A stretch of DNA of 64,000 bases, from contig OV121085.1 in NCBI GenBank assembly GCA_921293015.1, forward strand, positions 23,387,911-23,451,910, given 5' to 3'. Both the position numbers and the translations under genes were made by a program. Position 1 is the stretch's first letter. The number at the start of each line of letters is the position of its first letter. Source of the DNA: Phorcus lineatus (taxonomy: Eukaryota > Mollusca > Gastropoda > Trochida > Trochidae). The notes under the pieces are model-generated. The model searched no databases. It was not told where the DNA came from and was given only the letters and a program-made list of their open reading frames with translations. Shown one piece after another: positions 1 to 64,000 of this stretch.

Positions 1-1035
1 TAGACTTTACAAACATCGATACTATCGATGAATCGTTCACCACTAGTAAAGACACGGCAGATCAAGCAGTGGACAGACAGAGAAAGTACACTTTCTCGTG
101 TAAGAACACTTCTACTGAGTGGCTGGTCTGTTGATGTCACAGTAGCAGAGGAATTTCGTCAGGATGTGTTCTTTGGGGAAATCGAATTGTTGTGCCACCC
201 TAGGGTCGACAGCGAGTGACGGACACACTGCACAAGGCTCACCCAGGCATAACACGAATGAAATCTGTTACACGCGGAATGGTGTGGTGGCCAAATATGG
301 ATCTTGAATTAGAAGAAAAGGTGAAGACATGTGGGATCTGTCAGCAGTGTCGCCCAGTCCCTCTCGAATCAACACTTCATCCATGGGAATGGCCAGAAAA
401 ACCGTAGAGTCGTCTACATTTGGATTACGCAGGCCCGTTCCTTGGATAGATGTTCCTTGTTTGTGTAGATGCTAATTTAAAGGATTAGAAGTTTTTTCAA
501 TTAACAGTTCTACATCATCTGTAACCATTGAGTGTCTGAGACGGATGTTTGCTACTCATGGATACCGGAGACTGTACTCACAGATAATGGGACTTGCTTC
601 ACTAGTGAGGAGTTTACAGTCTTCATGAAGAAGAATGGCATCCACAAATGTTTGTGTTGCACCATATCATCCAGCTTCCAACGGCTTAGCAGAAAGGTTA
701 GTTCAAACATTCAAGAATTGAGTGAGGAGAATGACAAGGTAGCATCGAAACAAAAGTCTCTCGATTCTTGTTTGAGTATAGAGTCACACCACAAGCTACA
801 ACTAGAGTCTCTCCATCTGAGCCACTGTTAAACAGAAGACCTAGGACTCACTTAGACCTACTACACCCTGATGTGAATCGACAAGTGCAACTGAAGCAAG
901 AAATGAAGAAGATTACCCATGATGCTCATGCCAAGTATCGTGATACTTCAAGTTGGTGATCTTGTGTATGTGTTAAATTTTCGCCCTGGCAAAAAATGGT
1001 TATCTGGTATTGCTGTAGAGCAAACAGGCCCTGTG
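1..1035 (+). mobile_element. Ty3/gypsy-type LTR retroelement remnant (integrase region)
   Basis: Translated pieces on the plus strand resemble a Ty3/gypsy integrase: a zinc-binding H-H-C-C region near 220-350 (HPGITRMKSV, then CGICQQC), part of the DDE core near 530-660 (VLTDNGTCF), and the start of the C-terminal region near 950-1030 (GDLVYV...GKKWLSGI). The element is old and broken, with several interruptions, and is cut by the left window edge. No LTR could be delimited. Family membership rests on domain order and motifs. Confidence 0.85.
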
Positions 1036-1775
1036 TCTTATATAACAGTGCTAATAACTGTGTATATATTCTTCATATTTTCCTACATTTTGCTATGCAT
1101 ATCTTTATCAATGTTCTAAAGTTGTTGAGTAAATTCACAACAGAATCATGTCAATTATCTTATATACAATCACCAAGGGCAATCATCTACCCATATGAAT
1201 AGTCTTTTATATGCCTCAGTAATTAGCAATGGTTTATTGTCCATCACTTTAGGCAATGGAAATGAAACAATTGCAATATTTATACCTAAGCAAGTATCAT
1301 CTCAGTCATGCTCTATTTTATATGCTTGAGGGCTTAAAAGCTTACAGCCATGTCAATCCCTTAAATAGGGCCCTCTCCGAAAGGAACGACAGTGGAATCT
1401 ACGGCGGGGAATGAGAGCGAAGCCCAGAGTGGAGCCCAGAGTGGAATTTACAGTGGGGAATGAGAGTGGAGTTTAGAGTCGGCTGCTAAGTGAGGTATGG
1501 GCAGGGGGCAGTCACTTTGCCACCATTTGCTGTCAACTTCACAGCTGACCTGTTTCTTCATACTCATGATGTCATAATGAAATAAATCATCATCTATGAC
1601 GTCATCATCTTTGTGTGTCTCTGTCCACTCCTGTCTGATCAGATTCTCTCCCCGGAACTGCCAGGTTGGATCCTATAGCATCAAGATAAAACCCTGGGAT
1701 AAGTCTAGACTGGTGTCAACCTGTGAGACGGTAATGCTTTCGTTCTGCGGGTGGGCATCCTCTATGACACTTACA
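1036..1775. mobile_element. ~0.74-kb insertion inside the gypsy remnant
   Basis: Integrase C-terminal-like sequence stops near 1035 and a second part (GGVIRRNSDHVRLR) appears near 1790, so about 740 bp of foreign sequence lies between them. The insert holds a short GC-richer tandem stretch at about 1365-1470 (units with GGGGAATGAGAG and CAGAGTGGA) and a CRE-like TGACGTCA near 1598. A short CTTA direct repeat may flank it. It could be a solo LTR or a small non-autonomous element; the ends are approximate. Confidence 0.45.
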
Positions 1776-2290
1776 AAGTCCGGGTGGAAAGCAGATGGTG
1801 GTGTTATTCGTCGTAATAGTGACCATGTAAGGTTGAGATGTGAGATTACGGAAAATGTGAGGACTGAACCTGTAGTGGTGAAGTCCGATGTGCAAAGGGT
1901 TACAGAGGTGATAACCCCTCTTGTGCCAAATGAATCTCAGTCTGTAATTTTAGGTGATGATTCAGTATCTAGGCCTGACCCCAGTGTTTTGGGGAAATGT
2001 CGCAAAATCGCTTTACACCTTCATTACCAGTATTTGAAACAAGTTGTAACCACACCAAGTAAACAACAATTTCTTCAATTTTCGACCTGTCATAGTTTAA
2101 ATCAGTGCACGAAGCCTTCCACTATATTGTTTATATTTCTAGGTGGGCGGGGCTTTCGCTCCACTGCAAAAATTATTATGTTTAGCAATATCCCTTTGCA
2201 ACAAAAAATATATGTGGCGATATTCCGAGTTCTAATTTTATTTGCATTCTAGGTAGATGCTTGTCTTCAATATGTCGTGGCTATAGAGCG
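1776..2290 (+). mobile_element. 3' part of the gypsy remnant and possible tail
   Basis: The first ~80 bp encode the RR-x-x-DH-x-R signature typical of the end of Ty3/gypsy integrases. An open stretch continues to about 2250 without recognisable domains and is probably the decayed tail of the same element. No envelope-like gene is seen. It ends near the host DNA downstream of the PYROXD1-like exon. Confidence 0.5.
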
Positions 2291-2880
2291 AGAATGAAGT
2301 GAATTTGTGATCGCTATGCATAAAATTGGTTTGTCCTCCATCTTGGATCGCTGCTCTGCGCAGCGCCATTATACAGCCAGTGCCATGGCCTCACTGTAGC
2401 GCAAGCGGAACGAGGCCAGGGAACCAGGTTGCTTTTATGACCATTAACACAGGAGGTGTCATCGGGGACACACCCGATTGTCCGGCACCTTTGATCCTTT
2501 TCACACCTGTTAAAGACTTGTTTCACTCCCCAATAGTCTGCTGGGCTCTGTAAACATTCTGCCCTATGTAGTTGAGTAACTATATTCACATAACTAAATA
2601 TTGAACTGTACACTAACTGCTTCACATCAGCTAGATAGGCTACATACAATTCATGTGCAGCTGGAGAGAGTGGCACTAGGGTTAGGCCTACCTGCAATGT
2701 TTCACAGAAAGCAATGACACATAACAGCGTGATGCACTAGAGGAAAATCTAACACGAAAACTACGTGATTCATCAGCTACCTAAAGCTAGACAAATTAGT
2801 CCTAAAGATGACAGTCTAAGGGGAATTCAAGGGCCAAGACTCGAATCCTGAGGGTATCCGCAGTTGAGACACAGACTCAC
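2291..2880. other. Intron 1 portion of the PYROXD1-like gene
   Basis: On the minus strand this lies just after a GTGAGT splice donor, so it is the start of that gene's first intron. The 2314-2697 part is relatively GC-rich and contains CTCCATCTTGG, a YY1-like core on the minus strand, at about 2335-2345. A minus-strand open stretch here has no similarity I recognise. No second exon was found. Confidence 0.4.
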
Positions 2881-2952
2881 CGTTTCGACACAGCTAACAC
2901 CTGCGATCCCTCCACCGACAACGACGAATTTGCTAGTTACATGGTTTGTCAT
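2881..2952 (-). CDS. PYROXD1: PYROXD1-like oxidoreductase, first coding exon (partial gene)
   Basis: Read on the minus strand from the ATG at 2952-2950, 24 codons end at a consensus donor (ACG, then GTGAGT at 2880-2875). The peptide contains KFVVVGGGIAGVSCVE. This is the N-terminal FAD-binding Rossmann motif GxGxxG in its V-V-G-G-G-I-A-G form. It closely matches the start of animal PYROXD1, whose human protein reads KFVVVGGGIAGVTCAEQL at the same place. PYROXD1 is a nuclear and cytoplasmic FAD-dependent pyridine nucleotide-disulfide oxidoreductase, linked in humans to myopathy and to protection of the tRNA ligase complex. The remaining exons would lie further along the minus strand, off the left edge. 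An upstream ATG at 2963-2961 opens a four-codon reading frame whose TGA overlaps the main start (ATGA). The GGGIAG motif alone is shared by other flavoproteins; the flanking residues favour PYROXD1. Confidence 0.72.
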
Positions 2953-3347
2953 GACTGCTGCATGTCTATTGTGACGAAACGTACATCTTCAAGATCCAAT
3001 ATATATATTTCCTTGTGCCTTGTTAGATTGCCTGGCTTCTAAAAGGTTGTTAGCAGAATACACATATGGGCTACGTCGGACATTTCTAACAATCAAGCAC
3101 ACAGACCGAACAGGCCACGAACTAACGTCTATTTACTATCCTTTCGTCGACCACTACGATTTGTCGGTTTTATCGATTCAATTGACTAGTCGCGCTTATA
3201 ACTGGACTACCAGCTTAAAATCTATAAATAGAAACTCTACAATGTCTACTCTGTAATGAAAGTCACGGAGCGGCGCTTTAATACTTTAAGGACACCAAAT
3301 AAAGCCCCTTTACCTTGTAAAGCTGAATTAGAACAGTGAGTTGGCCA
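2953..3347 (-). promoter_or_regulatory. Probable 5' UTR/promoter region of the PYROXD1-like gene
   Basis: This lies directly upstream of the first coding exon. It contains the short overlapping upstream ORF noted for the gene, and no TATA box at a convincing distance. A plus-strand open stretch at 3020-3256 looks non-coding. Promoter assignment is from position only. Confidence 0.35.
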
Positions 3348-3355
3348 TGACAGAC

Positions 3356-3871
3356 CACAGATCTAGACCCTCGGATCATTAAAAAAAATAAATTTTAATT
3401 AATTTTTTTTTAGAACACCCCCTCAATAGAATTGTTCCTCTGTTAATAGTATATGGAAAGGTCAGACACTCCATTCGCCCCCACCCGCTGTCTTGACCGA
3501 ATGATACAATAAATACGCACGCAATCAATATAAAATTTATGCAGACATGTTCTCAATGATTTGCCTTTCAACTCACTTTAACAAATAAATCTTTGGGGTT
3601 ACTTAATGAGGACGGCCGTAAGACGATTTCTACGCCCAACTTAATGCTGATGGGACAAATAAAATGGCCGCCCGTCACTTTGACCCTACGGGATATGTGG
3701 CCGCAGCGAGAGATCTCATTGGTTGCAAGACGGATAATTAGAGTTATCTGTTCTTAACTTTGCGTCAATCGAATGAGATCTGGGGGCATATACAATTCGA
3801 TTCAGCGGGTGTTCTCAGAAAAAGATTTTTAAATTTTAAATTTCTTTTTTTTAATGATCCGAGGGCCTGTG
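3356..3871. mobile_element. hAT-like MITE with 8-bp target duplication
   Basis: The ends form an imperfect inverted repeat: the left begins CACAG and continues with CCCTCGGATCATT, and the right ends with its reverse complement followed by CTGTG. Perfect 8-bp direct repeats TGACAGAC lie immediately outside (3348-3355 and 3872-3879). A CA-starting end with an 8-bp duplication fits the hAT superfamily. At 516 bp with no ORF it is a non-autonomous MITE. A/T-rich tracts follow both termini. Confidence 0.82.
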
Positions 3872-3879
3872 TGACAGAC

Positions 3880-4700
3880 CCCTTGTAATGGTTACACCAA
3901 GATACTTATAGGAAGATAAAGATTCCAATTTCTTACCGTTATGAAAACATCTTTCCCGTTTCTATAAGGAACCACCTTTCTGAAAAACAACCTTTGTCTT
4001 ATTCAAACCAGGGACCTTATATACATATGTATATAAGGTCCCTGTTCAAACTAACCTCAAGGCCATATTATATACAAAACTTCTAAAACATCAATTCGCC
4101 TCTGTAACCCTCCTATCATATCGGATGTAAGAGCTATGTCATCAGCAAAAAAGCAGAAGAAATACCTGAATAATATTGGGATGTTACTGGATACGTGGCC
4201 CTGAATTTTGTTCTATTCGTTGATGAAAATCGAAAACAGCAAAGGGCTGAGAACACAACCCTGACGGCCGCCACGAGAACATGAGAAAAAAACCTGAACA
4301 CATTATCAAACTTCACACAAGCCAGATTTATAGATTAACTGTATTGAGGTAACCATCCTAGGGGAGACACCTCTCGATTTTAAGACTGACCATAGCATCA
4401 AACGATTAACACTATCAAATGCCTTAGCAAAATCCACAACAAACAATACAGTTTAACCTTGTGCTTACTAAAATACCTCTGAATAATTGACTGTAGAATA
4501 AATATATTATCAATTGTGGAATAATCATGGCGAAAACCAGCCTCGTTATGATATTTTATTATAAGTGAATTTTCATTGGTTGGACCACAAGCACGGGAGA
4601 CATCGATACAGGTCATATACAATATATAACAAGGCAATTCATACAGCCATATCAAGCTCCGATATATGTACTGTAATAAACATACTCATAAAGTGACATC
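3880..4700 (-). mobile_element. Decayed LINE (non-LTR retrotransposon) reverse transcriptase fragment
   Basis: Reverse-strand translation, changing frame several times, gives reverse transcriptase blocks in the right order. AGFRHDYSTIDNIF is near 4500-4545. RQGCVLSPLLFSIFINE is near 4205-4260. ADDIAL is at about 4131-4146 (the catalytic Asp-Asp pair). LEVSLNKTK is near 3990-4060, interrupted by a 36-bp palindrome. Frames are broken in several places, including one between the finger and palm blocks, so it is inactive. The clade cannot be fixed from this piece. Confidence 0.8.
4009..4044. repeat. 36-bp perfect palindrome flanked by 7-bp direct repeats
   Basis: The left half is CAGGGACCTTATATACAT and the right half is its exact reverse complement, with no spacer. 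TTCAAAC occurs directly before (4002-4008) and after (4045-4051). It interrupts the LEVSLNKTK-coding stretch of the decayed LINE, so it is an insertion. The ends (CAGGG) resemble hAT termini. Confidence 0.85.
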
Positions 4701-5500
4701 TGTAGGTATCACTTGTAACGTATTCATATATGACCTACCTCCAATTTAAAAGTGGAATTACGTCTATGTCACCTTCTTAATTAGAGCTACGTTACTTCAA
4801 TTAGTGAAACGCGAGTTTCATGGCGTCATAGCAAGACGGAAGTGCCCAGGTCGAGGTAAAAAGCTTCATTTAATGAAGTGAGTTAATTTGAGAAGGATTA
4901 GCCGTCCTGACAGAGGCTATCTTTGCCTATCTTTTTCTATCAGTTTCGACAACTCGGAGAATAGATACAGAGTTGTACACTTGTGGGCAAAAGAAACGCT
5001 GGTTATATAAATGTAAGATATTTCAATCCATGGAAGTAAATATGACTGAAACATAGTTACAACATTTCTTTAGAAACAACCTCATAAACATTTTCCTTGT
5101 TTTTAAACATTTTAAAGCCCTTTTAATGCTCATTTCGTGACGCCATATATCAAAGATGCATACACGCATTTAAGTCCAAGTGGGTGCATTAGATAGAGAA
5201 CATCTTTTATTACCTCCACTTGTATTAAAGATTTTATGATCATTTAATTGATTCAATACATCGACACTGTTTGGACGACCATAAAACAAGGAATATCCTT
5301 GTAGGTACCCTCTGGCTCATGACTAAATTACGTATTCTTGTTTTGAAACACACGCTTAAATAAATCAAAATCATATCAATATTTCTTACGACAGTCTGTT
5401 GGAAAATAGCCAGCATTCATTTTGTCCATGAGTTTACTTCGAAACTGCAACACTTTACTACCGTTTACTACAGGTACTCGATGATACAACTGACCAAATG
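4701..5500. other. No gene seen
   Basis: AT-rich sequence with many stops in all frames. I see no motif or repeat I can support. Confidence 0.5.
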
Positions 5501-5504
5501 ACAC

Positions 5505-5583
5505 AACACAGAATGAGACCCAGGCCTTTGAAATGAGAGGCCAGCATGGTAACCAATACACCACGTACCACCACGCTCCACGA
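5505..5583 (-). repeat. tRNA-derived SINE head
   Basis: On the minus strand a tRNA-like segment starts near 5583. It has a box A-like TGGTGTATTGG, an anticodon-arm-like stem (GGCCT...AGGCC), and a degenerate box B (GGGTCTCATTC). The spacing fits a Pol III promoter, but mature tRNA folding is incomplete, so a SINE head is likelier than a functional tRNA gene. The body probably continues toward 5376, where an open stretch is spurious. Confidence 0.5.
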
Positions 5584-5589
5584 CGTCAA

Positions 5590-8500
5590 AAACATGTATT
5601 AGCGCCAGAAACAATCAACCTCAACAATTGATTAAATTAACTTTAACTTCAGGAAATCCATGGGAGACATGTCCCCAGAATCGATTGAGTACACTCTTCG
5701 CCTGGCAGGTGTGACATTAATTCAGTCTTTTATTTTACGAGGAACGTTTTATCGTCGTCCAAATCAGTGAAGAAAATCAAAATTATTATCACAATACCGA
5801 CAGTCCTGTAATAATATTTGTATATATCTTTTGCAAAGGCTTAACCATGTAAATTGACAGCCAAAAGTCTTGTATAGACACTTATGATTGTCTTTTTTAT
5901 ATTGATCACTGCAGTGAGGCTATTTAAAGTCTTCATCCCACAACGTCATTTGTCTACTAACACCTAAACTGCGACACAAATCTTAAGTATAATCATACAT
6001 ACTAAAACATTATGGAAGCTAGAAACAGACTACCAAGTTTCATAGACCTGCGTACTGTATTAAGAGAGTTTGGCCGAATTGAATTACCCATTCAGAAATG
6101 AATGTAGTGCACGGATTGCTCGGATCGTTAACGATTGCACCAAACCTGGTATACGGATTGTGTTTATTGACGCAGCTTGATAAAAACGACACTGCTTAAA
6201 GAAGAAAGTGCCAAAATATTACATTTTCGTTTCTAATGTTAAACTCTGCTAAGAGTACTATAAAAACTTTTTTTCTGATACCAGACTACAAAAATGCAAC
6301 ATCTTTCTTTGTTACAACTGTCTTAAGATTACCCCTCTCTATTATTAGTCCATTGGACATACAAATATTGTTAATCCCCCTATTTTTTTTATAAATACGG
6401 AAAAAGTAGGTGTGTGACAGAACTGAATATTTCAGATATCAGATTACCCACTTTAAAAAAAATAAAGGAAAAAAATCAATTGCAAAGGGCCCGACCTATT
6501 ACTTATGATCGAAACGAGACAAAGGCCAGCACAAATTAATGAAACATTATTTTGGAAACTAACTTACATCAGTCCAAAAGATGAATGTAGTGTTTAGTGG
6601 ATCATGTAAATAATATGTAAGAAAAGAATGTTGGCTTCTTAACATTTATACGGTCATATCCTAATGACCAATGACAATTGAACTCAAGAAAATATAATTT
6701 TGGCACTTTAGAGATGCAGATGCTAGTTTAGGTAGGTGATTTCCACATTTAAACGTCATCAAGCCAAATAAAAATATACTCTATGTCACTTAAAATGAGA
6801 TAACGTATATGTATGAGTTGTCTTGATGTCGTCGATGGTTTTCCAACACCAAACTGCACAATATGATACTCAGATGTATTTAAACTCTCAGAATAATATA
6901 GGTACAGCAAAAGTATTTTAAGTGGAAGACCAGATATTGCTACAAAAATACCAGGAACCATTCATTTGATGGCTGTGTACGTGCTGCAAGACAAGCTAAG
7001 AGAAAACGTTACTCGAAGGGAACTCTTGCAAATGGATCTGAACGTACAGTTCAGAAAAAAAAGATTTTAAAATCCCACACTGTCACATATCATGGTTTAG
7101 AACTGTATCTACAACCAAGTGAATGTATTTTATTGTGAATGCAAGATTTCTTTTATCAAAATACGAACGAATACTTTCATTTCCATTTTGGATACGTTAG
7201 AGGATTCACTAATTCGATTGAAAAGATAATATATGTTTATTGAAGCCGGACTTCAAGCGAAAAGATTTATGCTTCATGCACACCCTTCTAATATTCTACG
7301 TATAAGGAGGCGTTGAGACCCACACATGGTAGAGTAACTTGGATCTGAGCAATTGTAGGTTTTGTGTGTGGATCTTAAGCAATATGGCTTCTTACATTTT
7401 GAATACGGGTAGGGTCTGAAAGCTACGTTTCAGATTGATATAAAGACTGTAGTGATTGTGGCCTTTTTGCAAATAAATGCAAATTTATCAATCAGATCGT
7501 TTTTTGACGTCAAAGTGGACCGACACTGATCAAAAACATAACTATGGGATGGAGAATCGATAGTTGAAGTCTTGAACCCCTAACAGCATCTTGTACACCT
7601 GTGCTTAAATCCCCGATGCCTCTCCAGGTATCAGGAGAAGTCACTTTAAAGTAACACAGTATGTAGGCTATCATGATTCCATGTAGCTTCAGAGGAGTAG
7701 GACATTCGAGGACAGTAAATAATAAATTTTATCTCATTTCGTGCATTTTAAAAGTAATTAACTTATAAATAGTGATTTCTTCATGAACAAATATCTATAC
7801 ATCCCCTGGGAAACCAAATAGACGATAAATTAACCAGATTTTTGTAAACAAATACAAATGTCATCGAAAATTCTCTTTACATTTTCTCTTTCATAATGAT
7901 ATTCAATGAATATTTTAACAACTGATTACATGTCAAATGCATGCAACCTTTGGTGTGAATATTGAATAATCTGTTCTCAAAGTTGGATCATGTTTTGTCA
8001 TAGCTCAAGTTTTCCGGTGTACGGAATGTTATTGATGATATGATTTACGGGACATGGATTGCTGATCGAGGGTTCGGATTGTGCCTGAATGAATTTGGTT
8101 TGTTATCATAATTAAATCCTCATTTTGTGGTTTGAAACGACGGGAAACTATTGAATTCTAAACGGATACATTCCGTTTCGTATGATATAGGTACAACGAT
8201 TTATCAGTAACTTTATGAATTCGTTTCTTTCTGCCTAAAACATTGCAGTAGCATTTCATCAACTCTTAACCCCCCCACCAATAATAAGCAGCGACCAAGC
8301 TCCGGAGTGACTGTATACTAATTAAGGGACACAGAGTATGTTGATGGAGTCAAATATGTTCATTAACTTCAATAACGGTGTTATTTTATCGAAAAATAAT
8401 GGTTGTTTCACGTGATAAACGAACGTCCTCGCGTACACTCAACCCTGGCACACCTCTCTTTGGAGGATGGTCAGACGGAGTTGTTGTTCTTGGATCTGAC

Positions 8501-9102
8501 GTCACTTTGTCACGTGATCGTATATCACATGATAAGGAATCATATTTTCGCGATACGCCATTTGAGCGAGAGGTAAGAAATTTAACATTTTCACAAGCAA
8601 GACAGCAACCTTACCTTATTGAAGATTAAGTAAGTCTGCCAGAATTCGAAACCTTAAATTCCACGTGTGCCTTTCAACGTGTCTCGGTGAATTGTTTAGG
8701 GCAACTCTCTTCTCTTTAGAAATGATTGTGCATGAGCTTTTTGTTCTTAGTTCTTAGCAGTTGTCCCACTGCAACGGCTTTACGCTTACAGTATTTAGGT
8801 ATTTAGTTAAAAGAAAGGATTAATTTTGCAAGGCAATTTTTTCAATTATAGTTGTTTTCGCTCCAATTAATCTTTACCTGACATTTGCAACAATTTTAAG
8901 AACTTTCTAGCCCTCAATGTCGTTGACGTTGTTTCGTGGAGAGCTTATTAACTTTTTCTTTCCGTTGTTGGTATGGTTCCTTATCTTGTTAACAAGTCAC
9001 TCTTGGAAACAGTTGTTCAAATCGCTGGGAAAATTGCTAGTTTCTTTTACAAATTACGGTATCTTTATGAAAAAAGAATTTTGAATATCCCTTAAGTGGT
9101 AT
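5590..9102. other. Long stretch without recognisable genes
   Basis: AT-rich, with only short spurious open stretches (for example 6749-6961 on the minus strand and 8378-8629 on the plus strand). The latter has CACGTGAT-type repeats (near 8410, 8512 and 8528) but no protein family I recognise. No tRNA, exon with splice sites, or clear element ends were found. Confidence 0.45.
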
Positions 9103-10567
9103 GTAATGGGGGCCTAAGAGTAATTGAGGGGTCCGGATGACGGGGTCTCTAAAACAACTGTAAAATGCAACCTAGTCCTTCAAAAAAGCCCAAATGGGAT
9201 TTTTCTTATAGCTGAGATAATTTTCTATACAATGATATATAACGTGAAACCTTTTGAGTATAGTTGCAGACCGATTTATCACCTTGAAAACGTCTAATTT
9301 TCAAGTTTGGTTGCAGTCCCCTATAGGCAACTGCAACCAAATTCTTGAAACCATCAAAATACACGTTTTCATAGAACAGAAGAGTCTTGACTAAACATAA
9401 TTTGGTTGCAGAGAGAAACTAAACTATGATATCGCAAATGTTGGAACTTTACCTGGCTGTTTATTTACATTTCAATGAAACATCGGCAACTAATGTCAAG
9501 CAAGCTTCGGACTGTATTCACGCTACCATGGAAAAACTCAATAGGATTTCACCAGAGGCACCAAAATTCATACTCGGCAACTTTAACTCTAGTGATTTAA
9601 AGCACGTCCTGCCAACTTTTCACCAGTATGTAAATTGCCCAACAAGATCAAGGAATACCATTGACTTATGCTATGGAAGTGTGAAGGACGCTTACAAATC
9701 TATTGCTAAGGCTCCTTTGGGGACATCTGATCATAATACAGTCTACTTAGTGCCATTATATCGTCAGAAACTTACGTAAGAAAAACCTGTTGTAAAATAT
9801 GTAAAATCTTGGACAAAAGAGTGTATTGATCAATTAAAAGGATGTTTTGATTGTACAAATTGGGATGTATTTGAAAATGATTGTATAAATTTAGATGAGC
9901 TCACAAGTTCTGTAACTTATTAGAGTCAATTTAAAAAAAAGTGTAAATTTCATGTCCGGGGTTGTAATAGAAACATTTGAAAAATAATACTTGATTTTTT
10001 TTTGTCAAATTGATTGAACCCAATGTCTTCTACCACCGACACTCCATTAATCAACAATATTTTTGTTAATTATAAATTTTAAAGCAGTTTAAGTGTAAAA
10101 ATGAAGCAAAAGTGACTGTCCCACAGTCAGGATCGAAATTTTTGATGATGAAATGAGGGATAAATAAATTGACTATTTAAATTTTTTTATTCTCTGAGAT
10201 AAGGAAAAAGACGAACTAATATAAGCAATATCACCAATTCAAAATATATTAAAACTTTTTCAATATTTTGGATATTTTCTTCCTATTTTTGACTGTCCCA
10301 AGGGTCTGTGTCAGTTCCGTTACCGTAATGAATTGTATGAGGAAATGATTGCTCCCTTATTTTCAACAAACTACTACCTTCCATTGTGGGCCTCCTTGTT
10401 CTTGCCTTGCCAATGTAGGGTAGAATGACTGCACTGAGAGAAGTTTTATTGAGAAATTCAGCTTCAGGTGTGCAGCGTACGTTGTCTAAGAAATTTTAAA
10501 GTCAAATCTGTTACCATGGTTTAATCATATGAGCAGCGATGTACTCAAACACAAGTAGATTCTAAAC

Positions 10568-13442
10568 TGACCATTTTCCAGTTTTGACGTTTAGAGTTAT
10601 CTGCCCTTGACCGCGGGCAACGTCACGCTAAGCGTCAATGGTGAGAAGTAAGGGGGCCCACTTACGGGTGTTGAGAACTTGGCTTTATAGCATAAGAAAG
10701 TCGTAGTTCAAAAGGATAAACCAGTATTTAAACTTGTTTAACCATTAATATGAATATTTCAATTCTTTCTCTAACAATTAAAAATCAAATAAGCCATTTA
10801 TTGTGATAGCGCCTAACCCTACGTAGGCCTACTTATAGGGATATAGTACCGAGGTGGCATTATGTGTAAGCCTACTTGATAAGTCTTTGCCAAAAACAAA
10901 TTCAAGAAATGATGAACGGCGAAACTGCTATCAAATATTACAAGGTTGCTTTCATTCCGACTGGGTTTAAATTATCTAAATGCGTTAAATTATTTCAAAC
11001 GATTGAAGACGTTCATAAAATTCCTTGTCGATTTATAAAAATTATCCGAAAAATGCATTCATTGCGCATTTTTTGAACAGATTCGCAACTTATTATCATG
11101 CCTTGACTCGTTAGTTTTATAACATTCATTTAGCATGGTTAGCCCTACATTACAGCGGGGAATATTTATCATACATATTTTTTTGTAATTTGTAAGAAGA
11201 TTGTTTAATTTCAAATCATCCAACACACAGGAAGAAAATTTAGCCATCAAATATTTAAAGTAGAAATACACGTTGCATATTGTTTACGTTGATATTCATA
11301 TGACTAACATCAATTATTTATTTCACTTATATTATAAAAAGCATTAATTATGCAATCGTTCTGACAAAACATGGATTTAAGTAAATAATTCTATTTCTTC
11401 ACACGAAAATGCACAACATTGGCAGTCATTGCGGAGAATGGACACGTCGGTATTACAATATGAATATTCCGTTGACCGTTGGTCGGAGTATGATGATTAA
11501 TACTGAAAACTTATTCTCCAAAATTTGAGATTGTGTTTATTCTTTCAAAATTGCAAACAGCCATTATTTATCCATACTTTGTTATTGTAGCGAAGTGACA
11601 TACTCCACATCATATCAACACTCGCGGTGAACTGTCGTCATTCGCAAACCATATGATATTATAATTAATCATTATCATTTAAACATATAATTTAATATTT
11701 ATTAAATTAGTAAGGGTTAATGTTTATTATTATGATTATAATTATGACCGTCGGTCAACAGTTTCACATACGGATTAACTTTCCAGATTTGTGTAGAATT
11801 GAAGGTCTTCTTACTGACGGCACTAATGGCTGAATATTGCAAAAGTTTTACTTTTGCAAACATTTACATTTTATCAACAGGTTAAGACCACGATGATGCA
11901 TACAACAGGTCTAACTGAAGCATGAAACCAGATTTGCTCTTAGTGAAGCAAGTTTTTTTTATAAAACCCAGGTTTAATCCTTTGCATGTAGACTGAGTCT
12001 CACATTTTTTACATTTTTGAAGCAAGTTTGAACTGCGACAGGTTCATCATCACCACTCGGTAACGTTCGGCGTTTAATGTGGAGTGGGCGATTAAAGCTA
12101 GTTTAGCCGTATGCTAAACTCCGTGGTAAAACTGTTTCTCTATTAAAGAAACAAAAGTGCCATTGAAACATCCAAATTCTGCATTAAACCACGAAAATGT
12201 AAACATGCTAGGGGGTAGATTTACCATTTATCGATGTAAAGCGTGTTAAAATAATTAAAATAAATCATGAAAGTGATTATTTCCAATTTTAATCTCTGAT
12301 CTCAACTGCGTCAATCGAAGTCCGAATTAAGTAGCATGCAGGTTGTTTTCGGTTATTCCAATGCGGAATATAGTAATGAAATGAAGAATAGTGTTAAACC
12401 TTGACAATGTTAAACCCCTTTCATTAATTCGGGCATATGAGTCTTACTTTTTTCTTACTTTTATGATCGTCAAGGGGGAGTACATTACTGTTTGTGTGAA
12501 TATGGCCAGTATATTTCTTTCATTACCGTGCAAGCAAAATCTACAATCGATTTGAATATTCTGAAGATTATTATGAAGATTGCAGAATTTTTTCTTTTAT
12601 AAAAATCCAGAATTTTCTTTCTCATAGCATTGAGTTAAGCGATTGTTATAAAAGGCCGAATCTTTTCTAAAAGCGTTCAATGCACTTGATAGTCGAATAA
12701 GTTAATATTTTTTCTATCCAGATTAAACGTGTTTGTAAAATAATAAAAGCTCGTTCAAATGAAAAATATTAAATGAAAGCTTGAAAATCACATCTGTAAC
12801 GTAAGAAAATATATGGTTGCCGCTTTCGAAGTAGGCATGTACCCATGCCCCTTAAATTTACAAGTTGTGAGGTTCTGCTCTTGATTTTTTACCCAATGCA
12901 AAAGATCAGATATGTAGTTAACTGCGCAAATTGCAGAGTTTTGTTGTGCCCCTTATTTTACTTTCAGCCTTTAATTTAAGTTTAAAAATTTGGAGAAGCC
13001 GAATTTTTATTCTGGTCGGATCGTTTTCTTTATCCTTATACACGTTTCAATATTGGTCTGATTATTGAAAGTTTAACACAAAACCACACCTTGTCTTCTA
13101 AAAAATTATTATTTAATGTTTTTTTGCACCAGTAGTTTAATTAAAAATGATACATGTACCAAGTCTTATGTCAGTACCACTCTAAAAAACAGTTAACCAT
13201 TTAATAATTATTATGAACATATTCGCCTTCATTGATTTTTTCATGTTAACTTATACGGTTTTCAATCATTTGTGACCTTCCATAGTTCGAGGGGATGAAA
13301 GATAAGATCTAGGCGAGCATTGAAAGTAGACCAAAACAACGTTCAACTGAACGTAAGCTTGGACAGCTTGCCCGCGGTCACGTGACTTTTCAAAGGGACG
13401 TCACTCTAAACCGACTCGTTTCACGAAACTGGAAAATGGTCA
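10568..13442. repeat. Nested inverted-repeat pair inside element 1
   Basis: The left arm 10568-10625 (TGACCATTTTCCAGTTTT, later GTTTAGAGT and GACCGCGGGCAA) is repeated inverted at 13366-13442 (TTGCCCGCGGTCACGTGAC ... CTGGAAAATGGTCA). The arms have small indels. The 2.9 kb between them has no recognisable gene. No convincing target duplication was seen outside. It is likely a further insertion, possibly a foldback or TIR element. A smaller inverted pair (CGTTGACCGTTGGTCGG near 11472, inverse near 11746) lies within it. Confidence 0.55.
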
Positions 13443-13531
13443 ATTAATGCTCTATAAGGCACGATTTGAATGTGGTATGGCTTTGGTTGGAAATGGGAGT
13501 AATCATTGTTTCAACATTGATTCAAACAAAA

Positions 13532-14512
13532 TGTCAAATCTGTTACTGTCATTACTGTTACTGTTCAAACTGGTAACAGATTTGACATAAATTGTAAACA
13601 GTTCTGACATCTCACTGTGAATCATGTTACGTAAAGCTGACTGGATATATAAATAGTTTTTGTCTTAAACTTAGACCTCCCCTTGATATTTTTAAAAGTG
13701 ATTTCAAATATTTAAAGGTTAACTTTTGTAAAACAATTGGAGCATCGGACGACACAAACTTTTAGGTAACACTTTTGACGTAATGAAGTAACAGTTTTGA
13801 CATTTGTTTACATTTCCTCCACTTATTTATCTTCATTAAAGAATCAAGTTGTTTTGTTCTTATCTTGTAAAAATATCCAGTTTCAACTATTCATCTGTTT
13901 TTAAAACTCACAATAAACATATATTTTCACCATTCATAGATTTTTCGACATTGGGTAACAGATTTGACATAAGTGGTAACAGTTCTGACATTGCAATGCT
14001 TATTACTCTTATTACAGCTGAATTCATCATGAAATATCTCCCTCTTTTTGTATCTTCCTCTAAATTATAAGAATTATGTTTATATATATATTTAAGTAAA
14101 ACTTTTGCATAACAATGGAGATATTTATTTTTGGTAACACTTTTGACATTATGTAGTAACAGTTTTGACATAATCAAAAACGTGTTTACATAATTGTCTT
14201 AAATTCAAGTTTTATCAACTTTTTCTTCTTCTATGTATGTCATTTCCATATATTTTACTGCTGACAGGACTCCTTAGTTTCAATTGTTATCATTGTGTAT
14301 AGATTTTCTGAAAGTGGCAACAGGTTGGACATTTAAATGGTTATTTTACAACTGAAGGTGTATTTTCAATTATGATCTAGTTTGTTTGACTTACATTTCA
14401 TCCTTAATTTCTTCTAAGTATTTTACATGCTCTAAATTTTACTCTTTTGTAAAAATTGTTGGTTCATTGATGAAAATCTATTTCTGACATTAATACTTTT
14501 GACAGATTTGAC
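13532..14512. repeat. Motif array, left block (GTAAC-N6-GACA pairs) of element 1
   Basis: After one copy in the opposite orientation at 13532, pairs of GGTAACAG-NNNN-TGACAT motifs start at about 13572, 13763, 13955 and 14133. A degenerate copy follows near 14314 and a degenerate pair near 14490. Copies within a pair are 20-22 bp apart; pairs are about 180-192 bp apart. The sequence between pairs is much less conserved than the motif. Confidence 0.85.
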
Positions 14513-14519
14513 TTTTTGT

Positions 14520-14940
14520 TTAGTTCAGATGTAGAACAGGATCTGCATTCAAATGAGAGCTTGGTCAATAGTGATGAGAGAGCTAACTATTTTAGGGGTA
14601 TTCTGAACACCTTTGAAGCTTGCAAGAGCTTTTGGACCTCAACAATCCATGCAACCCGAGGGTGAAATGATTGCCCTAGAAAGCAACTATGAAGTATATT
14701 GTGACAGTCTTGATATCTTTCCACAGGAAGATATTTGTGATTCTCCATTCTTCAAAACAAACGTTGGTCATCTTCAGCTCCTGATGATACTCACTTCTAA
14801 CCTGATAAGAGAACTGCTTCTTCAGCTCCTTATTTTACTCACCTGTCACCTGATATGATAACTGCTTCTTAAGCACCTGATGATACTCTTTTGTCACCTG
14901 ATATGACAACTGCCTCTTTAGCCCCTTATGAACACTTCTA
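14520..14940 (+). pseudogene. Possible decayed coding fragment with a short tandem repeat, inside element 1
   Basis: Two overlapping frames read like coding sequence: SSDVEQDLHSNESLVNSDER at about 14523-14582, and QPEGEMIALESNYEVYCDSL near 14650-14710. Both are rich in acidic and polar residues. A tandem stretch follows, with CACCTGATATGATAACTGC-type units (about 14780-14935). I recognise no family. It may be a leftover of the element's own gene or a captured host fragment. Confidence 0.25.
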
Positions 14941-15267
14941 ATTCAAATTTGATTCAAATTTTTGTCAAGATACCTGAGACCACTAACTAATAAAATCAAT
15001 CATAGTCAAAGAACTTAATATTTTATTGGTTTTCCTGAAGTAACAAAACTGTTTCGTGCTTGATTTCTTTAAAAGGTTTTGTTTTGCTAGTTGCAAGTTC
15101 AAAAGTGTTTCTTGAGATCAACGCGTTTTCAAAATTAACATCGTTTTTTATTACAGTATTTCAAGTGTTAAGGTTTCTTTTTAGAATGTTGTATGTTTTA
15201 TGACAAATATGTTTTTCTCAATCGTAATATATGTTTTGGAAGCGTTTAATCATTATTTTTCAGACAA

Positions 15268-16043
15268 AGGTAACAGTTCTGACAGATAGCTGATGTCAAA
15301 TCTGTTACCGATTTAATATTTCAATCTTGATTGAAAAGATTTAATTGACAGTCGTATTAGAGGTAACTTTCAATACCAAGGATATATGCCATGATCAAGC
15401 AAATCACTACAGTGATAATTTGAAGAAAATAAAACCAACCTTTTTCATTTATGTCAATACTGTTACCGGATGTGTCATTTCTGTTACTGGAAACATTTTT
15501 ACTTGCCAACAAGTCTTGTTTTATTTATGTAAAAACATGTAGAAAGAGTTTATGGTGATATAATTCCAAAAGATAAATGGCAAAGTGTTATCAGAATATA
15601 TTTTAAGGGTTTTCTATGTAACTTTTCAGGCATCAACAAAATAAACTTTCCATTCTGTTACCGCCACTGTCCAAACTGTTACTGTCAAATGTCACTACTT
15701 TTATTTGCTAAAAACTATGATTGCGTTATCAAACACATGTTAATTGCAATTATTTTGAAATGGTGTTGATAAGCATGGTTAGGCAAAATGAATATGAAGA
15801 GTAAACAATTATCATGCAGCAATTAATAAATATATAACAAATGTTAAACCTCTGTTAAGTGTCCTTTAATGAGTTCAGATACTGTTCAATTATTTTATTA
15901 AATATTTTGTAAACTTTTACCATTCATAAAGGCACTTAATCATTAAACGTGTGTATTTCCTCCTACAAGTCGTATAAATGAACAAAAATTTTAAAAATTT
16001 ATTATTAAAAATCGTTTTATAATATTGGTAACAGAACTGACAG
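15268..16043. repeat. Motif array, right block (mostly TGTC-N6-GTTAC) of element 1
   Basis: Motifs occur at about 15268 (GTAAC form) and 15295 (TGTC form), then 15452/15472, 15665 and finally 16026 (GTAAC form, about 200 bp from the right end). Most are in the opposite orientation to the left block. Spacing between clusters is again close to 185 bp or multiples of it. Confidence 0.8.
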
Positions 16044-16644
16044 ATGACCGCCAATTAGCGCATTTATTGTTAATTGCACGTTAATTAGGCTAGGTTAAGC
16101 GTGCATATTTCACATATGTAAAATTACACATTTTTCTTTAACTTTTTTGCAAATGAACCTCAAAATTAACAACAAAAATGTTTTGGGTTTTCGCTACTTG
16201 AAAATAACACTATTTTTGAAATTGACTCATTATATAAATTTTTGTGTAGACAATATTGTACCTCTCAAATGTGTTAAATTATTTCCAAACAACAAGCCAT
16301 GGGTTACTAAAGAGTTTAAATCAGTGTTGTATGAAAAGAGAAGGGCCTTTTGTGTTGGAGATAAAATTAAGGTTAAAGAGATTCAGAAAGAAATAGTTGC
16401 TTTAACAAGAAAATGTAAAGATGAATATAAAACAAAGATTGAAAGACAATTTTCTGTTAACAATTTGAGGAATGCTTGGAATGGCATCAAGACTATCATT
16501 GGATCAAACAGCAGACCTAACAAGTTACAATCAAATGATGACTTAGTATTTGCAAATGAGTTAAACTGATTTTACTCTAGATTTGATAGTTGTAATTTTT
16601 CAGAAGAAAGAAACAAAGTACTTGAATCCCTTCCCCCATGTGAG

Positions 16645-18030
16645 GTGTTAGATATTTCTAAAGATGATGTGATAACGTCTTTTGCTAAGATAAATTCACA
16701 TAAAGCCTGTGGACCTGACAATTTGCTAGGTGTAGTTCTAAAAGAGTGCAGAGTGCAACTGGCTGGTATTTTCCAAAAGCTTTTTCAATTATCATTAAAT
16801 TTCCATCATGTTCCCATTCTTTGGAAAACATCAAAAATTATCCCATTACCAAAAAAGAAAAACCCCTCTGTCAATAATGATTACAGACCAGTAGCTCTCA
16901 CCTCTGTTGCTATGAAATGTTTAGAACGAATTGTTAAGAATTTCTTGTTAAAGGATGTGATTGACGTTTTAGACCCCTATCAATTTGCATATAGAGCACG
17001 GCGTGGAGTAGATGATGCAACAATAACTCTGCTTAATAACATCTATAAACACTTGGAAAATTATAGTTCTTATGTCCGAATAATGTTTGTTGACTTCTCC
17101 TCTGCTTTTAATACGATTCAGCCACATCTGTTACTTGATAAACTTTGTCATATGAATGTTAACTCAAATATCATTAGATGGATACATTCTTTCCTTGTTA
17201 GCAGACAGCAATTTGTACAAGTCAATAATGTTAAATCTTCAACTTTATGTACATCTACTGGTGCTCCACAGGGTTGTGTTGTTTCGCCAATTTTGTTCAT
17301 TTTGTACACAAATGATTGTGTCTCAAATGCTGATTCGTGTTTTACCATCAAATTTGCTGACGACGCTGCAGTTGTAGGCCTAATTAGAGAGTCAGAACTT
17401 GCCTATAGATCCGAGCTATCAAGATTTGTGGATTGGTGTAAATCTAATTTTTTATATTTGAACGTTCAAAAAACTAAAGAAATGATAATTGATTTTAGGA
17501 GAACTAAGTCAACATTAGAATCTGTGTGTATTGATGGCAATGAAATAGAAAGAGTAAATGAATATAAATACTTAGGTACTATCATTGATTCTAAACTCTC
17601 TTGGAATGAGAATACTGAGAAAATATATAAGAAAGGACAACAACGTTTACATTTCTTGTGGAAACTAAAATACTTTAAAATAGATCAAATCATCTTGATG
17701 TTGTTTTACAGAACCTTCATTCAAAGTGTCCTTACATTTAACTTTTTAAGTTGGTTTGGGAACCTGTTTGTTCAAAAAAGAAACAAATTGATAAAAATCG
17801 TGAATACCGCATCTAAGATTATTGGGCTTCCTATTGAAACGATCAGCAGTTTTTATGAGAAGCAGTTATCGAAAAAAGGAAACAAAATTTTGGGAGATTC
17901 TTCCCATCCACTTTTATTAGAATATACAACATTACCTTCTGGACATAGGCTGCGTATGCCGACTTTTCGAACAAACAGGTTCCGCCAATCATTCATTCCC
18001 TGCAGCATTAGAGAAATAAATTCTGCCTAA
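16645..18030 (+). CDS. LINE reverse transcriptase domain (461 codons open)
   Basis: This is the longest open frame in the window and the best-preserved part of the LINE. In order: fingers (NDYRPVALTSVAMKCLER, ~residues 75-92), the block A aspartate in FVDFSSAFNT (~147-156), GAPQGCVVSPILF (~209-221), the FADDAA catalytic pair (~239-244), and thumb and connection (EYKYLGTIIDSKLSW, ~307-321). It shares its frame with 16147-16569, separated only by the TGA at 16567. The ATG at 16645 is simply the first Met after that stop and not a biological start. The enzyme would copy LINE RNA at a nicked genomic target. Confidence 0.88.
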   Translation: MLDISKDDVITSFAKINSHKACGPDNLLGVVLKECRVQLAGIFQKLFQLSLNFHHVPILWKTSKIIPLPKKKNPSVNNDYRPVALTSVAMKCLERIVKNFLLKDVIDVLDPYQFAYRARRGVDDATITLLNNIYKHLENYSSYVRIMFVDFSSAFNTIQPHLLLDKLCHMNVNSNIIRWIHSFLVSRQQFVQVNNVKSSTLCTSTGAPQGCVVSPILFILYTNDCVSNADSCFTIKFADDAAVVGLIRESELAYRSELSRFVDWCKSNFLYLNVQKTKEMIIDFRRTKSTLESVCIDGNEIERVNEYKYLGTIIDSKLSWNENTEKIYKKGQQRLHFLWKLKYFKIDQIILMLFYRTFIQSVLTFNFLSWFGNLFVQKRNKLIKIVNTASKIIGLPIETISSFYEKQLSKKGNKILGDSSHPLLLEYTTLPSGHRLRMPTFRTNRFRQSFIPCSIREINSA

Positions 18031-19189
18031 TGTTGCATCATGTTTTTCATGTAAATTAAGTAAATTATCTGTCTATCTTAACTGTTTTGACATGAATTTT
18101 TTTAATATTATGTTATTATTTGTCTTCATTCTGGAGAATTGTAATTATACAAAACAAATTTCCCTTTTGGGACAATAAAGATTATCTTATCTTATCTTAT
18201 CTTGCTCAAAGCTACTGAGTCCGGTTTTTGATCATGTCGTGTCCCTCTTCGCTGTCGTTTCTGAAAAAGTGGATGGGAAATTTCTACTAACCTTGTTGAA
18301 TCTAACATTCTCTATAGTTTATCATGTCTTGACAAGTATTTATGACATTCCTTGACCGAATTATTCCTAAATTGCCATTTGTTTTTACAACGTGGCCCCG
18401 AGACGAATTCGAATTGTTGTCAAATCTCAACACTATTCTCATTGGCTGTAACAGATGCCTCTGATAGCAAACTAATTTTGATAGAAAATAAACATCATCA
18501 AGTAAGTTTAATGACTAGTTTCTATCTAAAAACCGATCAAAATCAATCATGTATAAGTAAAAACGAACGACAAAATTTTATTGAAAATGTCTGATACTGA
18601 ATTAGCCAATTGAAAGACATGTTACTTAGCGCATGGTATTACGTCACACGTTGTGTCAAAGGGAACATGTCAAACTGAAACTGTTGATTTGGTCGTTTTC
18701 TCGTCAATTTAGGTAAATTTGAAGTCTCCTGCAACCAAATTGATCTGATAACCTTTTCCAAAAAAAATTTTAGTATCTGCAACCAAATTATTATTAGCTA
18801 AGACATGAAAAATGATGAATATTTGACAAAAAATAATTTGGTTGCAGTTGCCTATAAGGGACTGCAACCAAACTCGAAAATTACTCAATTTCATGATGAT
18901 TTTTCACTTTGCAACCAAATTCCAGGATTCCTAATAATACAGTATGGTACAGTAAATTATTTCAGCTTTCAGAATATCTTCATCTGAACTATTTTCAAGG
19001 ACTGGGTAGCATTTTATAGACGTTTTAGATACCCCGTCATTCGGACCCCTCAATTACTCTTAATTAGGCCGGAATGGGTTTTAGTTGAATAGTCCTAGGA
19101 AGACTTTAAAGGCAGTCGAACCAATAAACAAAATAAATGAAAAATTTATGTATCTTTGCATGATGAAAGCTTAATAATGTATACTTCAA

Positions 19190-19810
19190 GATTCAAAAAT
19201 AAAAAGTTCATGTCACAGAACTCCTTTTTCAGAGAAATGATCATTTTAACGAATTATGATAAAAAATTGGGAAATGTCCAAATTTGCTAAGTTATTCTTA
19301 AAAACAAAATAAAACATTCAGAGTTGAGTTTATTTTTTTCAAATATATGGAATAATATTGTAAAAGAAAATTGGCCTCCTGTTTATCTGATGTTTCTTTT
19401 ATAACTTCACTGCAAATATTAAGATACCGTTTCAATAATGATCTCTACAAAAATACCTTCAAAAGACGTATCAAACAATAAAATTAAATTAAGATTTATT
19501 CAAATATGTTTTAAATACAAGGACACATATTGCAAAGAAATAATTTGAAAGAAAAAAGATATGTCAGGGATCTACTTTCCTGGTTATTTGAAGCTGAAGT
19601 TAATTACTGATGAAAAAAAATAAGGGGAGGTAACTCTTCGTTACCCATGAATGATAATTAATAAGATAAGAGTTAACACATTTTCTCTTATTTCAAAGTC
19701 TTTCATGGAATTCTAAGGTCAGTGTTATGAAATGTTTGAAGTGTCAAAACATTAACGACCTTTTGGACAAATTATATGTGAACAAGGTATCCGTATACAA
19801 AATCTTTATT
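19190..19810 (+). repeat. Dispersed repeat a, inverted copy at 56050-56680
   Basis: Shared landmarks include GGGGAGGTAACTCTT (19624), CAAAGTCTTTCATGGAATTC (19696), GAAATGTTTGAAGTGTCAAA (19729) and GGTATCCGTATACA (19786). All are found reverse-complemented at 56050-56280, with weaker similarity continuing to 56680. No ORF of its own was found. Confidence 0.75.
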
Positions 19811-22800
19811 AAAGGATTTTAAAACCCCACTTAGAAACTATTGTGGTCAGATACGTGATGTTTCAATCATACAACACATCTTACGACATCGCCCAGATAA
19901 AAAATTTGTCCCTCGTGGTAATCTTGCAATGTCACGCTTTCCGAGCGAAAGCCGAAAACAACCGAACATTAATGAGCGCACGTACTAGTGACGTAATAGT
20001 GGCCCGACGAACCCGGAAGTGTGCAGTTGTTGACATGTAAACGTAGGGAGAGTTTTTCGGCGTGAGTTTATAAAGCCGAATTTTGATGTAACTGTCATTA
20101 GAAATAAACATATAATGCTACATATGCTATCAAAAACTAATTATGAACTTATTCGACAAAAAACTTTATTCTATTCGATACATTATTTTCCCATTTTATA
20201 ATCAATATTCCGGGCCATTACCCGACCACGTGCGAGTGAAATCGTATTTGAATCAGCATTTCATTTCATGTAGCCCGAAACTTGGGTTATGGGTTTATAT
20301 TGACGAAACGTCCGACTGTCTAACTAACAGTTTTTGACGAAATATCTTTATGAATTTTTTCTTATGACAAATGGATTTTATTATGTTATTATTGTTGAAA
20401 CTGCGATCGTTTACTGTAAGGGGGGTCCCAGTAACTGTCTCTAAATACGGCCATTAGGTGGATAGTTTATAAGCTAATATCATCAATCAATTCTTATCTT
20501 TTTTTGTTGTCCAAGTTTGCAGAATCAGACAGCGAAGCTGAATGAATTTTTTCTCTCCATATTTATAGTATATCTAGTAGCAAAGATAAAACTAGGCAAT
20601 GGACAGCAAACGGAATATTGATAGAAAAATATTACACATAGGGAAAATATGTTTGACATTTATCATGTAAGTTTGTTTGATTTGTAAATTTGTTTTAAAT
20701 GATGATTATGTTAGCAGACACATTCAATATGCCTGTCTATTGCTACATCTACAAAATCATCTGCTTTCTGTGATTTAAGTTTTGCAAAAAATTTAAGATA
20801 TTTCTGTTTTCATGTCAGAAGACTAACAATTAATCAGGCAATAATAATTGCAGGTCCAAAAAGTGGAAGTTATGTCCAGGTAATTTCCATGTTGAATTAA
20901 AATATTTTTTAAATATTTTTAAATATTTTACAAAACAAATCACTTCAATAACACCCCCACCTCCCCCAAAAAAAAATATAAGAGATTTTTTCCCCTATTA
21001 CTCTCTTCATACAAGAAAGCCAAATCAATGCAAATTTTATTTTTTTAACAACAGAAATGATACTGTTACGGGCAGATTTTCCTTACACTGATTTTGGTGC
21101 TTCTCCTACTTATCATATTTCAATTAAGATAGTGTTTTTATATTAACAAGAGAGTTCTTGCATGAGAAGTTATTTTTGAATTGATGTTTTCTGATTAAAT
21201 TACACATGCAATATGCCAGAAATGTACATATGTGTAAGTGTTTAGTTAAATATTCTCAGAAATTTTATCATAAATAAATTAAGGTGAGTATCAGAAATTC
21301 AGAATAATAAACTTAATTTGAGAAGAATGCCTGCATGAATTTAAGTATGTTGCATACATGTTTTCTGATAACTAAGTATTCCCAAAATCATTGTAATCTA
21401 ATGATAGATATTTACTTTGTTATTTTCATTCACCTTCCAACAATCAATTATCATTTGTAAAATTCCCATAAGGGGTATATATCTACATCATGATATTGAA
21501 AAAAAACAAAAAGGGGATTACTCTCTGTATTCTAAAGAGAATTCAACACTTATATTTGCTAATTATCTCTTTAAATTCATGTGATCAACATTGTTTATGT
21601 ATATTTGTGACATAAACATTTCCATTTCCATAATTTCATTATTAAAGCCGGTCATAAAAGATATAGCTAGGCCTATATTGAAAAAAATATGGGAACCATG
21701 TAGGAGGTGTTTAAACTTTAATTTTAATTCAGTTACTCAAATAATTCTGATTATAGACGTGTAACCGTGCTGTGGTAAAATACTGAAAATACATTACATT
21801 AAGTAAACTAAAAACACTCAAGTTCTTTTAAACATTATAAAGTCGAGTTATGATGTGTACAAATTACTTGACACACACCACGTAATGTTTTGACTCTGTT
21901 AAGAAAGCAGACAGTAACAATAACTTCAGATATGATATAGGTCGCTGTTCCTTTGTGCACCCCTTTTAACGCAAGCTCCAAATACCGTTGGCTTGTTATA
22001 TACCGTGCTCAGTCGATACATGGAGCTTGGTAACCGGAACTTGAAGTTATTGGAGGGAGGGTATAGTAACAGCATGTAAACAATAACGACTTGCGATTCC
22101 CCGACAGTTTATTATTGTATCCTCTATGAAGATAAGTTGACAGCTCTTTCAAAATTTATTTTTACAATTAAGCAATTAAACGAGACAGTTAGGCGCATAA
22201 AGCTGAAAACACATGCGACATTTTTTAGAAATCATGCGAGAATGCGGTCGCGCCATTAATCTGAAACACTGCCTAGAATTTTGTAACTAGGCCTATAGGA
22301 AATATGTACATTCATTTTATTGTATTTATTGAAGAAAATAGAGATCTACCTTCAACCAAATAAGGAAATAAAAAAATATAAACCCAACGACAAAGGCACA
22401 ACGAATTTTAAACTTCGAAATGACGAACCATAGCCATAGGCCTACAGTAGTGTATAGCTTCGTATCCAAAATAAATTTTAATATTTTTAAATATCGAAAA
22501 AAAAATAAAAAACGATCTTTTTACTTCGTCCGACATTGATTTAATATCTTTGACGTATAGTTTGGGGAGAAACATATCACAAGTGTCGGAATATACCAAC
22601 CAAAAGCATGTTTTTGAACTGCTTGACATATCGGCATACTGCAGTTCTTCACGCCTGGGCGAGAGTGACGGGCCACTATTACGTCACGTTACGGAAGGTG
22701 CCGAAAGCTGCCGATCTTTTTGCATATCGGCCAGCCGGATTCGCAAAGCGGCGCACAAGTGTCAGCGCGGGTTTGCAAAATTTACGTAAAAACATGCAGG

Positions 22801-23148
22801 CTTGCATTTACCTTTGAAATCTAGCACAATAGTGAAACTAAATAACACAAAATAGGGTTTTAAAATCCTTACAACGGTTTTCTACATGTATTCATGAAAT
22901 ATTTTAGTTTTTCAAGCTGCGTGTGGGTATCCTGGGGATATGGATGAATAATCCAGATAGAGGTATTTTTAGGTAGATTGTAAAACAATCGTCACTATAT
23001 ATAAAAAGTCAACCTCAAACCTTCCTCGCAAAAAGATCTATTTATAGAACATCGCACTGCAAGTTGGTGGAGCTAATACGATGAGGAATAGGCCTCTTCG
23101 GGAAGCTTGCGGTGTTTACGTTCATATGTAAGTCATAGTCTTGAGTAG
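19811..23148. other. No gene seen
   Basis: Mostly AT-rich. Two relatively CpG-rich islands stand out: 19895-20045, with the ETS-like CCCGGAAGTG near 20010, and 22640-22790, with ACGTCAC and repeated CG dinucleotides. Either could be a promoter remnant or part of a GC-rich repeat. No exon with flanking splice sites could be supported. Confidence 0.4.
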
Positions 23149-23885
23149 ATGGAAAATATTATTCGCAACTTTTATTTATTATCTCCAGGAAAATATAGTA
23201 TTATCATTTTGGTTTACTTCAAGAACCGAGCGACCACGGACATATTTTCAATTTCTGTTTTTACTTTTGACTGCGGTCAAGTAGACTTTACCGAGGTAAT
23301 TATTTTCGCTTCATCGGTAAATGTTTTTGTGAATTATATGTTCTATATATGTTTTCCCACAATTCGACTGTATTAATGATTGGATTTTACCGCTCATATG
23401 ATTAATTTGCAAAATGAATGCAAACTTAAATGTAAAACTTCTGCAAGGCATTCCGGATATTTTTATGCCCACTTTGACTGTTTTGAATTACTTAAAACTC
23501 TCCCTGGAACTATTCCAAAAGTTCGTTTATAAATTCTCTTCCTATTCTTTATTATGTATTTCTATTTATTGTTTGAGATGACAATGCAGCAGCTTATTCA
23601 CAGTTTTTCTTGCGAAAAAGCTATTCAAATTCAGATTTTACTGAGCGGAAACAGCTAATGTTTACGGCCTAATGAAGGCTACTTAATATACCATTCCAAT
23701 GTTTCTACTTGTTACATCAATTTCAAGATGGAAAAAATATCTTTCAGTTTAAAAAAGTTCAGGCACTATTCATATCTTATGATAAAATTCGAGGACTTGC
23801 CATGCACGGTCCTTTTTCCACACTTTGTTTGTCAATTACGTCACCGCTACAATGTTCAACAAAGTGATTGCAAAGGATAACTTGT
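23149..23885 (+). repeat. Dispersed repeat b, inverted copy at 53235-53973
   Basis: Shared landmarks: TTATCTCCAGGAAA (23178), CATATTTTCAAT (23240), TTAATTTGCAAAATGAATGC (23402) and CAACAAAGTGATTGCAAAGG (23857). All occur inverted near 53952, 53890, 53720 and 53260. Estimated identity is about 75-80 percent over ~735 bp. No coding potential is seen. Confidence 0.78.
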
Positions 23886-24510
23886 ATTATTATGTGATCT
23901 TTTTTTTCCGGCAATCCGATTGGTCGAGAAGCGGTGACGTGTCAGTCGACAGAAAAGCATATTGACTTCACTCCGAGTCCGACCAAAAGTGATATTGACT
24001 TGAAACAGACATAATGACGTCAAACCGTTGTTACATGACGTCATGCCATTGTTATCGTGACGTCATTTGACCGTCATGTTGAACAATTGATCCAAAATGC
24101 AGTTCATAACTGTAGTTTTTTCTTTCCTTTTCGTATATATATATCGAAACATAATAAAACAATTATGGACTGGTGAATTCGGTCAATACCTGTTTTTATA
24201 GACCCGAGGAAAGCAATGTTGACCTCGGACTTCGTCCTCTGTCAATATTGCTTTCCTCGGGTCTATAAAAACAGGTATTGACCTCATCACCAGTCTATAA
24301 TTGTATATTATTTCATCAACAATCAGTTGTATGCGGAATGTAAACACATACATGTTATAACTGACATTATTACTCGACCGTGTAAGATACTGCAGTGTAA
24401 TATTTATACGGCGATATTAAACTAGTGTAATACCGCTGCACGTATGACGTCATAATATTGTCTGGTTGTGACGTCACAATGATAGCACCGCCGTCACAAT
24501 GACGGCCAAG
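23836..24510. promoter_or_regulatory. Cluster of CRE-like TGACGTCA palindromes
   Basis: Exact TGACGTCA octamers occur near 24013, 24035, 24058, 24445 and 24469, with related ACGTCAC/GTGACG sites near 23837, 23933 and 24489. TGACGTCA is the full CREB/ATF site. The first three are about 22 bp apart. They surround a long hairpin, so they may simply belong to a repeat; function is unproven. Confidence 0.4.
24160..24304. repeat. Long hairpin (43-bp arms, one mismatch, plus weaker outer arms)
   Basis: The left arm 24181-24223 starts GGTCAATACCTGTTTTTATA and the right arm 24241-24283 is its inverse with a single mismatch. The spacer is 17 bp. About 20 bp of looser pairing (ATGGACTGGTGA / TCACCAGTCTAT) extends the stem outward. 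This looks like a recent foldback MITE. Confidence 0.85.
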
Positions 24511-24578
24511 TCGCGGAAATGTTTCTTTCAGTACACTTTCGGCAATCATGCTTGATTACTAGGGTCAAGTACTAAACA

Positions 24579-24720
24579 GAATACTAAACTTCCTTCCATT
24601 TAATACTATTTTTATTAAACTCGTTAATGATTTGGTATCAAACTCGCTTTCGCTCGTTTTATACTTTATCATTAACTCATTTAATAAAAATATTATTAAA
24701 TGGAAGGTCGTTTAGTATCC
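24579..24720. repeat. Second hairpin element (~53-bp imperfect arms)
   Basis: The left arm 24579-24631 (ATACTAAACTTCCTTCCATT...) pairs with 24668-24720 (...AATGGAAGGTCGTTTAGTAT) with about six mismatches. The 36-bp spacer itself holds a smaller palindrome around CTCGCTTTCGCTCG. No ORF. Confidence 0.8.
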
Positions 24721-25425
24721 TCTATTTTTCTCTTTTTCAAAATAATAATATTGAAGTACATTTGGGAAAACAACGGAATACATTTTCACGTTCATTGAAC
24801 TTTTGCGTCGAAACATCTCTGCTGTATATGATCAATGAATATTCATTTAATTCATAAAATCTATGACCAAAAGGTACATTGGTCGAATGATATACAACTC
24901 AGCATTCCAAAGATAAGATTTCATTAATTTCCGAATATCGATAATGTATCAGTGCCATGTTTTCGACAACTTCTACCTATAACTTGAGTTTAATCAAAAT
25001 GTTAGCGGCACTGTTTCGGATGCGCGAAAAGATGCGCACTGACAAAGGTTAGGAACGTCTTTAAAACACAACATGAAGCTTGGTTGGAGACGATCACTTT
25101 TACTTCCATTAGTCTTTGAGTGCGGTCATAGGGAGTAATCATTTCTCAACATATCCCTTTCTTTAGAAAGAACACATCCATCAGTTGACTAAGCAAACAC
25201 ATTAACATTAATGATATAAAATGGTAATCTTCAACTTATCGAAACATTTATGGATTTAGAAAATAAAGTCTCTCATATCATCCTCTCCTGAGAACAATAA
25301 AGCTGAACAGCATTTAAGTTTTGTCCTTATTTGTAGAAAGGGACTTTAACTTTAAATTAACAGTCTCTAACTATTTCTGAATGATAAACACTTTAAAATC
25401 TTCGTCCTTCTTTAAGACACAAAGT
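24721..25425. other. No gene seen
   Basis: AT-rich spacer between the second hairpin and the gypsy remnant. Nothing recognisable on either strand. Confidence 0.45.
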
Positions 25426-25429
25426 CCCT

Positions 25430-27121
25430 TTATCGGGTAGGTGGTCTCACAACCCTTCCCCGACTCGTTCTGACCTCATAACCAGGTGCAACGTCAGGCA
25501 CAGAAGTATCTTTCATCATAGTTCTGTTCCGATCAGTCACAGGACTGTTCACAGGAGTTTTTTCAGGAACATTCTCAAGAGTGTTGACATTTGACTGAAT
25601 CTTCGCCGTCATGTCATCATGTGTCTGCTCTTCTAATAGCAAATCTTTTGTCTCAGGTGGAGCTTCCTGAGATTTTTCGTAGATGGCGTCGATTTCTCCG
25701 AAGACATCTTCCATTTTCTGTACGGATGTCATATGAGCTTACATTCACTTGATGTTGAACAACAGCTTTCTCCCACTTTTTCTTTTCATTATGGAAAGGT
25801 CTTACCCTCACTACATCCCCTTCTCTCAGTTCTGCAAGTTCATATGCACTGCGATTGTAGTAGTGAGCCTGTTTAGACCGCTTGTCCGAAAGTGCAGAAG
25901 AGACATTTTCAATAGTCTTAGGTTGCAGTAGACTACTTGAATTCGGTAACTTTGTTCTGTTTCTCTGTCCAAACAATCTTTGAACTGGGGAGCTGCCAAT
26001 GCCGTCAATGGGAACATTTCTCAAATCCAATAAAGCCAAGAATGGGTCAGATTGTGCATGCTTGGACTTACTCATTTTCACAATTTTTACAGCACTTTCC
26101 ACTTTTCCATTCGACTGTGGGTACCTGGGTGATGAAGGAACGTGTTCAAACTCATACTCTGATGCAAAAGAATGGAAAGCTTCAGAGTTAAAGTGAGGTC
26201 CATTGTCTGACACAATTTTATCAGGAAGTCCATGTCTTGCCGGCAATGTGGGACTTTAACTTTTGGATAATTTCAGGTGCCCTTTTGTCATGAAGTCTGT
26301 CAACCTAAAAAAAAGTCTGAATAGTGGTCAACCGTGATAAAAAAATCTTTTTGATCAAACTCAAAGAGATCACATCCTAATTTGGACCATGGACGGCTAG
26401 GTACCTCATGACTGATCAGTGGTTCACGTCTTTGATCCTTTTGCAGTGTATTGCAAGTATCATACTTGCTGATGAAGTCTGTCAGGTCGGCAGCCATATT
26501 GGGCCAATACACAGATTCCTTAGCTCTTCTGATAGAACCCTGTATTCCCAAGTGACTGTAGTGGATTCTATCCATGATATCAGGGCGGATATTGACTGGT
26601 ACAACCACACGTTCACCCTTGAACACTATGCCGTTTTGAACTGACGGTTCATCTCGAAAAGGGAAAAATACTTTTGCACACCATGGTACGTCTGCTGATG
26701 ATGTAGACCACCCATTCAGAATCAGATCCTTCAGAATCATCATTGGTTTGTATAGTTGTATAGTTGCTTTCTGCAACGGGTCAATTTGTTGCTCAGAGAT
26801 TGGAAGATATTCAACCATGTTGATGGATTCAACTTCAAGCGCTGTCTGACATGGAATATCAACAGCAAACACATCTCTTTCATCAGTCTCAATATGTTTC
26901 GCATATGGAACATATGCTCTACTCAGAGTGTCAGCAAAGAACATTTGAGATCCCTTCTTGTAAATGACTTCAAACTCGTACTTTTGAAGTCGTAACATCA
27001 TCCGCTGAAGACGTTTTGGTGCACTCAATAGACTTTTCCTCAGTTTTGATTCTAGAGGTTTGTGGTCAGATATGAGAGCAAATATGTCTGTGTGTAAATT
27101 AATCAAAATATGGTTACTCAC
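25430..27121 (-). mobile_element. Ty3/gypsy-type retroelement remnant (RNase H to integrase)
   Basis: On the minus strand, in order: the end of RNase H (ISDHKPLESKL...RLQRMMLRLQKYEFEV...ADTLSRAY, about 26915-27085); the integrase zinc-binding region (HYSHLGIQGSIRRAKESVYW, about 26495-26565, then CNTLQ); the DDE core (LGCDLFEFDQKDFFITVDHY, then GLPDKIVSDNGPHF and SPRYPQSNGKVESAVK); and the C-terminal region ending RRNRRHLRKI. The 5' part (gag, protease, most of reverse transcriptase) and both LTRs are absent or unrecognised. It is broken, with a few interruptions. It lies about 0.3 kb upstream of the first visible cathepsin L exon, in the opposite orientation. Confidence 0.92.
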
Positions 27122-27417
27122 AAACTGCTATTTTAAAGAATTTGTTTTCTATTAATATCATGATTTAAGGAATATATAGGGTTTCCGGTAAATTGATTTT
27201 CCTCTAATACAAAGGCTGTTGAGCTACAGAGCCCATGACTCTATTTTTGTTGGTCATTCAGATATGAGTTAAAGAGTTAAGTGGTTACATATCTCATACG
27301 ATTAAGAATCTTGGTTACATTTGCTATAGCGATGGATTTTCTCTCATTATTGTAACCATGCCAGGCTCCTCTCTATTACTATGGTATGCTATATCACCTG
27401 GATGTTTGTACTTTCAG

Positions 27418-27638
27418 CTAAGAGTCGGTCAACACAGAGAAAATGCAAGTTCTTCTTTTTATGCTGTTGGTAGCTGGGACATTTGCCAAGCCACAGTTAG
27501 TCAGCTGGTTTGAAATGAAAGTGGCTCACAAGGTGAAGGATGTGGAACTTCAGAAAGAAAACACAGCAGCGTCTGCTAAACTTGCCCGTGTCTCTTTCGA
27601 ACCCTATCAGGAATTTCAACAGTTCAAGACCAAACACG
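27418..27638 (+). CDS. Cathepsin L-like cysteine protease, first coding exon
   Basis: The gene encodes a papain-family (C1A) endopeptidase made as a secreted/lysosomal zymogen. This exon starts after a splice acceptor (TTTGTACTTTCAG ending at 27417), so a non-coding leader exon probably lies upstream. The ATG is at 27443, after a 25-nt leader. The peptide opens with a signal sequence (MQVLLFMLLVAGTFA, cleavage probably before KP) and continues into the propeptide (SFEPYQEFQQFKTKHG). The exon ends with a donor (CACG, then GTACAT) in phase 1. The five visible exons join in frame to 294 codons. Family assignment rests on the inhibitory propeptide motifs (exon 2), the [10 protein letters not shown] active site (exon 3) and GCNGG (exon 4). 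The catalytic His and Asn would be in exon(s) right of 64000. Cathepsin L is favoured over B, K or F by the ERFNIN/NxFxD pro-region, but the exact paralogue is open. Confidence 0.93.
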
Positions 27639-28044
27639 GTACATTACAATAAATGGTGTTTAAAAGCTTATTAATTATCTGAGGTCAAATGGCCTGTCTT
27701 CCAGGTTTGTAATGTGTTCATGTTTTTTACTTCTATTCCAGAATGAGAACCTCCAAAGCTGGGGTTTTTTTTAGAACAGAACCCCCCTGTAAGTGATGTC
27801 GCTTTAATGATATTGATAACATCAAAACTTGATTTTATTCTTTTTTATCTATTGGGCTCTCAATTCTTTTTTTTTTCTCTTATGAAGAAGTTACAAAGAT
27901 TTGAAAAAGATTTTGCTTCAGTCAAAGATGAAGGTCACAGTAAGGTCATTACTTAAGAATGGTTTTGCCAAAATGCTTTTTAAATTTTGTTAAACACTTT
28001 TGAGCATTACTTGTTATGCCCATTGAAAAAAGATCGCTTAACCC

Positions 28045-29740
28045 TCAAGTTGCTGAATATAATTTTGACCAGTTTTGCCCCCGTGGCTGAATTTCCAAGC
28101 ACTCACCTCGCTACTGTAAATGCATAATTAGCACCAGTGGCTGAATTTTCCATTGCCGTATTGCCTATATTTGGTTTGTTTATGTGGCGAATTACGAATG
28201 TAAGTATCGTATATAAAACTAGCCGGCGAAAACCGTATTACAAATGGATGATACTTACCTGGCACTTTGAATGAAATTTATATCACCTCTAGAACGGTTT
28301 CCATAACCAAAGTAAACTTGTTTTTAATTCGAGCGCCGTAACTCCATAAATTCTGAGAGCCCATGCGCAAAATCAATACGAAACTGAAGTTGAAAAATTC
28401 CTTTGGACATGGATATAAAAATTATTCCAAAAATATATCTAGAACGAATTTTACAGTTATCTAAAAATTGTCTTTATTTCAAACGTTATAAAATCATTTA
28501 ATTACTGAGTGCACATTGACAAATTATATACGGAAATAAAGCCAATTTATTGTGCTATATTTCACAACAAATTTCATTAGGATACGCCACCCTAAACAAA
28601 TTATATAAATATCAAAAGCAGGGGGGTGTTAAACCCTGATATTGTTCCGACCCCCAAAGTCATATCACTAAGCTAGTAGCCCTGGGCAAACGCACGCGCT
28701 GAGTGCATGCATGCTTCACGGCAACATTCCCATTGAAAAATTCACTAAAAAAAAGCTTTTATATCCAACTTTATAAATCAAGTAATTTGCTTAGTATGTT
28801 GGCAAATCTTTTATAAAATTGAAGGCAATTTCTTTTTTTTTACAAAGATATAAAACATAAAAATGTACTAACCTAGGATAAGGAGGTATAACCAACAAAA
28901 GGTTTGTGGATATAGCTTGTGAAAACAGACTTTGAGTATCGCCTTACCGCGACATTTGTCGCATCGTTTCCACATCTTTTGTTTTAATGCGAATATGTGC
29001 AAATTATACATGGAAATGAAGATATTTATTTCGTCTTTACGATGATGTAAAAATAATAAAAATACACCTCATGGTTTGGAATATATATAGTGCGCAAAGA
29101 TGCTAGCCACAGCTATTTAAGAACACATTTTAATAATTCCGACATCACTTAACGTTCCTTTGTTGTCTCATTTTTATTTAAATTTTGTATAGAATTGAAG
29201 ATTATCCTGTCATCTTTATGGTAATATAAAAATGTTGATTACCTGGTATGTGCTCTGCGGTTACATAAAATGAAAGTGTAAAAGAAAGGTAGATGATAAT
29301 CTGCTTCTCAGTTAACAGGATATGAATCGAGAAATTGCCTATTTGTGCGATGATTGCTGTGTCTCTACTGATTTTCGTACACATACCAATTGTATATGGA
29401 AATGAAGATCATCCTTTTTTCTTTTTTGTGATATATAAAATTTCAAAATTTTCAAAGAAGTTTTTGTGATATAAAGTGCCGTAAAATGTAAAAAAAACTG
29501 AAGAATAAACACAAGTCCCCTATTTGCGGCACTTACTTTATCTTTATTCTATGTAGCGCAGTGGTGGGAAATTGAGGGTTTGTTGTGCATATTTTCGGTA
29601 CGATAAACATGACCAATATCTATAAAACTTTCGGAAAATATGCCCCCATTATTAAGAACAACAACGAAAAAAAATTGGTGGCTTAGTGAAAGTCGGATCA
29701 TAAACACAAGCGTTTAACTGACACGACTGCCGTGCAACTT
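28045..29740. repeat. Long intronic repeat, copy A (intron 1)
   Basis: Shares blocks with copy C (54280-56045): TTTTGCCCCCGTGGCTGAAT, ATGGATGATACTTACCTGGC, CACCTCTAGAACGGTTTCC, AAGCTAGTAGCCC and TGCGGCACTTACT. Internally it is a string of diverged ~170-190-bp units, each with a TATATGGAAATGAAG-like core and a GATATAAA-like core. No ORF is supported. Confidence 0.75.
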
Positions 29741-32300
29741 TTTTCACAATTGAGGTAATTAGTAAATGCGGAAGATGGACACAGGTTATTATTTTTCCTG
29801 AAAGTCACAAGGGAGTTACACATTTTTCTGTAATTTGATTGGTTGTTGTCATTCTTTTCCCTACTGGTAATTCCTTTACCAATATTCTGCATGTAAACAA
29901 TGTTTAAGTCGACGAAATTGCCATTTGTCATTTCTCTGATGTACCGGGGCAAAAAATGGTGAAATGAGTCTCTCAAATTGCACAAAATTATAGAAATTAG
30001 CGATTATTGAATACTACATCCTCACATCAAGCTTACATTAGCGAAGAAGTAAAGCCACTGGTTTCGTTATATTGTAATGACGTCATAGTCACGAGCAGCT
30101 ATGACGTCACAGTGCCATCAGTTACGTCACAAGAATTTCGGATTGATCAGTGCTATTGTATTACTGTAGGCCGTTGCTGACCTCTTCAAATCAATATAAA
30201 GCTGTTAGATGTAATCATTTTGAAAGACGGTTATGAAAGGAAGAAATCAACTTTCAACAACACTTACATTTAGCTTTTATTTTGAAACTTTTTCACAAAT
30301 GACAATTTAGCCGTGCATAAGTGCGGGTCAAGTAAAGCCATAGCACAGGCGTATGAATTTGATAATCGCCACTCTTATCCTTTATAGAGGAACGTTTATT
30401 TCTATTATATTCGAATCTTAGACTTTTAAAAACTTATGGGTAATATAAACAATAACCAACTCGTGACGGGGAATGACAGATTATCTTTCCCTTGTTATAT
30501 TAATTGTGTAATTCTCTCGCCAAAGATCAAGAATTTCGAAATTATTATACATCGGAAAAGATAATCTGTTGTTACCTGTCACTTATTAGTTGTTGTCTAG
30601 TTAAAATAGCAAAGGTCATGAGTTGCGGGTTATGGCCAGGTTAAATCAAATTTTAAATCGGGAAATGCTTTTTAAGAAATTGAAACGCTTACCTAGATTA
30701 AATTAGATCTGTAATTACTTATCTTCATGACCATATCCTACAGTCCCAACAAATTGTTATTCATATATATGAAATATATGTATAATACCAGGGATAGTGG
30801 AAAGACACTTTTGACATTTGAGGCCTTTTAAGGGCAATAAGTCATTTTAAGAATTTTGAAAGGGCCATTGCACTTATTAGCCATGGTAAAATTTTAATAT
30901 GAATAAGACATTTTTCATCCAATGTACAAAATGGCCCATGGCCCCAAACTTTCCCAAACCCTCTGTATATATCAATCTCATTAAAATCCTTATATTGGGT
31001 CATCATTTGTCTCTCATCCATGATCTAAAGGAATTCTGTAAGGATCCGTATCAATATGAACTTTGAAAAGCAAATAATCAAGAAATTGACAGCCAATCAG
31101 TTCGTAGGTCTGACCATTACCCAACCGAACAGTTTTTAAAGCTTTTTTGGGCACTTCGGCTTAGCAGTAATATGGCTACCCCCATAATTTCCCTCAGTAT
31201 CAATATTTGCAAAGCAAACTTATATTAATGCAACAGTACACATTTTGGGTGCAAGGTTAGCCATGGTAAAAAAACTGTTTCTACTCGTGCAGGTAAGCCA
31301 TGGAGGGCTGCATGAGCGCCGCAGTTAAAAAACTTATGTAAAACTTTGGCAATTTCCACAATGGTGTACTCTTTGCAGCGTTACTCTAAAAAAAACATGT
31401 GTGAAGTTACTGGAGATTGTTGTTCAGCTCTCAGTTATTAAATATTGAAAAATATTAAGTTAGAGGTAAAAGAGTCCTCCATGTAAATGACTTCGTGTTG
31501 TACACGACGATGTTGCCGAACACATTATTCGTTGTATGTATGGCCTGAAGAGGATCGATGAGCTGAAAGCGCTAGCCATTAAAATGGATTGTTCTTACCA
31601 ATATGGTTATTCATAAGCGGTGACAGATTTTCAATAGGAGCACATGTGAACATGACACTTTTGCCTAGCAACGATTGTTTCAGCGCGAGTTACCATATTT
31701 TGTTATCTGTGGCCGTTTTCTGAATGTTTCCATGCGTTTGAAATGGAATAGAATCGGTAATAAAGAAATTAATACCCCCAGAAGTGTCTCGTATGACTTT
31801 AACGAAAGTCATGCGAATTTGTGTATAACCCTCGCTTTTCGCTGGAGTAATAAAAAAATTCACACTCATTTTGTAAAAGTCATTTGACACACTTCCTCGA
31901 CTAATAATCTCTATATATCTCCTAGGAGTAGATTTTGAACAATGCCCTGCTGCCGTCAAAAACATGACATCATAATTGTTTTACATAAGAACTTTCCTCG
32001 AAATGCTTTGACCCTCATTGGAAGTCTGAGGGTAGTGCAGTGTTCAGGGACGTAGGTTTTTCATGAAAATGCAATGAAACAAAGATTTTTGATGATAATT
32101 AAATCTTGCCCTTGTGTCTATTGATATCAAATATAACACTCGTTGATAAAAGTAAAAATATCCAATTAATATTGAGAGATATTTGGAACTTTGATCAACT
32201 CATATATTTGATATTTGAAGACAATTGGGTGAGATTTTCAATGTATTTGATACTGATCATAAATATCCCCTTTATTTATGATCCATGTTTCTCCACATTT
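29741..32300. other. Intron 1 sequence, no gene seen
   Basis: AT-rich intronic DNA. Two further exact CRE-like TGACGTCA sites lie near 30078 and 30102, with TTACGTCAC at 30122. A small hairpin (ATGACTTT/AAAGTCAT) lies near 31793. Open stretches here are short and carry no recognisable domain. Confidence 0.45.
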
Positions 32301-32301
32301 T

Positions 32302-32650
32302 AGTTTAGCTGGCATGTTGGCTGGCATCCATCTGTTCGTAAACTTTTCTCTTATCTCATCTACCTCTCCAGACCATTGACCTAAGAAGACTTAAATCTTG
32401 TGTACAGACTCCTTGACTAATGAAGTTTCTAATTTACAGATTTGGTTACCCTGTGAACCCAAAATATGGCCACTCCGTGAAAAACTATTTTTGTCATTTT
32501 CTCCAGAAGCAAAATGCTTAGAAAGCTGAAACCTCATGTAGAGACTTTTTAGCTGATAGGGAATATGATTTATAGATCAGGTGGCCCTGTGACCCCTAAT
32601 GAGGGCCACAGGGATCACACCTCATCTTGTGACAGGGTAAAGCCTATCTT
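32302..32650 (+). repeat. Degenerate copy of the AGCTCATCAG-type repeat
   Basis: Contains the same phrases as 60390-61600 in diverged form: CATCTGTTCGTAAACTTTTC, TACCTCTCCAGACCATTGAC, CAGACTCCTTGACTAATGAA and GTGACCCCTAATGAGG. Other fragments of the family lie near 27211, 37310, 40565, 59426 and 59747. It is non-coding. Confidence 0.6.
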
Positions 32651-33135
32651 TTAACTTGTGACTGTGACACTCATTTAAATAGTGAATGTACCCCATCTTT
32701 ACTCGATGTGTTAACATGATATCATACTAAAAACAAAAAATATCTTATTAATTTTACTGAACACCCAGACCAAACGCCTCTAAATTGACCGTTCCTGAGC
32801 AATTTTAGCAGGGAAAAGCCAGCATACACTGGAGAATGGAAAAACTGTCAATGTCTTACCCCCAATTCAGATCAAATAATTCTATTTTCTTACTTGTTCA
32901 TGTGAACAAAAATGATGAAAATTGTGTTTAGACTAACCTTGACCAGTAAATTCAACCTTGCATATAATTCATGCAACGTACTCAACTATAGAGCTAACGG
33001 CTGTGTTTTACCAGTATATGAATTTGTACAGTTCAAATAAGAAACAAATCTCAACAATTGAATAGTATTGTTCTCTTGACAGTTTTGAAAATGTATACAT
33101 ATATGTTACTTATAAATTTGTTGATGATTTTTCAG

Positions 33136-33278
33136 GAAAGAAGTATGACAATATGAAACTGGAAGTAGCAAGATATGGAATATTCCAGAAGAATCTGAAC
33201 TTTATAAGTGAACACAACAAGAAGTATAATGCTGGCCATAAGTCCTACTACCTAGATGTCAACCAGTTTGCAGACATG
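33136..33278 (+). CDS. Cathepsin L-like gene, exon 2 (pro-region ERFNIN / NxFxD)
   Basis: The exon lies between an acceptor (GATTTTTCAG, ending 33135) and a donor (ATG, then GTATTT). It encodes residues ~66-113: KKYDNMKLEVARYGIFQKNL followed by NFISEHN, then VNQFADM. This is the ERFNIN helix of the inhibitory propeptide (Arg, Phe, Asn, Ile and Asn in place; the first Glu shifted by one position) followed by the NxFxD element. It enters in phase 1 and leaves in phase 0, matching its neighbours. The pro-region folds over the active-site cleft and keeps the zymogen inactive until acid processing. Confidence 0.95.
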
Positions 33279-33499
33279 GTATTTACCTATTTTATGATGT
33301 ATCACAAATAATATTAATATTTTCTCATCTTGCTGTTGGATACAAAAATGATGTTTCTTTTGTTACTTTATACATTATTCATACATTTAATGTTATTTAA
33401 TTGTTTTAGCAGTATTAAGAAACTTTCTTAAAAAATAATGACAAGATTTATGGATGGTCAACTCATCATGCCCCTGCTATGAAGTAAGTTGGTGTTTAT

Positions 33500-34540
33500 A
33501 GCAATCATTTGTCCGTCCGGTCAATTTTATCAGAAAATTTTGGGTGTATATCAACCAAACTTTGTACACTTGTTAACTATTACCTCCTTTCAATTCAAGC
33601 CCATTTACAATTTTTAGAAATGGAAATATACCTTTTTGACTTGGTTCCAAGGCATGCAATGGTGACAAGTTTCGGAACTATTAAACTTTTGGATGTGGGT
33701 ACTCCTGATGATAGTCTTAATCAAGTTCGAAAGCCAATTCCAAAATATTATTTTTGAAGGAGTTATGGCCCTTGAATGTCTTATCAAAATTTGTACACAT
33801 GATGGCTAAGGTGCTCCAGTGGGGACAAGTTTTCCTGGAAGCTATTACATGTATCTGGATGAATGAACATTTGGTGATGGGTACCCCTGTTGATGCTCTC
33901 GATAGAGTTCTGAAACATAATTTTTGACGGAGTTATGGCTCTTGAATGTGTGAGCTTGGTCAAAATTAAGGGTCTGATGCTCCAATGTTGACAAGTTTTC
34001 TAGGAAACCATTACGACTCGATGAGTGAGATTATGGTTGGGGGTACACGCAATGATTCACTTGATCATATTGAAAGCTGAAAAGTTATTTTTGACAGGGT
34101 TGTTGCTCTTGAAGTTTTATTTAAGAGATAAACCTAGTGTGTTTGAAAATCAGAGACATGTTATACTGGATTGATAGCGAGTAAATTTTAAATTGAAACC
34201 AAATGCGCAGCTGAACTTTTTCCTAGCGAAATGCAAGGTGTAAAAGATTCCGACTTAGGGACAAAAATGAACTCGTCTGTAAAATGAATTCGGGTAAACA
34301 GAGCAATTTCAATCCTGAATTGATACCCTGCACTTTCATGGTAGAATGCATTTTGTTTTAATAACAGGGCTGATGCTCCAATGAGGACACATTTTCTCAT
34401 AAATTTTGGCTGTAGGTACACCTGATGATACTTTTGACAGACTTGGAAAACCCATTCCAAAATATTATAATTTTGAGTTATGGCCACTTGAAGGTTTGAG
34501 TGAACATGGTGCAAATGACGGGTTACACACTGTTACATAA
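33500..34540. repeat. Diverged tandem repeat in intron 2
   Basis: Units share GGGGACAAGTTTTC-like, GGGTACYCCTGATGAT-like and TTTTTGANGGAGTTATGGC-like phrases at about 33660-33790, 33820-33950, 33980-34110 and 34375-34500. An unrelated segment (about 34180-34365) interrupts the last two. The 34188-34514 minus-strand open stretch is therefore not a gene. Confidence 0.6.
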
Positions 34541-35755
34541 AGGGAAATTAAATTTAACATTTGGGCAGGAGTGGAAATAACCCATTGCCTGACGCTCCAG
34601 TCCAGTGAAGTTATTCTTTCGGGCAAGTCAATTTGTTGTCAACAGTTGTCCGGTAGACTTTCTCATCGTGTTCAGTTTTATTTAAATATTTGTATGAAGT
34701 AAATAAGAAACAAAACTTACCTTGAAATATTCATTTGATTTAAAGCAGTAAATAAAATCGAAATCTCATGTATTTTGTCTTATGTCCGTCAATGTTTTGG
34801 TTACAAAGTAACCTAGAGTTACCTTTCTTGGATCAATGAAGCGTGCGCACATAATTTTCTCAAGATTTCTTCTCTCAGCAATCATAATTTCATTGCCTTG
34901 CGCTGTTGAGAGCTAGTTCAAATTCTTGGAAAGGGACGATGTGGTGAATTCATATTCAAAACAAAACTTGTACAAAGAGACAATAACTTTTTATAGAAAA
35001 TCCTACAAATTACAAATGACATAGATGGACGTAATTTCTAATTTACTAAAATAAAAAACAATTAAGTTTTTTACAACTTATTTTGTTAAGATTTACGGAG
35101 GTACGATGTTGTTTTTGGATACAAATTTACTACAGAAAAAGCTGCTGTGTGCGATTCTAAAATTGTGTGTTTGCAAAATATCAATATAGCTCTTAATCGA
35201 TGGGTTCTTTTGATTCATTACACATCGAAATTACATGAATAAACAAAATCCAATAAAGTTGATGTTAACAAACCCAATTTATGATTCAGAAAAAGTGAAA
35301 GGACATTTCAAACGTGTTCGGTGGACACATTTCTGTGGGTTTGGTATTATTCAAATAAAAAAGTCATGACATGTGAGATTTGTTTTAATTATCCATCTCT
35401 GTCCATAAGGGAATAGAAGTACATTTAGACAGACTACTAGTATTTGAAATCACATGTTCTGTAAACAAAGTTAGATTTGTGTAAGGTTATATTCAAGTGA
35501 TTCAGATTCTAACCTTCTTGACTGATAAACCTTAAAGTTTTTTACATTATACTGTGTGATTAAAAACTTTTTTTATGAGGTGATTAAAATCACTGAGACA
35601 GTCTAATAATAAGAATAACATGTCTAATACACTGCCAAACTTACCTTATTCTGATTTATAGGTTCAAACAGAACACTTCCACAATACGTTTCATAATTTT
35701 TATTTATAAGAATTACTGGTAATTCAGAACAATACTTACCTGAATGGTTCTTTTT
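34541..35755. other. Intron 2 sequence, no gene seen
   Basis: AT-rich intronic DNA with no supported element or exon. Confidence 0.45.
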
Positions 35756-36986
35756 GTCCCCCGCCGCAACACGGAACAGGGGACTATGAATTCAGCGGCG
35801 TCTGTCCATACGTACGTACGTCCGGATTTTTGTTAACGCGATAACTCATGAAGCTTAGCACCTAGAGTGTTCATATTTGGTGACAGCTTTCAATGGAGGA
35901 AGACTCAGACGCCAGTTGATTTTGGTGACCTTGACATCATTTTCAAGGTCACCACGACACTACGTACGTCCGGATTCTTGTTAACGCGATAACTCATGAA
36001 GCTTAGCACCTAGAGTGTTCATATTTGGTGACAGCTTTCAATGGAGGAAGACTCAGACGCCAGTTGACTTTGGTGACCTTGACGTCATTTTCAAGGTCAC
36101 CATGACAAACTCGTGAAGCTTAGCACCTAGAGTGTTCATATTTGATGACAGCTTTCAATGGAGGAAGACTCAGACGCCAATTCACTTTGGTGACCTTGAC
36201 ATCATTTTCAAGTTCACCAAGACACTACGTCTGTCTGAAATTATTGTTAACGCGTTAATTCGTGAAGCTTAGCACCTAGAGTGTTCATATTTGATGACAG
36301 CTTTCAATGGAGGAAGACTCAGACGCCAGTCGACTTTGATGACCTTGACCTCATTTTCAAGGTCACCACGACACTTTGACCAATTTCTAATACATTGTTA
36401 ACGTGCACCTAGAGTGTTCTTATTTGTTGACAGCTTTCAATGGCGGAAGACTCAGACGCCAGTCGACTTTGATGACCTTGACCTCATTTTCAAGGTCACC
36501 ACGACATTTGACTACTGTGTAATACATTGTTAAAGCAGTATCTGGTAAAGCTTAGCACGTAGAGTGTTCATATTTGGTGAGAGCCTTCAAGGGAGGAAGA
36601 CTCAGACGCCAATTGACATTGATGACCTTGACCTCATTTTCAAGGTCACCACGACACTTTGACCAATTTCTAATACATTGTTAACGTGCACCTAGAGTGT
36701 TCTTATTTGTTGACAGCTTTCAATGGCGGAAGACTCAGACGCCAGTCGACTTTGATGACCTTGACCTCATTTTCAAGGTCACCACGACATTTGACTACTG
36801 TGTAATACATTGCTAAAGCAGTATCTGGTAAAGCTTAGCACGTAGAGTGTTCATATTTGGTGAGAGCCTTCAAGGGAGGAAGACTCAGACGCCAATTGAC
36901 ATTGATGACCTTGACCTCATTTTCAAGGTCACCACGACACTTTGACCACAGTGTAATACATTTTTCATGCAATAACGGCGGGGGAC
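35756..36986. repeat. GTCCCCCGCCG-bounded minisatellite element, copy 1 (about 8 units)
   Basis: It opens with GTCCCCCGCCG, which can itself fold with CAGGGGAC 18 bp on, and closes with CGGCGGGGGAC. Between are about eight units of ~115-150 bp sharing TTAGCACCTAGAGTGTTC, GGAAGACTCAGACGCCAGT and GGTGACCTTGA...TCAAGGTCACC. The stretches around 36370-36650 and 36655-36935 are near-identical ~283-bp dimers, which points to recent amplification. The shared tail runs to about 37030. Open stretches over it are spurious. Confidence 0.88.
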
Positions 36987-37309
36987 ATTGCCATTTTAGA
37001 GGCAAACACTTGTATTTTACTAAACCTGGTACCCAAGTACAGTAGCAAATAAAGTTTTTACCCCTGATTGGTATTCCTGAAAATGTTATTGTTTGAATTA
37101 GAAAGTAGTTTTTGAAATAATGTCTTTCACTAGCTTAAGCCTCTCGGTGGATAGATTGCAGGGGTATGCGAGCCATGCTCACTTTTTTCTTGTTTATATA
37201 TGGGAGTACTATAAGATAAAAACCTATACCTAAACATCATTCTTTTGAATATAAACCAACGTAGTACTCATGTTCTATTAATAAGTTGACCTTCCATAAC
37301 CCTTCTACT

Positions 37310-38060
37310 TTTGTTAGCTCATCAGACCTGAAAGTTGAGATGGGCTTACGGCATGACTCTTTGTCTGGCGTCTGTTGTCTGTTTTCTGTTGCCCATTGTC
37401 TGTAAAATTTCCACACTTTCAACTTCTCCTCCAAAACTTCATCTCCCAAAAAGCTTACATTTTGTGGGCACCTAGGTGAGCAAAAATTGGATATTTGGAT
37501 CTGGCCCCCTCTTAAATTTGGGCTTAGCAGGCATTTTCCCTAAAATCTTAAAACATAGTTTTCTCCATAACCAAATGGCATAGGAGGCTGAGATTTTAAG
37601 GAAAGCATCTCTCAGACATGTAGGAAATTTGGTATAAACCCTTTTAAATTTGTGTAGCAGGATGTCCACCCTCAAATTTTTTGTTGTTGTCTATTTCCCA
37701 GAAACATCAATGCTAGGAATTTCAAACTTTACAATAATCATCTTTGTAGGATGGAGAGTAAGATGGGTAAAACTAATTGTTCTACCCCTAATATTATGGA
37801 CGTGGCAGGGGTGTATAAGATGATTCACCAAAACTTGTAGGCGTGGAAAACTTAAATTTTTAGAAAAACAGCTTTATGAATAACAAAGTTTGTGTATTCG
37901 GTCTTGACCGTCCTAAAAATATTGGTTTTGCAGGCTACCCAGCCTCAAATCTACTGTCGCCATTTTTTCAGACACCAATCATGCTAGGATTGTAAAATTT
38001 TGGAAGCATATTTATATGATTGAAACCAAGATATGTATATTTCATTAACCTACCTCATTA
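37310..38060 (+). repeat. AGCTCATCAG-type repeat, diverged copy in intron 2
   Basis: Begins TTAGCTCATCAGACCTGAAA, like 59747 and 60390. It continues with CCACACTTTCAACTTCTCCT and several TAAATTTGGGCTTAGCAGGC-like phrases repeated about every 150-200 bp. Non-coding; its end is uncertain. Confidence 0.55.
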
Positions 38061-38551
38061 AGACCTCACTGCACTTAGCTCACAGTAACCAGGTACAAGC
38101 AGATAGGAAAATGATATCTTTGTGATTATCATTGCCTTTTGGCAGGGTTTTGGTTGATGTTAATTTGGGATGGATGGGCAATGATGGAGTCAAAAGATGG
38201 AGGTAGGATGTTAGTGAGAAATGATGTTTGATTTTTCTAAGAATGTTTTTCGTACGTTAAGTGCTCACAGAGAGTATTTCCACAAGATATAAGAGTAAAT
38301 ATATATGAGTGCGTAAATGAATAAAAATATAGTTACTCCCTAATTGCTTTGTTTAAAAGAGTATATGTATAAGACGTGGTTTTATTGAGTTTCTTCCAAT
38401 CTTGTATTTAGACATCTTGTCTAATGTGCTAAGTCTGCTGATACTGGAAATTTTAATTATATTGTATCTTGAACAATATTTATCAAATTGTATCTTTTTT
38501 AATGTCTATTGTTCAAAATAAAGAAATTGTGTACTTCATAACAAAAGTTAA

Positions 38552-40387
<1,836 letters not shown>

Positions 40388-40388
40388 A

Positions 40389-40520
40389 GGGGGGCAGGAT
40401 AGGGCAGTGGTTAGCGAGTTCAGCTTTTGATCAAGGGGTCCATTGTTTAAATCTCGCCAGGGTCTAGGCAACTTTGTCCACAAGATGTCAAGTTCTAATG
40501 CACTGACAATTTTGGTGATG
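40389..40520 (+). repeat. tRNA-derived SINE
   Basis: The head reads GGATAGGGCAGTGGTTAGCG, with box A TAGGGCAGTGG at 40400-40410 and a box B-like GTTTAAATC at 40445-40453. The box spacing is right for Pol III. The anticodon arm is imperfect, so it is a SINE head and not a working tRNA. A related head is at 46139. Confidence 0.65.
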
Positions 40521-40589
40521 TATTTCACCTTATTATTTAACGGGTATGTATCCTATTGTTGATCATCAATACAAAGGCTGAGCTACAGA

Positions 40590-41040
40590 ATCCATGACTT
40601 TTATTTATTTTTATTACAATTTAAAGATTATCTTTATTTTCGAATTGAATAAAATCATTAATCTGATGGTGAAAAAATACGTAAATGGAATTGAAGATAT
40701 GTTATTCCTCTTTGTGGTGATATAATTTTTTACAATACAACCTCTAGTTAGATATCTACAATTATCTAATTATTGTCTTTAATTCCAGTTGATTAAAATC
40801 TCTAATGCTAAGCAAGTATACAGGGTATTGTAGAGAATATGGTTTTCTTTATGATGAAAAAAATTATTAGAGTATGTCGCCCTGTTCAATAGAGATATAA
40901 GCCGTGAAAGATGGTTGGGAGTACCCCAAGAATGTTCAGACCCCACAGGATTATTAGCAAGAACTATATCTCCCTGCAGCAATCTGGAACCGGTTATTCC
41001 TTGATGTCCTTGGGGGGGGGGGGGGGTGGGGATGGGTAGG
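40590..41040. repeat. Partial copy D of the long intronic repeat, with a G-run
   Basis: It carries the GAATTGAAGATATGTTATTC and GATATAA phrases of copies A-C, plus a diverged version of the CCCCACAGGATTATTAGCAAG block. Near its end is an uninterrupted run of 15 G (41012-41026) followed by TGGGGATGGG, a possible G-quadruplex on the plus strand. A poly-G run may also be a sequencing artefact. Confidence 0.5.
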
Positions 41041-41228
41041 GTCTGTTTCCGGGCCATATCTCAAAAACCGTTCAAGAATTTTTTTATGAAACTTGGTATG
41101 TAGTTAGGTCTAGTGGTGATGTGGTGCCTTTTGCTATTTGCTGGTTTCCATGGAAACAATTTGAACTTGGTGCATATAGGGTGGATGCTTTCGTTTCCGG
41201 GCAATATTTAAAAAAACGATCAATATTT

Positions 41229-41761
41229 GTCCCCCGCCGCAACGCGGAACGGGGGACTATGAATTCAGCGGCGTCTGTCCGTACGTACGTATGTCCGGAT
41301 TCTTGTTGACGCGATTAGTCATGAAGCTTAGCACCTAGAGTGTTCATATTTGGTGACAGCTTTCAATGTAGGAAGACTCAGACGCCAGTCGACTTTGGTG
41401 ACCTTGACGTCATTTTCAAGGTCACCACGACACTACGTCTGTCTGAAATTATTGTTAACGCGATAACTCGTGAAGCTTAGCACCTAGAGTGTTCATATTT
41501 GATGACAGCTTTCAATGGAGGAAGACTCAGACGCCAGTTGACTTTGGTGACCTTGACCTCATTTTCAAGGTCACCACGACACTTTGACCAATTTCTAATA
41601 CATTGTTAACGTGCACCTAGAGTGTTCATATTTGTTGACAGCTTTCAATGGCGGAAGACTCAGACGCCAGTTTACATTGATGACCTTGACCTCATTTTCA
41701 AGGTCACCACGACACTTTGACCACAGTGTAATACATTTTTCATGCAATAACGGCGGGGGAC
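41229..41761. repeat. GTCCCCCGCCG-bounded minisatellite element, copy 2 (about 3 units)
   Basis: Same ends as copy 1 (GTCCCCCGCCGCAACGCGG; CGGCGGGGGAC) and the same unit, but only about three units (near 41327, 41476 and 41614). It sits inside another tandem repeat: GGTATGTAGTTAGGTCTAGT and GGTTTCCATGGAAACAATTT occur before it (41095, 41143) and after it (41803, 41864). It is therefore an insertion that carried its own array. Confidence 0.85.
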
Positions 41762-42204
41762 ATTGCCATTTTTGAGGCAAACACTTGTATTTTACTAAAC
41801 CTGGTATGTGGTTAGATCTAGTGATGTAGTGGTGCCTTTTGCTACTTAATTTCTAATTTGAATTGGTTTCCATGGAAACAATTTGAATTTAGTGCATATT
41901 GGGATCTGTAGATGCTAATTATAATATTTTGGGACTGTATGAGTATCAAATGTCACATTCCCTACAATAAGAAAGTTGAGGATTATATAAAACTCTTCCT
42001 TATGCACCATTGAACTTGTATATTTCATGAGTCAAGTTCATTGATGCTAATATATTAACCTTTTTATTGAATGTTTGGTATGAATTGTTTCTGGTATAAG
42101 TGGCAATAAAATGATTAGGTTGGTTTAAAAGTTGGAAAGGGGGACATCACTGTGCATCACATGCACATATTTCTAGTTAGTGCTGTGATACCCATGGGGC
42201 ACCA

Positions 42205-42905
42205 GCATGCGAGTGCCAATGTTCATAAAAGCAGTGTTGCTTCTCGCTCTACCGATCCTAGACAATCATATCCCCTTTCTTCTCTTTTTTTCTCTGCCTT
42301 CTTTACCTTCTCAGGAATGCCTTTGAGATTTCCTCTCAACGTTCGAGTTTCACCAGTTCCCTTTTCCCACAAGTTTATATACAATGCCACAGAGGAATAG
42401 AAGTTATCCATGAACGCATAATATCCTTTCCAAACATTATCATTCAACATGTCGATGACGAGATCATAAGTTTCCCACCAACAGAAACAGATCCATTTGT
42501 TTTTCCTTGTAAAGTTGGAACTTACAAATATACCCATTGGTCAAGTCGCACAACATGTAGGCCTTTATCCTATACTTCTTCGGCTTGTTTGGATCATATA
42601 CAATGAAACTCGAATTGCCTTTCGTCCCTTCGTCAACACAAATGTTTTGATGTGGCTTGATCTGGAAATACAATGCATGATGCTTTTCATACAAATAGTC
42701 AAGTTTATTGATTAGTGAAAATTCTGGTGTGTTTCTTCCCAGCATTTGGTTGTTATCATTCAAATGTAGCTACGTGAGCAATAACCAGAACCTGTCATGA
42801 GGCATGCATTTGGTAAAGAAAGGCGTCGACATCACATTATTTGTTTACCGATACTCAGAAAGTTTCTCTGTACAACCAGAGACATTGCTATAGTGATTGC
42901 TATTA
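42205..42905 (-). mobile_element. piggyBac-type transposase remnant, copy 1
   Basis: Minus-strand translation gives piggyBac (DDE_Tnp_1_7) blocks: FSLINKLDYLYEKHHALYF, NICVDEGTKG (first catalytic Asp), DPNKPKKYRIKAYMLCDLTN with GYICKFQLY, then YDLVIDMLNDNVWKGYYAFM with MDNFYSS (second Asp) and RTLRGNLKGIP. The reading frame shifts once near 42480-42530, and the N-terminal and C-terminal parts (with the third Asp) are missing or unrecognised. No TTAA-flanked termini were identified. It lies in intron 3, antisense to the cathepsin gene. Confidence 0.88.
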
Positions 42906-43515
42906 AGGGTATAGTCTACCCAGAAACAAATGTTTCAAGAATTTTCTCATTTTTGGTACATAAGTACTTTTTAATGTGCCAAATTCAAAAATGAAATAAA
43001 ATTAGGGGTCACCTGACGATTTAAAGAGTTATGTGCCATTGAAAAATTGACCCCAGTGGAAAAACCTGAAATATATATATGTCATTTGTCTAGGTAATAA
43101 ATTATTAATATATTATTGTTTTTAAATTTTTTGGGGTGTTTTTATTATCAGCTGATGATGAACTTGATTTCAATTCATACTAGTATGAAAAAATACCAAA
43201 ATGATGAATTTTAGGAGGATTTTAATTTCTATATCATGATTTTTTATATATAATTTTTTCATATAAAGCTAAATGAAACTTCTTTTTGGGTTCAACAATT
43301 TTATGAAAATTTTGGAAAGGAAAATTTGGAATTTGTCATTACTTATTCAAAAATATATAGGGGTCACTGAATGATTTTTTTTGCTATGACGTTTTAAAAA
43401 TGTAAATTGGCGTCATAATTGACCCGATTGTGGCCTAGTGCTTGACTGACTGAATGAATGACAGTTTGGGGAAATCGAACGGTGTGTATATCTGCAAAAT
43501 GATGTGATTTATTTA

Positions 43516-43644
43516 GGAGATAAATCCCTTCTGTTTTTTATTTTGGGGTTGTATGCCGAGCTTGCGAGGTTTGAAATGTTTATTTAGGGGTGAAAAATGC
43601 ACGACATACAACCCCAAAATAAAAAACAGAAGGGATTTATCTCC
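43516..43644. repeat. Foldback element with perfect 40-bp arms
   Basis: The left arm 43516-43555 begins GGAGATAAATCCCTTCTG and the right arm 43605-43644 is its exact reverse complement over all 40 bp. The 49-bp spacer contains GAGCTTGCGAGGTTTGAAAT. Right-half relatives lie at 52318-52402 and, weaker, 44198-44290. The perfect arms suggest a recent insertion or ongoing arm homogenisation. Confidence 0.88.
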
Positions 43645-46137
43645 ATTCTAACACGACTAATTAGAAATATAATGAGGAACTAATTTGCCTTGCGCAACAA
43701 CAATGTGATTAGGTCGAACCAGTACAGACCGGTTCCGCTTGCTTTCGAAACTACGGTACAGTTCATTTTCAAAGAACACGCTTCAATGATAAAAAAAAAT
43801 ATCAAAACATAAACCAACAGGTTTTAAATAAAACCCTTAAGTATTTATTTCATTGAGGATAGAATCAACAAAAGACAATTTTTTTTTATTCTGTCAGTTA
43901 CGTTTTTCACGTAAAAACATAGGACACCTATCACTCCTATCAATACCGACAAGGGCTGACCAAATAAAGGGACGTTACTCTAAAAAGAAGTTGTTTACTG
44001 CTAGCGCTAACTTCTCACGCAAGATGTGAACTGATTGAATAAACGATCAAGAAAGCTTTATAGTTTGTCATGGTTGAATACACTGTCTGGAAATGTGGTC
44101 ACTTATGAATGAGAGGGGGGAAGGGAAGGAAAGTTAAAGAATAACGTACGTCCCCTCTGTTCACTTGACTTGCTATATTACCGCGCATTACGGTAAGAAG
44201 CGAGCTCGGTTTGAAATTAAATTTAGTGATAAAAAAATAAACTACTTTGACTAAAAATATACCACAGGATGGATTTATCTTCTAAGTTTCATTAAAAAAA
44301 TACAATATTCTCAATGTCTGTATAAAATTGATTTAAAATTAATTTTACTGTTGTCTGTAAGGCGATGAAAACAGTAAGTTCAGCGAATGGAGTTTGTAAA
44401 CGTGCGAAATAATCACTCCAAAATTGATTGTGTTAACCAATCAGAAAGCGGTATTTTCATTCTAGTTTTCGTGTCATGTTAGAATTACTTATTATACACA
44501 CATGAAATAGTTTATAAATATGGGTAAAATACTTTTAATGGATATTCTTGAAACACAAGTTCAATGGGTTTTTTTTAAATTATTACTGCCGATCATCATG
44601 CAGCCTTGTCTCCTCTATAAATTTCATCGTTATTCAGATTTCGGGCCATGGTCCGTGCATTATGATTTTATCAAGCCTGGTGTAAGTTAGGGTAAATCAT
44701 AACAAAACCCATTTATTTGAATGAAATGTTTTCTAAAAATATATGAAGATGGATCACAAATTTAGTTTTGGATAAGGCAGGTTTTCGAGCTACAAACTTC
44801 ACTGTCTGCGCTCACTTCCGGGTAGTTTGCTTCGTTTGCGATCCGTTGAAGTGCAGTAAAATCATGAATAACTTTTCAAATAAGTCTGTAAATAACAGTT
44901 ATTGTCGACTTTGTTTTGTTGAAAACCATCCAGAAAATTCCTAAGTGAAACGTGTGTGTGTAACAGAATATTTGCAATCAAAACAGACGTCTAAGTTGTG
45001 TCATGGAAGGCTATGAACGTTTTGTAAAATGTCAACTAGATATAAAATAGTAGTTGTATACTATCATTTGAGAAATTGGTATTTTCGGTAATTTCTCAAA
45101 TCTCTCCAAAAAAAGAATTTTAAGAGTAAACTTGATGAATTCAACCAAATTTATAAAAACTTTGTTACAAAATTGTGTAAACAAATTACCTCAATGCTGA
45201 CAGAAAATGCTTTGGCTAGTGATCATATTTATTACCAAGAATGACATACAGCAAAATTTAAGAGTTCTTAGAGTGTTAGATTCCCATGATTGTTTGGAAG
45301 TTTGTAGCTGGTTATTGTTAATACCATGAGATAACCTGAAATTTAAAGAATATAATCACATATTTTGATTTTGTATCATTTGAAAAAAACCCTCACATCA
45401 TCAAAAACATAATTTCTTCAGATATATTTCCATACCCAATAATGTGTTCCTTGATTAAGAGTAGGCATATATATCTTGAACAGTTAAGTTTATAATTAAA
45501 TAAAGGTCAACCTATAACTCGCACATTAATGGCAATTTCTAATGAAAAATCTTACTTGAAACATGTAGAATATATCTAATTTCTGATTCTCAATACAATC
45601 AGGGTCTAGAATACAATCCACACAGGCCTCGAATAGATACTAGGGGGAGTACTAATAGAATTATTACGGTGGGGTTATTTTCGGGGAAATATGGAAAGTA
45701 CATCCTCAATTTTTTGTCGTGGATATAACCTTATGTGTGAAATAAAACATTGTTAAAATTTAACAATTCAAATTGTGTAAGAAAATATACACATTGAAAA
45801 ATAAGAAGATTAAATACATTGGAAAATTAAGCCTACCTCGTAAGTTACTGAGCCTCACGTTGTGAAAATCGACGAGCTTGCTATTAGGTTAACAGACGCA
45901 ATTTTCCACCGCTCTCTTTTTGAGCTAGGCAGAAATTTCATTGTTGAAATGAGCATAGCGATAAAACTTGACTTGTTTGCAACTCTGGGTAATTCATTAT
46001 ATAGTTGTTTTCTCTGAGGACTCGCTATTGTCTCAAACGATAACATGAATTAAAATTTTTATTTGCGACATTTACAATTGATATCCAGTCGAATCATCGC
46101 AAAACTGTTATGTGTGCAGCGACTTGTCAAGTGATCT
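43645..46137. other. Intron 3, middle part, no gene seen
   Basis: AT-rich. It contains a degenerate relative of the foldback right half near 44198-44290 and otherwise nothing I can support. Confidence 0.4.
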
Positions 46138-46138
46138 G

Positions 46139-46215
46139 GGGGGGCGGGATAGCGCAGTGGTTAGCGCGTTCGGCTTCGGATCATGAGGTCCGCGGACACA
46201 TGGTAACGTATTTAT
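46139..46215 (+). repeat. tRNA-derived SINE head, second copy
   Basis: GGGCGGGATAGCGCAGTGG with a consensus box A (TAGCGCAGTGG, 46150-46160), followed by TTAGCGCGTTCGGCTTCGG. Box B is weak (GAGGTCCGCGGAC). It is related to the 40389 head and probably a SINE fragment. Confidence 0.6.
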
Positions 46216-46259
46216 CTCGACGAGGACCCTTATTGTATGCTGTAAATATGGCTTGAAAG

Positions 46260-46600
46260 ATTGGATGGGTCAAAATGGCGGCTGATCTTGTCAGTATAAC
46301 TTTTTTATTTATCAAGTTACAAAAATGATTTTTACATCACCATTTAAAACTCAAAAAGTATAGTCTAGTACCATGCGACGGTACTAGACGGTAAATGCAG
46401 ATTAACAAAATTAAATAAACATAACGAGTATTGCAGGGCTTATTCAATTTTGATTGTTTGGTCACGTGACCTCGTGTACACGTTCCACCTTGGAAACGTT
46501 CGATTTGAAGCGGCGCTAAAATCTCCATAGTTTTCTGACCATCATGGCCGACCGTCGTGAAAGGAGCGAGTTAGTTTGAAAGTGTCGGGCGCACAGAACA
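46260..46600 (+). promoter_or_regulatory. CpG-richer segment with YY1-, CLEAR-like sites in intron 3
   Basis: AAAATGGCGGC (46271-46281) matches the YY1 consensus, and GTCACGTGAC (46461-46470) is an exact CLEAR/E-box palindrome of the type bound by TFEB/MiT factors. Two short reading frames begin here: MAADLVS... at 46274, followed by a GTATAA donor-like site, and MADRRERSE... near 46543, followed by GTTAGT. They could be first exons of an unrecognised nested gene or chance. A minus-strand open stretch at 46609-46821 has no known family. Confidence 0.3.
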
Positions 46601-47589
46601 TGCAGGCATCACTGCATAATGCGCTGGTTGGTATGAATATGAAAGATTATGAATGAAGAGTCGGTGATGACCTCGACTGATATGTGTATAGATTGGTTTT
46701 TTGGTTCATCCTTCCAATCTCCAGCTGGCTGATGGACAACCCTGCTGCGAGCGAGTGAACCGACAGGCCGTGAGCAAGCCTTTTGACTTGTTACGATTTT
46801 TTCTCGGCACCAGCACTTCATTTGTAGAAGAGCTTACTCTTGTTCAAGCAGTGTGGTTATAAGATATGACTTTAATAAATGGAAAGATACACTTAGCGTG
46901 TAAAGGTAGGGTTCAACAAACCACCGTAGCGTAGCCTTTGTTTACCTAACAAGGGAGATAACTCTTCACAGTGCGTCCTCTCTCGTTACTAGGGTTGCGC
47001 GTAACCCAATTTAACAGAAAAATATACCTACGGCACGTGACCGCTTTTGGCCAATCAGTAGCCGACATTGCTGTCCAAGTCGAGATAAGTGCATTTAACC
47101 ATCTGTCCATGACTCATTTATGTAGATCAAAAGCAGCTAGTAACCGTTACGTTACTGAAGAGGATTAAAGATATTGGGAATGTGTCGTATATATCATATA
47201 TCATTCTATATCCTGATCAGTAGAGCATAATTATTAAAAACTTACCAGTCTTGACTTCTATTTGGCCTATTGATCACATAGATCTGCATCCCAAATAAGC
47301 CCTCTTTTTAGGTTGATTTCTAGCTTCTTTTAGGGAAACCAAAGGGTTGCGTTTAAACCTGTACGTAATCTCAAAATTAAAAAAAAATCCCATAAGTTTA
47401 CTGAATTTAACAAGCCAATTAATGATATGATTTACAAAGTAATCTACCTGAATGATCAAAATCTTTTTTTTGCCAATAAGGCATGATTCCTATTATTTCA
47501 AACAATATTCTATTATTATGGATCATTATTATTATTGAATAATTCAAATGAATCACATCAAATCCAAGTAATCATAATTGTTTTATCAA

Positions 47590-48239
47590 GGAGCTGATAA
47601 GCTGTTGTCAATTTTTCCCATTATCTTTTGGCGGTGCCTGACACAGAATCCCATAACTAAAAAGACATCACTAACTCTATAAATATAAACCCTGAAATTC
47701 TGTCTCAGGAGATTTTCATGATTTATGCAACTCTATAATTGAACACTAAAGAAGCGGTGTTTCCTTCATAATATTTTTACTTACTAGTATTACATTTTAT
47801 TTATAACATTTTTGCAGCGTTAGTTGTATCTTTATTTCCTCAAGCGCATATACAATATGTATATCAAAATGAAGAATATTTTTGTCAAAAGTTGCAGAGC
47901 ACACCACTTGCTTATGGAAATACGAAGTGAAAAAGTAGTCCGATTTGCGACACTTCTTGTGCCTTCATTTATTTATGGGCATATCTGATCGATATATTGA
48001 ATTGAAAAATATCATTTCCTCTTTATTGAGAGTTAAAATTTAACAAAAACTGCTAAGCGGTGTAGAAGAAAAATTTAGTGCGAAAGAAAGGTACATGAAA
48101 ATCGAGCTATAGATCACTTGATAAGAAAAGCAACACAAGTGCCTTTTGTGCGGCGCTTAGTGTATCGCTATTTGTTTTAGGGCATATACAGATTATATAT
48201 GGAATTGTAAAAAATTTATTCCTCTTGACAATGATATAA
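47590..48239. repeat. Long intronic repeat, copy B, left part
   Basis: Shares ATATATGGAATTG, TTTATTCCTCTT, GATATAA and TGTGCGGCGCTTAGTG-like phrases with copies A and C. It is cut at 48239 by GAGTCA element 2 and resumes at 51105. Confidence 0.65.
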
Positions 48240-48427
48240 GAGTCATTCTCAAAAGTTGCAGCTTTTTAGTATGCAAATTACGAAAAAATTGAAATACAAA
48301 TTTATGAATTGCCATTTTCACAAATCGAAAGCTATATTGTTCAGGGTCAGATTTCAAATATATATCACGCTTAATCAGGTCTTACATCTTAAGGAAGACT
48401 AATTAAGCAAATGAGAATGAAGACACA

Positions 48428-49200
48428 ATGTCTTTCCTGTAACAACACTAAATCCTCTGTCCTTTCTTTAAAATACATAATTTTGTAAAGATTTTGTATT
48501 GTTATAACCATCTTCTCAGTAACTTTGTTGCTCAAACTTAAAAAGAAATTTTAAAATTATTTTTCATGAGTAAAACTATTTTCTACACTTAGTCGGATGA
48601 AAAATTTAGATCTGTTCATATTTTGAAACACTTTTGATATCCTGTGAATTGACTTCCAGCTAAAAATTGTACTGAGGATTATTATAAGAGAATGTTTAAT
48701 TACTTTCAAGTGATATCTGACAAACATTTTTACATTTTAGATAATTAAACAAATACTTGTTGGTACTGTTACATGAAAGACAGCATTGTTATTCCAAAGA
48801 CACACATTGTTATTTGAAAGAAGATTTTTCGCATTATTATGAAAATCTATTTAATTAAAACATAAATGTGTCACCTATCTACACAGAAGGGAAGTGTTTA
48901 TGTAATTCATATCAAAACCACAGTAAACATTACATGTTATTTGTATGTTCTTAAATAAGAATAGAAGCAAGTTTCTGATTGTTACAGGAAAGACCTACAC
49001 GTGTTACAGAATGGACAATTGTCTAGTAAATTTGAGTATGGTTAATGATATAATTATGTCAGTGACAATGAAATGTTTTGACAATAAGCATTTTGCATAT
49101 GTAGTGTACTGTCATACTTAAAAGGACAATACAACAATAATATTTCATAACTTTGCCTGCTTGTTATCCCAAAGACATTGACTGTTACATGAGAGACAAT
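48428..49200. repeat. Motif array, left block of element 2
   Basis: One TGTC-form motif lies at about 48428, 189 bp from the left end. GTTAC/GTTAT-N6-GAC forms follow in clusters at about 48767/48787/48808, 48984/49005 and 49162/49183. Copies within a cluster are 20-21 bp apart; clusters are about 177-219 bp apart. Confidence 0.82.
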
Positions 49201-49279
49201 TTTTTAAAACATTTGAAATAGACGACATTGAAGAATTAATCGTGGCTCACCAAAGGAAACCTAGGACTTTTAAAAGATG

Positions 49280-49490
49280 CTAATTTGCACCAATTCAGTG
49301 TTGGCTTCACTTAATTGACCTTAAGTTCCATTGTTTTAGTGCTTTAGTCAACTGCTACAGTGAAAGGCATAGCGCTAAATCCAACTGTTTCAGTGTTGTG
49401 CTCCACTGCTTCAGTACTTAGCAAAGTACAGGCAAACTTGCTACAGTGCTCAACATAATTGCTTCAATGCTTCCTCCAACACCCACATGT
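49280..49490. repeat. Central short repeats of element 2
   Basis: Five or so loose copies of an ACTGCTACAGTG / ACTGCTTCAGTN phrase lie between the two motif blocks (about 49350, 49379, 49406, 49439, 49460). They are unlike the flanking bipartite motif. Meaning unknown. Confidence 0.55.
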
Positions 49491-49923
49491 AACTGACATA
49501 GATATTGGGTTGCTTTTTTGCAATTGTATGAAATTTGTGAAGACATAATTCCTACAAGATACCTTTTCTTGCGGCACTTCTTCAGTCAATGATATCTTGC
49601 TAATTTTTTATAGCATGAGAAGAAATTAACTTTCCTCATTCTTTTTCTTTTAGGGTCATGACATATTAAGTTTATTAAGGAGGAACATAATTATCTTAAG
49701 CGTCATGGTTATTCAAACTGATCAGTATTTGCCTATATGTCATACTTCAAGCCATGGTCAGCAAAATTGTCTTTCAAATAACAGTCTATTACTAATCATT
49801 TTATCATGAAATGTTAAAGAAAAAGACCTAAATACAGAACACAAGGTTTTCTTATCCCATTACCTTAATAAAAATTAAAATGTATTTGGATTGAAACACA
49901 AAAATTAAGGATTATAAGTTCTA

Positions 49924-50380
49924 TATTGTCTCTCCCAGTAACAGCTTCTGTCTTTTATGTAACAACTAGTTCTTACAAACTTAAAACATATAAATTATTT
50001 GGAAAATGTTAATTTTTATGCAAAACATAATTTTAATAGTCAATCTATGAGTTCCTTACAAATTCAAATAAGCATAAAACATGAAGGAATGGTGTTTAGA
50101 ATCTGATTTGTATTGAATTGTCTTTGCAGTTACACTGATGTCTTTCCAATAACAACCCTTGTGCAAAAATAGTATGATTTAATTAAGGAAAGGAAATTGT
50201 CATCCTAAATTATTTACAGAAGTTATTGGGGTTTATTACAATTTGCTTATATTTTTAAAGGTGTTGAAATAGCAAATGTGAAGCAAATAAGTATCGATTA
50301 TTCTTTGTAGTAACAATAATAGTCTTTCCAATAACAGATAAAGCTGTTACAGAAAAGACTGTTATATAAAAGACAAATTA
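49924..50380. repeat. Motif array, right block of element 2
   Basis: TGTC-form motifs are paired at about 49928/49952, 50123/50142 and 50302/50322, then two GTTAC-form motifs lie at about 50344 and 50362. Orientation is opposite to most of the left block. Clusters are about 180-195 bp apart. Confidence 0.82.
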
Positions 50381-51104
50381 CAAGTTTAATCCGTAGCAAT
50401 TAAAATTACCAGTCCCTTTCCAAATCCAGACAACATAATTGTTTTACAATTATGGTTCCACATGCAAAGCGATAAACATATCTTTGGAAGGTTGAGTATT
50501 TTTTTGTTAAATGGCGTTATTTTAAAGACATGGATGAAATATACTCATTTTTTAAAACTTTTTCATCATCATTTTCTTAAAGGGTTTTGTCTTTGACTCA
50601 ATGAGTTATCTTCATAACTTTCATCCAGAAGTTGATAATGAGCATTACAGATAGTTTTGGTTTCATATGATATGGGATCATTTATTTTTTCTCAATTTTA
50701 TGGTTCTGTTTCGGGAAAGACATTTTTCTTGTATACAAGATTAAAAGTTTAATTTTCATATCAAAATATTGCTTGAAAGATGTGAAATTCAACCAGGAAT
50801 GGGGAAAAGCTCCATATTTTATGATCACTGCAGAAAAAGATAGTTATGAAAATAAGGCAACAAAAGACGCTTGATCACAGGTTTTAGTACCTGGATACAA
50901 GGAAAAACGCCTACCCCCTTGTTGAAAAAATGAAATAAATAAAAATATGTGGTCATTTTTCTAGAATCAAAACAAACTATAAGTTCAAATATATGTTGGC
51001 ATTCAAGAAGATATCAAAATGTTTTCCAAAAAAAGAATTTTCTAGGTGTTATTAAAGACTTTACTTCAGGTACGGGAAAAAGCTGCAACTTTTGAGAATG
51101 ACTC

Positions 51105-51480
51105 ATAAATGTTTTTGGAATGCCTCATTTGGTTATTGAGATATAAAGTGCTAGAATTGCTCTATTTGCGGCACTTACTGTATCAATATTTTTTGGTGTC
51201 AGTTACAACATTTTATATGGAATTGAAAACAACACTTTCTTCTTTATTATGATATGACAGTTATGAAAATCCGCCAAGCAAACCTTGGTAGCTTAGCTAC
51301 AGCCGGATCCAAAGTTAAAGCGTTGTACTGACACTACAGCTATGCGATAAACTTTCGGGATCGACCACTGACAACCGCAGCAATAATGAGTTAGCGTGAC
51401 AAAACCTAAATGTGCTGCTTGCATCTTGCCAGGAAATCATGTGGGCAAAGCTACAATTCATCCTGAACCAACCCGGGGCC
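51105..51480. repeat. Long intronic repeat, copy B, right part
   Basis: Resumes with ATAAATGTTTTTGG and carries ATTTGCGGCACTTACTGTAT, TTGGTAGCTTAGCTACAGCC and TTGCATCTTGCCAGG, matching copy C near 55330, 55867 and 56000. It ends shortly before exon 4. Confidence 0.7.
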
Positions 51481-51632
51481 TGCATCCTTTAATTATTGGA
51501 TAATTAACAAGTCTTAAGTCATTCACTAACTTAAACAAATAAGCTGCAACTCTTTACTTATGCGTAACTGACGTTGCCTAGTTTTTTGTTGACATAACCG
51601 TTCATGTTTAAGGCATGTTGTATGTGTTGCAG

Positions 51633-51824
51633 ACTGGCAGCCTTGAGGGGCAGCACTTCCATAAGAGCGGCAAACTATTGTCTCTTAGTGAGCAGCAGCT
51701 GGTCGACTGCTCTGGCAAGTTCGGCAATGAGGGATGCAACGGAGGACTGATGGACCAGGCTTTTCTTTATATCAAGCAGATTGGGGGCATTGAGCTGGAG
51801 TCCGAATACCCATATGATGCAGAG
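51633..51824 (+). CDS. Cathepsin L-like gene, exon 4
   Basis: Acceptor TGTGTTGCAG ends at 51632; donor GTATGC follows 51824; 64 codons, phase 0 at both ends (residues ~176-239). It encodes [22 protein letters not shown], then [11 protein letters not shown] and EYPYDAE. This is the standard stretch after the active-site helix, including the GCNGG substrate-binding loop and conserved disulphide cysteines. It follows a 12.9-kb intron loaded with repeats. Confidence 0.96.
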
Positions 51825-51910
51825 GTATGCTAATCATCTGTTATCAGTGATTATATTGCTGAACTGACCATTCTCCTTCAGTTATACTGACTTCAGTATT
51901 TGAACAGAGC

Positions 51911-52005
51911 GACTGTTGGACAAAACAACTTAACACTAAGGTTAACCTTAGTGCCATAGGCTACCTTAGTGACTTAAGGTCACCTTAGTGTTTTGTGCAA
52001 CGGGA
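51911..52005. repeat. Miniature hairpin element in intron 4
   Basis: The ends GTTGGACAAAACAACTTAAC and ACCTTAGTGTTTTGTGCAAC are inverted relatives. Inside is a perfect 20-bp palindrome (51934-51953, CACTAAGGTT then its inverse) plus a second CCTTAGTGAC...GTCACCTTAGTG unit. Probably a ~95-bp MITE. Confidence 0.65.
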
Positions 52006-52317
52006 CGCAGTTCATAAAGTCTTGCACAATTCCTTTATATTTAGCTCATAAGGCCTTCAAAGCTAGATAGTTATAAGGTGACATGGTACAAACAGATAAA
52101 TATTTCAGAATACTTTTCAAAATAAAAAGTTTTTGGGTTTGTTTTACCCCCACAACATGAAAGTTTTGGGTTTGGCGAAAGATTTAAAGAGGTGTCAGCA
52201 TTTTAAAAAATCAATAATGTTTTTCTGAATGATATATAGTGGACAAAAAATATTAGGGATATGTGAAAATTCAAAAACTATTGATAATGAAGTGATATTA
52301 ATCAGAAAGCTTTCAAG

Positions 52318-52402
52318 CTCGGTTTGAAATTAGATTAAGGGGTGAAAAATGCACGACATACAACCCAAAAATAAAAAAAACAGAATGGATTTATCTCCTA
52401 CT
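52318..52402. repeat. Half copy of the 43516 foldback element
   Basis: Matches the spacer and right arm of the perfect foldback (GGGGTGAAAAATGCACGACA and GGATTTATCTCC). The left arm is absent. Confidence 0.75.
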
Positions 52403-52439
52403 TATACCCCCTTGGAATTCTTTTGACATGCTCCAATCA

Positions 52440-53145
52440 AAGGTCAAAGTTCAAAGTCACAATCTCTGAAATCACTATTGAATTACAATCAAAATTGTGT
52501 GAAATCACCACACGAGTCATGATGCTACAACTTTTAAATGCAATTTCTTGTTAGGTATACCACACATTTCATTCAGAGACTTGAAAATATCAATCTCAAT
52601 GCAACCCATGACATACTTCTAGTCACTCTAGATGTTACAAGTCTCTACACCAATATTTCGATTGGCGAAGGCTTAAGGGCAATAAAAAGCAATTAAAAAG
52701 TTCAAACCTGACTGGAATTTTAGTTCCACAGGCCTCCTCAATCTCCTCATATTGGTTCTACATAAAAACAATTTTGTTTTCAACGGCCAACATACTACAA
52801 GTTGGAGGTACGGCCATGGGAACAAAACTTGCTCCCTCTTATTCTAATATCTTCTGAGAACTTCATCAAACACCTAAATGGAGCTCACTCAGCCATCAAA
52901 TTCACGGCAGAATTCTTGTGTGATAAGGTCACATTCTTAGACAAGTTAGCCTTATATAATAAAGAAATTCACAAACTGGAGTTTGGTCTTTATTGTAAAC
53001 CCACACACACACACTCGTACCTGTTGTACACCTCCTGTCACCCTAAACACATTAAAACTAAGGGTCCTTTCAGCCAATTCCTAACAGTGTTAGTATCTAC
53101 ACCGAAACGTCGCAGTCCATGCAATAAAGAAGTTGACTATCCATA
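52440..53145 (+). mobile_element. Penelope-like retroelement remnant
   Basis: Plus-strand pieces resemble a Penelope-type reverse transcriptase: LLVTLDVTSLYTNISIGEG (about 52615-52670), GGTAMGTKLAPSYSNIF (about 52803-52855), and a later block with FLDKLALYNKEIH, LYCKPTHTHSYLLYTSCHPK (about 52940-53055). The element is old and broken, with several interruptions, and only the reverse transcriptase part is recognisable. It lies in intron 4 in the same orientation as the cathepsin gene. Confidence 0.82.
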
Positions 53146-53234
53146 AGAACTCGTTCTTCTTCACATATATTCATTGTTATGCATTTTCATTAATAATCAA
53201 TTTATGATTATTTATTATTGTCACTGATAACATG

Positions 53235-53973
53235 TACGGTATGTGTTTACAAGTCATCCTTTGCAATCACTTTGTTGAACATTGTAGCAAACAATGTTTG
53301 GAAAATGTACAGTGCATGGAAAGTACCTTTAATTTTCACAATATATGAATAGTAGCTGAACTTTTATATACTGAAAGATATTTTTTTCCATCTTTAAAAT
53401 AATGTAACTTGTAGAAACATTAGAACGTAATATTAAGTAGTCTTAATTAGTCTGTAAACAGAAGCAGTTTGCGGTAAGTAAAATCTTAATTTATATAGAT
53501 TTTTGACAAGAACATAAACGAATATAAATAAACTGTTACATATTGTCATCTCAAACAATAAATATAAATACATAATAAAGAATAGGAAAAGAATTTATAA
53601 ACAATCTTTTGGAAAAGTTCTAGATGTTTCAAGTGTAAATGCAAAACAGTCATTGAGACAAAAACGCCATTAATATAAACGGGAATCTTTTGCTGAAGTT
53701 TTACAATTCTTTTTTTTTGCATTCATTTTGCAAATTAATTATATAAACAGTAATATTCAATCATTAATACAGCTACAATTTTCGGAAAACATCTATAGAA
53801 CGTATTCACTATAACAATTACCAATCAAGCAAAAGTAATTACCTTGGTAAAAGTATATTTGAGTCAAAAATAAAAAAGATATTGAAAATATGTCTGTGAT
53901 CTGCTCGGTTTATGAAGAAAATCAAAATCATATTAGTATACTTTCCTGGAGATAACAAGTAAAAGTTGCAAAT
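53235..53973 (-). repeat. Dispersed repeat b', inverted copy of 23149-23885
   Basis: Reverse complement of repeat b over ~735 bp with small indels; landmarks are given with the 23149 entry. Non-coding. Confidence 0.78.
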
Positions 53974-54279
53974 TATTTTCTGTCAACTTCTATCAATGAA
54001 TTAATTATGAATGTAAGTACTGCATGCTTCCCGAACCGGACTTGGTTGAGGGCTTGCACTCAGTATTCTTATATCGCACAATAAATAGATCTTTTGCAAG
54101 AAAGTTTTGAGGTTAAATATTTGTTTTGAAATGATTTTTTTGCGGGCCTTAAATCTACCTAACAATGACACTATCTGGAACATTCATCTTTATGCCCAGG
54201 ACAACCAAACACAGTATATAAGAACACATGTAGAAAACATTTGTAAGTTTGAAAAGGTGTGTTTTTAACTCATATGTTG

Positions 54280-56045
54280 CTGAATATTATTTTGATCAGT
54301 TTTGCCCCCGTGGCTGAATTTTCCAGTGCTCGCCTCGCTACCGTAAAAGCGTATCTAGCACCCATAGGCTGAATATTCCAGCGCTGCGAGATGCGATCAT
54401 TTTCACAACATAAGGTGTGTTTACATGGCGAAATACGACTATCTTTGTTGTATACAAAACTAGTCTGCCAATCCCGTGTCACAAATGGATGATACTTACC
54501 TGGCACTTTGAATGAAATTTTTATCACCTCTAGAACGGTTTCCATAACAGAATTAAACTTATTTTTAATTCGGGCGCCATAAATTCTGAGAGCACATGCA
54601 CAAAATCAATACAAAACTGAAGACAAATAGTTCCTCTTGACATCGATATAAAAATTGTTACAAAAATATGTCTAGAACGAATTTTACAAATATTTAAAAA
54701 TTGTCTATATTTCAAACTCTATAAAATCGTTAAATCACTGAGTGCAAATTAGACAAATTATATATGGAAATGAAACTAATTTATCGCTCTAATATATTTC
54801 TCTATATTATAATATATATAGATTTCATTACGATATGCCATCCTAATGGAAAGATATGAATTACGAAAGCAGGGTAGTGATAAACCCCGATAATGTTATC
54901 ACCCCCACAATAATATTACTAAGCTAGTAGCCCCGTGCAAACGCACGCGCTCAGCCCGTGCAGGCGGGGTATCCCCGCTGAAAAATACACTCACACATAA
55001 TAGATATTGTCTTCATTTCTAACTTCATAAATCAAGTTATTCGCTTTGTATGCATGCAAATTATATATGGAATTGAAGGCAATTTATTCTTCTTTACAAA
55101 GAAATAAATCATAATCTTTTGCAGTGGGTATAACTAGTGACTGCGACATTTGTCGCAACATTTCCACACATTTTAATTTGAAGCAATTTATATCAAATCA
55201 AAGACATTTATTCCTTCTTTATCACGAGGTAATCAATTTCAATATACGCCTAGCTGTTGAGAAGATATGAGCGAGAGAAAGGCACATGTCAAAATCCCCA
55301 TTCAGTTCACATGATTTGAATTGAGAAATTAGCTTTTTGTGTGGCACTTGCTGTGTCTTTCTGTAATTTAGCGCATGTACAAATTTAAATGGAATGAAAG
55401 ACAATCTTTCTCTCTATCTTGTGATATAAAAATTGTCAAAATACGTTGAGCACATCATGAGAAAATTGGTGTGACAAAATGGTGTAAAACTAAAAATATG
55501 TAAAGATCACCTTTTTTGCATCATGCTGTATCTTCAATTCAGGTAGCGTAGTTATGTATTTATGAAGACAATTTTCTGCTCTTTCAAATGACCCAACCGA
55601 TATTGAAATCCGCCCAAGGGTTCAGAGCATAGGGCGTGCGATAGGAGGTTGTATATTTGGTGTGAGTGCATGCTTGTAAGCAAACGATAGCACACGCTCC
55701 TCGGTAAGCTTGTGAGAGAGGGCAAAAGGCTATTAGCACGTGCAGCGAGGAGTGGGGGAAAAGTGAGTGATTTTAACCCTTATTTTCAGTTCGATAGACA
55801 TTATCAATGTTTGCTGAACTTTCTGAACATGTAAGGAATTATTTAGAACACCAACGAAACAAAATTCGGTAGCTTAGCGACAGCCGGATGGAAAGTACTA
55901 GAGTTGAACTGACACTACTGCTGTACAACAATTGCCCATCTTTCGCTAATGGGTACCGCAGCATTAATGAGCTAGCGTGAGAAAAACTAAGTGTGCTAGT
56001 CGCATCTTGCCAGGACATATTGCGGTCAAAGCTTAATTCGTCCCG
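54280..56045. repeat. Long intronic repeat, copy C (intron 4)
   Basis: The most complete partner of copy A, with the same order of blocks and the same ~170-190-bp internal units. Its right part (AGCTTAGCGACAGCCGGAT, GCATCTTGCCAGGA) matches copy B's right part. Open stretches on the minus strand here are not genes. Confidence 0.75.
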
Positions 56046-56049
56046 GACC

Positions 56050-56680
56050 TTTCCATGCTCAGCATCGTAAGAGTTAAAATTGATTGTGTATACGGATACC
56101 ATGTTCACACATAAGTTAACTAAGATGTCATTAATGTGTTTTGACACTTCAAACATTTCATAACAATGTCCTTAGAATTTCATGAAAGACTTTGAAATGG
56201 AATAAACTGTGTTGTTTCAAATCATTATCATGAATTATCGTTCAAGGGGAAACAAAGAGTAACCTCCCCTTATGATGATTTTCAGTAAAGTAATTTAACT
56301 TGAACTTCGAATAGCTCGGAATGTAGGACCGTGAAACATCTTTTTCTTTCAAATAAATTCTTTGCAATATGTGTTATTCTATTTAAAACATATTTGAATA
56401 CATTTTCATTTATTTTTGTTAATGAACACGTCTTTTAAAGTTATTTTTGTAGAGATCATTATTGAAACAGTATCTTTAATATTTGTAGATAAATTACAAA
56501 AGACAGCAAAAGAAATAAGAGATAAATTTATTATTACATTAACATTCCATTTATTGGAAAAAAGTAAACTCAATTCTGATTGCTTTCATCTTTTTGTTTT
56601 CAAATTAGCAAAATTGATCATTTCCCCATTTAAAAAAAAAAAAAAAATTTAAAATCATCATATCTCTGCAACACTACACT
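56050..56680 (-). repeat. Dispersed repeat a', inverted copy of 19190-19810
   Basis: Reverse complement of repeat a; landmarks are given with that entry. The plus-strand open stretch 56416-56652 falls in the repeat and ends in a 16-A run, so it is not taken as a gene. Confidence 0.72.
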
Positions 56681-56869
56681 AAATTTCAGCACAGTACCCC
56701 CAATGGTTTCGCTATTTCAAGCACCTGCAGGTTTTATCAATAATACTTGCATCTGTGATATAATTGAGATACCCTTAAAAAGCATTGTTAAACCCCAACT
56801 CATTCAGTGCCATCAATGATTGCATGCGTTGATGAAAATTTTGACTTGATATCTGTAGGGGAAAAAAAT

Positions 56870-57700
56870 CTCAATTTTGAATATATTTTTTTTAAATTTG
56901 CGTTTGACAGTAAATGAGGATTCTGTTAAAAACCTGATCATGACCTGTCTGGCTCCTGACTTTAATCAAATAGTAGTAGTGAGATATATTGTTACATGGA
57001 GGCTTGCCATGATTAACAATTTTGAAAATATTTTTGTAAACTTTTCCATTTTTTTTATAGAAAATGAAGACAGTTAGAAAACATTTCAAATCCTGTCTGG
57101 CTCCTGAATTCTAAACTAATCATCTAATTTTGATCAAATTCGGTAGGGGGATATATAATTACATGAAAGTGTGTCCTGATAACCAATTTTAAACTTTTTT
57201 GGTGTTTTTTTTTGGGTAAGAAGAGGTGACTTGTTAGGAAACACTTTTGAGTCCTCTCTTGCTTAAAACTTCTAAAATAATTATCTGATTTTCATTAAGA
57301 TTGATAAATAGATGAAACTTAGTCATGAGTAACAATTTTTACAATATTATTTATATTTTGCAATATATGTTAAAATGTGGTGCCACTGTTTCGAAGTTTT
57401 TACTAGTCCTGTATGGTTCATAAGTTCTTGACAAATCATCTGATTTTGATCAAAGTTAGTATGAATTGGTGAAATCTTGAAGATGTGTCATTGTAACCAA
57501 TTTTTAGATATTTTTAAAAGAGGTTTTTGGAAAAAAAAGCCATGTATTTGGAAGAAAATTTTAGTGAGTCATGTATGGATCATGAATAATTTTTTTTTTT
57601 TGCCTCTTTAAAGATCAAATTCATCACAGAGATCCAGAAATACATGAAGGTTGATTTGAAAAAAATTCATGGTATTAATTTTTGGATCCCGAAATAATAC
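56870..57700. repeat. Diverged tandem repeat (~160-190-bp units) in intron 4
   Basis: Four to five units share CCTGTCTGGCTCCTGA-like, CATCTGATTTTGATCAAA-like and AACCAATTTTAAA-like phrases (near 56940, 57090, 57255, 57400, 57560). Old and non-coding. Confidence 0.6.
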
Positions 57701-57972
57701 CAAAAAAATTACTGAAATGATCCAGTTTTCTCCGCCTATGCTATTTGTTTACCTTGAACAGTCAACAAATACAGATGTAAATGAAAATGTTTAATACATA
57801 GTAATTAAATTTTATTTGGGCTTTGGAGGTTCTCAGGTATAAGTGGCCGATGCCCAAATTGATCCTGTGCGCCAGGAGTAAGGAGATACAGTGAGGTACA
57901 GTGGGTTGCGCGCCCGACTGCATGCCCATGCGCTGGGCTGGATAGTGATAATGGTAAGGGTTGCGCACCCAC

Positions 57973-58039
57973 ATCTGGAAGCTCAATTGATGTTGAGGGA
58001 GCAGAGGGTGTTCGTACCCTTGCTATTGAGCTTCCAGAT
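57973..58039. repeat. 15-bp perfect stem-loop
   Basis: ATCTGGAAGCTCAAT (57973-57987) and its exact inverse (58025-58039) enclose a 37-bp loop. It lies in a GC-richer segment (57890-58290) that is probably part of a small repeat. Confidence 0.7.
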
Positions 58040-58290
58040 TATATAAATATATAAATAATGAAGGGGGGAAATAATCCGCTGTGGCGGACTACCCTACCCA
58101 TATACCTGAGAGCCTCCTGAGTGTTGCCACTCAATGTTGATGTACATGCAAATTGACAATGCTGAAATGAGATGTATGGTAATAATGAAAGATACTATGT
58201 TACAGGTAAGAAAGGTGGAGTTGAGGTTGGTGGTGGGCGAGCAGAGACACGATAGCTTGCTGCCAAAATGGTGAAAACAACAGAGTGAAG

Positions 58291-58400
58291 TCTCGCGAGA
58301 CAAGAGTTAAAAACAAAGGAAATTTAAACTCTCGCGAGACTTGAAATTATAAACAAAGGAAATTAATCACACGAGATTGCATATTTAAATTCTCGCGAGA
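58291..58400. promoter_or_regulatory. Three exact TCTCGCGAGA palindromes
   Basis: TCTCGCGAGA occurs at 58291-58300, 58330-58339 and 58391-58400, each followed by CAAGAG or CTTGAAAT and AACAAAGGA-like sequence. A variant CACGAGATT lies between copies. In vertebrates this decamer is bound by BANP at CpG-island promoters. Here it sits in an intronic tandem repeat, so function is speculative. Confidence 0.55.
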
Positions 58401-59550
58401 CTTGAAATAAAACAAAGGAATTCTGTCACACGAGATTACGTAAAATTAAATAGATTATACTAATTTTGGATTTAAATATGCATAGAGTGATATGTGAGAA
58501 AATAAATTACTGTTAAATAATAGATGAATAAAAATAAAGACTTTTCCTTTGAATTAAGCAAAACAAAAAACCGGAAGTGTATCCGCACAAGAAAAACAAA
58601 AAGGAAAGTGTATAAAGAAATAGCACCGGACATAATGAAATCGTAAGAAAGAGAGCATATTAAAATGAAAGCTTTAAAATGGACATATGAGAAGTTCGAA
58701 AATATCAAAGTGATAAAGTTGGAATGAAAAAAAAGATATGCATGGATTGTTTGAAAAGGTAGAAAATGTCGTTATGAAATGAATTGATAAAATATGCTGA
58801 TTTTAATAAATACAAATAGAAATGACTGTCAAGCCAAACTGCACTCAAAGTATTGAGTTATAATCTATTTGGAATTAAATGTGTATTATGATCACAATCA
58901 TGAACATACTTCCTTTATATTATCATATGTGTTTGTCAGAAGTATATTGATTTTTTAATTTTTTTTTGGATTAAACAGTTTCCTTCTTTTATTCTTTATA
59001 ACACTGTACAAATAACAAATAATTCAGCAAAATCATGTAAAGGAATGGTTGATTTTAATACAGTCATAGAAAAAAAGTGATAAATTAAATAATACCTTAA
59101 AACATTGTGCCTTTTGCGGGGGATATAGCTCGACCATGTCAACTGCTTGCTTTACCAAGTGTGAGCTTTCAATTATATAGTTGTAAAATCTAAATCAACT
59201 AAAACTTTACCTTCAGTAACGTTTCAGCTTGGTTATGTTATAATCATGTAATTGTATAAACAGAAATGTCCCCTTGAATTTCGTTTCCACAAAAGATACC
59301 CCAACAGCATTGTCATTTTAAGACATCTTGTCTAATGCACTACTAACACTTGACAATTTAAATGAAATATTTCACCTTAAGAACTTATGGTTGTAGACAT
59401 GTCTTAGTCTTGAACAAAAAAAAGGCTGATGAGCTACAGATCCCATGATTCCATTTTTGTCCAAAAATCTTTATTTTAAGCTGTTTTGTCCTATTATGTT
59501 GTATTAAATGAGTGTTTTAAACTGTTATGTACTTATAATAGTATGGTTCC
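58401..59550. other. Intron 4 end, no gene seen
   Basis: AT-rich DNA leading to the exon 5 acceptor. A short AGCTCATCAG-family fragment (GGCTGATGAGCTACAGATCC) lies at 59426. Confidence 0.45.
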
Positions 59551-59556
59551 TTGCAG

Positions 59557-59722
59557 CAAGAGCGGTGCCACTTTAACAAAACAGAAGTAGTTGCAACTGT
59601 GAGCGGTTGTGTGGATGTAGCCAGTGAGAGCGAGACTCAGTTGAAACAGGCAGTGGGCAGTGTTGGGCCAGTCTCTGTTGCCATTGACGCCAGCCACCAG
59701 TCCTTCCAGCTTTACAAGTCAG
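59557..59722 (+). CDS. Cathepsin L-like gene, exon 5 (last exon in window)
   Basis: Acceptor GGTTCCTTGCAG ends at 59556; donor GTTGGT follows 59722; it leaves in phase 1. It encodes QERCHFNKTEVVATVSGCVD, then LKQAVGSVGPVSVAIDASHQ and SFQLYKSG. In cathepsin L the next residues are GVY...HGVLAVGYG...NSWG, carrying the catalytic His and Asn. None of this was found between 59723 and 64000, so the gene continues past the window. NKT is a possible N-glycosylation sequon. Confidence 0.95.
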
Positions 59723-60389
59723 GTTGGTCTTGCTGCTTCTTCTGGCTATTTAGCTTATCAGACCTGAAAGGCTGTTGTCTGGTGTCTGGCATGCATATTG
59801 GGTGTTGTCCGTAGACATTTCACATTTTCGATTTCTCCTCCATACTTAGTGGAAGATATACATAGACCAGTGAGCAGAGAAAAACATTTTATCTCTCCAG
59901 TGTCACATGTCAACACCCGCACTGGTGCCACAAACCATAAACCACTTGTTAACTTGTCAGAATTGGTTACCAGATGGCTCTTTTTCTGATAGTGGACAGC
60001 AGAATCTCAACATTTAGTTGAGCAGATTTGACAGACTTAATACCAGTCCACTTTATGATATTTTGTTGATACATTATTTCATTGATAGTGTTTCAGGGAT
60101 GCGAAATTTTTCATGATGAGCTGATTTCTGCTTTTTTGGGAATTAGTCAAGCTTTTATTCTACATACTTTCATAGTTCTGAAAATATTTGAAAATGGACA
60201 AACTTATGATAAAAAAGATCATATAGGATTTTCAGCCTAGGGTTTTTAACTGTTCAACTGTTCTTTTAGCTTTGGTAACCCTAATTTGCCCTAAAATCAT
60301 TTTTGAAAAACAAGCCCTATATTTGTGCATATTGCCTGGAAGGACAATTGAAGTCAAGATTACTACCTCATTTCTTTGTCCCCTGATTT

Positions 60390-61600
60390 TTAGCTCATCA
60401 GGTCTGAAAGACCCGATGGGCTTATGGCATGGCAAGGCGTCCGGCGTCCGTCCATCCGTCCGTCCATCCGTCCGTAAACTTTTCACTTTTTCGACTTCTT
60501 CTCCAGAACCAATGACTCTAGAGAGCTGAAATTTTATGTGCATACTCCTTGGCAAATGGGGATTCTAAATTGTATGTTAAATGGGGTCACAAGGGTCAAA
60601 ACCTTAAAAATCTATTTTAATCTTCTTCTCTAGTTCCAAAAGGTCCAGAGAGCTGAAAAGTTGTGTGTAGACTCCTTGGGCACTGGAGATTCTAAATTGT
60701 AGATTTTGTGACCCCATGACCCCAAATGAGGTCAGAGGGGTCAAAACATGAAAAACCTATTTTCATCTTCTTCTCCAGTTCCAAAAGGTCCAGGGAGCTG
60801 AATAGTTGTGTGTAGACTCCTTGGGCACTGGAGATTCTAAATTGTAGGTTTGGTGACCCCATGACCCCAAATGGGATCACAGGGGTCAAAACCTGAAAAA
60901 CCTAATTTCATCTTCTTCTCCAGTTCCAAAAGGTCTAGAGAGCTGAAAAGGTGTGTGTAGACTCCTTGGCCAACGGGGATTCTAAATTGTAGGTTTGGTG
61001 ACCCCATGACCCCAAATATGGTCACAGGGGTCAAAACCTAAAAAACCTAATTTCATCTTTTTCCCTAGTTCCAAAAGGTCTAGAGAGCTGAAAAGGTGTG
61101 TGTAGACTCCTTGGCCAACGGGGATTCTAAATTGTAGGTTTGGTGACCCCATGACGCCAAATGGGGTCACAGGGGTCAAAACCTAAAAAACCTAATTTCA
61201 TCTTTTTTCCTAGTTCCAAAAGGTCTAGAGAGCTGAAAAATTGTGTGAAGACTCCTTGGGCACTGGAGATTCTAAATTGTAGGTTTGGTGACCCCATGAC
61301 CCCAAATGGGATCACAGGGGTCAAAACCTGAAAATCCTACTTTCATCTTCTTCACCAGTTCCAAAAGGGCTTGATAGCTTAATAGTTGTGTGTAGACTCC
61401 TTGGACAATGGGGATTCTGAATTGTAGGTTCGGTGACCCCTTGACCCCAAATGGGCAATGGGCCTTTTTTATTTGATTGTGAATAACTCGGACTTTGGGA
61501 CAGGCTATCTTTCCTACACTGCCCATGACCCCATGGTCTAAACCACAACACCTATTTCTATCAAAAGTCTGATGAGCTACAGAGCCCATGGCTCTATTTT
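60390..61600 (+). repeat. AGCTCATCAG-bounded element with 145-bp tandem repeats
   Basis: The left end TTTAGCTCATCAGGTCTGAA and right end AGTCTGATGAGCTACAGAGC are inverted relatives. After a CCGTCCATCCGTCCGT microsatellite near 60450 come about six 145-bp units (GACCCCATGACCCCAAATGG, GTTCCAAAAGGTCTAGAGAG, GTAGACTCCTTGG). Five overlapping minus-strand open stretches start exactly 145 bp apart, a pure by-product of the array. Confidence 0.85.
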
Positions 61601-61769
61601 TTATAATTACAGCACCAAATGGAGATTCTAACAGTAAATTACAAATTACTAAACATTTGTCTTATTGAAGATGGACATGCTAATGTTAACAATGCCTTAG
61701 AGCAAGGCTAGTCTGTCCCACAGTTGAAAAGAGCATGGGAGAGCTTGTGTGGTGACAGGTCTGGTATTG

Positions 61770-62363
61770 GGCCTACCAGACAAAACTGCCATACTGCGCA
61801 TGAAAACGTGGAAAACTCCACATTAAACGTGGAAACTACAACATAAATAAATTCCCTCGTCACCAAAACTTTAAAAGATGCAACGAAAAACTGAACCCAG
61901 CGACAGATAGCACCACGCATGCGCACATTAAAGAAACTGGCTCGACCATGTGTTTACATTTGAAAGCGAGAGCAGCATGCGAGTGCTTTTCCTTCCTCAT
62001 TTTTTCCATGTTTTATTTGAAATTAAAAATTGGCACACGTGTTTGTACACCTTTTTACCTAAAGATTAAGTCGTATTTACGTCATGAAAACCTTTATCTG
62101 AATTTAAACCACTTTCAGTATGCAAGGCGAATCATGATTTCCCGAAATAGATTTTCTAGGTCATGTGAAATACGCATGCACGGTTGTACAGGTCAAAGTA
62201 AATAAACGTTGCAGTCGCCTGTTTTTTTTGTCCGACTTTGCATTCTTTGTTGCAAGTTTTATTGTTTAGGTGTCGAGGGAATCTATTTATGTTGCAGTTT
62301 CCACGTTTGATGTGGACTTTTCCACGTTTTCATGCGCAGTACGGCAGTTTTGTCTGGTAGGCC
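61770..62363. mobile_element. MITE with ~95-bp terminal inverted repeats
   Basis: The left end GGCCTACCAGACAAAACTGC and the following ~75 bp (including GCGCATGAAAACGTGGAAAA) recur inverted at 62270-62363 (ending TTTTGTCTGGTAGGCC). Length is 594 bp with no ORF. A target duplication could not be settled. The GGCCTA start recalls the outer element at 9111. Confidence 0.78.
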
Positions 62364-62864
62364 TGGGTATGGAGGATTGAGAACTGGCTTGGACTCGCAG
62401 AAGCAGAGTTGTATAAAAGAGAGATAACAAGTATCATTTTACATCCTGAAAACATATTCCACAAAGTATCCAAAACTGCTGTAGCCTCAAAACTTAAATT
62501 TGGGCTAGGTATTTTTACCTAACATCTTGAAAAAATAATGTTCCAATGGAATATGAGGCTGAAATTTTAACTATCTTTTTTCTGACACAAAGACCCAAAT
62601 TTGTAGCTTTTGTGTTGACCCCCTTCATATGAGTCACAAGTTCACAAATGAACGATGCTTATCCCACACTTTTTGTAATTTTTTCACTGGCCTAGAACAA
62701 TCTCTTTTACCATTTAAAGATTTAAAGATCCAGTGACAGCTCACATTGACTTTCTTCGTCTCTTTTACGAAGTAAAAAAATATAATTTTATTTACAATAA
62801 AGAATTTTCTATATACACTTCTTCACCTTTTTTAGTACAAACTTGATCAGGAGAGTAAAGCTCA
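62364..62864. other. No gene seen
   Basis: Spacer between the MITE and the second piggyBac remnant. It contains a CAAAACTTAAATTTGGGCTA phrase related to the 37310 repeat. Confidence 0.4.
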
Positions 62865-63455
62865 TCTTCACTTCTGATTCTTTCTTCTTTCTTCAATCCT
62901 CTTCATTATCCTCCTCATTATTCTCCAACAAAGTAGGTCTTGATTGTGATAGATAATCATATCCCCTTTCTTCTGTTTTTTCTGTGCCGCCTTTACCTTC
63001 TCAGGAATCCCATTGTGATTTCCTCTCAACGTTCTTGTTGCACCAGTTCCCATTTCCCACAAGTTCATATACAATGCAAATATATCCATTGGTCAAGTCA
63101 CACAACATGTATGCCTTTATCCAATTCTTCTTCGGGTTGTTTGGATCAAAACTCCAAGGCTTTCCAAGGCACCAACCCTTCAACACAAATGTTTTGATGC
63201 GGCTTGTAAACTCTGGAAAAATGATGCATGATGCATTGGTACAAATAGCCAAGTTTATTGATTAAAGAAAAATTTGGTGTGTTTCTTCCCAGCATTTGGT
63301 TGTTGTCATTCAAATGTACATACGTGAGCAATAACAAGAACCTGTCGTAAGGCATTCATTTGGTAAAGAAAGGCGTCGACGTCACATCACTTGTTTACCG
63401 ATACTCAGAAAGTGTCTCTGTACAATCAGAGACATTGCTATAGTGATTGCTACGA
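62865..63455 (-). mobile_element. piggyBac-type transposase remnant, copy 2
   Basis: Clearly homologous to copy 1 at 42205-42905: both contain GGTAAAGAAAGGCGTCGAC, CAGCATTTGGTTGTT and CACAACATGTA. Minus-strand translation gives MPYDRFLLLLTYVHLNDNNQ, GYLYQ and KAYMLCDLTNGYIC. Relative to copy 1 it lacks about 150 bp that encode the MDNFYSS block, so the second catalytic Asp is gone. The first Asp region is also altered. Inactive. Confidence 0.87.
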
Positions 63456-63729
63456 ATACTTTCATTTCTTCAGCACTGATTTAGAACTTTAGCAGAATAA
63501 AACTTGAATCTAGAATTAGCATGAAATTATTCACTGCTGGATAAAAGTAATTAAATGTCCTTGTCAAAACAGTGAACATTAACAAAACTAATAATGGAAA
63601 CATGAACAGTTAACAGTCATTACGATCAGCCGCCTAGGCGCCATCACTGAGCAACCACTTCTCGTCACTCTATTTCTTACTGCATAGTCAGTATTTTCAG
63701 TGGTAGATGGGGCATTATCCCTGATCACC
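63456..63729. other. Short spacer, no gene seen
   Basis: AT-rich sequence between the piggyBac remnant and the gypsy fragment. Nothing recognisable. Confidence 0.4.
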
Positions 63730-64000
63730 TGATCAGGCGATGGTGGTTGTTGTTGGCTTTGCAAGTAGGTCGTGGCGATTTCTTCTCATCACATTACCCA
63801 TGTCAGTCTTGACAAGGTATGACCTGAGTGCTACTTCCTTGAGGACTTCACCTTGGAGTCGCCAGTTGTCGCTGTCTTGTATGCGGACTGTTGTACCTGT
63901 GTCAAGGTGAGGAAGCTCTTCCTGTCTTGCCCTTTGATCATATTTGGTTTTCTGGTTTTCCTTCAAAGCTTCCTTCTGTTGAACGATTTTGTCTCTAGGT
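63730..64000 (-). mobile_element. Ty3/gypsy-type retroelement fragment (integrase C-terminus), runs off the right edge
   Basis: The minus-strand reading ends a gypsy integrase C-terminal region: VRIQDSDNWRLQGEVLKEVA, then SYLVKTDMGNVMRRNRHDLL. The element extends beyond 64000. Whether the rest is whole or broken cannot be seen. It shares the RRNRH signature with the remnant at 25430. Confidence 0.8.

Follow-up and report, generated by a model that had tools for sequence, protein, structure and literature searches.

In En/Spm (TNPA) and Ac/Ds, subterminal repeats bound by the transposase are crowded into the last few hundred bases of the element. The CENP-B box of alpha satellite is a bipartite site of ~17 bp, which recurs at nucleosome-scale intervals and is bound by a transposase-derived protein, and the gypsy insulator is a cluster of Su(Hw) sites bound by a host factor. 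Target-site duplications (TSDs) measure 8 bp in hAT, 7–8 bp in P, 9–10 bp in MuDR and 2 bp (TA) in Tc1/mariner, and Sola3 and piggyBac target TTAA. Sola2 termini read 5'-GRG and the Sola2 transposase carries a DDD catalytic triad; these DNA transposons were reportedly described by Bao and co-workers in 2009. In PMC3627910, Sola2 is given 4-bp AT-rich target duplications (AWWT), including ATAT and ATTT, and an 888-aa transposase.

Two transposons without a recognisable gene in Phorcus lineatus

The window analyzed here is a stretch of 64,000 nt from Phorcus lineatus (GCA_921293015.1, contig OV121085.1, 23,387,911-23,451,910, forward strand), in which an original prediction had described two insertions with GAGTCA/TGACTC ends and 4-bp A/T duplications (ATTA and ATAA). 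On re-reading, the GAGTCA ends, the coordinates and the 4-bp duplications were all exact (Table 1), and both elements are confirmed as genuine DNA transposons. Fourteen GAGTCA/TGACTC pairs lie 0.3–9 kb apart in the window, and equal 4-bp flanks were found in elements 1 and 2 only (2/14), the chance of such flanks being 0.0059 per pair. When the sequences on either side of element 1 are joined through a single ATTA, the LINE into which it was inserted has an uninterrupted reading frame over the junction, whereas two ATTA copies break the frame; this 4-bp duplication rules out hAT, P, MuDR and Tc1/mariner. Sola3 and piggyBac were likewise rejected, as the TSDs in the window are ATTA and ATAA and none of 16 equal flank pairs of the element 2 family is TTAA. 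Most likely, both elements are cut-down (deleted) transposon copies. Element 1 has its short (S) arm at the right end and its long (L) arm at the left, and its centre is possibly a decayed coding remnant, with no Pfam match for two ORFs.

Table 1. Coordinates of the features in the window.
Feature	Position	Strand	Remarks
Element 1 (family A), DNA transposon without recognisable gene	9923..16228	-	6306 bp including nested element; ends, TSD, LINE frame, site layout
TSD ATTA of element 1, left copy	9919..9922	.	right copy 16229-16232
Left TIR of element 1 (GAGTCAATTT...)	9923..9945	+	imperfect, approximate length
Right TIR of element 1	16206..16228	-	approximate length
Element 1 L-arm outer sites 10309, 10500	10309..10514	+	386 and 577 bp from left end
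Nested ~2.9-kb inverted-repeat element, TGACCATTTTCCAGTTT ends	10568..13442	.	outside the design; interrupts element 1 array
Element 1 strand-change site cluster	13532..13630	.	13532+, 13547+, 13573-, 13595-, 13616+
Element 1 L-arm array	13766..14331	-	doublets 13766/13788, 13955/13976, 14134/14156 and single 14317; period 189.5 bp
Element 1 centre, site-poor, GC-richer	14510..14960	+	single degenerate site 14701; 48-bp (16-codon) repeats 14771-14931
Element 1 S-arm array	15270..15704	+	15270-/15294+, 15452/15473, 15647/15668/15690
Element 1 lone S-arm site	16028..16042	-	186 bp from right end
Element 2 (family B), DNA transposon without recognisable gene	48240..51104	+	2865 bp (15.0 x 191); S arm at left end, L arm at right end
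TSD ATAA of element 2, left copy	48236..48239	.	right copy 51105-51108
Left TIR of element 2, 28 bp	48240..48267	+	perfect inverted repeat with right TIR
Right TIR of element 2, 28 bp	51077..51104	-	
Element 2 lone S-arm site	48429..48443	+	189 bp from left end
Element 2 S-arm array	48768..49198	-	triple 48768/48788/48809, doublets 48981/49003 and 49163/49184
Element 2 centre, no sites, GC-richer	49290..49560	.	short imperfect repeats
Element 2 L-arm array	49768..50335	+	49768, 49949, 50119/50139, 50300/50321
Element 2 L-arm outer sites, opposite strand	50346..50722	-	50346/50361, 50516, 50708

Among the genome matches listed, 19 near-full-length copies of element 2 were found (the window's included; at least 2,830 of 2,865 bases covered, 90–100% identity), along with further families with similar ends. 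Both 8-bp ends are carried by 22 of the best 30 loci, and 16 of these 22 have equal 4-bp flanks (ATAT in nine, GTAT in two, and ATTT, ATAA, TTAT, AGAT and ATGT in one each), so that the boundaries of this family coincide with the GAGTCA ends.

A bipartite motif with family-specific dialects

The ~17 and ~16 motif copies originally estimated compare with strict counts of 15 and 12, and with 23 and 18 when up to two mismatches to the consensus of the element itself are allowed. Strict TGTC-N6-RTWAC is strongly in excess over both shuffled and neighbouring sequence: in 500 dinucleotide shuffles the mean was 0.20 (maximum 3) for element 1 and 0.09 (maximum 2) for element 2, and the remaining 54.8 kb of the window holds two copies. 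A scan of half-site gaps from 0 to 20 gave an excess at 6 only, with 0–1 copies per element at every other gap, and half-sites in reversed order numbered at most four in either element. In an unbiased ranking of 4-mer/gap/4-mer combinations (gaps 0–14), the motif came first in elements 1 and 2 and fell outside the top ten in each of three other stretches of the window. Composition or chance is ruled out as its source by the shuffles and the spacing scan. The nested element contains no strict motif. The view that the half-sites were kept while the rest drifted is supported, but the six bases between them are partly fixed within each element.

Genome-wide, the single motif is not enriched and only doublets are (769 versus 83 in the reversed control), in several dialects, one of which, TGTCC...TTAC, gives 216 doublets versus 0. 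The consensus differs between families yet is uniform inside each family, within one genome. In 19 stretches of viral contigs and 88 prokaryote genomes, a scan for doublets yielded no 190-bp array, the site count over all 107 consisting of isolated or short-step repeats. Among 22 copies of family B, departures from the majority amount to 2.1% in sites versus 3.75% in spacers, and shifted patterns gave 3.64 +- 0.47% with a minimum of 2.88%; gaps stand at 4.8% in sites versus 3.5% in spacers, i.e., the sites are not gap-poorer.

A 190-bp lattice anchored at the element ends

Several features go beyond the original prediction: a 190-bp lattice, 21-bp groups, a pattern in site orientation, dialects, and an element nested in element 1. 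Sites are grouped on the same strand with 20–22 bp (two helical turns) between members, and the groups follow a period of 189.5 bp (R 0.95) in element 1 and 191.0 bp (R 0.97) in element 2. None of 5000 random placements was as good for either element; with strict sites alone, 4/2000 and 3/2000 were. Some site groups are alike beyond the motif, e.g., 13760-13803 and 14128-14171 (91% over 44 bp).

In a test of collinearity between the two elements, 10 of 18 sites matched in strand and to within 4 bp, versus 6 for the best other shift and 7 for the flipped orientation; at a tolerance of 8 bp, shifting by 555 bp, or about three periods, likewise gives 10. As nulls for 10/14, 10-bp cluster jitter did as well in 26/20000 trials and random phase in 438/20000. 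What distinguishes family A from B is a block of 559–565 bp, close to three periods.

The S and L arms have distinct fixed patterns, the lattice being counted from each transposon end. In families A–E, the first six S-arm positions (186-189, 524-529, 546-550, 567-571 in four families, 741-743, and 762-764 in four families) have SDs of 0.8–1.9 bp. Positions in family F (185, 523, 544, 565, 726, 747, 768) and in a coding copy (528, 548, 569, 742, 763) agree with these to about 6 bp. Agreement is looser for the next sites inward (920, 923, 912, 923, 954 and 926 in A–F) and for the L arm (SD 3–12 bp). Spacers of A–E beyond the end segment gave a mean z of 0.22–0.72 over ten family pairs, versus 5.2 for the first 30 bp; the end-segment z reached 4.8 (pair CE). 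In two of the ten pairs the best near offset tops the background maximum (AB, 0.338 vs 0.330; DE, 0.346 vs 0.338), and by this sequence comparison the spacers may retain some similarity between families. The ends read GAGTCA in A, B, the coding copy and the right end of I1, GGGTCA in D and at the single end seen of C and F, and GAGTGG in E; the flanks, picked at predicted ends, are ATAT/ACAT in D and ATGT in E.

A coding relative

A transposase-coding copy, which the original prediction had proposed to look for among such loci, was found as a 6.8-kb relative with similar ends, a 4-bp duplication and a central transposase-like ORF of 916 aa (a 1227-aa frame in a 99% identical copy). Its ends were predicted from the site layout before reading: the right was exact, the left was 5 bp off, and ATAT stands on both sides. 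An earlier prediction with another arm layout had missed, and the corrected one was fixed before reading. The arms flanking the gene measure roughly 0.9–1.4 kb each and carry 15-bp TGTC-N6-RTWAC sites, grouped at 21-bp steps on a ~190-bp lattice; between the ORF start and C2:4507600 there is no strict site.

The ORF has no significant match in Pfam, NCBIfam or PDB. By eye, its HIDFSENY, FSDGP and GHGKGTPD blocks look like a DDD/E set. A genome-wide search with it listed 62 match rows, and several of these contain long frames without stops; weaker relatives occur in I1 (52.7%, E 1e-31) and F1/F2 (44–51%). No relative or remnant was detected by tblastn in elements 1 and 2, the centre of element 1 included, and none was found in the viral contigs searched. 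A Vertnin lead was dropped, the literature listed being on livestock. Along the listed stretch (C1, and C2 to 40.5 Mb), a strict doublet stands within 10 kb of two of five transposase loci but not of the other three. No transposase partner was seen for dialects C and E, because all of the 100 listed TGTCC doublets (of 216) are more than 10 kb from any listed transposase match.

Possible function of the site arrays

We consider it likely, from sequence evidence, that elements 1 and 2, which carry no recognisable gene, belong to a single large group of DNA transposons of the cut-and-paste type (GRGT ends, AT-rich TSDs of 4 bp, probably Sola2-like), whose arms would serve as a protein assembly platform with sites in nucleosome linkers. 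Layout and ends show that both arms are retained in non-coding families; in such deleted copies the arms would be where a protein encoded by the element, most probably its transposase, binds the site groups; co-evolution of protein and sites could have produced the family-specific dialects. The 190-bp step would set the sites in linkers between nucleosomes, and the protein, loaded on chromatin, would fold both arms into a single transposition complex. A fuller form of this reading, which we advance only tentatively, is that of a chromatin ruler: transposase sites would lie in successive linkers counted from each end, formation of the complex would require both arms and a nucleosome array of the right spacing, element lengths would be partly quantised in nucleosome repeats (as suggested by the length of element 2 and the A–B block), and the dialects would be mutually private transposition systems in one genome.

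An extended protein–DNA filament or looped transpososome with a ~190-bp geometry of its own, nucleosomes being uninvolved, is possible though doubtful. It would suit groups at two helical turns, the fixed register at both ends and the lack of a sequence signal for nucleosome positioning: over 37 spacers, drawn from six families, WW power at 10.4 bp was 1.58 versus 1.53 in the rest of the window (1890/5000 draws as high) and the mid-spacer GC excess was -0.002 (2781/5000 permutations as high). Earlier hints, GC content slightly higher at mid-spacer in elements 1 and 2 and a weak WW signal in 25 spacers (338/5000), were gone with 37. The period, however, is of the length usual for nucleosome repeats, and the mean of the gaps spanning one period is 155.6 bp, close to a nucleosome core plus a few bases, a value partly built in by preselection of the 37 gaps at 120–180 bp. 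We regard it as rather unlikely that the sites, acting like insulators or enhancers, are bound by chromatin or transcription factors of the host and are carried by the transposon to shape its expression or evade silencing instead of to act in transposition. Nucleosome-length spacing, the coding copy's site-free stretch and the existence of transposons with arrays for host insulator proteins (gypsy/Su(Hw)) are in keeping with such factors, but one shared host factor is argued against because the consensus differs in each family while being uniform within it, and the lattice is anchored at transposon ends that differ in a fixed pattern.

That the arms are old satellite-like tandem repeats with a ~190-bp monomer, of which the motif is the slowest-decaying part, appears improbable: satellite monomers of 190 bp are common and a few groups are alike beyond the motif (such as the 91% pair in element 1), but strand changes come in a fixed order, the arms differ, the first S-arm positions match to 1–2 bp though the spacers hardly align, dialects differ, and family B sites are still more constrained than spacers. 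Pairing of the inverted arrays within a transcript is hardly credible; the left and right arrays do lie on opposite strands, but the sole piece folded, a 471-nt part of the left array in element 2, was no more stable than its shuffles (z 0.02, 48/100 as good), most of the listed inner inverted pairs consist of the motif itself, and the window has no Rfam match.

Across five families, positions in the first ~770 bp of the S arm are held to one or two bases; since the spacer DNA hardly aligns, this points to selection on geometry, not sequence. Such constraint is invisible to ordinary homology searches. The site layout could also aid annotation, the ends of one element having been located ahead of reading. 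If the lattice is a nucleosome ruler, the transposon would have evolved to assemble on chromatin and not on naked DNA, and the question of eukaryotic transposase versus nucleosome would become directly testable. In addition, the coexistence of several dialects in a single genome provides a natural series in which to study protein–DNA co-evolution and to seek orthogonal ends for gene delivery.

Comparison with known systems

The original prediction knew of no described family with this design. This holds for the site layout (lattice and doublets), of which no description was found in the literature searched, but probably not for the superfamily. The family ends seen begin with GRG, as Sola2 termini do, and the likeness extends to AT-rich 4-bp TSDs (strict AWWT in 10 of the 16 equal family B pairs, ATAT in the coding copy), short inverted repeats and a large transposase (888 aa in Sola2; a transposase-like ORF of 916 aa here). 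The superfamily is probably Sola2-like, the TSD type being judged from PMC3627910 and the ends and transposase type from general background. The lattice, doublets and dialects present here go unmentioned in the Sola2 passages of that source.

Like the CENP-B box, the motif is a bipartite site repeated at nucleosome-scale steps; alpha satellite, however, is a centromeric tandem array of alignable monomers, whereas these are mobile elements with ends and TSDs whose spacers can hardly be aligned between families. The gypsy element similarly holds a binding-site array within a mobile element (the sites here being putative), but its single cluster is bound by a host factor and has neither end-anchored lattice nor dialects. 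En/Spm and Ac/Ds share many copies of a short motif on either side of the gene, retained in deleted derivatives and bound by an element-encoded protein, which is predicted here. An En/Spm-like way of working, with an element-encoded protein on a repeated motif, is suggested by the dialect differences and the constraint on sites. In contrast to En/Spm and Ac/Ds, the sites here extend over 0.9–1.4 kb per arm, in 21-bp groups on a 190-bp lattice, with S-arm positions kept across diverged families.

Two insertions with shared ends and bipartite sites

Both elements in the window are insertions with a 4-bp duplication, and the GAGTCA and TGACTC ends and duplicated A/T bases of the original prediction were recovered exactly (see table). 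The host sequence of element 1 is a LINE reading frame with RVT_1 downstream; one continuous frame runs through the junction when the flanks are joined with a single ATTA (...TSSVTYYINFCVDNIVPLKC...), and this frame is broken when both ATTA copies are retained. Element 2 is located in an interspersed repeat with further copies in the window.

Features of the window (window coordinates)
Feature	Position	Description
Element 1	9923-16228	GAGTCA to TGACTC, ATTA duplicated
Nested element within element 1	10568-13442	2.9-kb inverted-repeat element, ends TGACCATTTTCCAGTTT; no Pfam match for the two of its ORFs examined
GC-richer centre of element 1	14771-14931	Short imperfect repeats, 48 bp
LINE reverse transcriptase frame	16570-18027	ALKBH8_N domain match behind RVT_1
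Two arrays, ~4.5-5 kb apart	35753-37031; 41226-41806	Numerous GGTGACCTTGA copies in both orientations; repeat unit length 117-283 bp; sections of the two arrays 94-96% alike
Element 2	48240-51104	GAGTCA to TGACTC, ATAA duplicated
GC-richer centre of element 2	49290-49560	Short imperfect repeats
Palindromes TCTCGCGAGA	58291, 58330, 58391	Perfect, three in ~110 bp, partly inside a 61-bp tandem repeat
Tandem array	60579-61455	145-bp unit, six copies

The strict site TGTC-N6-RTWAC, predicted to fill both insertions, is strongly enriched there against both shuffled and neighbouring sequence: element 1 holds 15 copies (mean 0.20 and maximum 3 in 500 shuffles), element 2 holds 12 (mean 0.09, maximum 2), and the remaining 54.8 kb of the window holds 2. 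Across the whole window 29 copies were counted versus 2.33 expected, the highest of 100 shuffles giving 9. An unbiased gapped-word ranking placed this motif first in both elements, and the half-site spacing peaks at 6 only; the other strongest signals in a 3-kb scan of the window were the tandem arrays at ~35-37 and 60-61 kb. In each element some of the six central bases are fixed, and the sites read TGTCAAAWCTGTTAC in element 1 and TGTCTTTNNNRTAACA in element 2.

Neighbouring sites mostly lie on the same strand 20-22 bp apart, a minority of pairs being spaced by 15, 24 or 26 bp or oppositely oriented. Site clusters recur with a period of 189.5 bp in element 1 (R 0.95, computed after subtracting the length of the nested element) and 191.0 bp in element 2 (R 0.97), values of R reached by none of 5000 random placements; strict sites alone gave R of 0.90 (reached by 4 of 2000) and 0.89 (3 of 2000), respectively. 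When element 1 is read from its right end and element 2 from its left, 10 of 18 sites fall within 4 bp of each other on the same strand, and a shift of 559-565 bp, about three periods, brings all four outermost element 2 sites onto element 1 sites. In this site-matched frame, spacer identity is 0.295 at zero offset versus a background of 0.292 ± 0.010 (best nearby offset -1, identity 0.311), and alignment is confined to the end segment (z 4.1), the remaining segments giving z of -0.9 to 1.65.

Copies and site dialects in the genome

In the source assembly (957.8 Mb, 74 contigs; window at 23387911-23451910 of contig C9), scoring 40 of 216 candidates gave 66 matches to element 2, including at least 19 copies, the window's own among them, that are 90-100% identical to it over 2,830 or more of its 2,865 bases. 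The boundaries coincide as anticipated, both 8-bp ends being present in 22 of 30 fetched loci; equal 4-bp flanks were found in 16 of these 22 copies of family B (the family of element 2), most commonly ATAT (n=9). Within family B the sites are under constraint: divergence from the majority is 2.1% in sites and 3.75% in spacers, and sliding the site pattern along the element gave 3.64 ± 0.47% (minimum 2.88%). Gaps showed no deficit in sites in the same 22 copies (4.8% versus 3.5% in spacers).

Across the genome the single motif shows no enrichment (25,609 + 25,996 versus 28,043 + 26,355 for the reversed pattern), whereas the doublet, two sites ~21 bp apart, is (383 + 386 versus 67 + 16), as is its TGTCC...TTAC form (113 + 103 versus 0 + 0 for the control). 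Among 100 doublet matches listed, family-specific consensuses, or dialects, were distinguished by eye, namely C TGTCCAAACCGTTAC, D TGTCARTGGTGTAAC, E TGTCCTGACTGTTAC, F TGTCCTTACCGTTAC, I TGTCTTTCCTGTAAC and others. A run of 11 overlapping TGTCC-dialect doublets, with steps mostly of 21 bp, was observed at C9:22355986-22356396, a pattern resembling the tandem expansion of a doublet.

A common short-arm layout

Families A (element 1) to E were oriented by their ends, with two members for D and one for each other family, and positions in the short arm, in bp from the element end, were tabulated by hand from fetched loci. Sites lie at 186-189, 524-529, 546-550, 567-571, 741-743 and 762-764, with SD of 0.8-1.9 bp; in four of the five families the fourth and sixth of these were found, and the following sites agree less (920, 923, 912, 923 and 954 in A-E). 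Two copies of family F have sites at 185, 523, 544, 565, 726, 747, 768 and 926, and a third F locus has no recognisable end. Together with the coding copy described below, a single short-arm layout is common to seven families. Long-arm sites lie near 380, 572, 727, 742, 768 and 789 (SD 3-12 bp), in a comparison that subtracts the nested length from A, includes locus I1 of family I and one D copy ~25 bp short, and for C depends on an assumed left end, none having been found. The ends of family D read GGGTCATTCTC with duplication ATAT or ACAT, those of family E GAGTGGATTTC with ATGT, and the right end of I1 is GACTC followed by ATTT.

Spacer segments, compared among families A-E, show barely any alignment. 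Mean z was 1.74 beside the end and then 0.72, 0.38 and 0.22; single family pairs reached 4.8, and the first 30 bp 5.2. The best of nine offsets gave a masked ungapped identity of 0.32-0.35 versus a background mean of 0.30-0.31, and slight residual similarity is possible because 2 of 10 family pairs exceed the background maximum.

A coding relative

As two site groups of the same dialect lie 5.3 kb apart on contig C2, a gene was sought between them. The stretch C2:4502700-4507600 contains a 916-aa ORF and then a second frame with 51-aa tandem repeats (positions 2980-4149 of the stretch); a 99% identical copy elsewhere has a single open frame of 1227 aa. An initial guess of the element ends missed and was replaced by a prediction from both arm layouts, made before reading the sequence, of 4501762 ± 6 and 4508598 ± 4. 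The element was observed to start with GAGTCATTCTCAAAAG at 4501757 and to end with ...GAGAATGACTC at 4508598, a total of 6842 bp, with sites at 528, 548, 569, 742 and 763 in the short arm and 772, 793, 965 and 1156 in the long arm. The search suggested originally for a transposase-coding copy thus yielded a related element with a candidate ORF, matching ends and ATAT on both sides, and the design exists in non-coding and coding versions.

The 916-aa ORF had no significant match in Pfam, NCBIfam or PDB. On visual inspection its N-terminus is basic, Cys-rich blocks are present, and the motifs HIDFSENY, FSDGP and GHGKGTPD look like a putative DDD/E set; a DGNCLPS block in the same frame is reminiscent of OTU/vertnin proteins. 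With tblastn, I1 carries a related coding piece in a second frame (52.7%, E 1e-31), and therefore I1 and the coding copy are not one family; related pieces also occur in F1 and F2 (44-51%, E 3e-7 to 3e-17) and F3 (1e-4). The best match in the E locus reached only E 0.39, and neither the window nor loci A1, C and D gave any match at E<=1. Scoring 50 of 546 genome-wide candidates gave at least 62 matches (30-100% identity), several of them stop-free in frames of 1,227-1,486 aa. Doublets TGTCATTACCGTAAC at C2:35254092-35254144 lie ~1 kb from a 38% identical ORF copy. Within the stretch covered by the doublet listing, a strict doublet lies within 10 kb of two of five transposase loci and is absent at three, and the 100 listed TGTCC doublets (of 216) are all more than 10 kb from any of the transposase matches listed.

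Interpretation and relation to known elements

We regard both insertions as probable deletion derivatives; their GC-richer, repeat-bearing centres are possibly decayed coding sequence. Because each family has a private consensus, the sites are probably bound by an element-encoded protein, and the lattice period suggests that they may lie in nucleosome linkers. The mean gap between site groups is 155.6 bp, a value that partly reflects the selection of gaps of 120-180 bp. Direct sequence tests of the spacers for nucleosome positioning were negative, and phasing would need the bound protein as a barrier.

No published description of the site layout was found in listings of open-licence PMC papers. 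Sola2 transposons have GRG ends, and these ends, together with ORF length, are two of the grounds on which the elements may be filed as Sola2. The third ground for this provisional filing is the target duplication type, as given for Sola2 in PMC3627910. Sola2 elements are reported from bivalves in PMC10294476.
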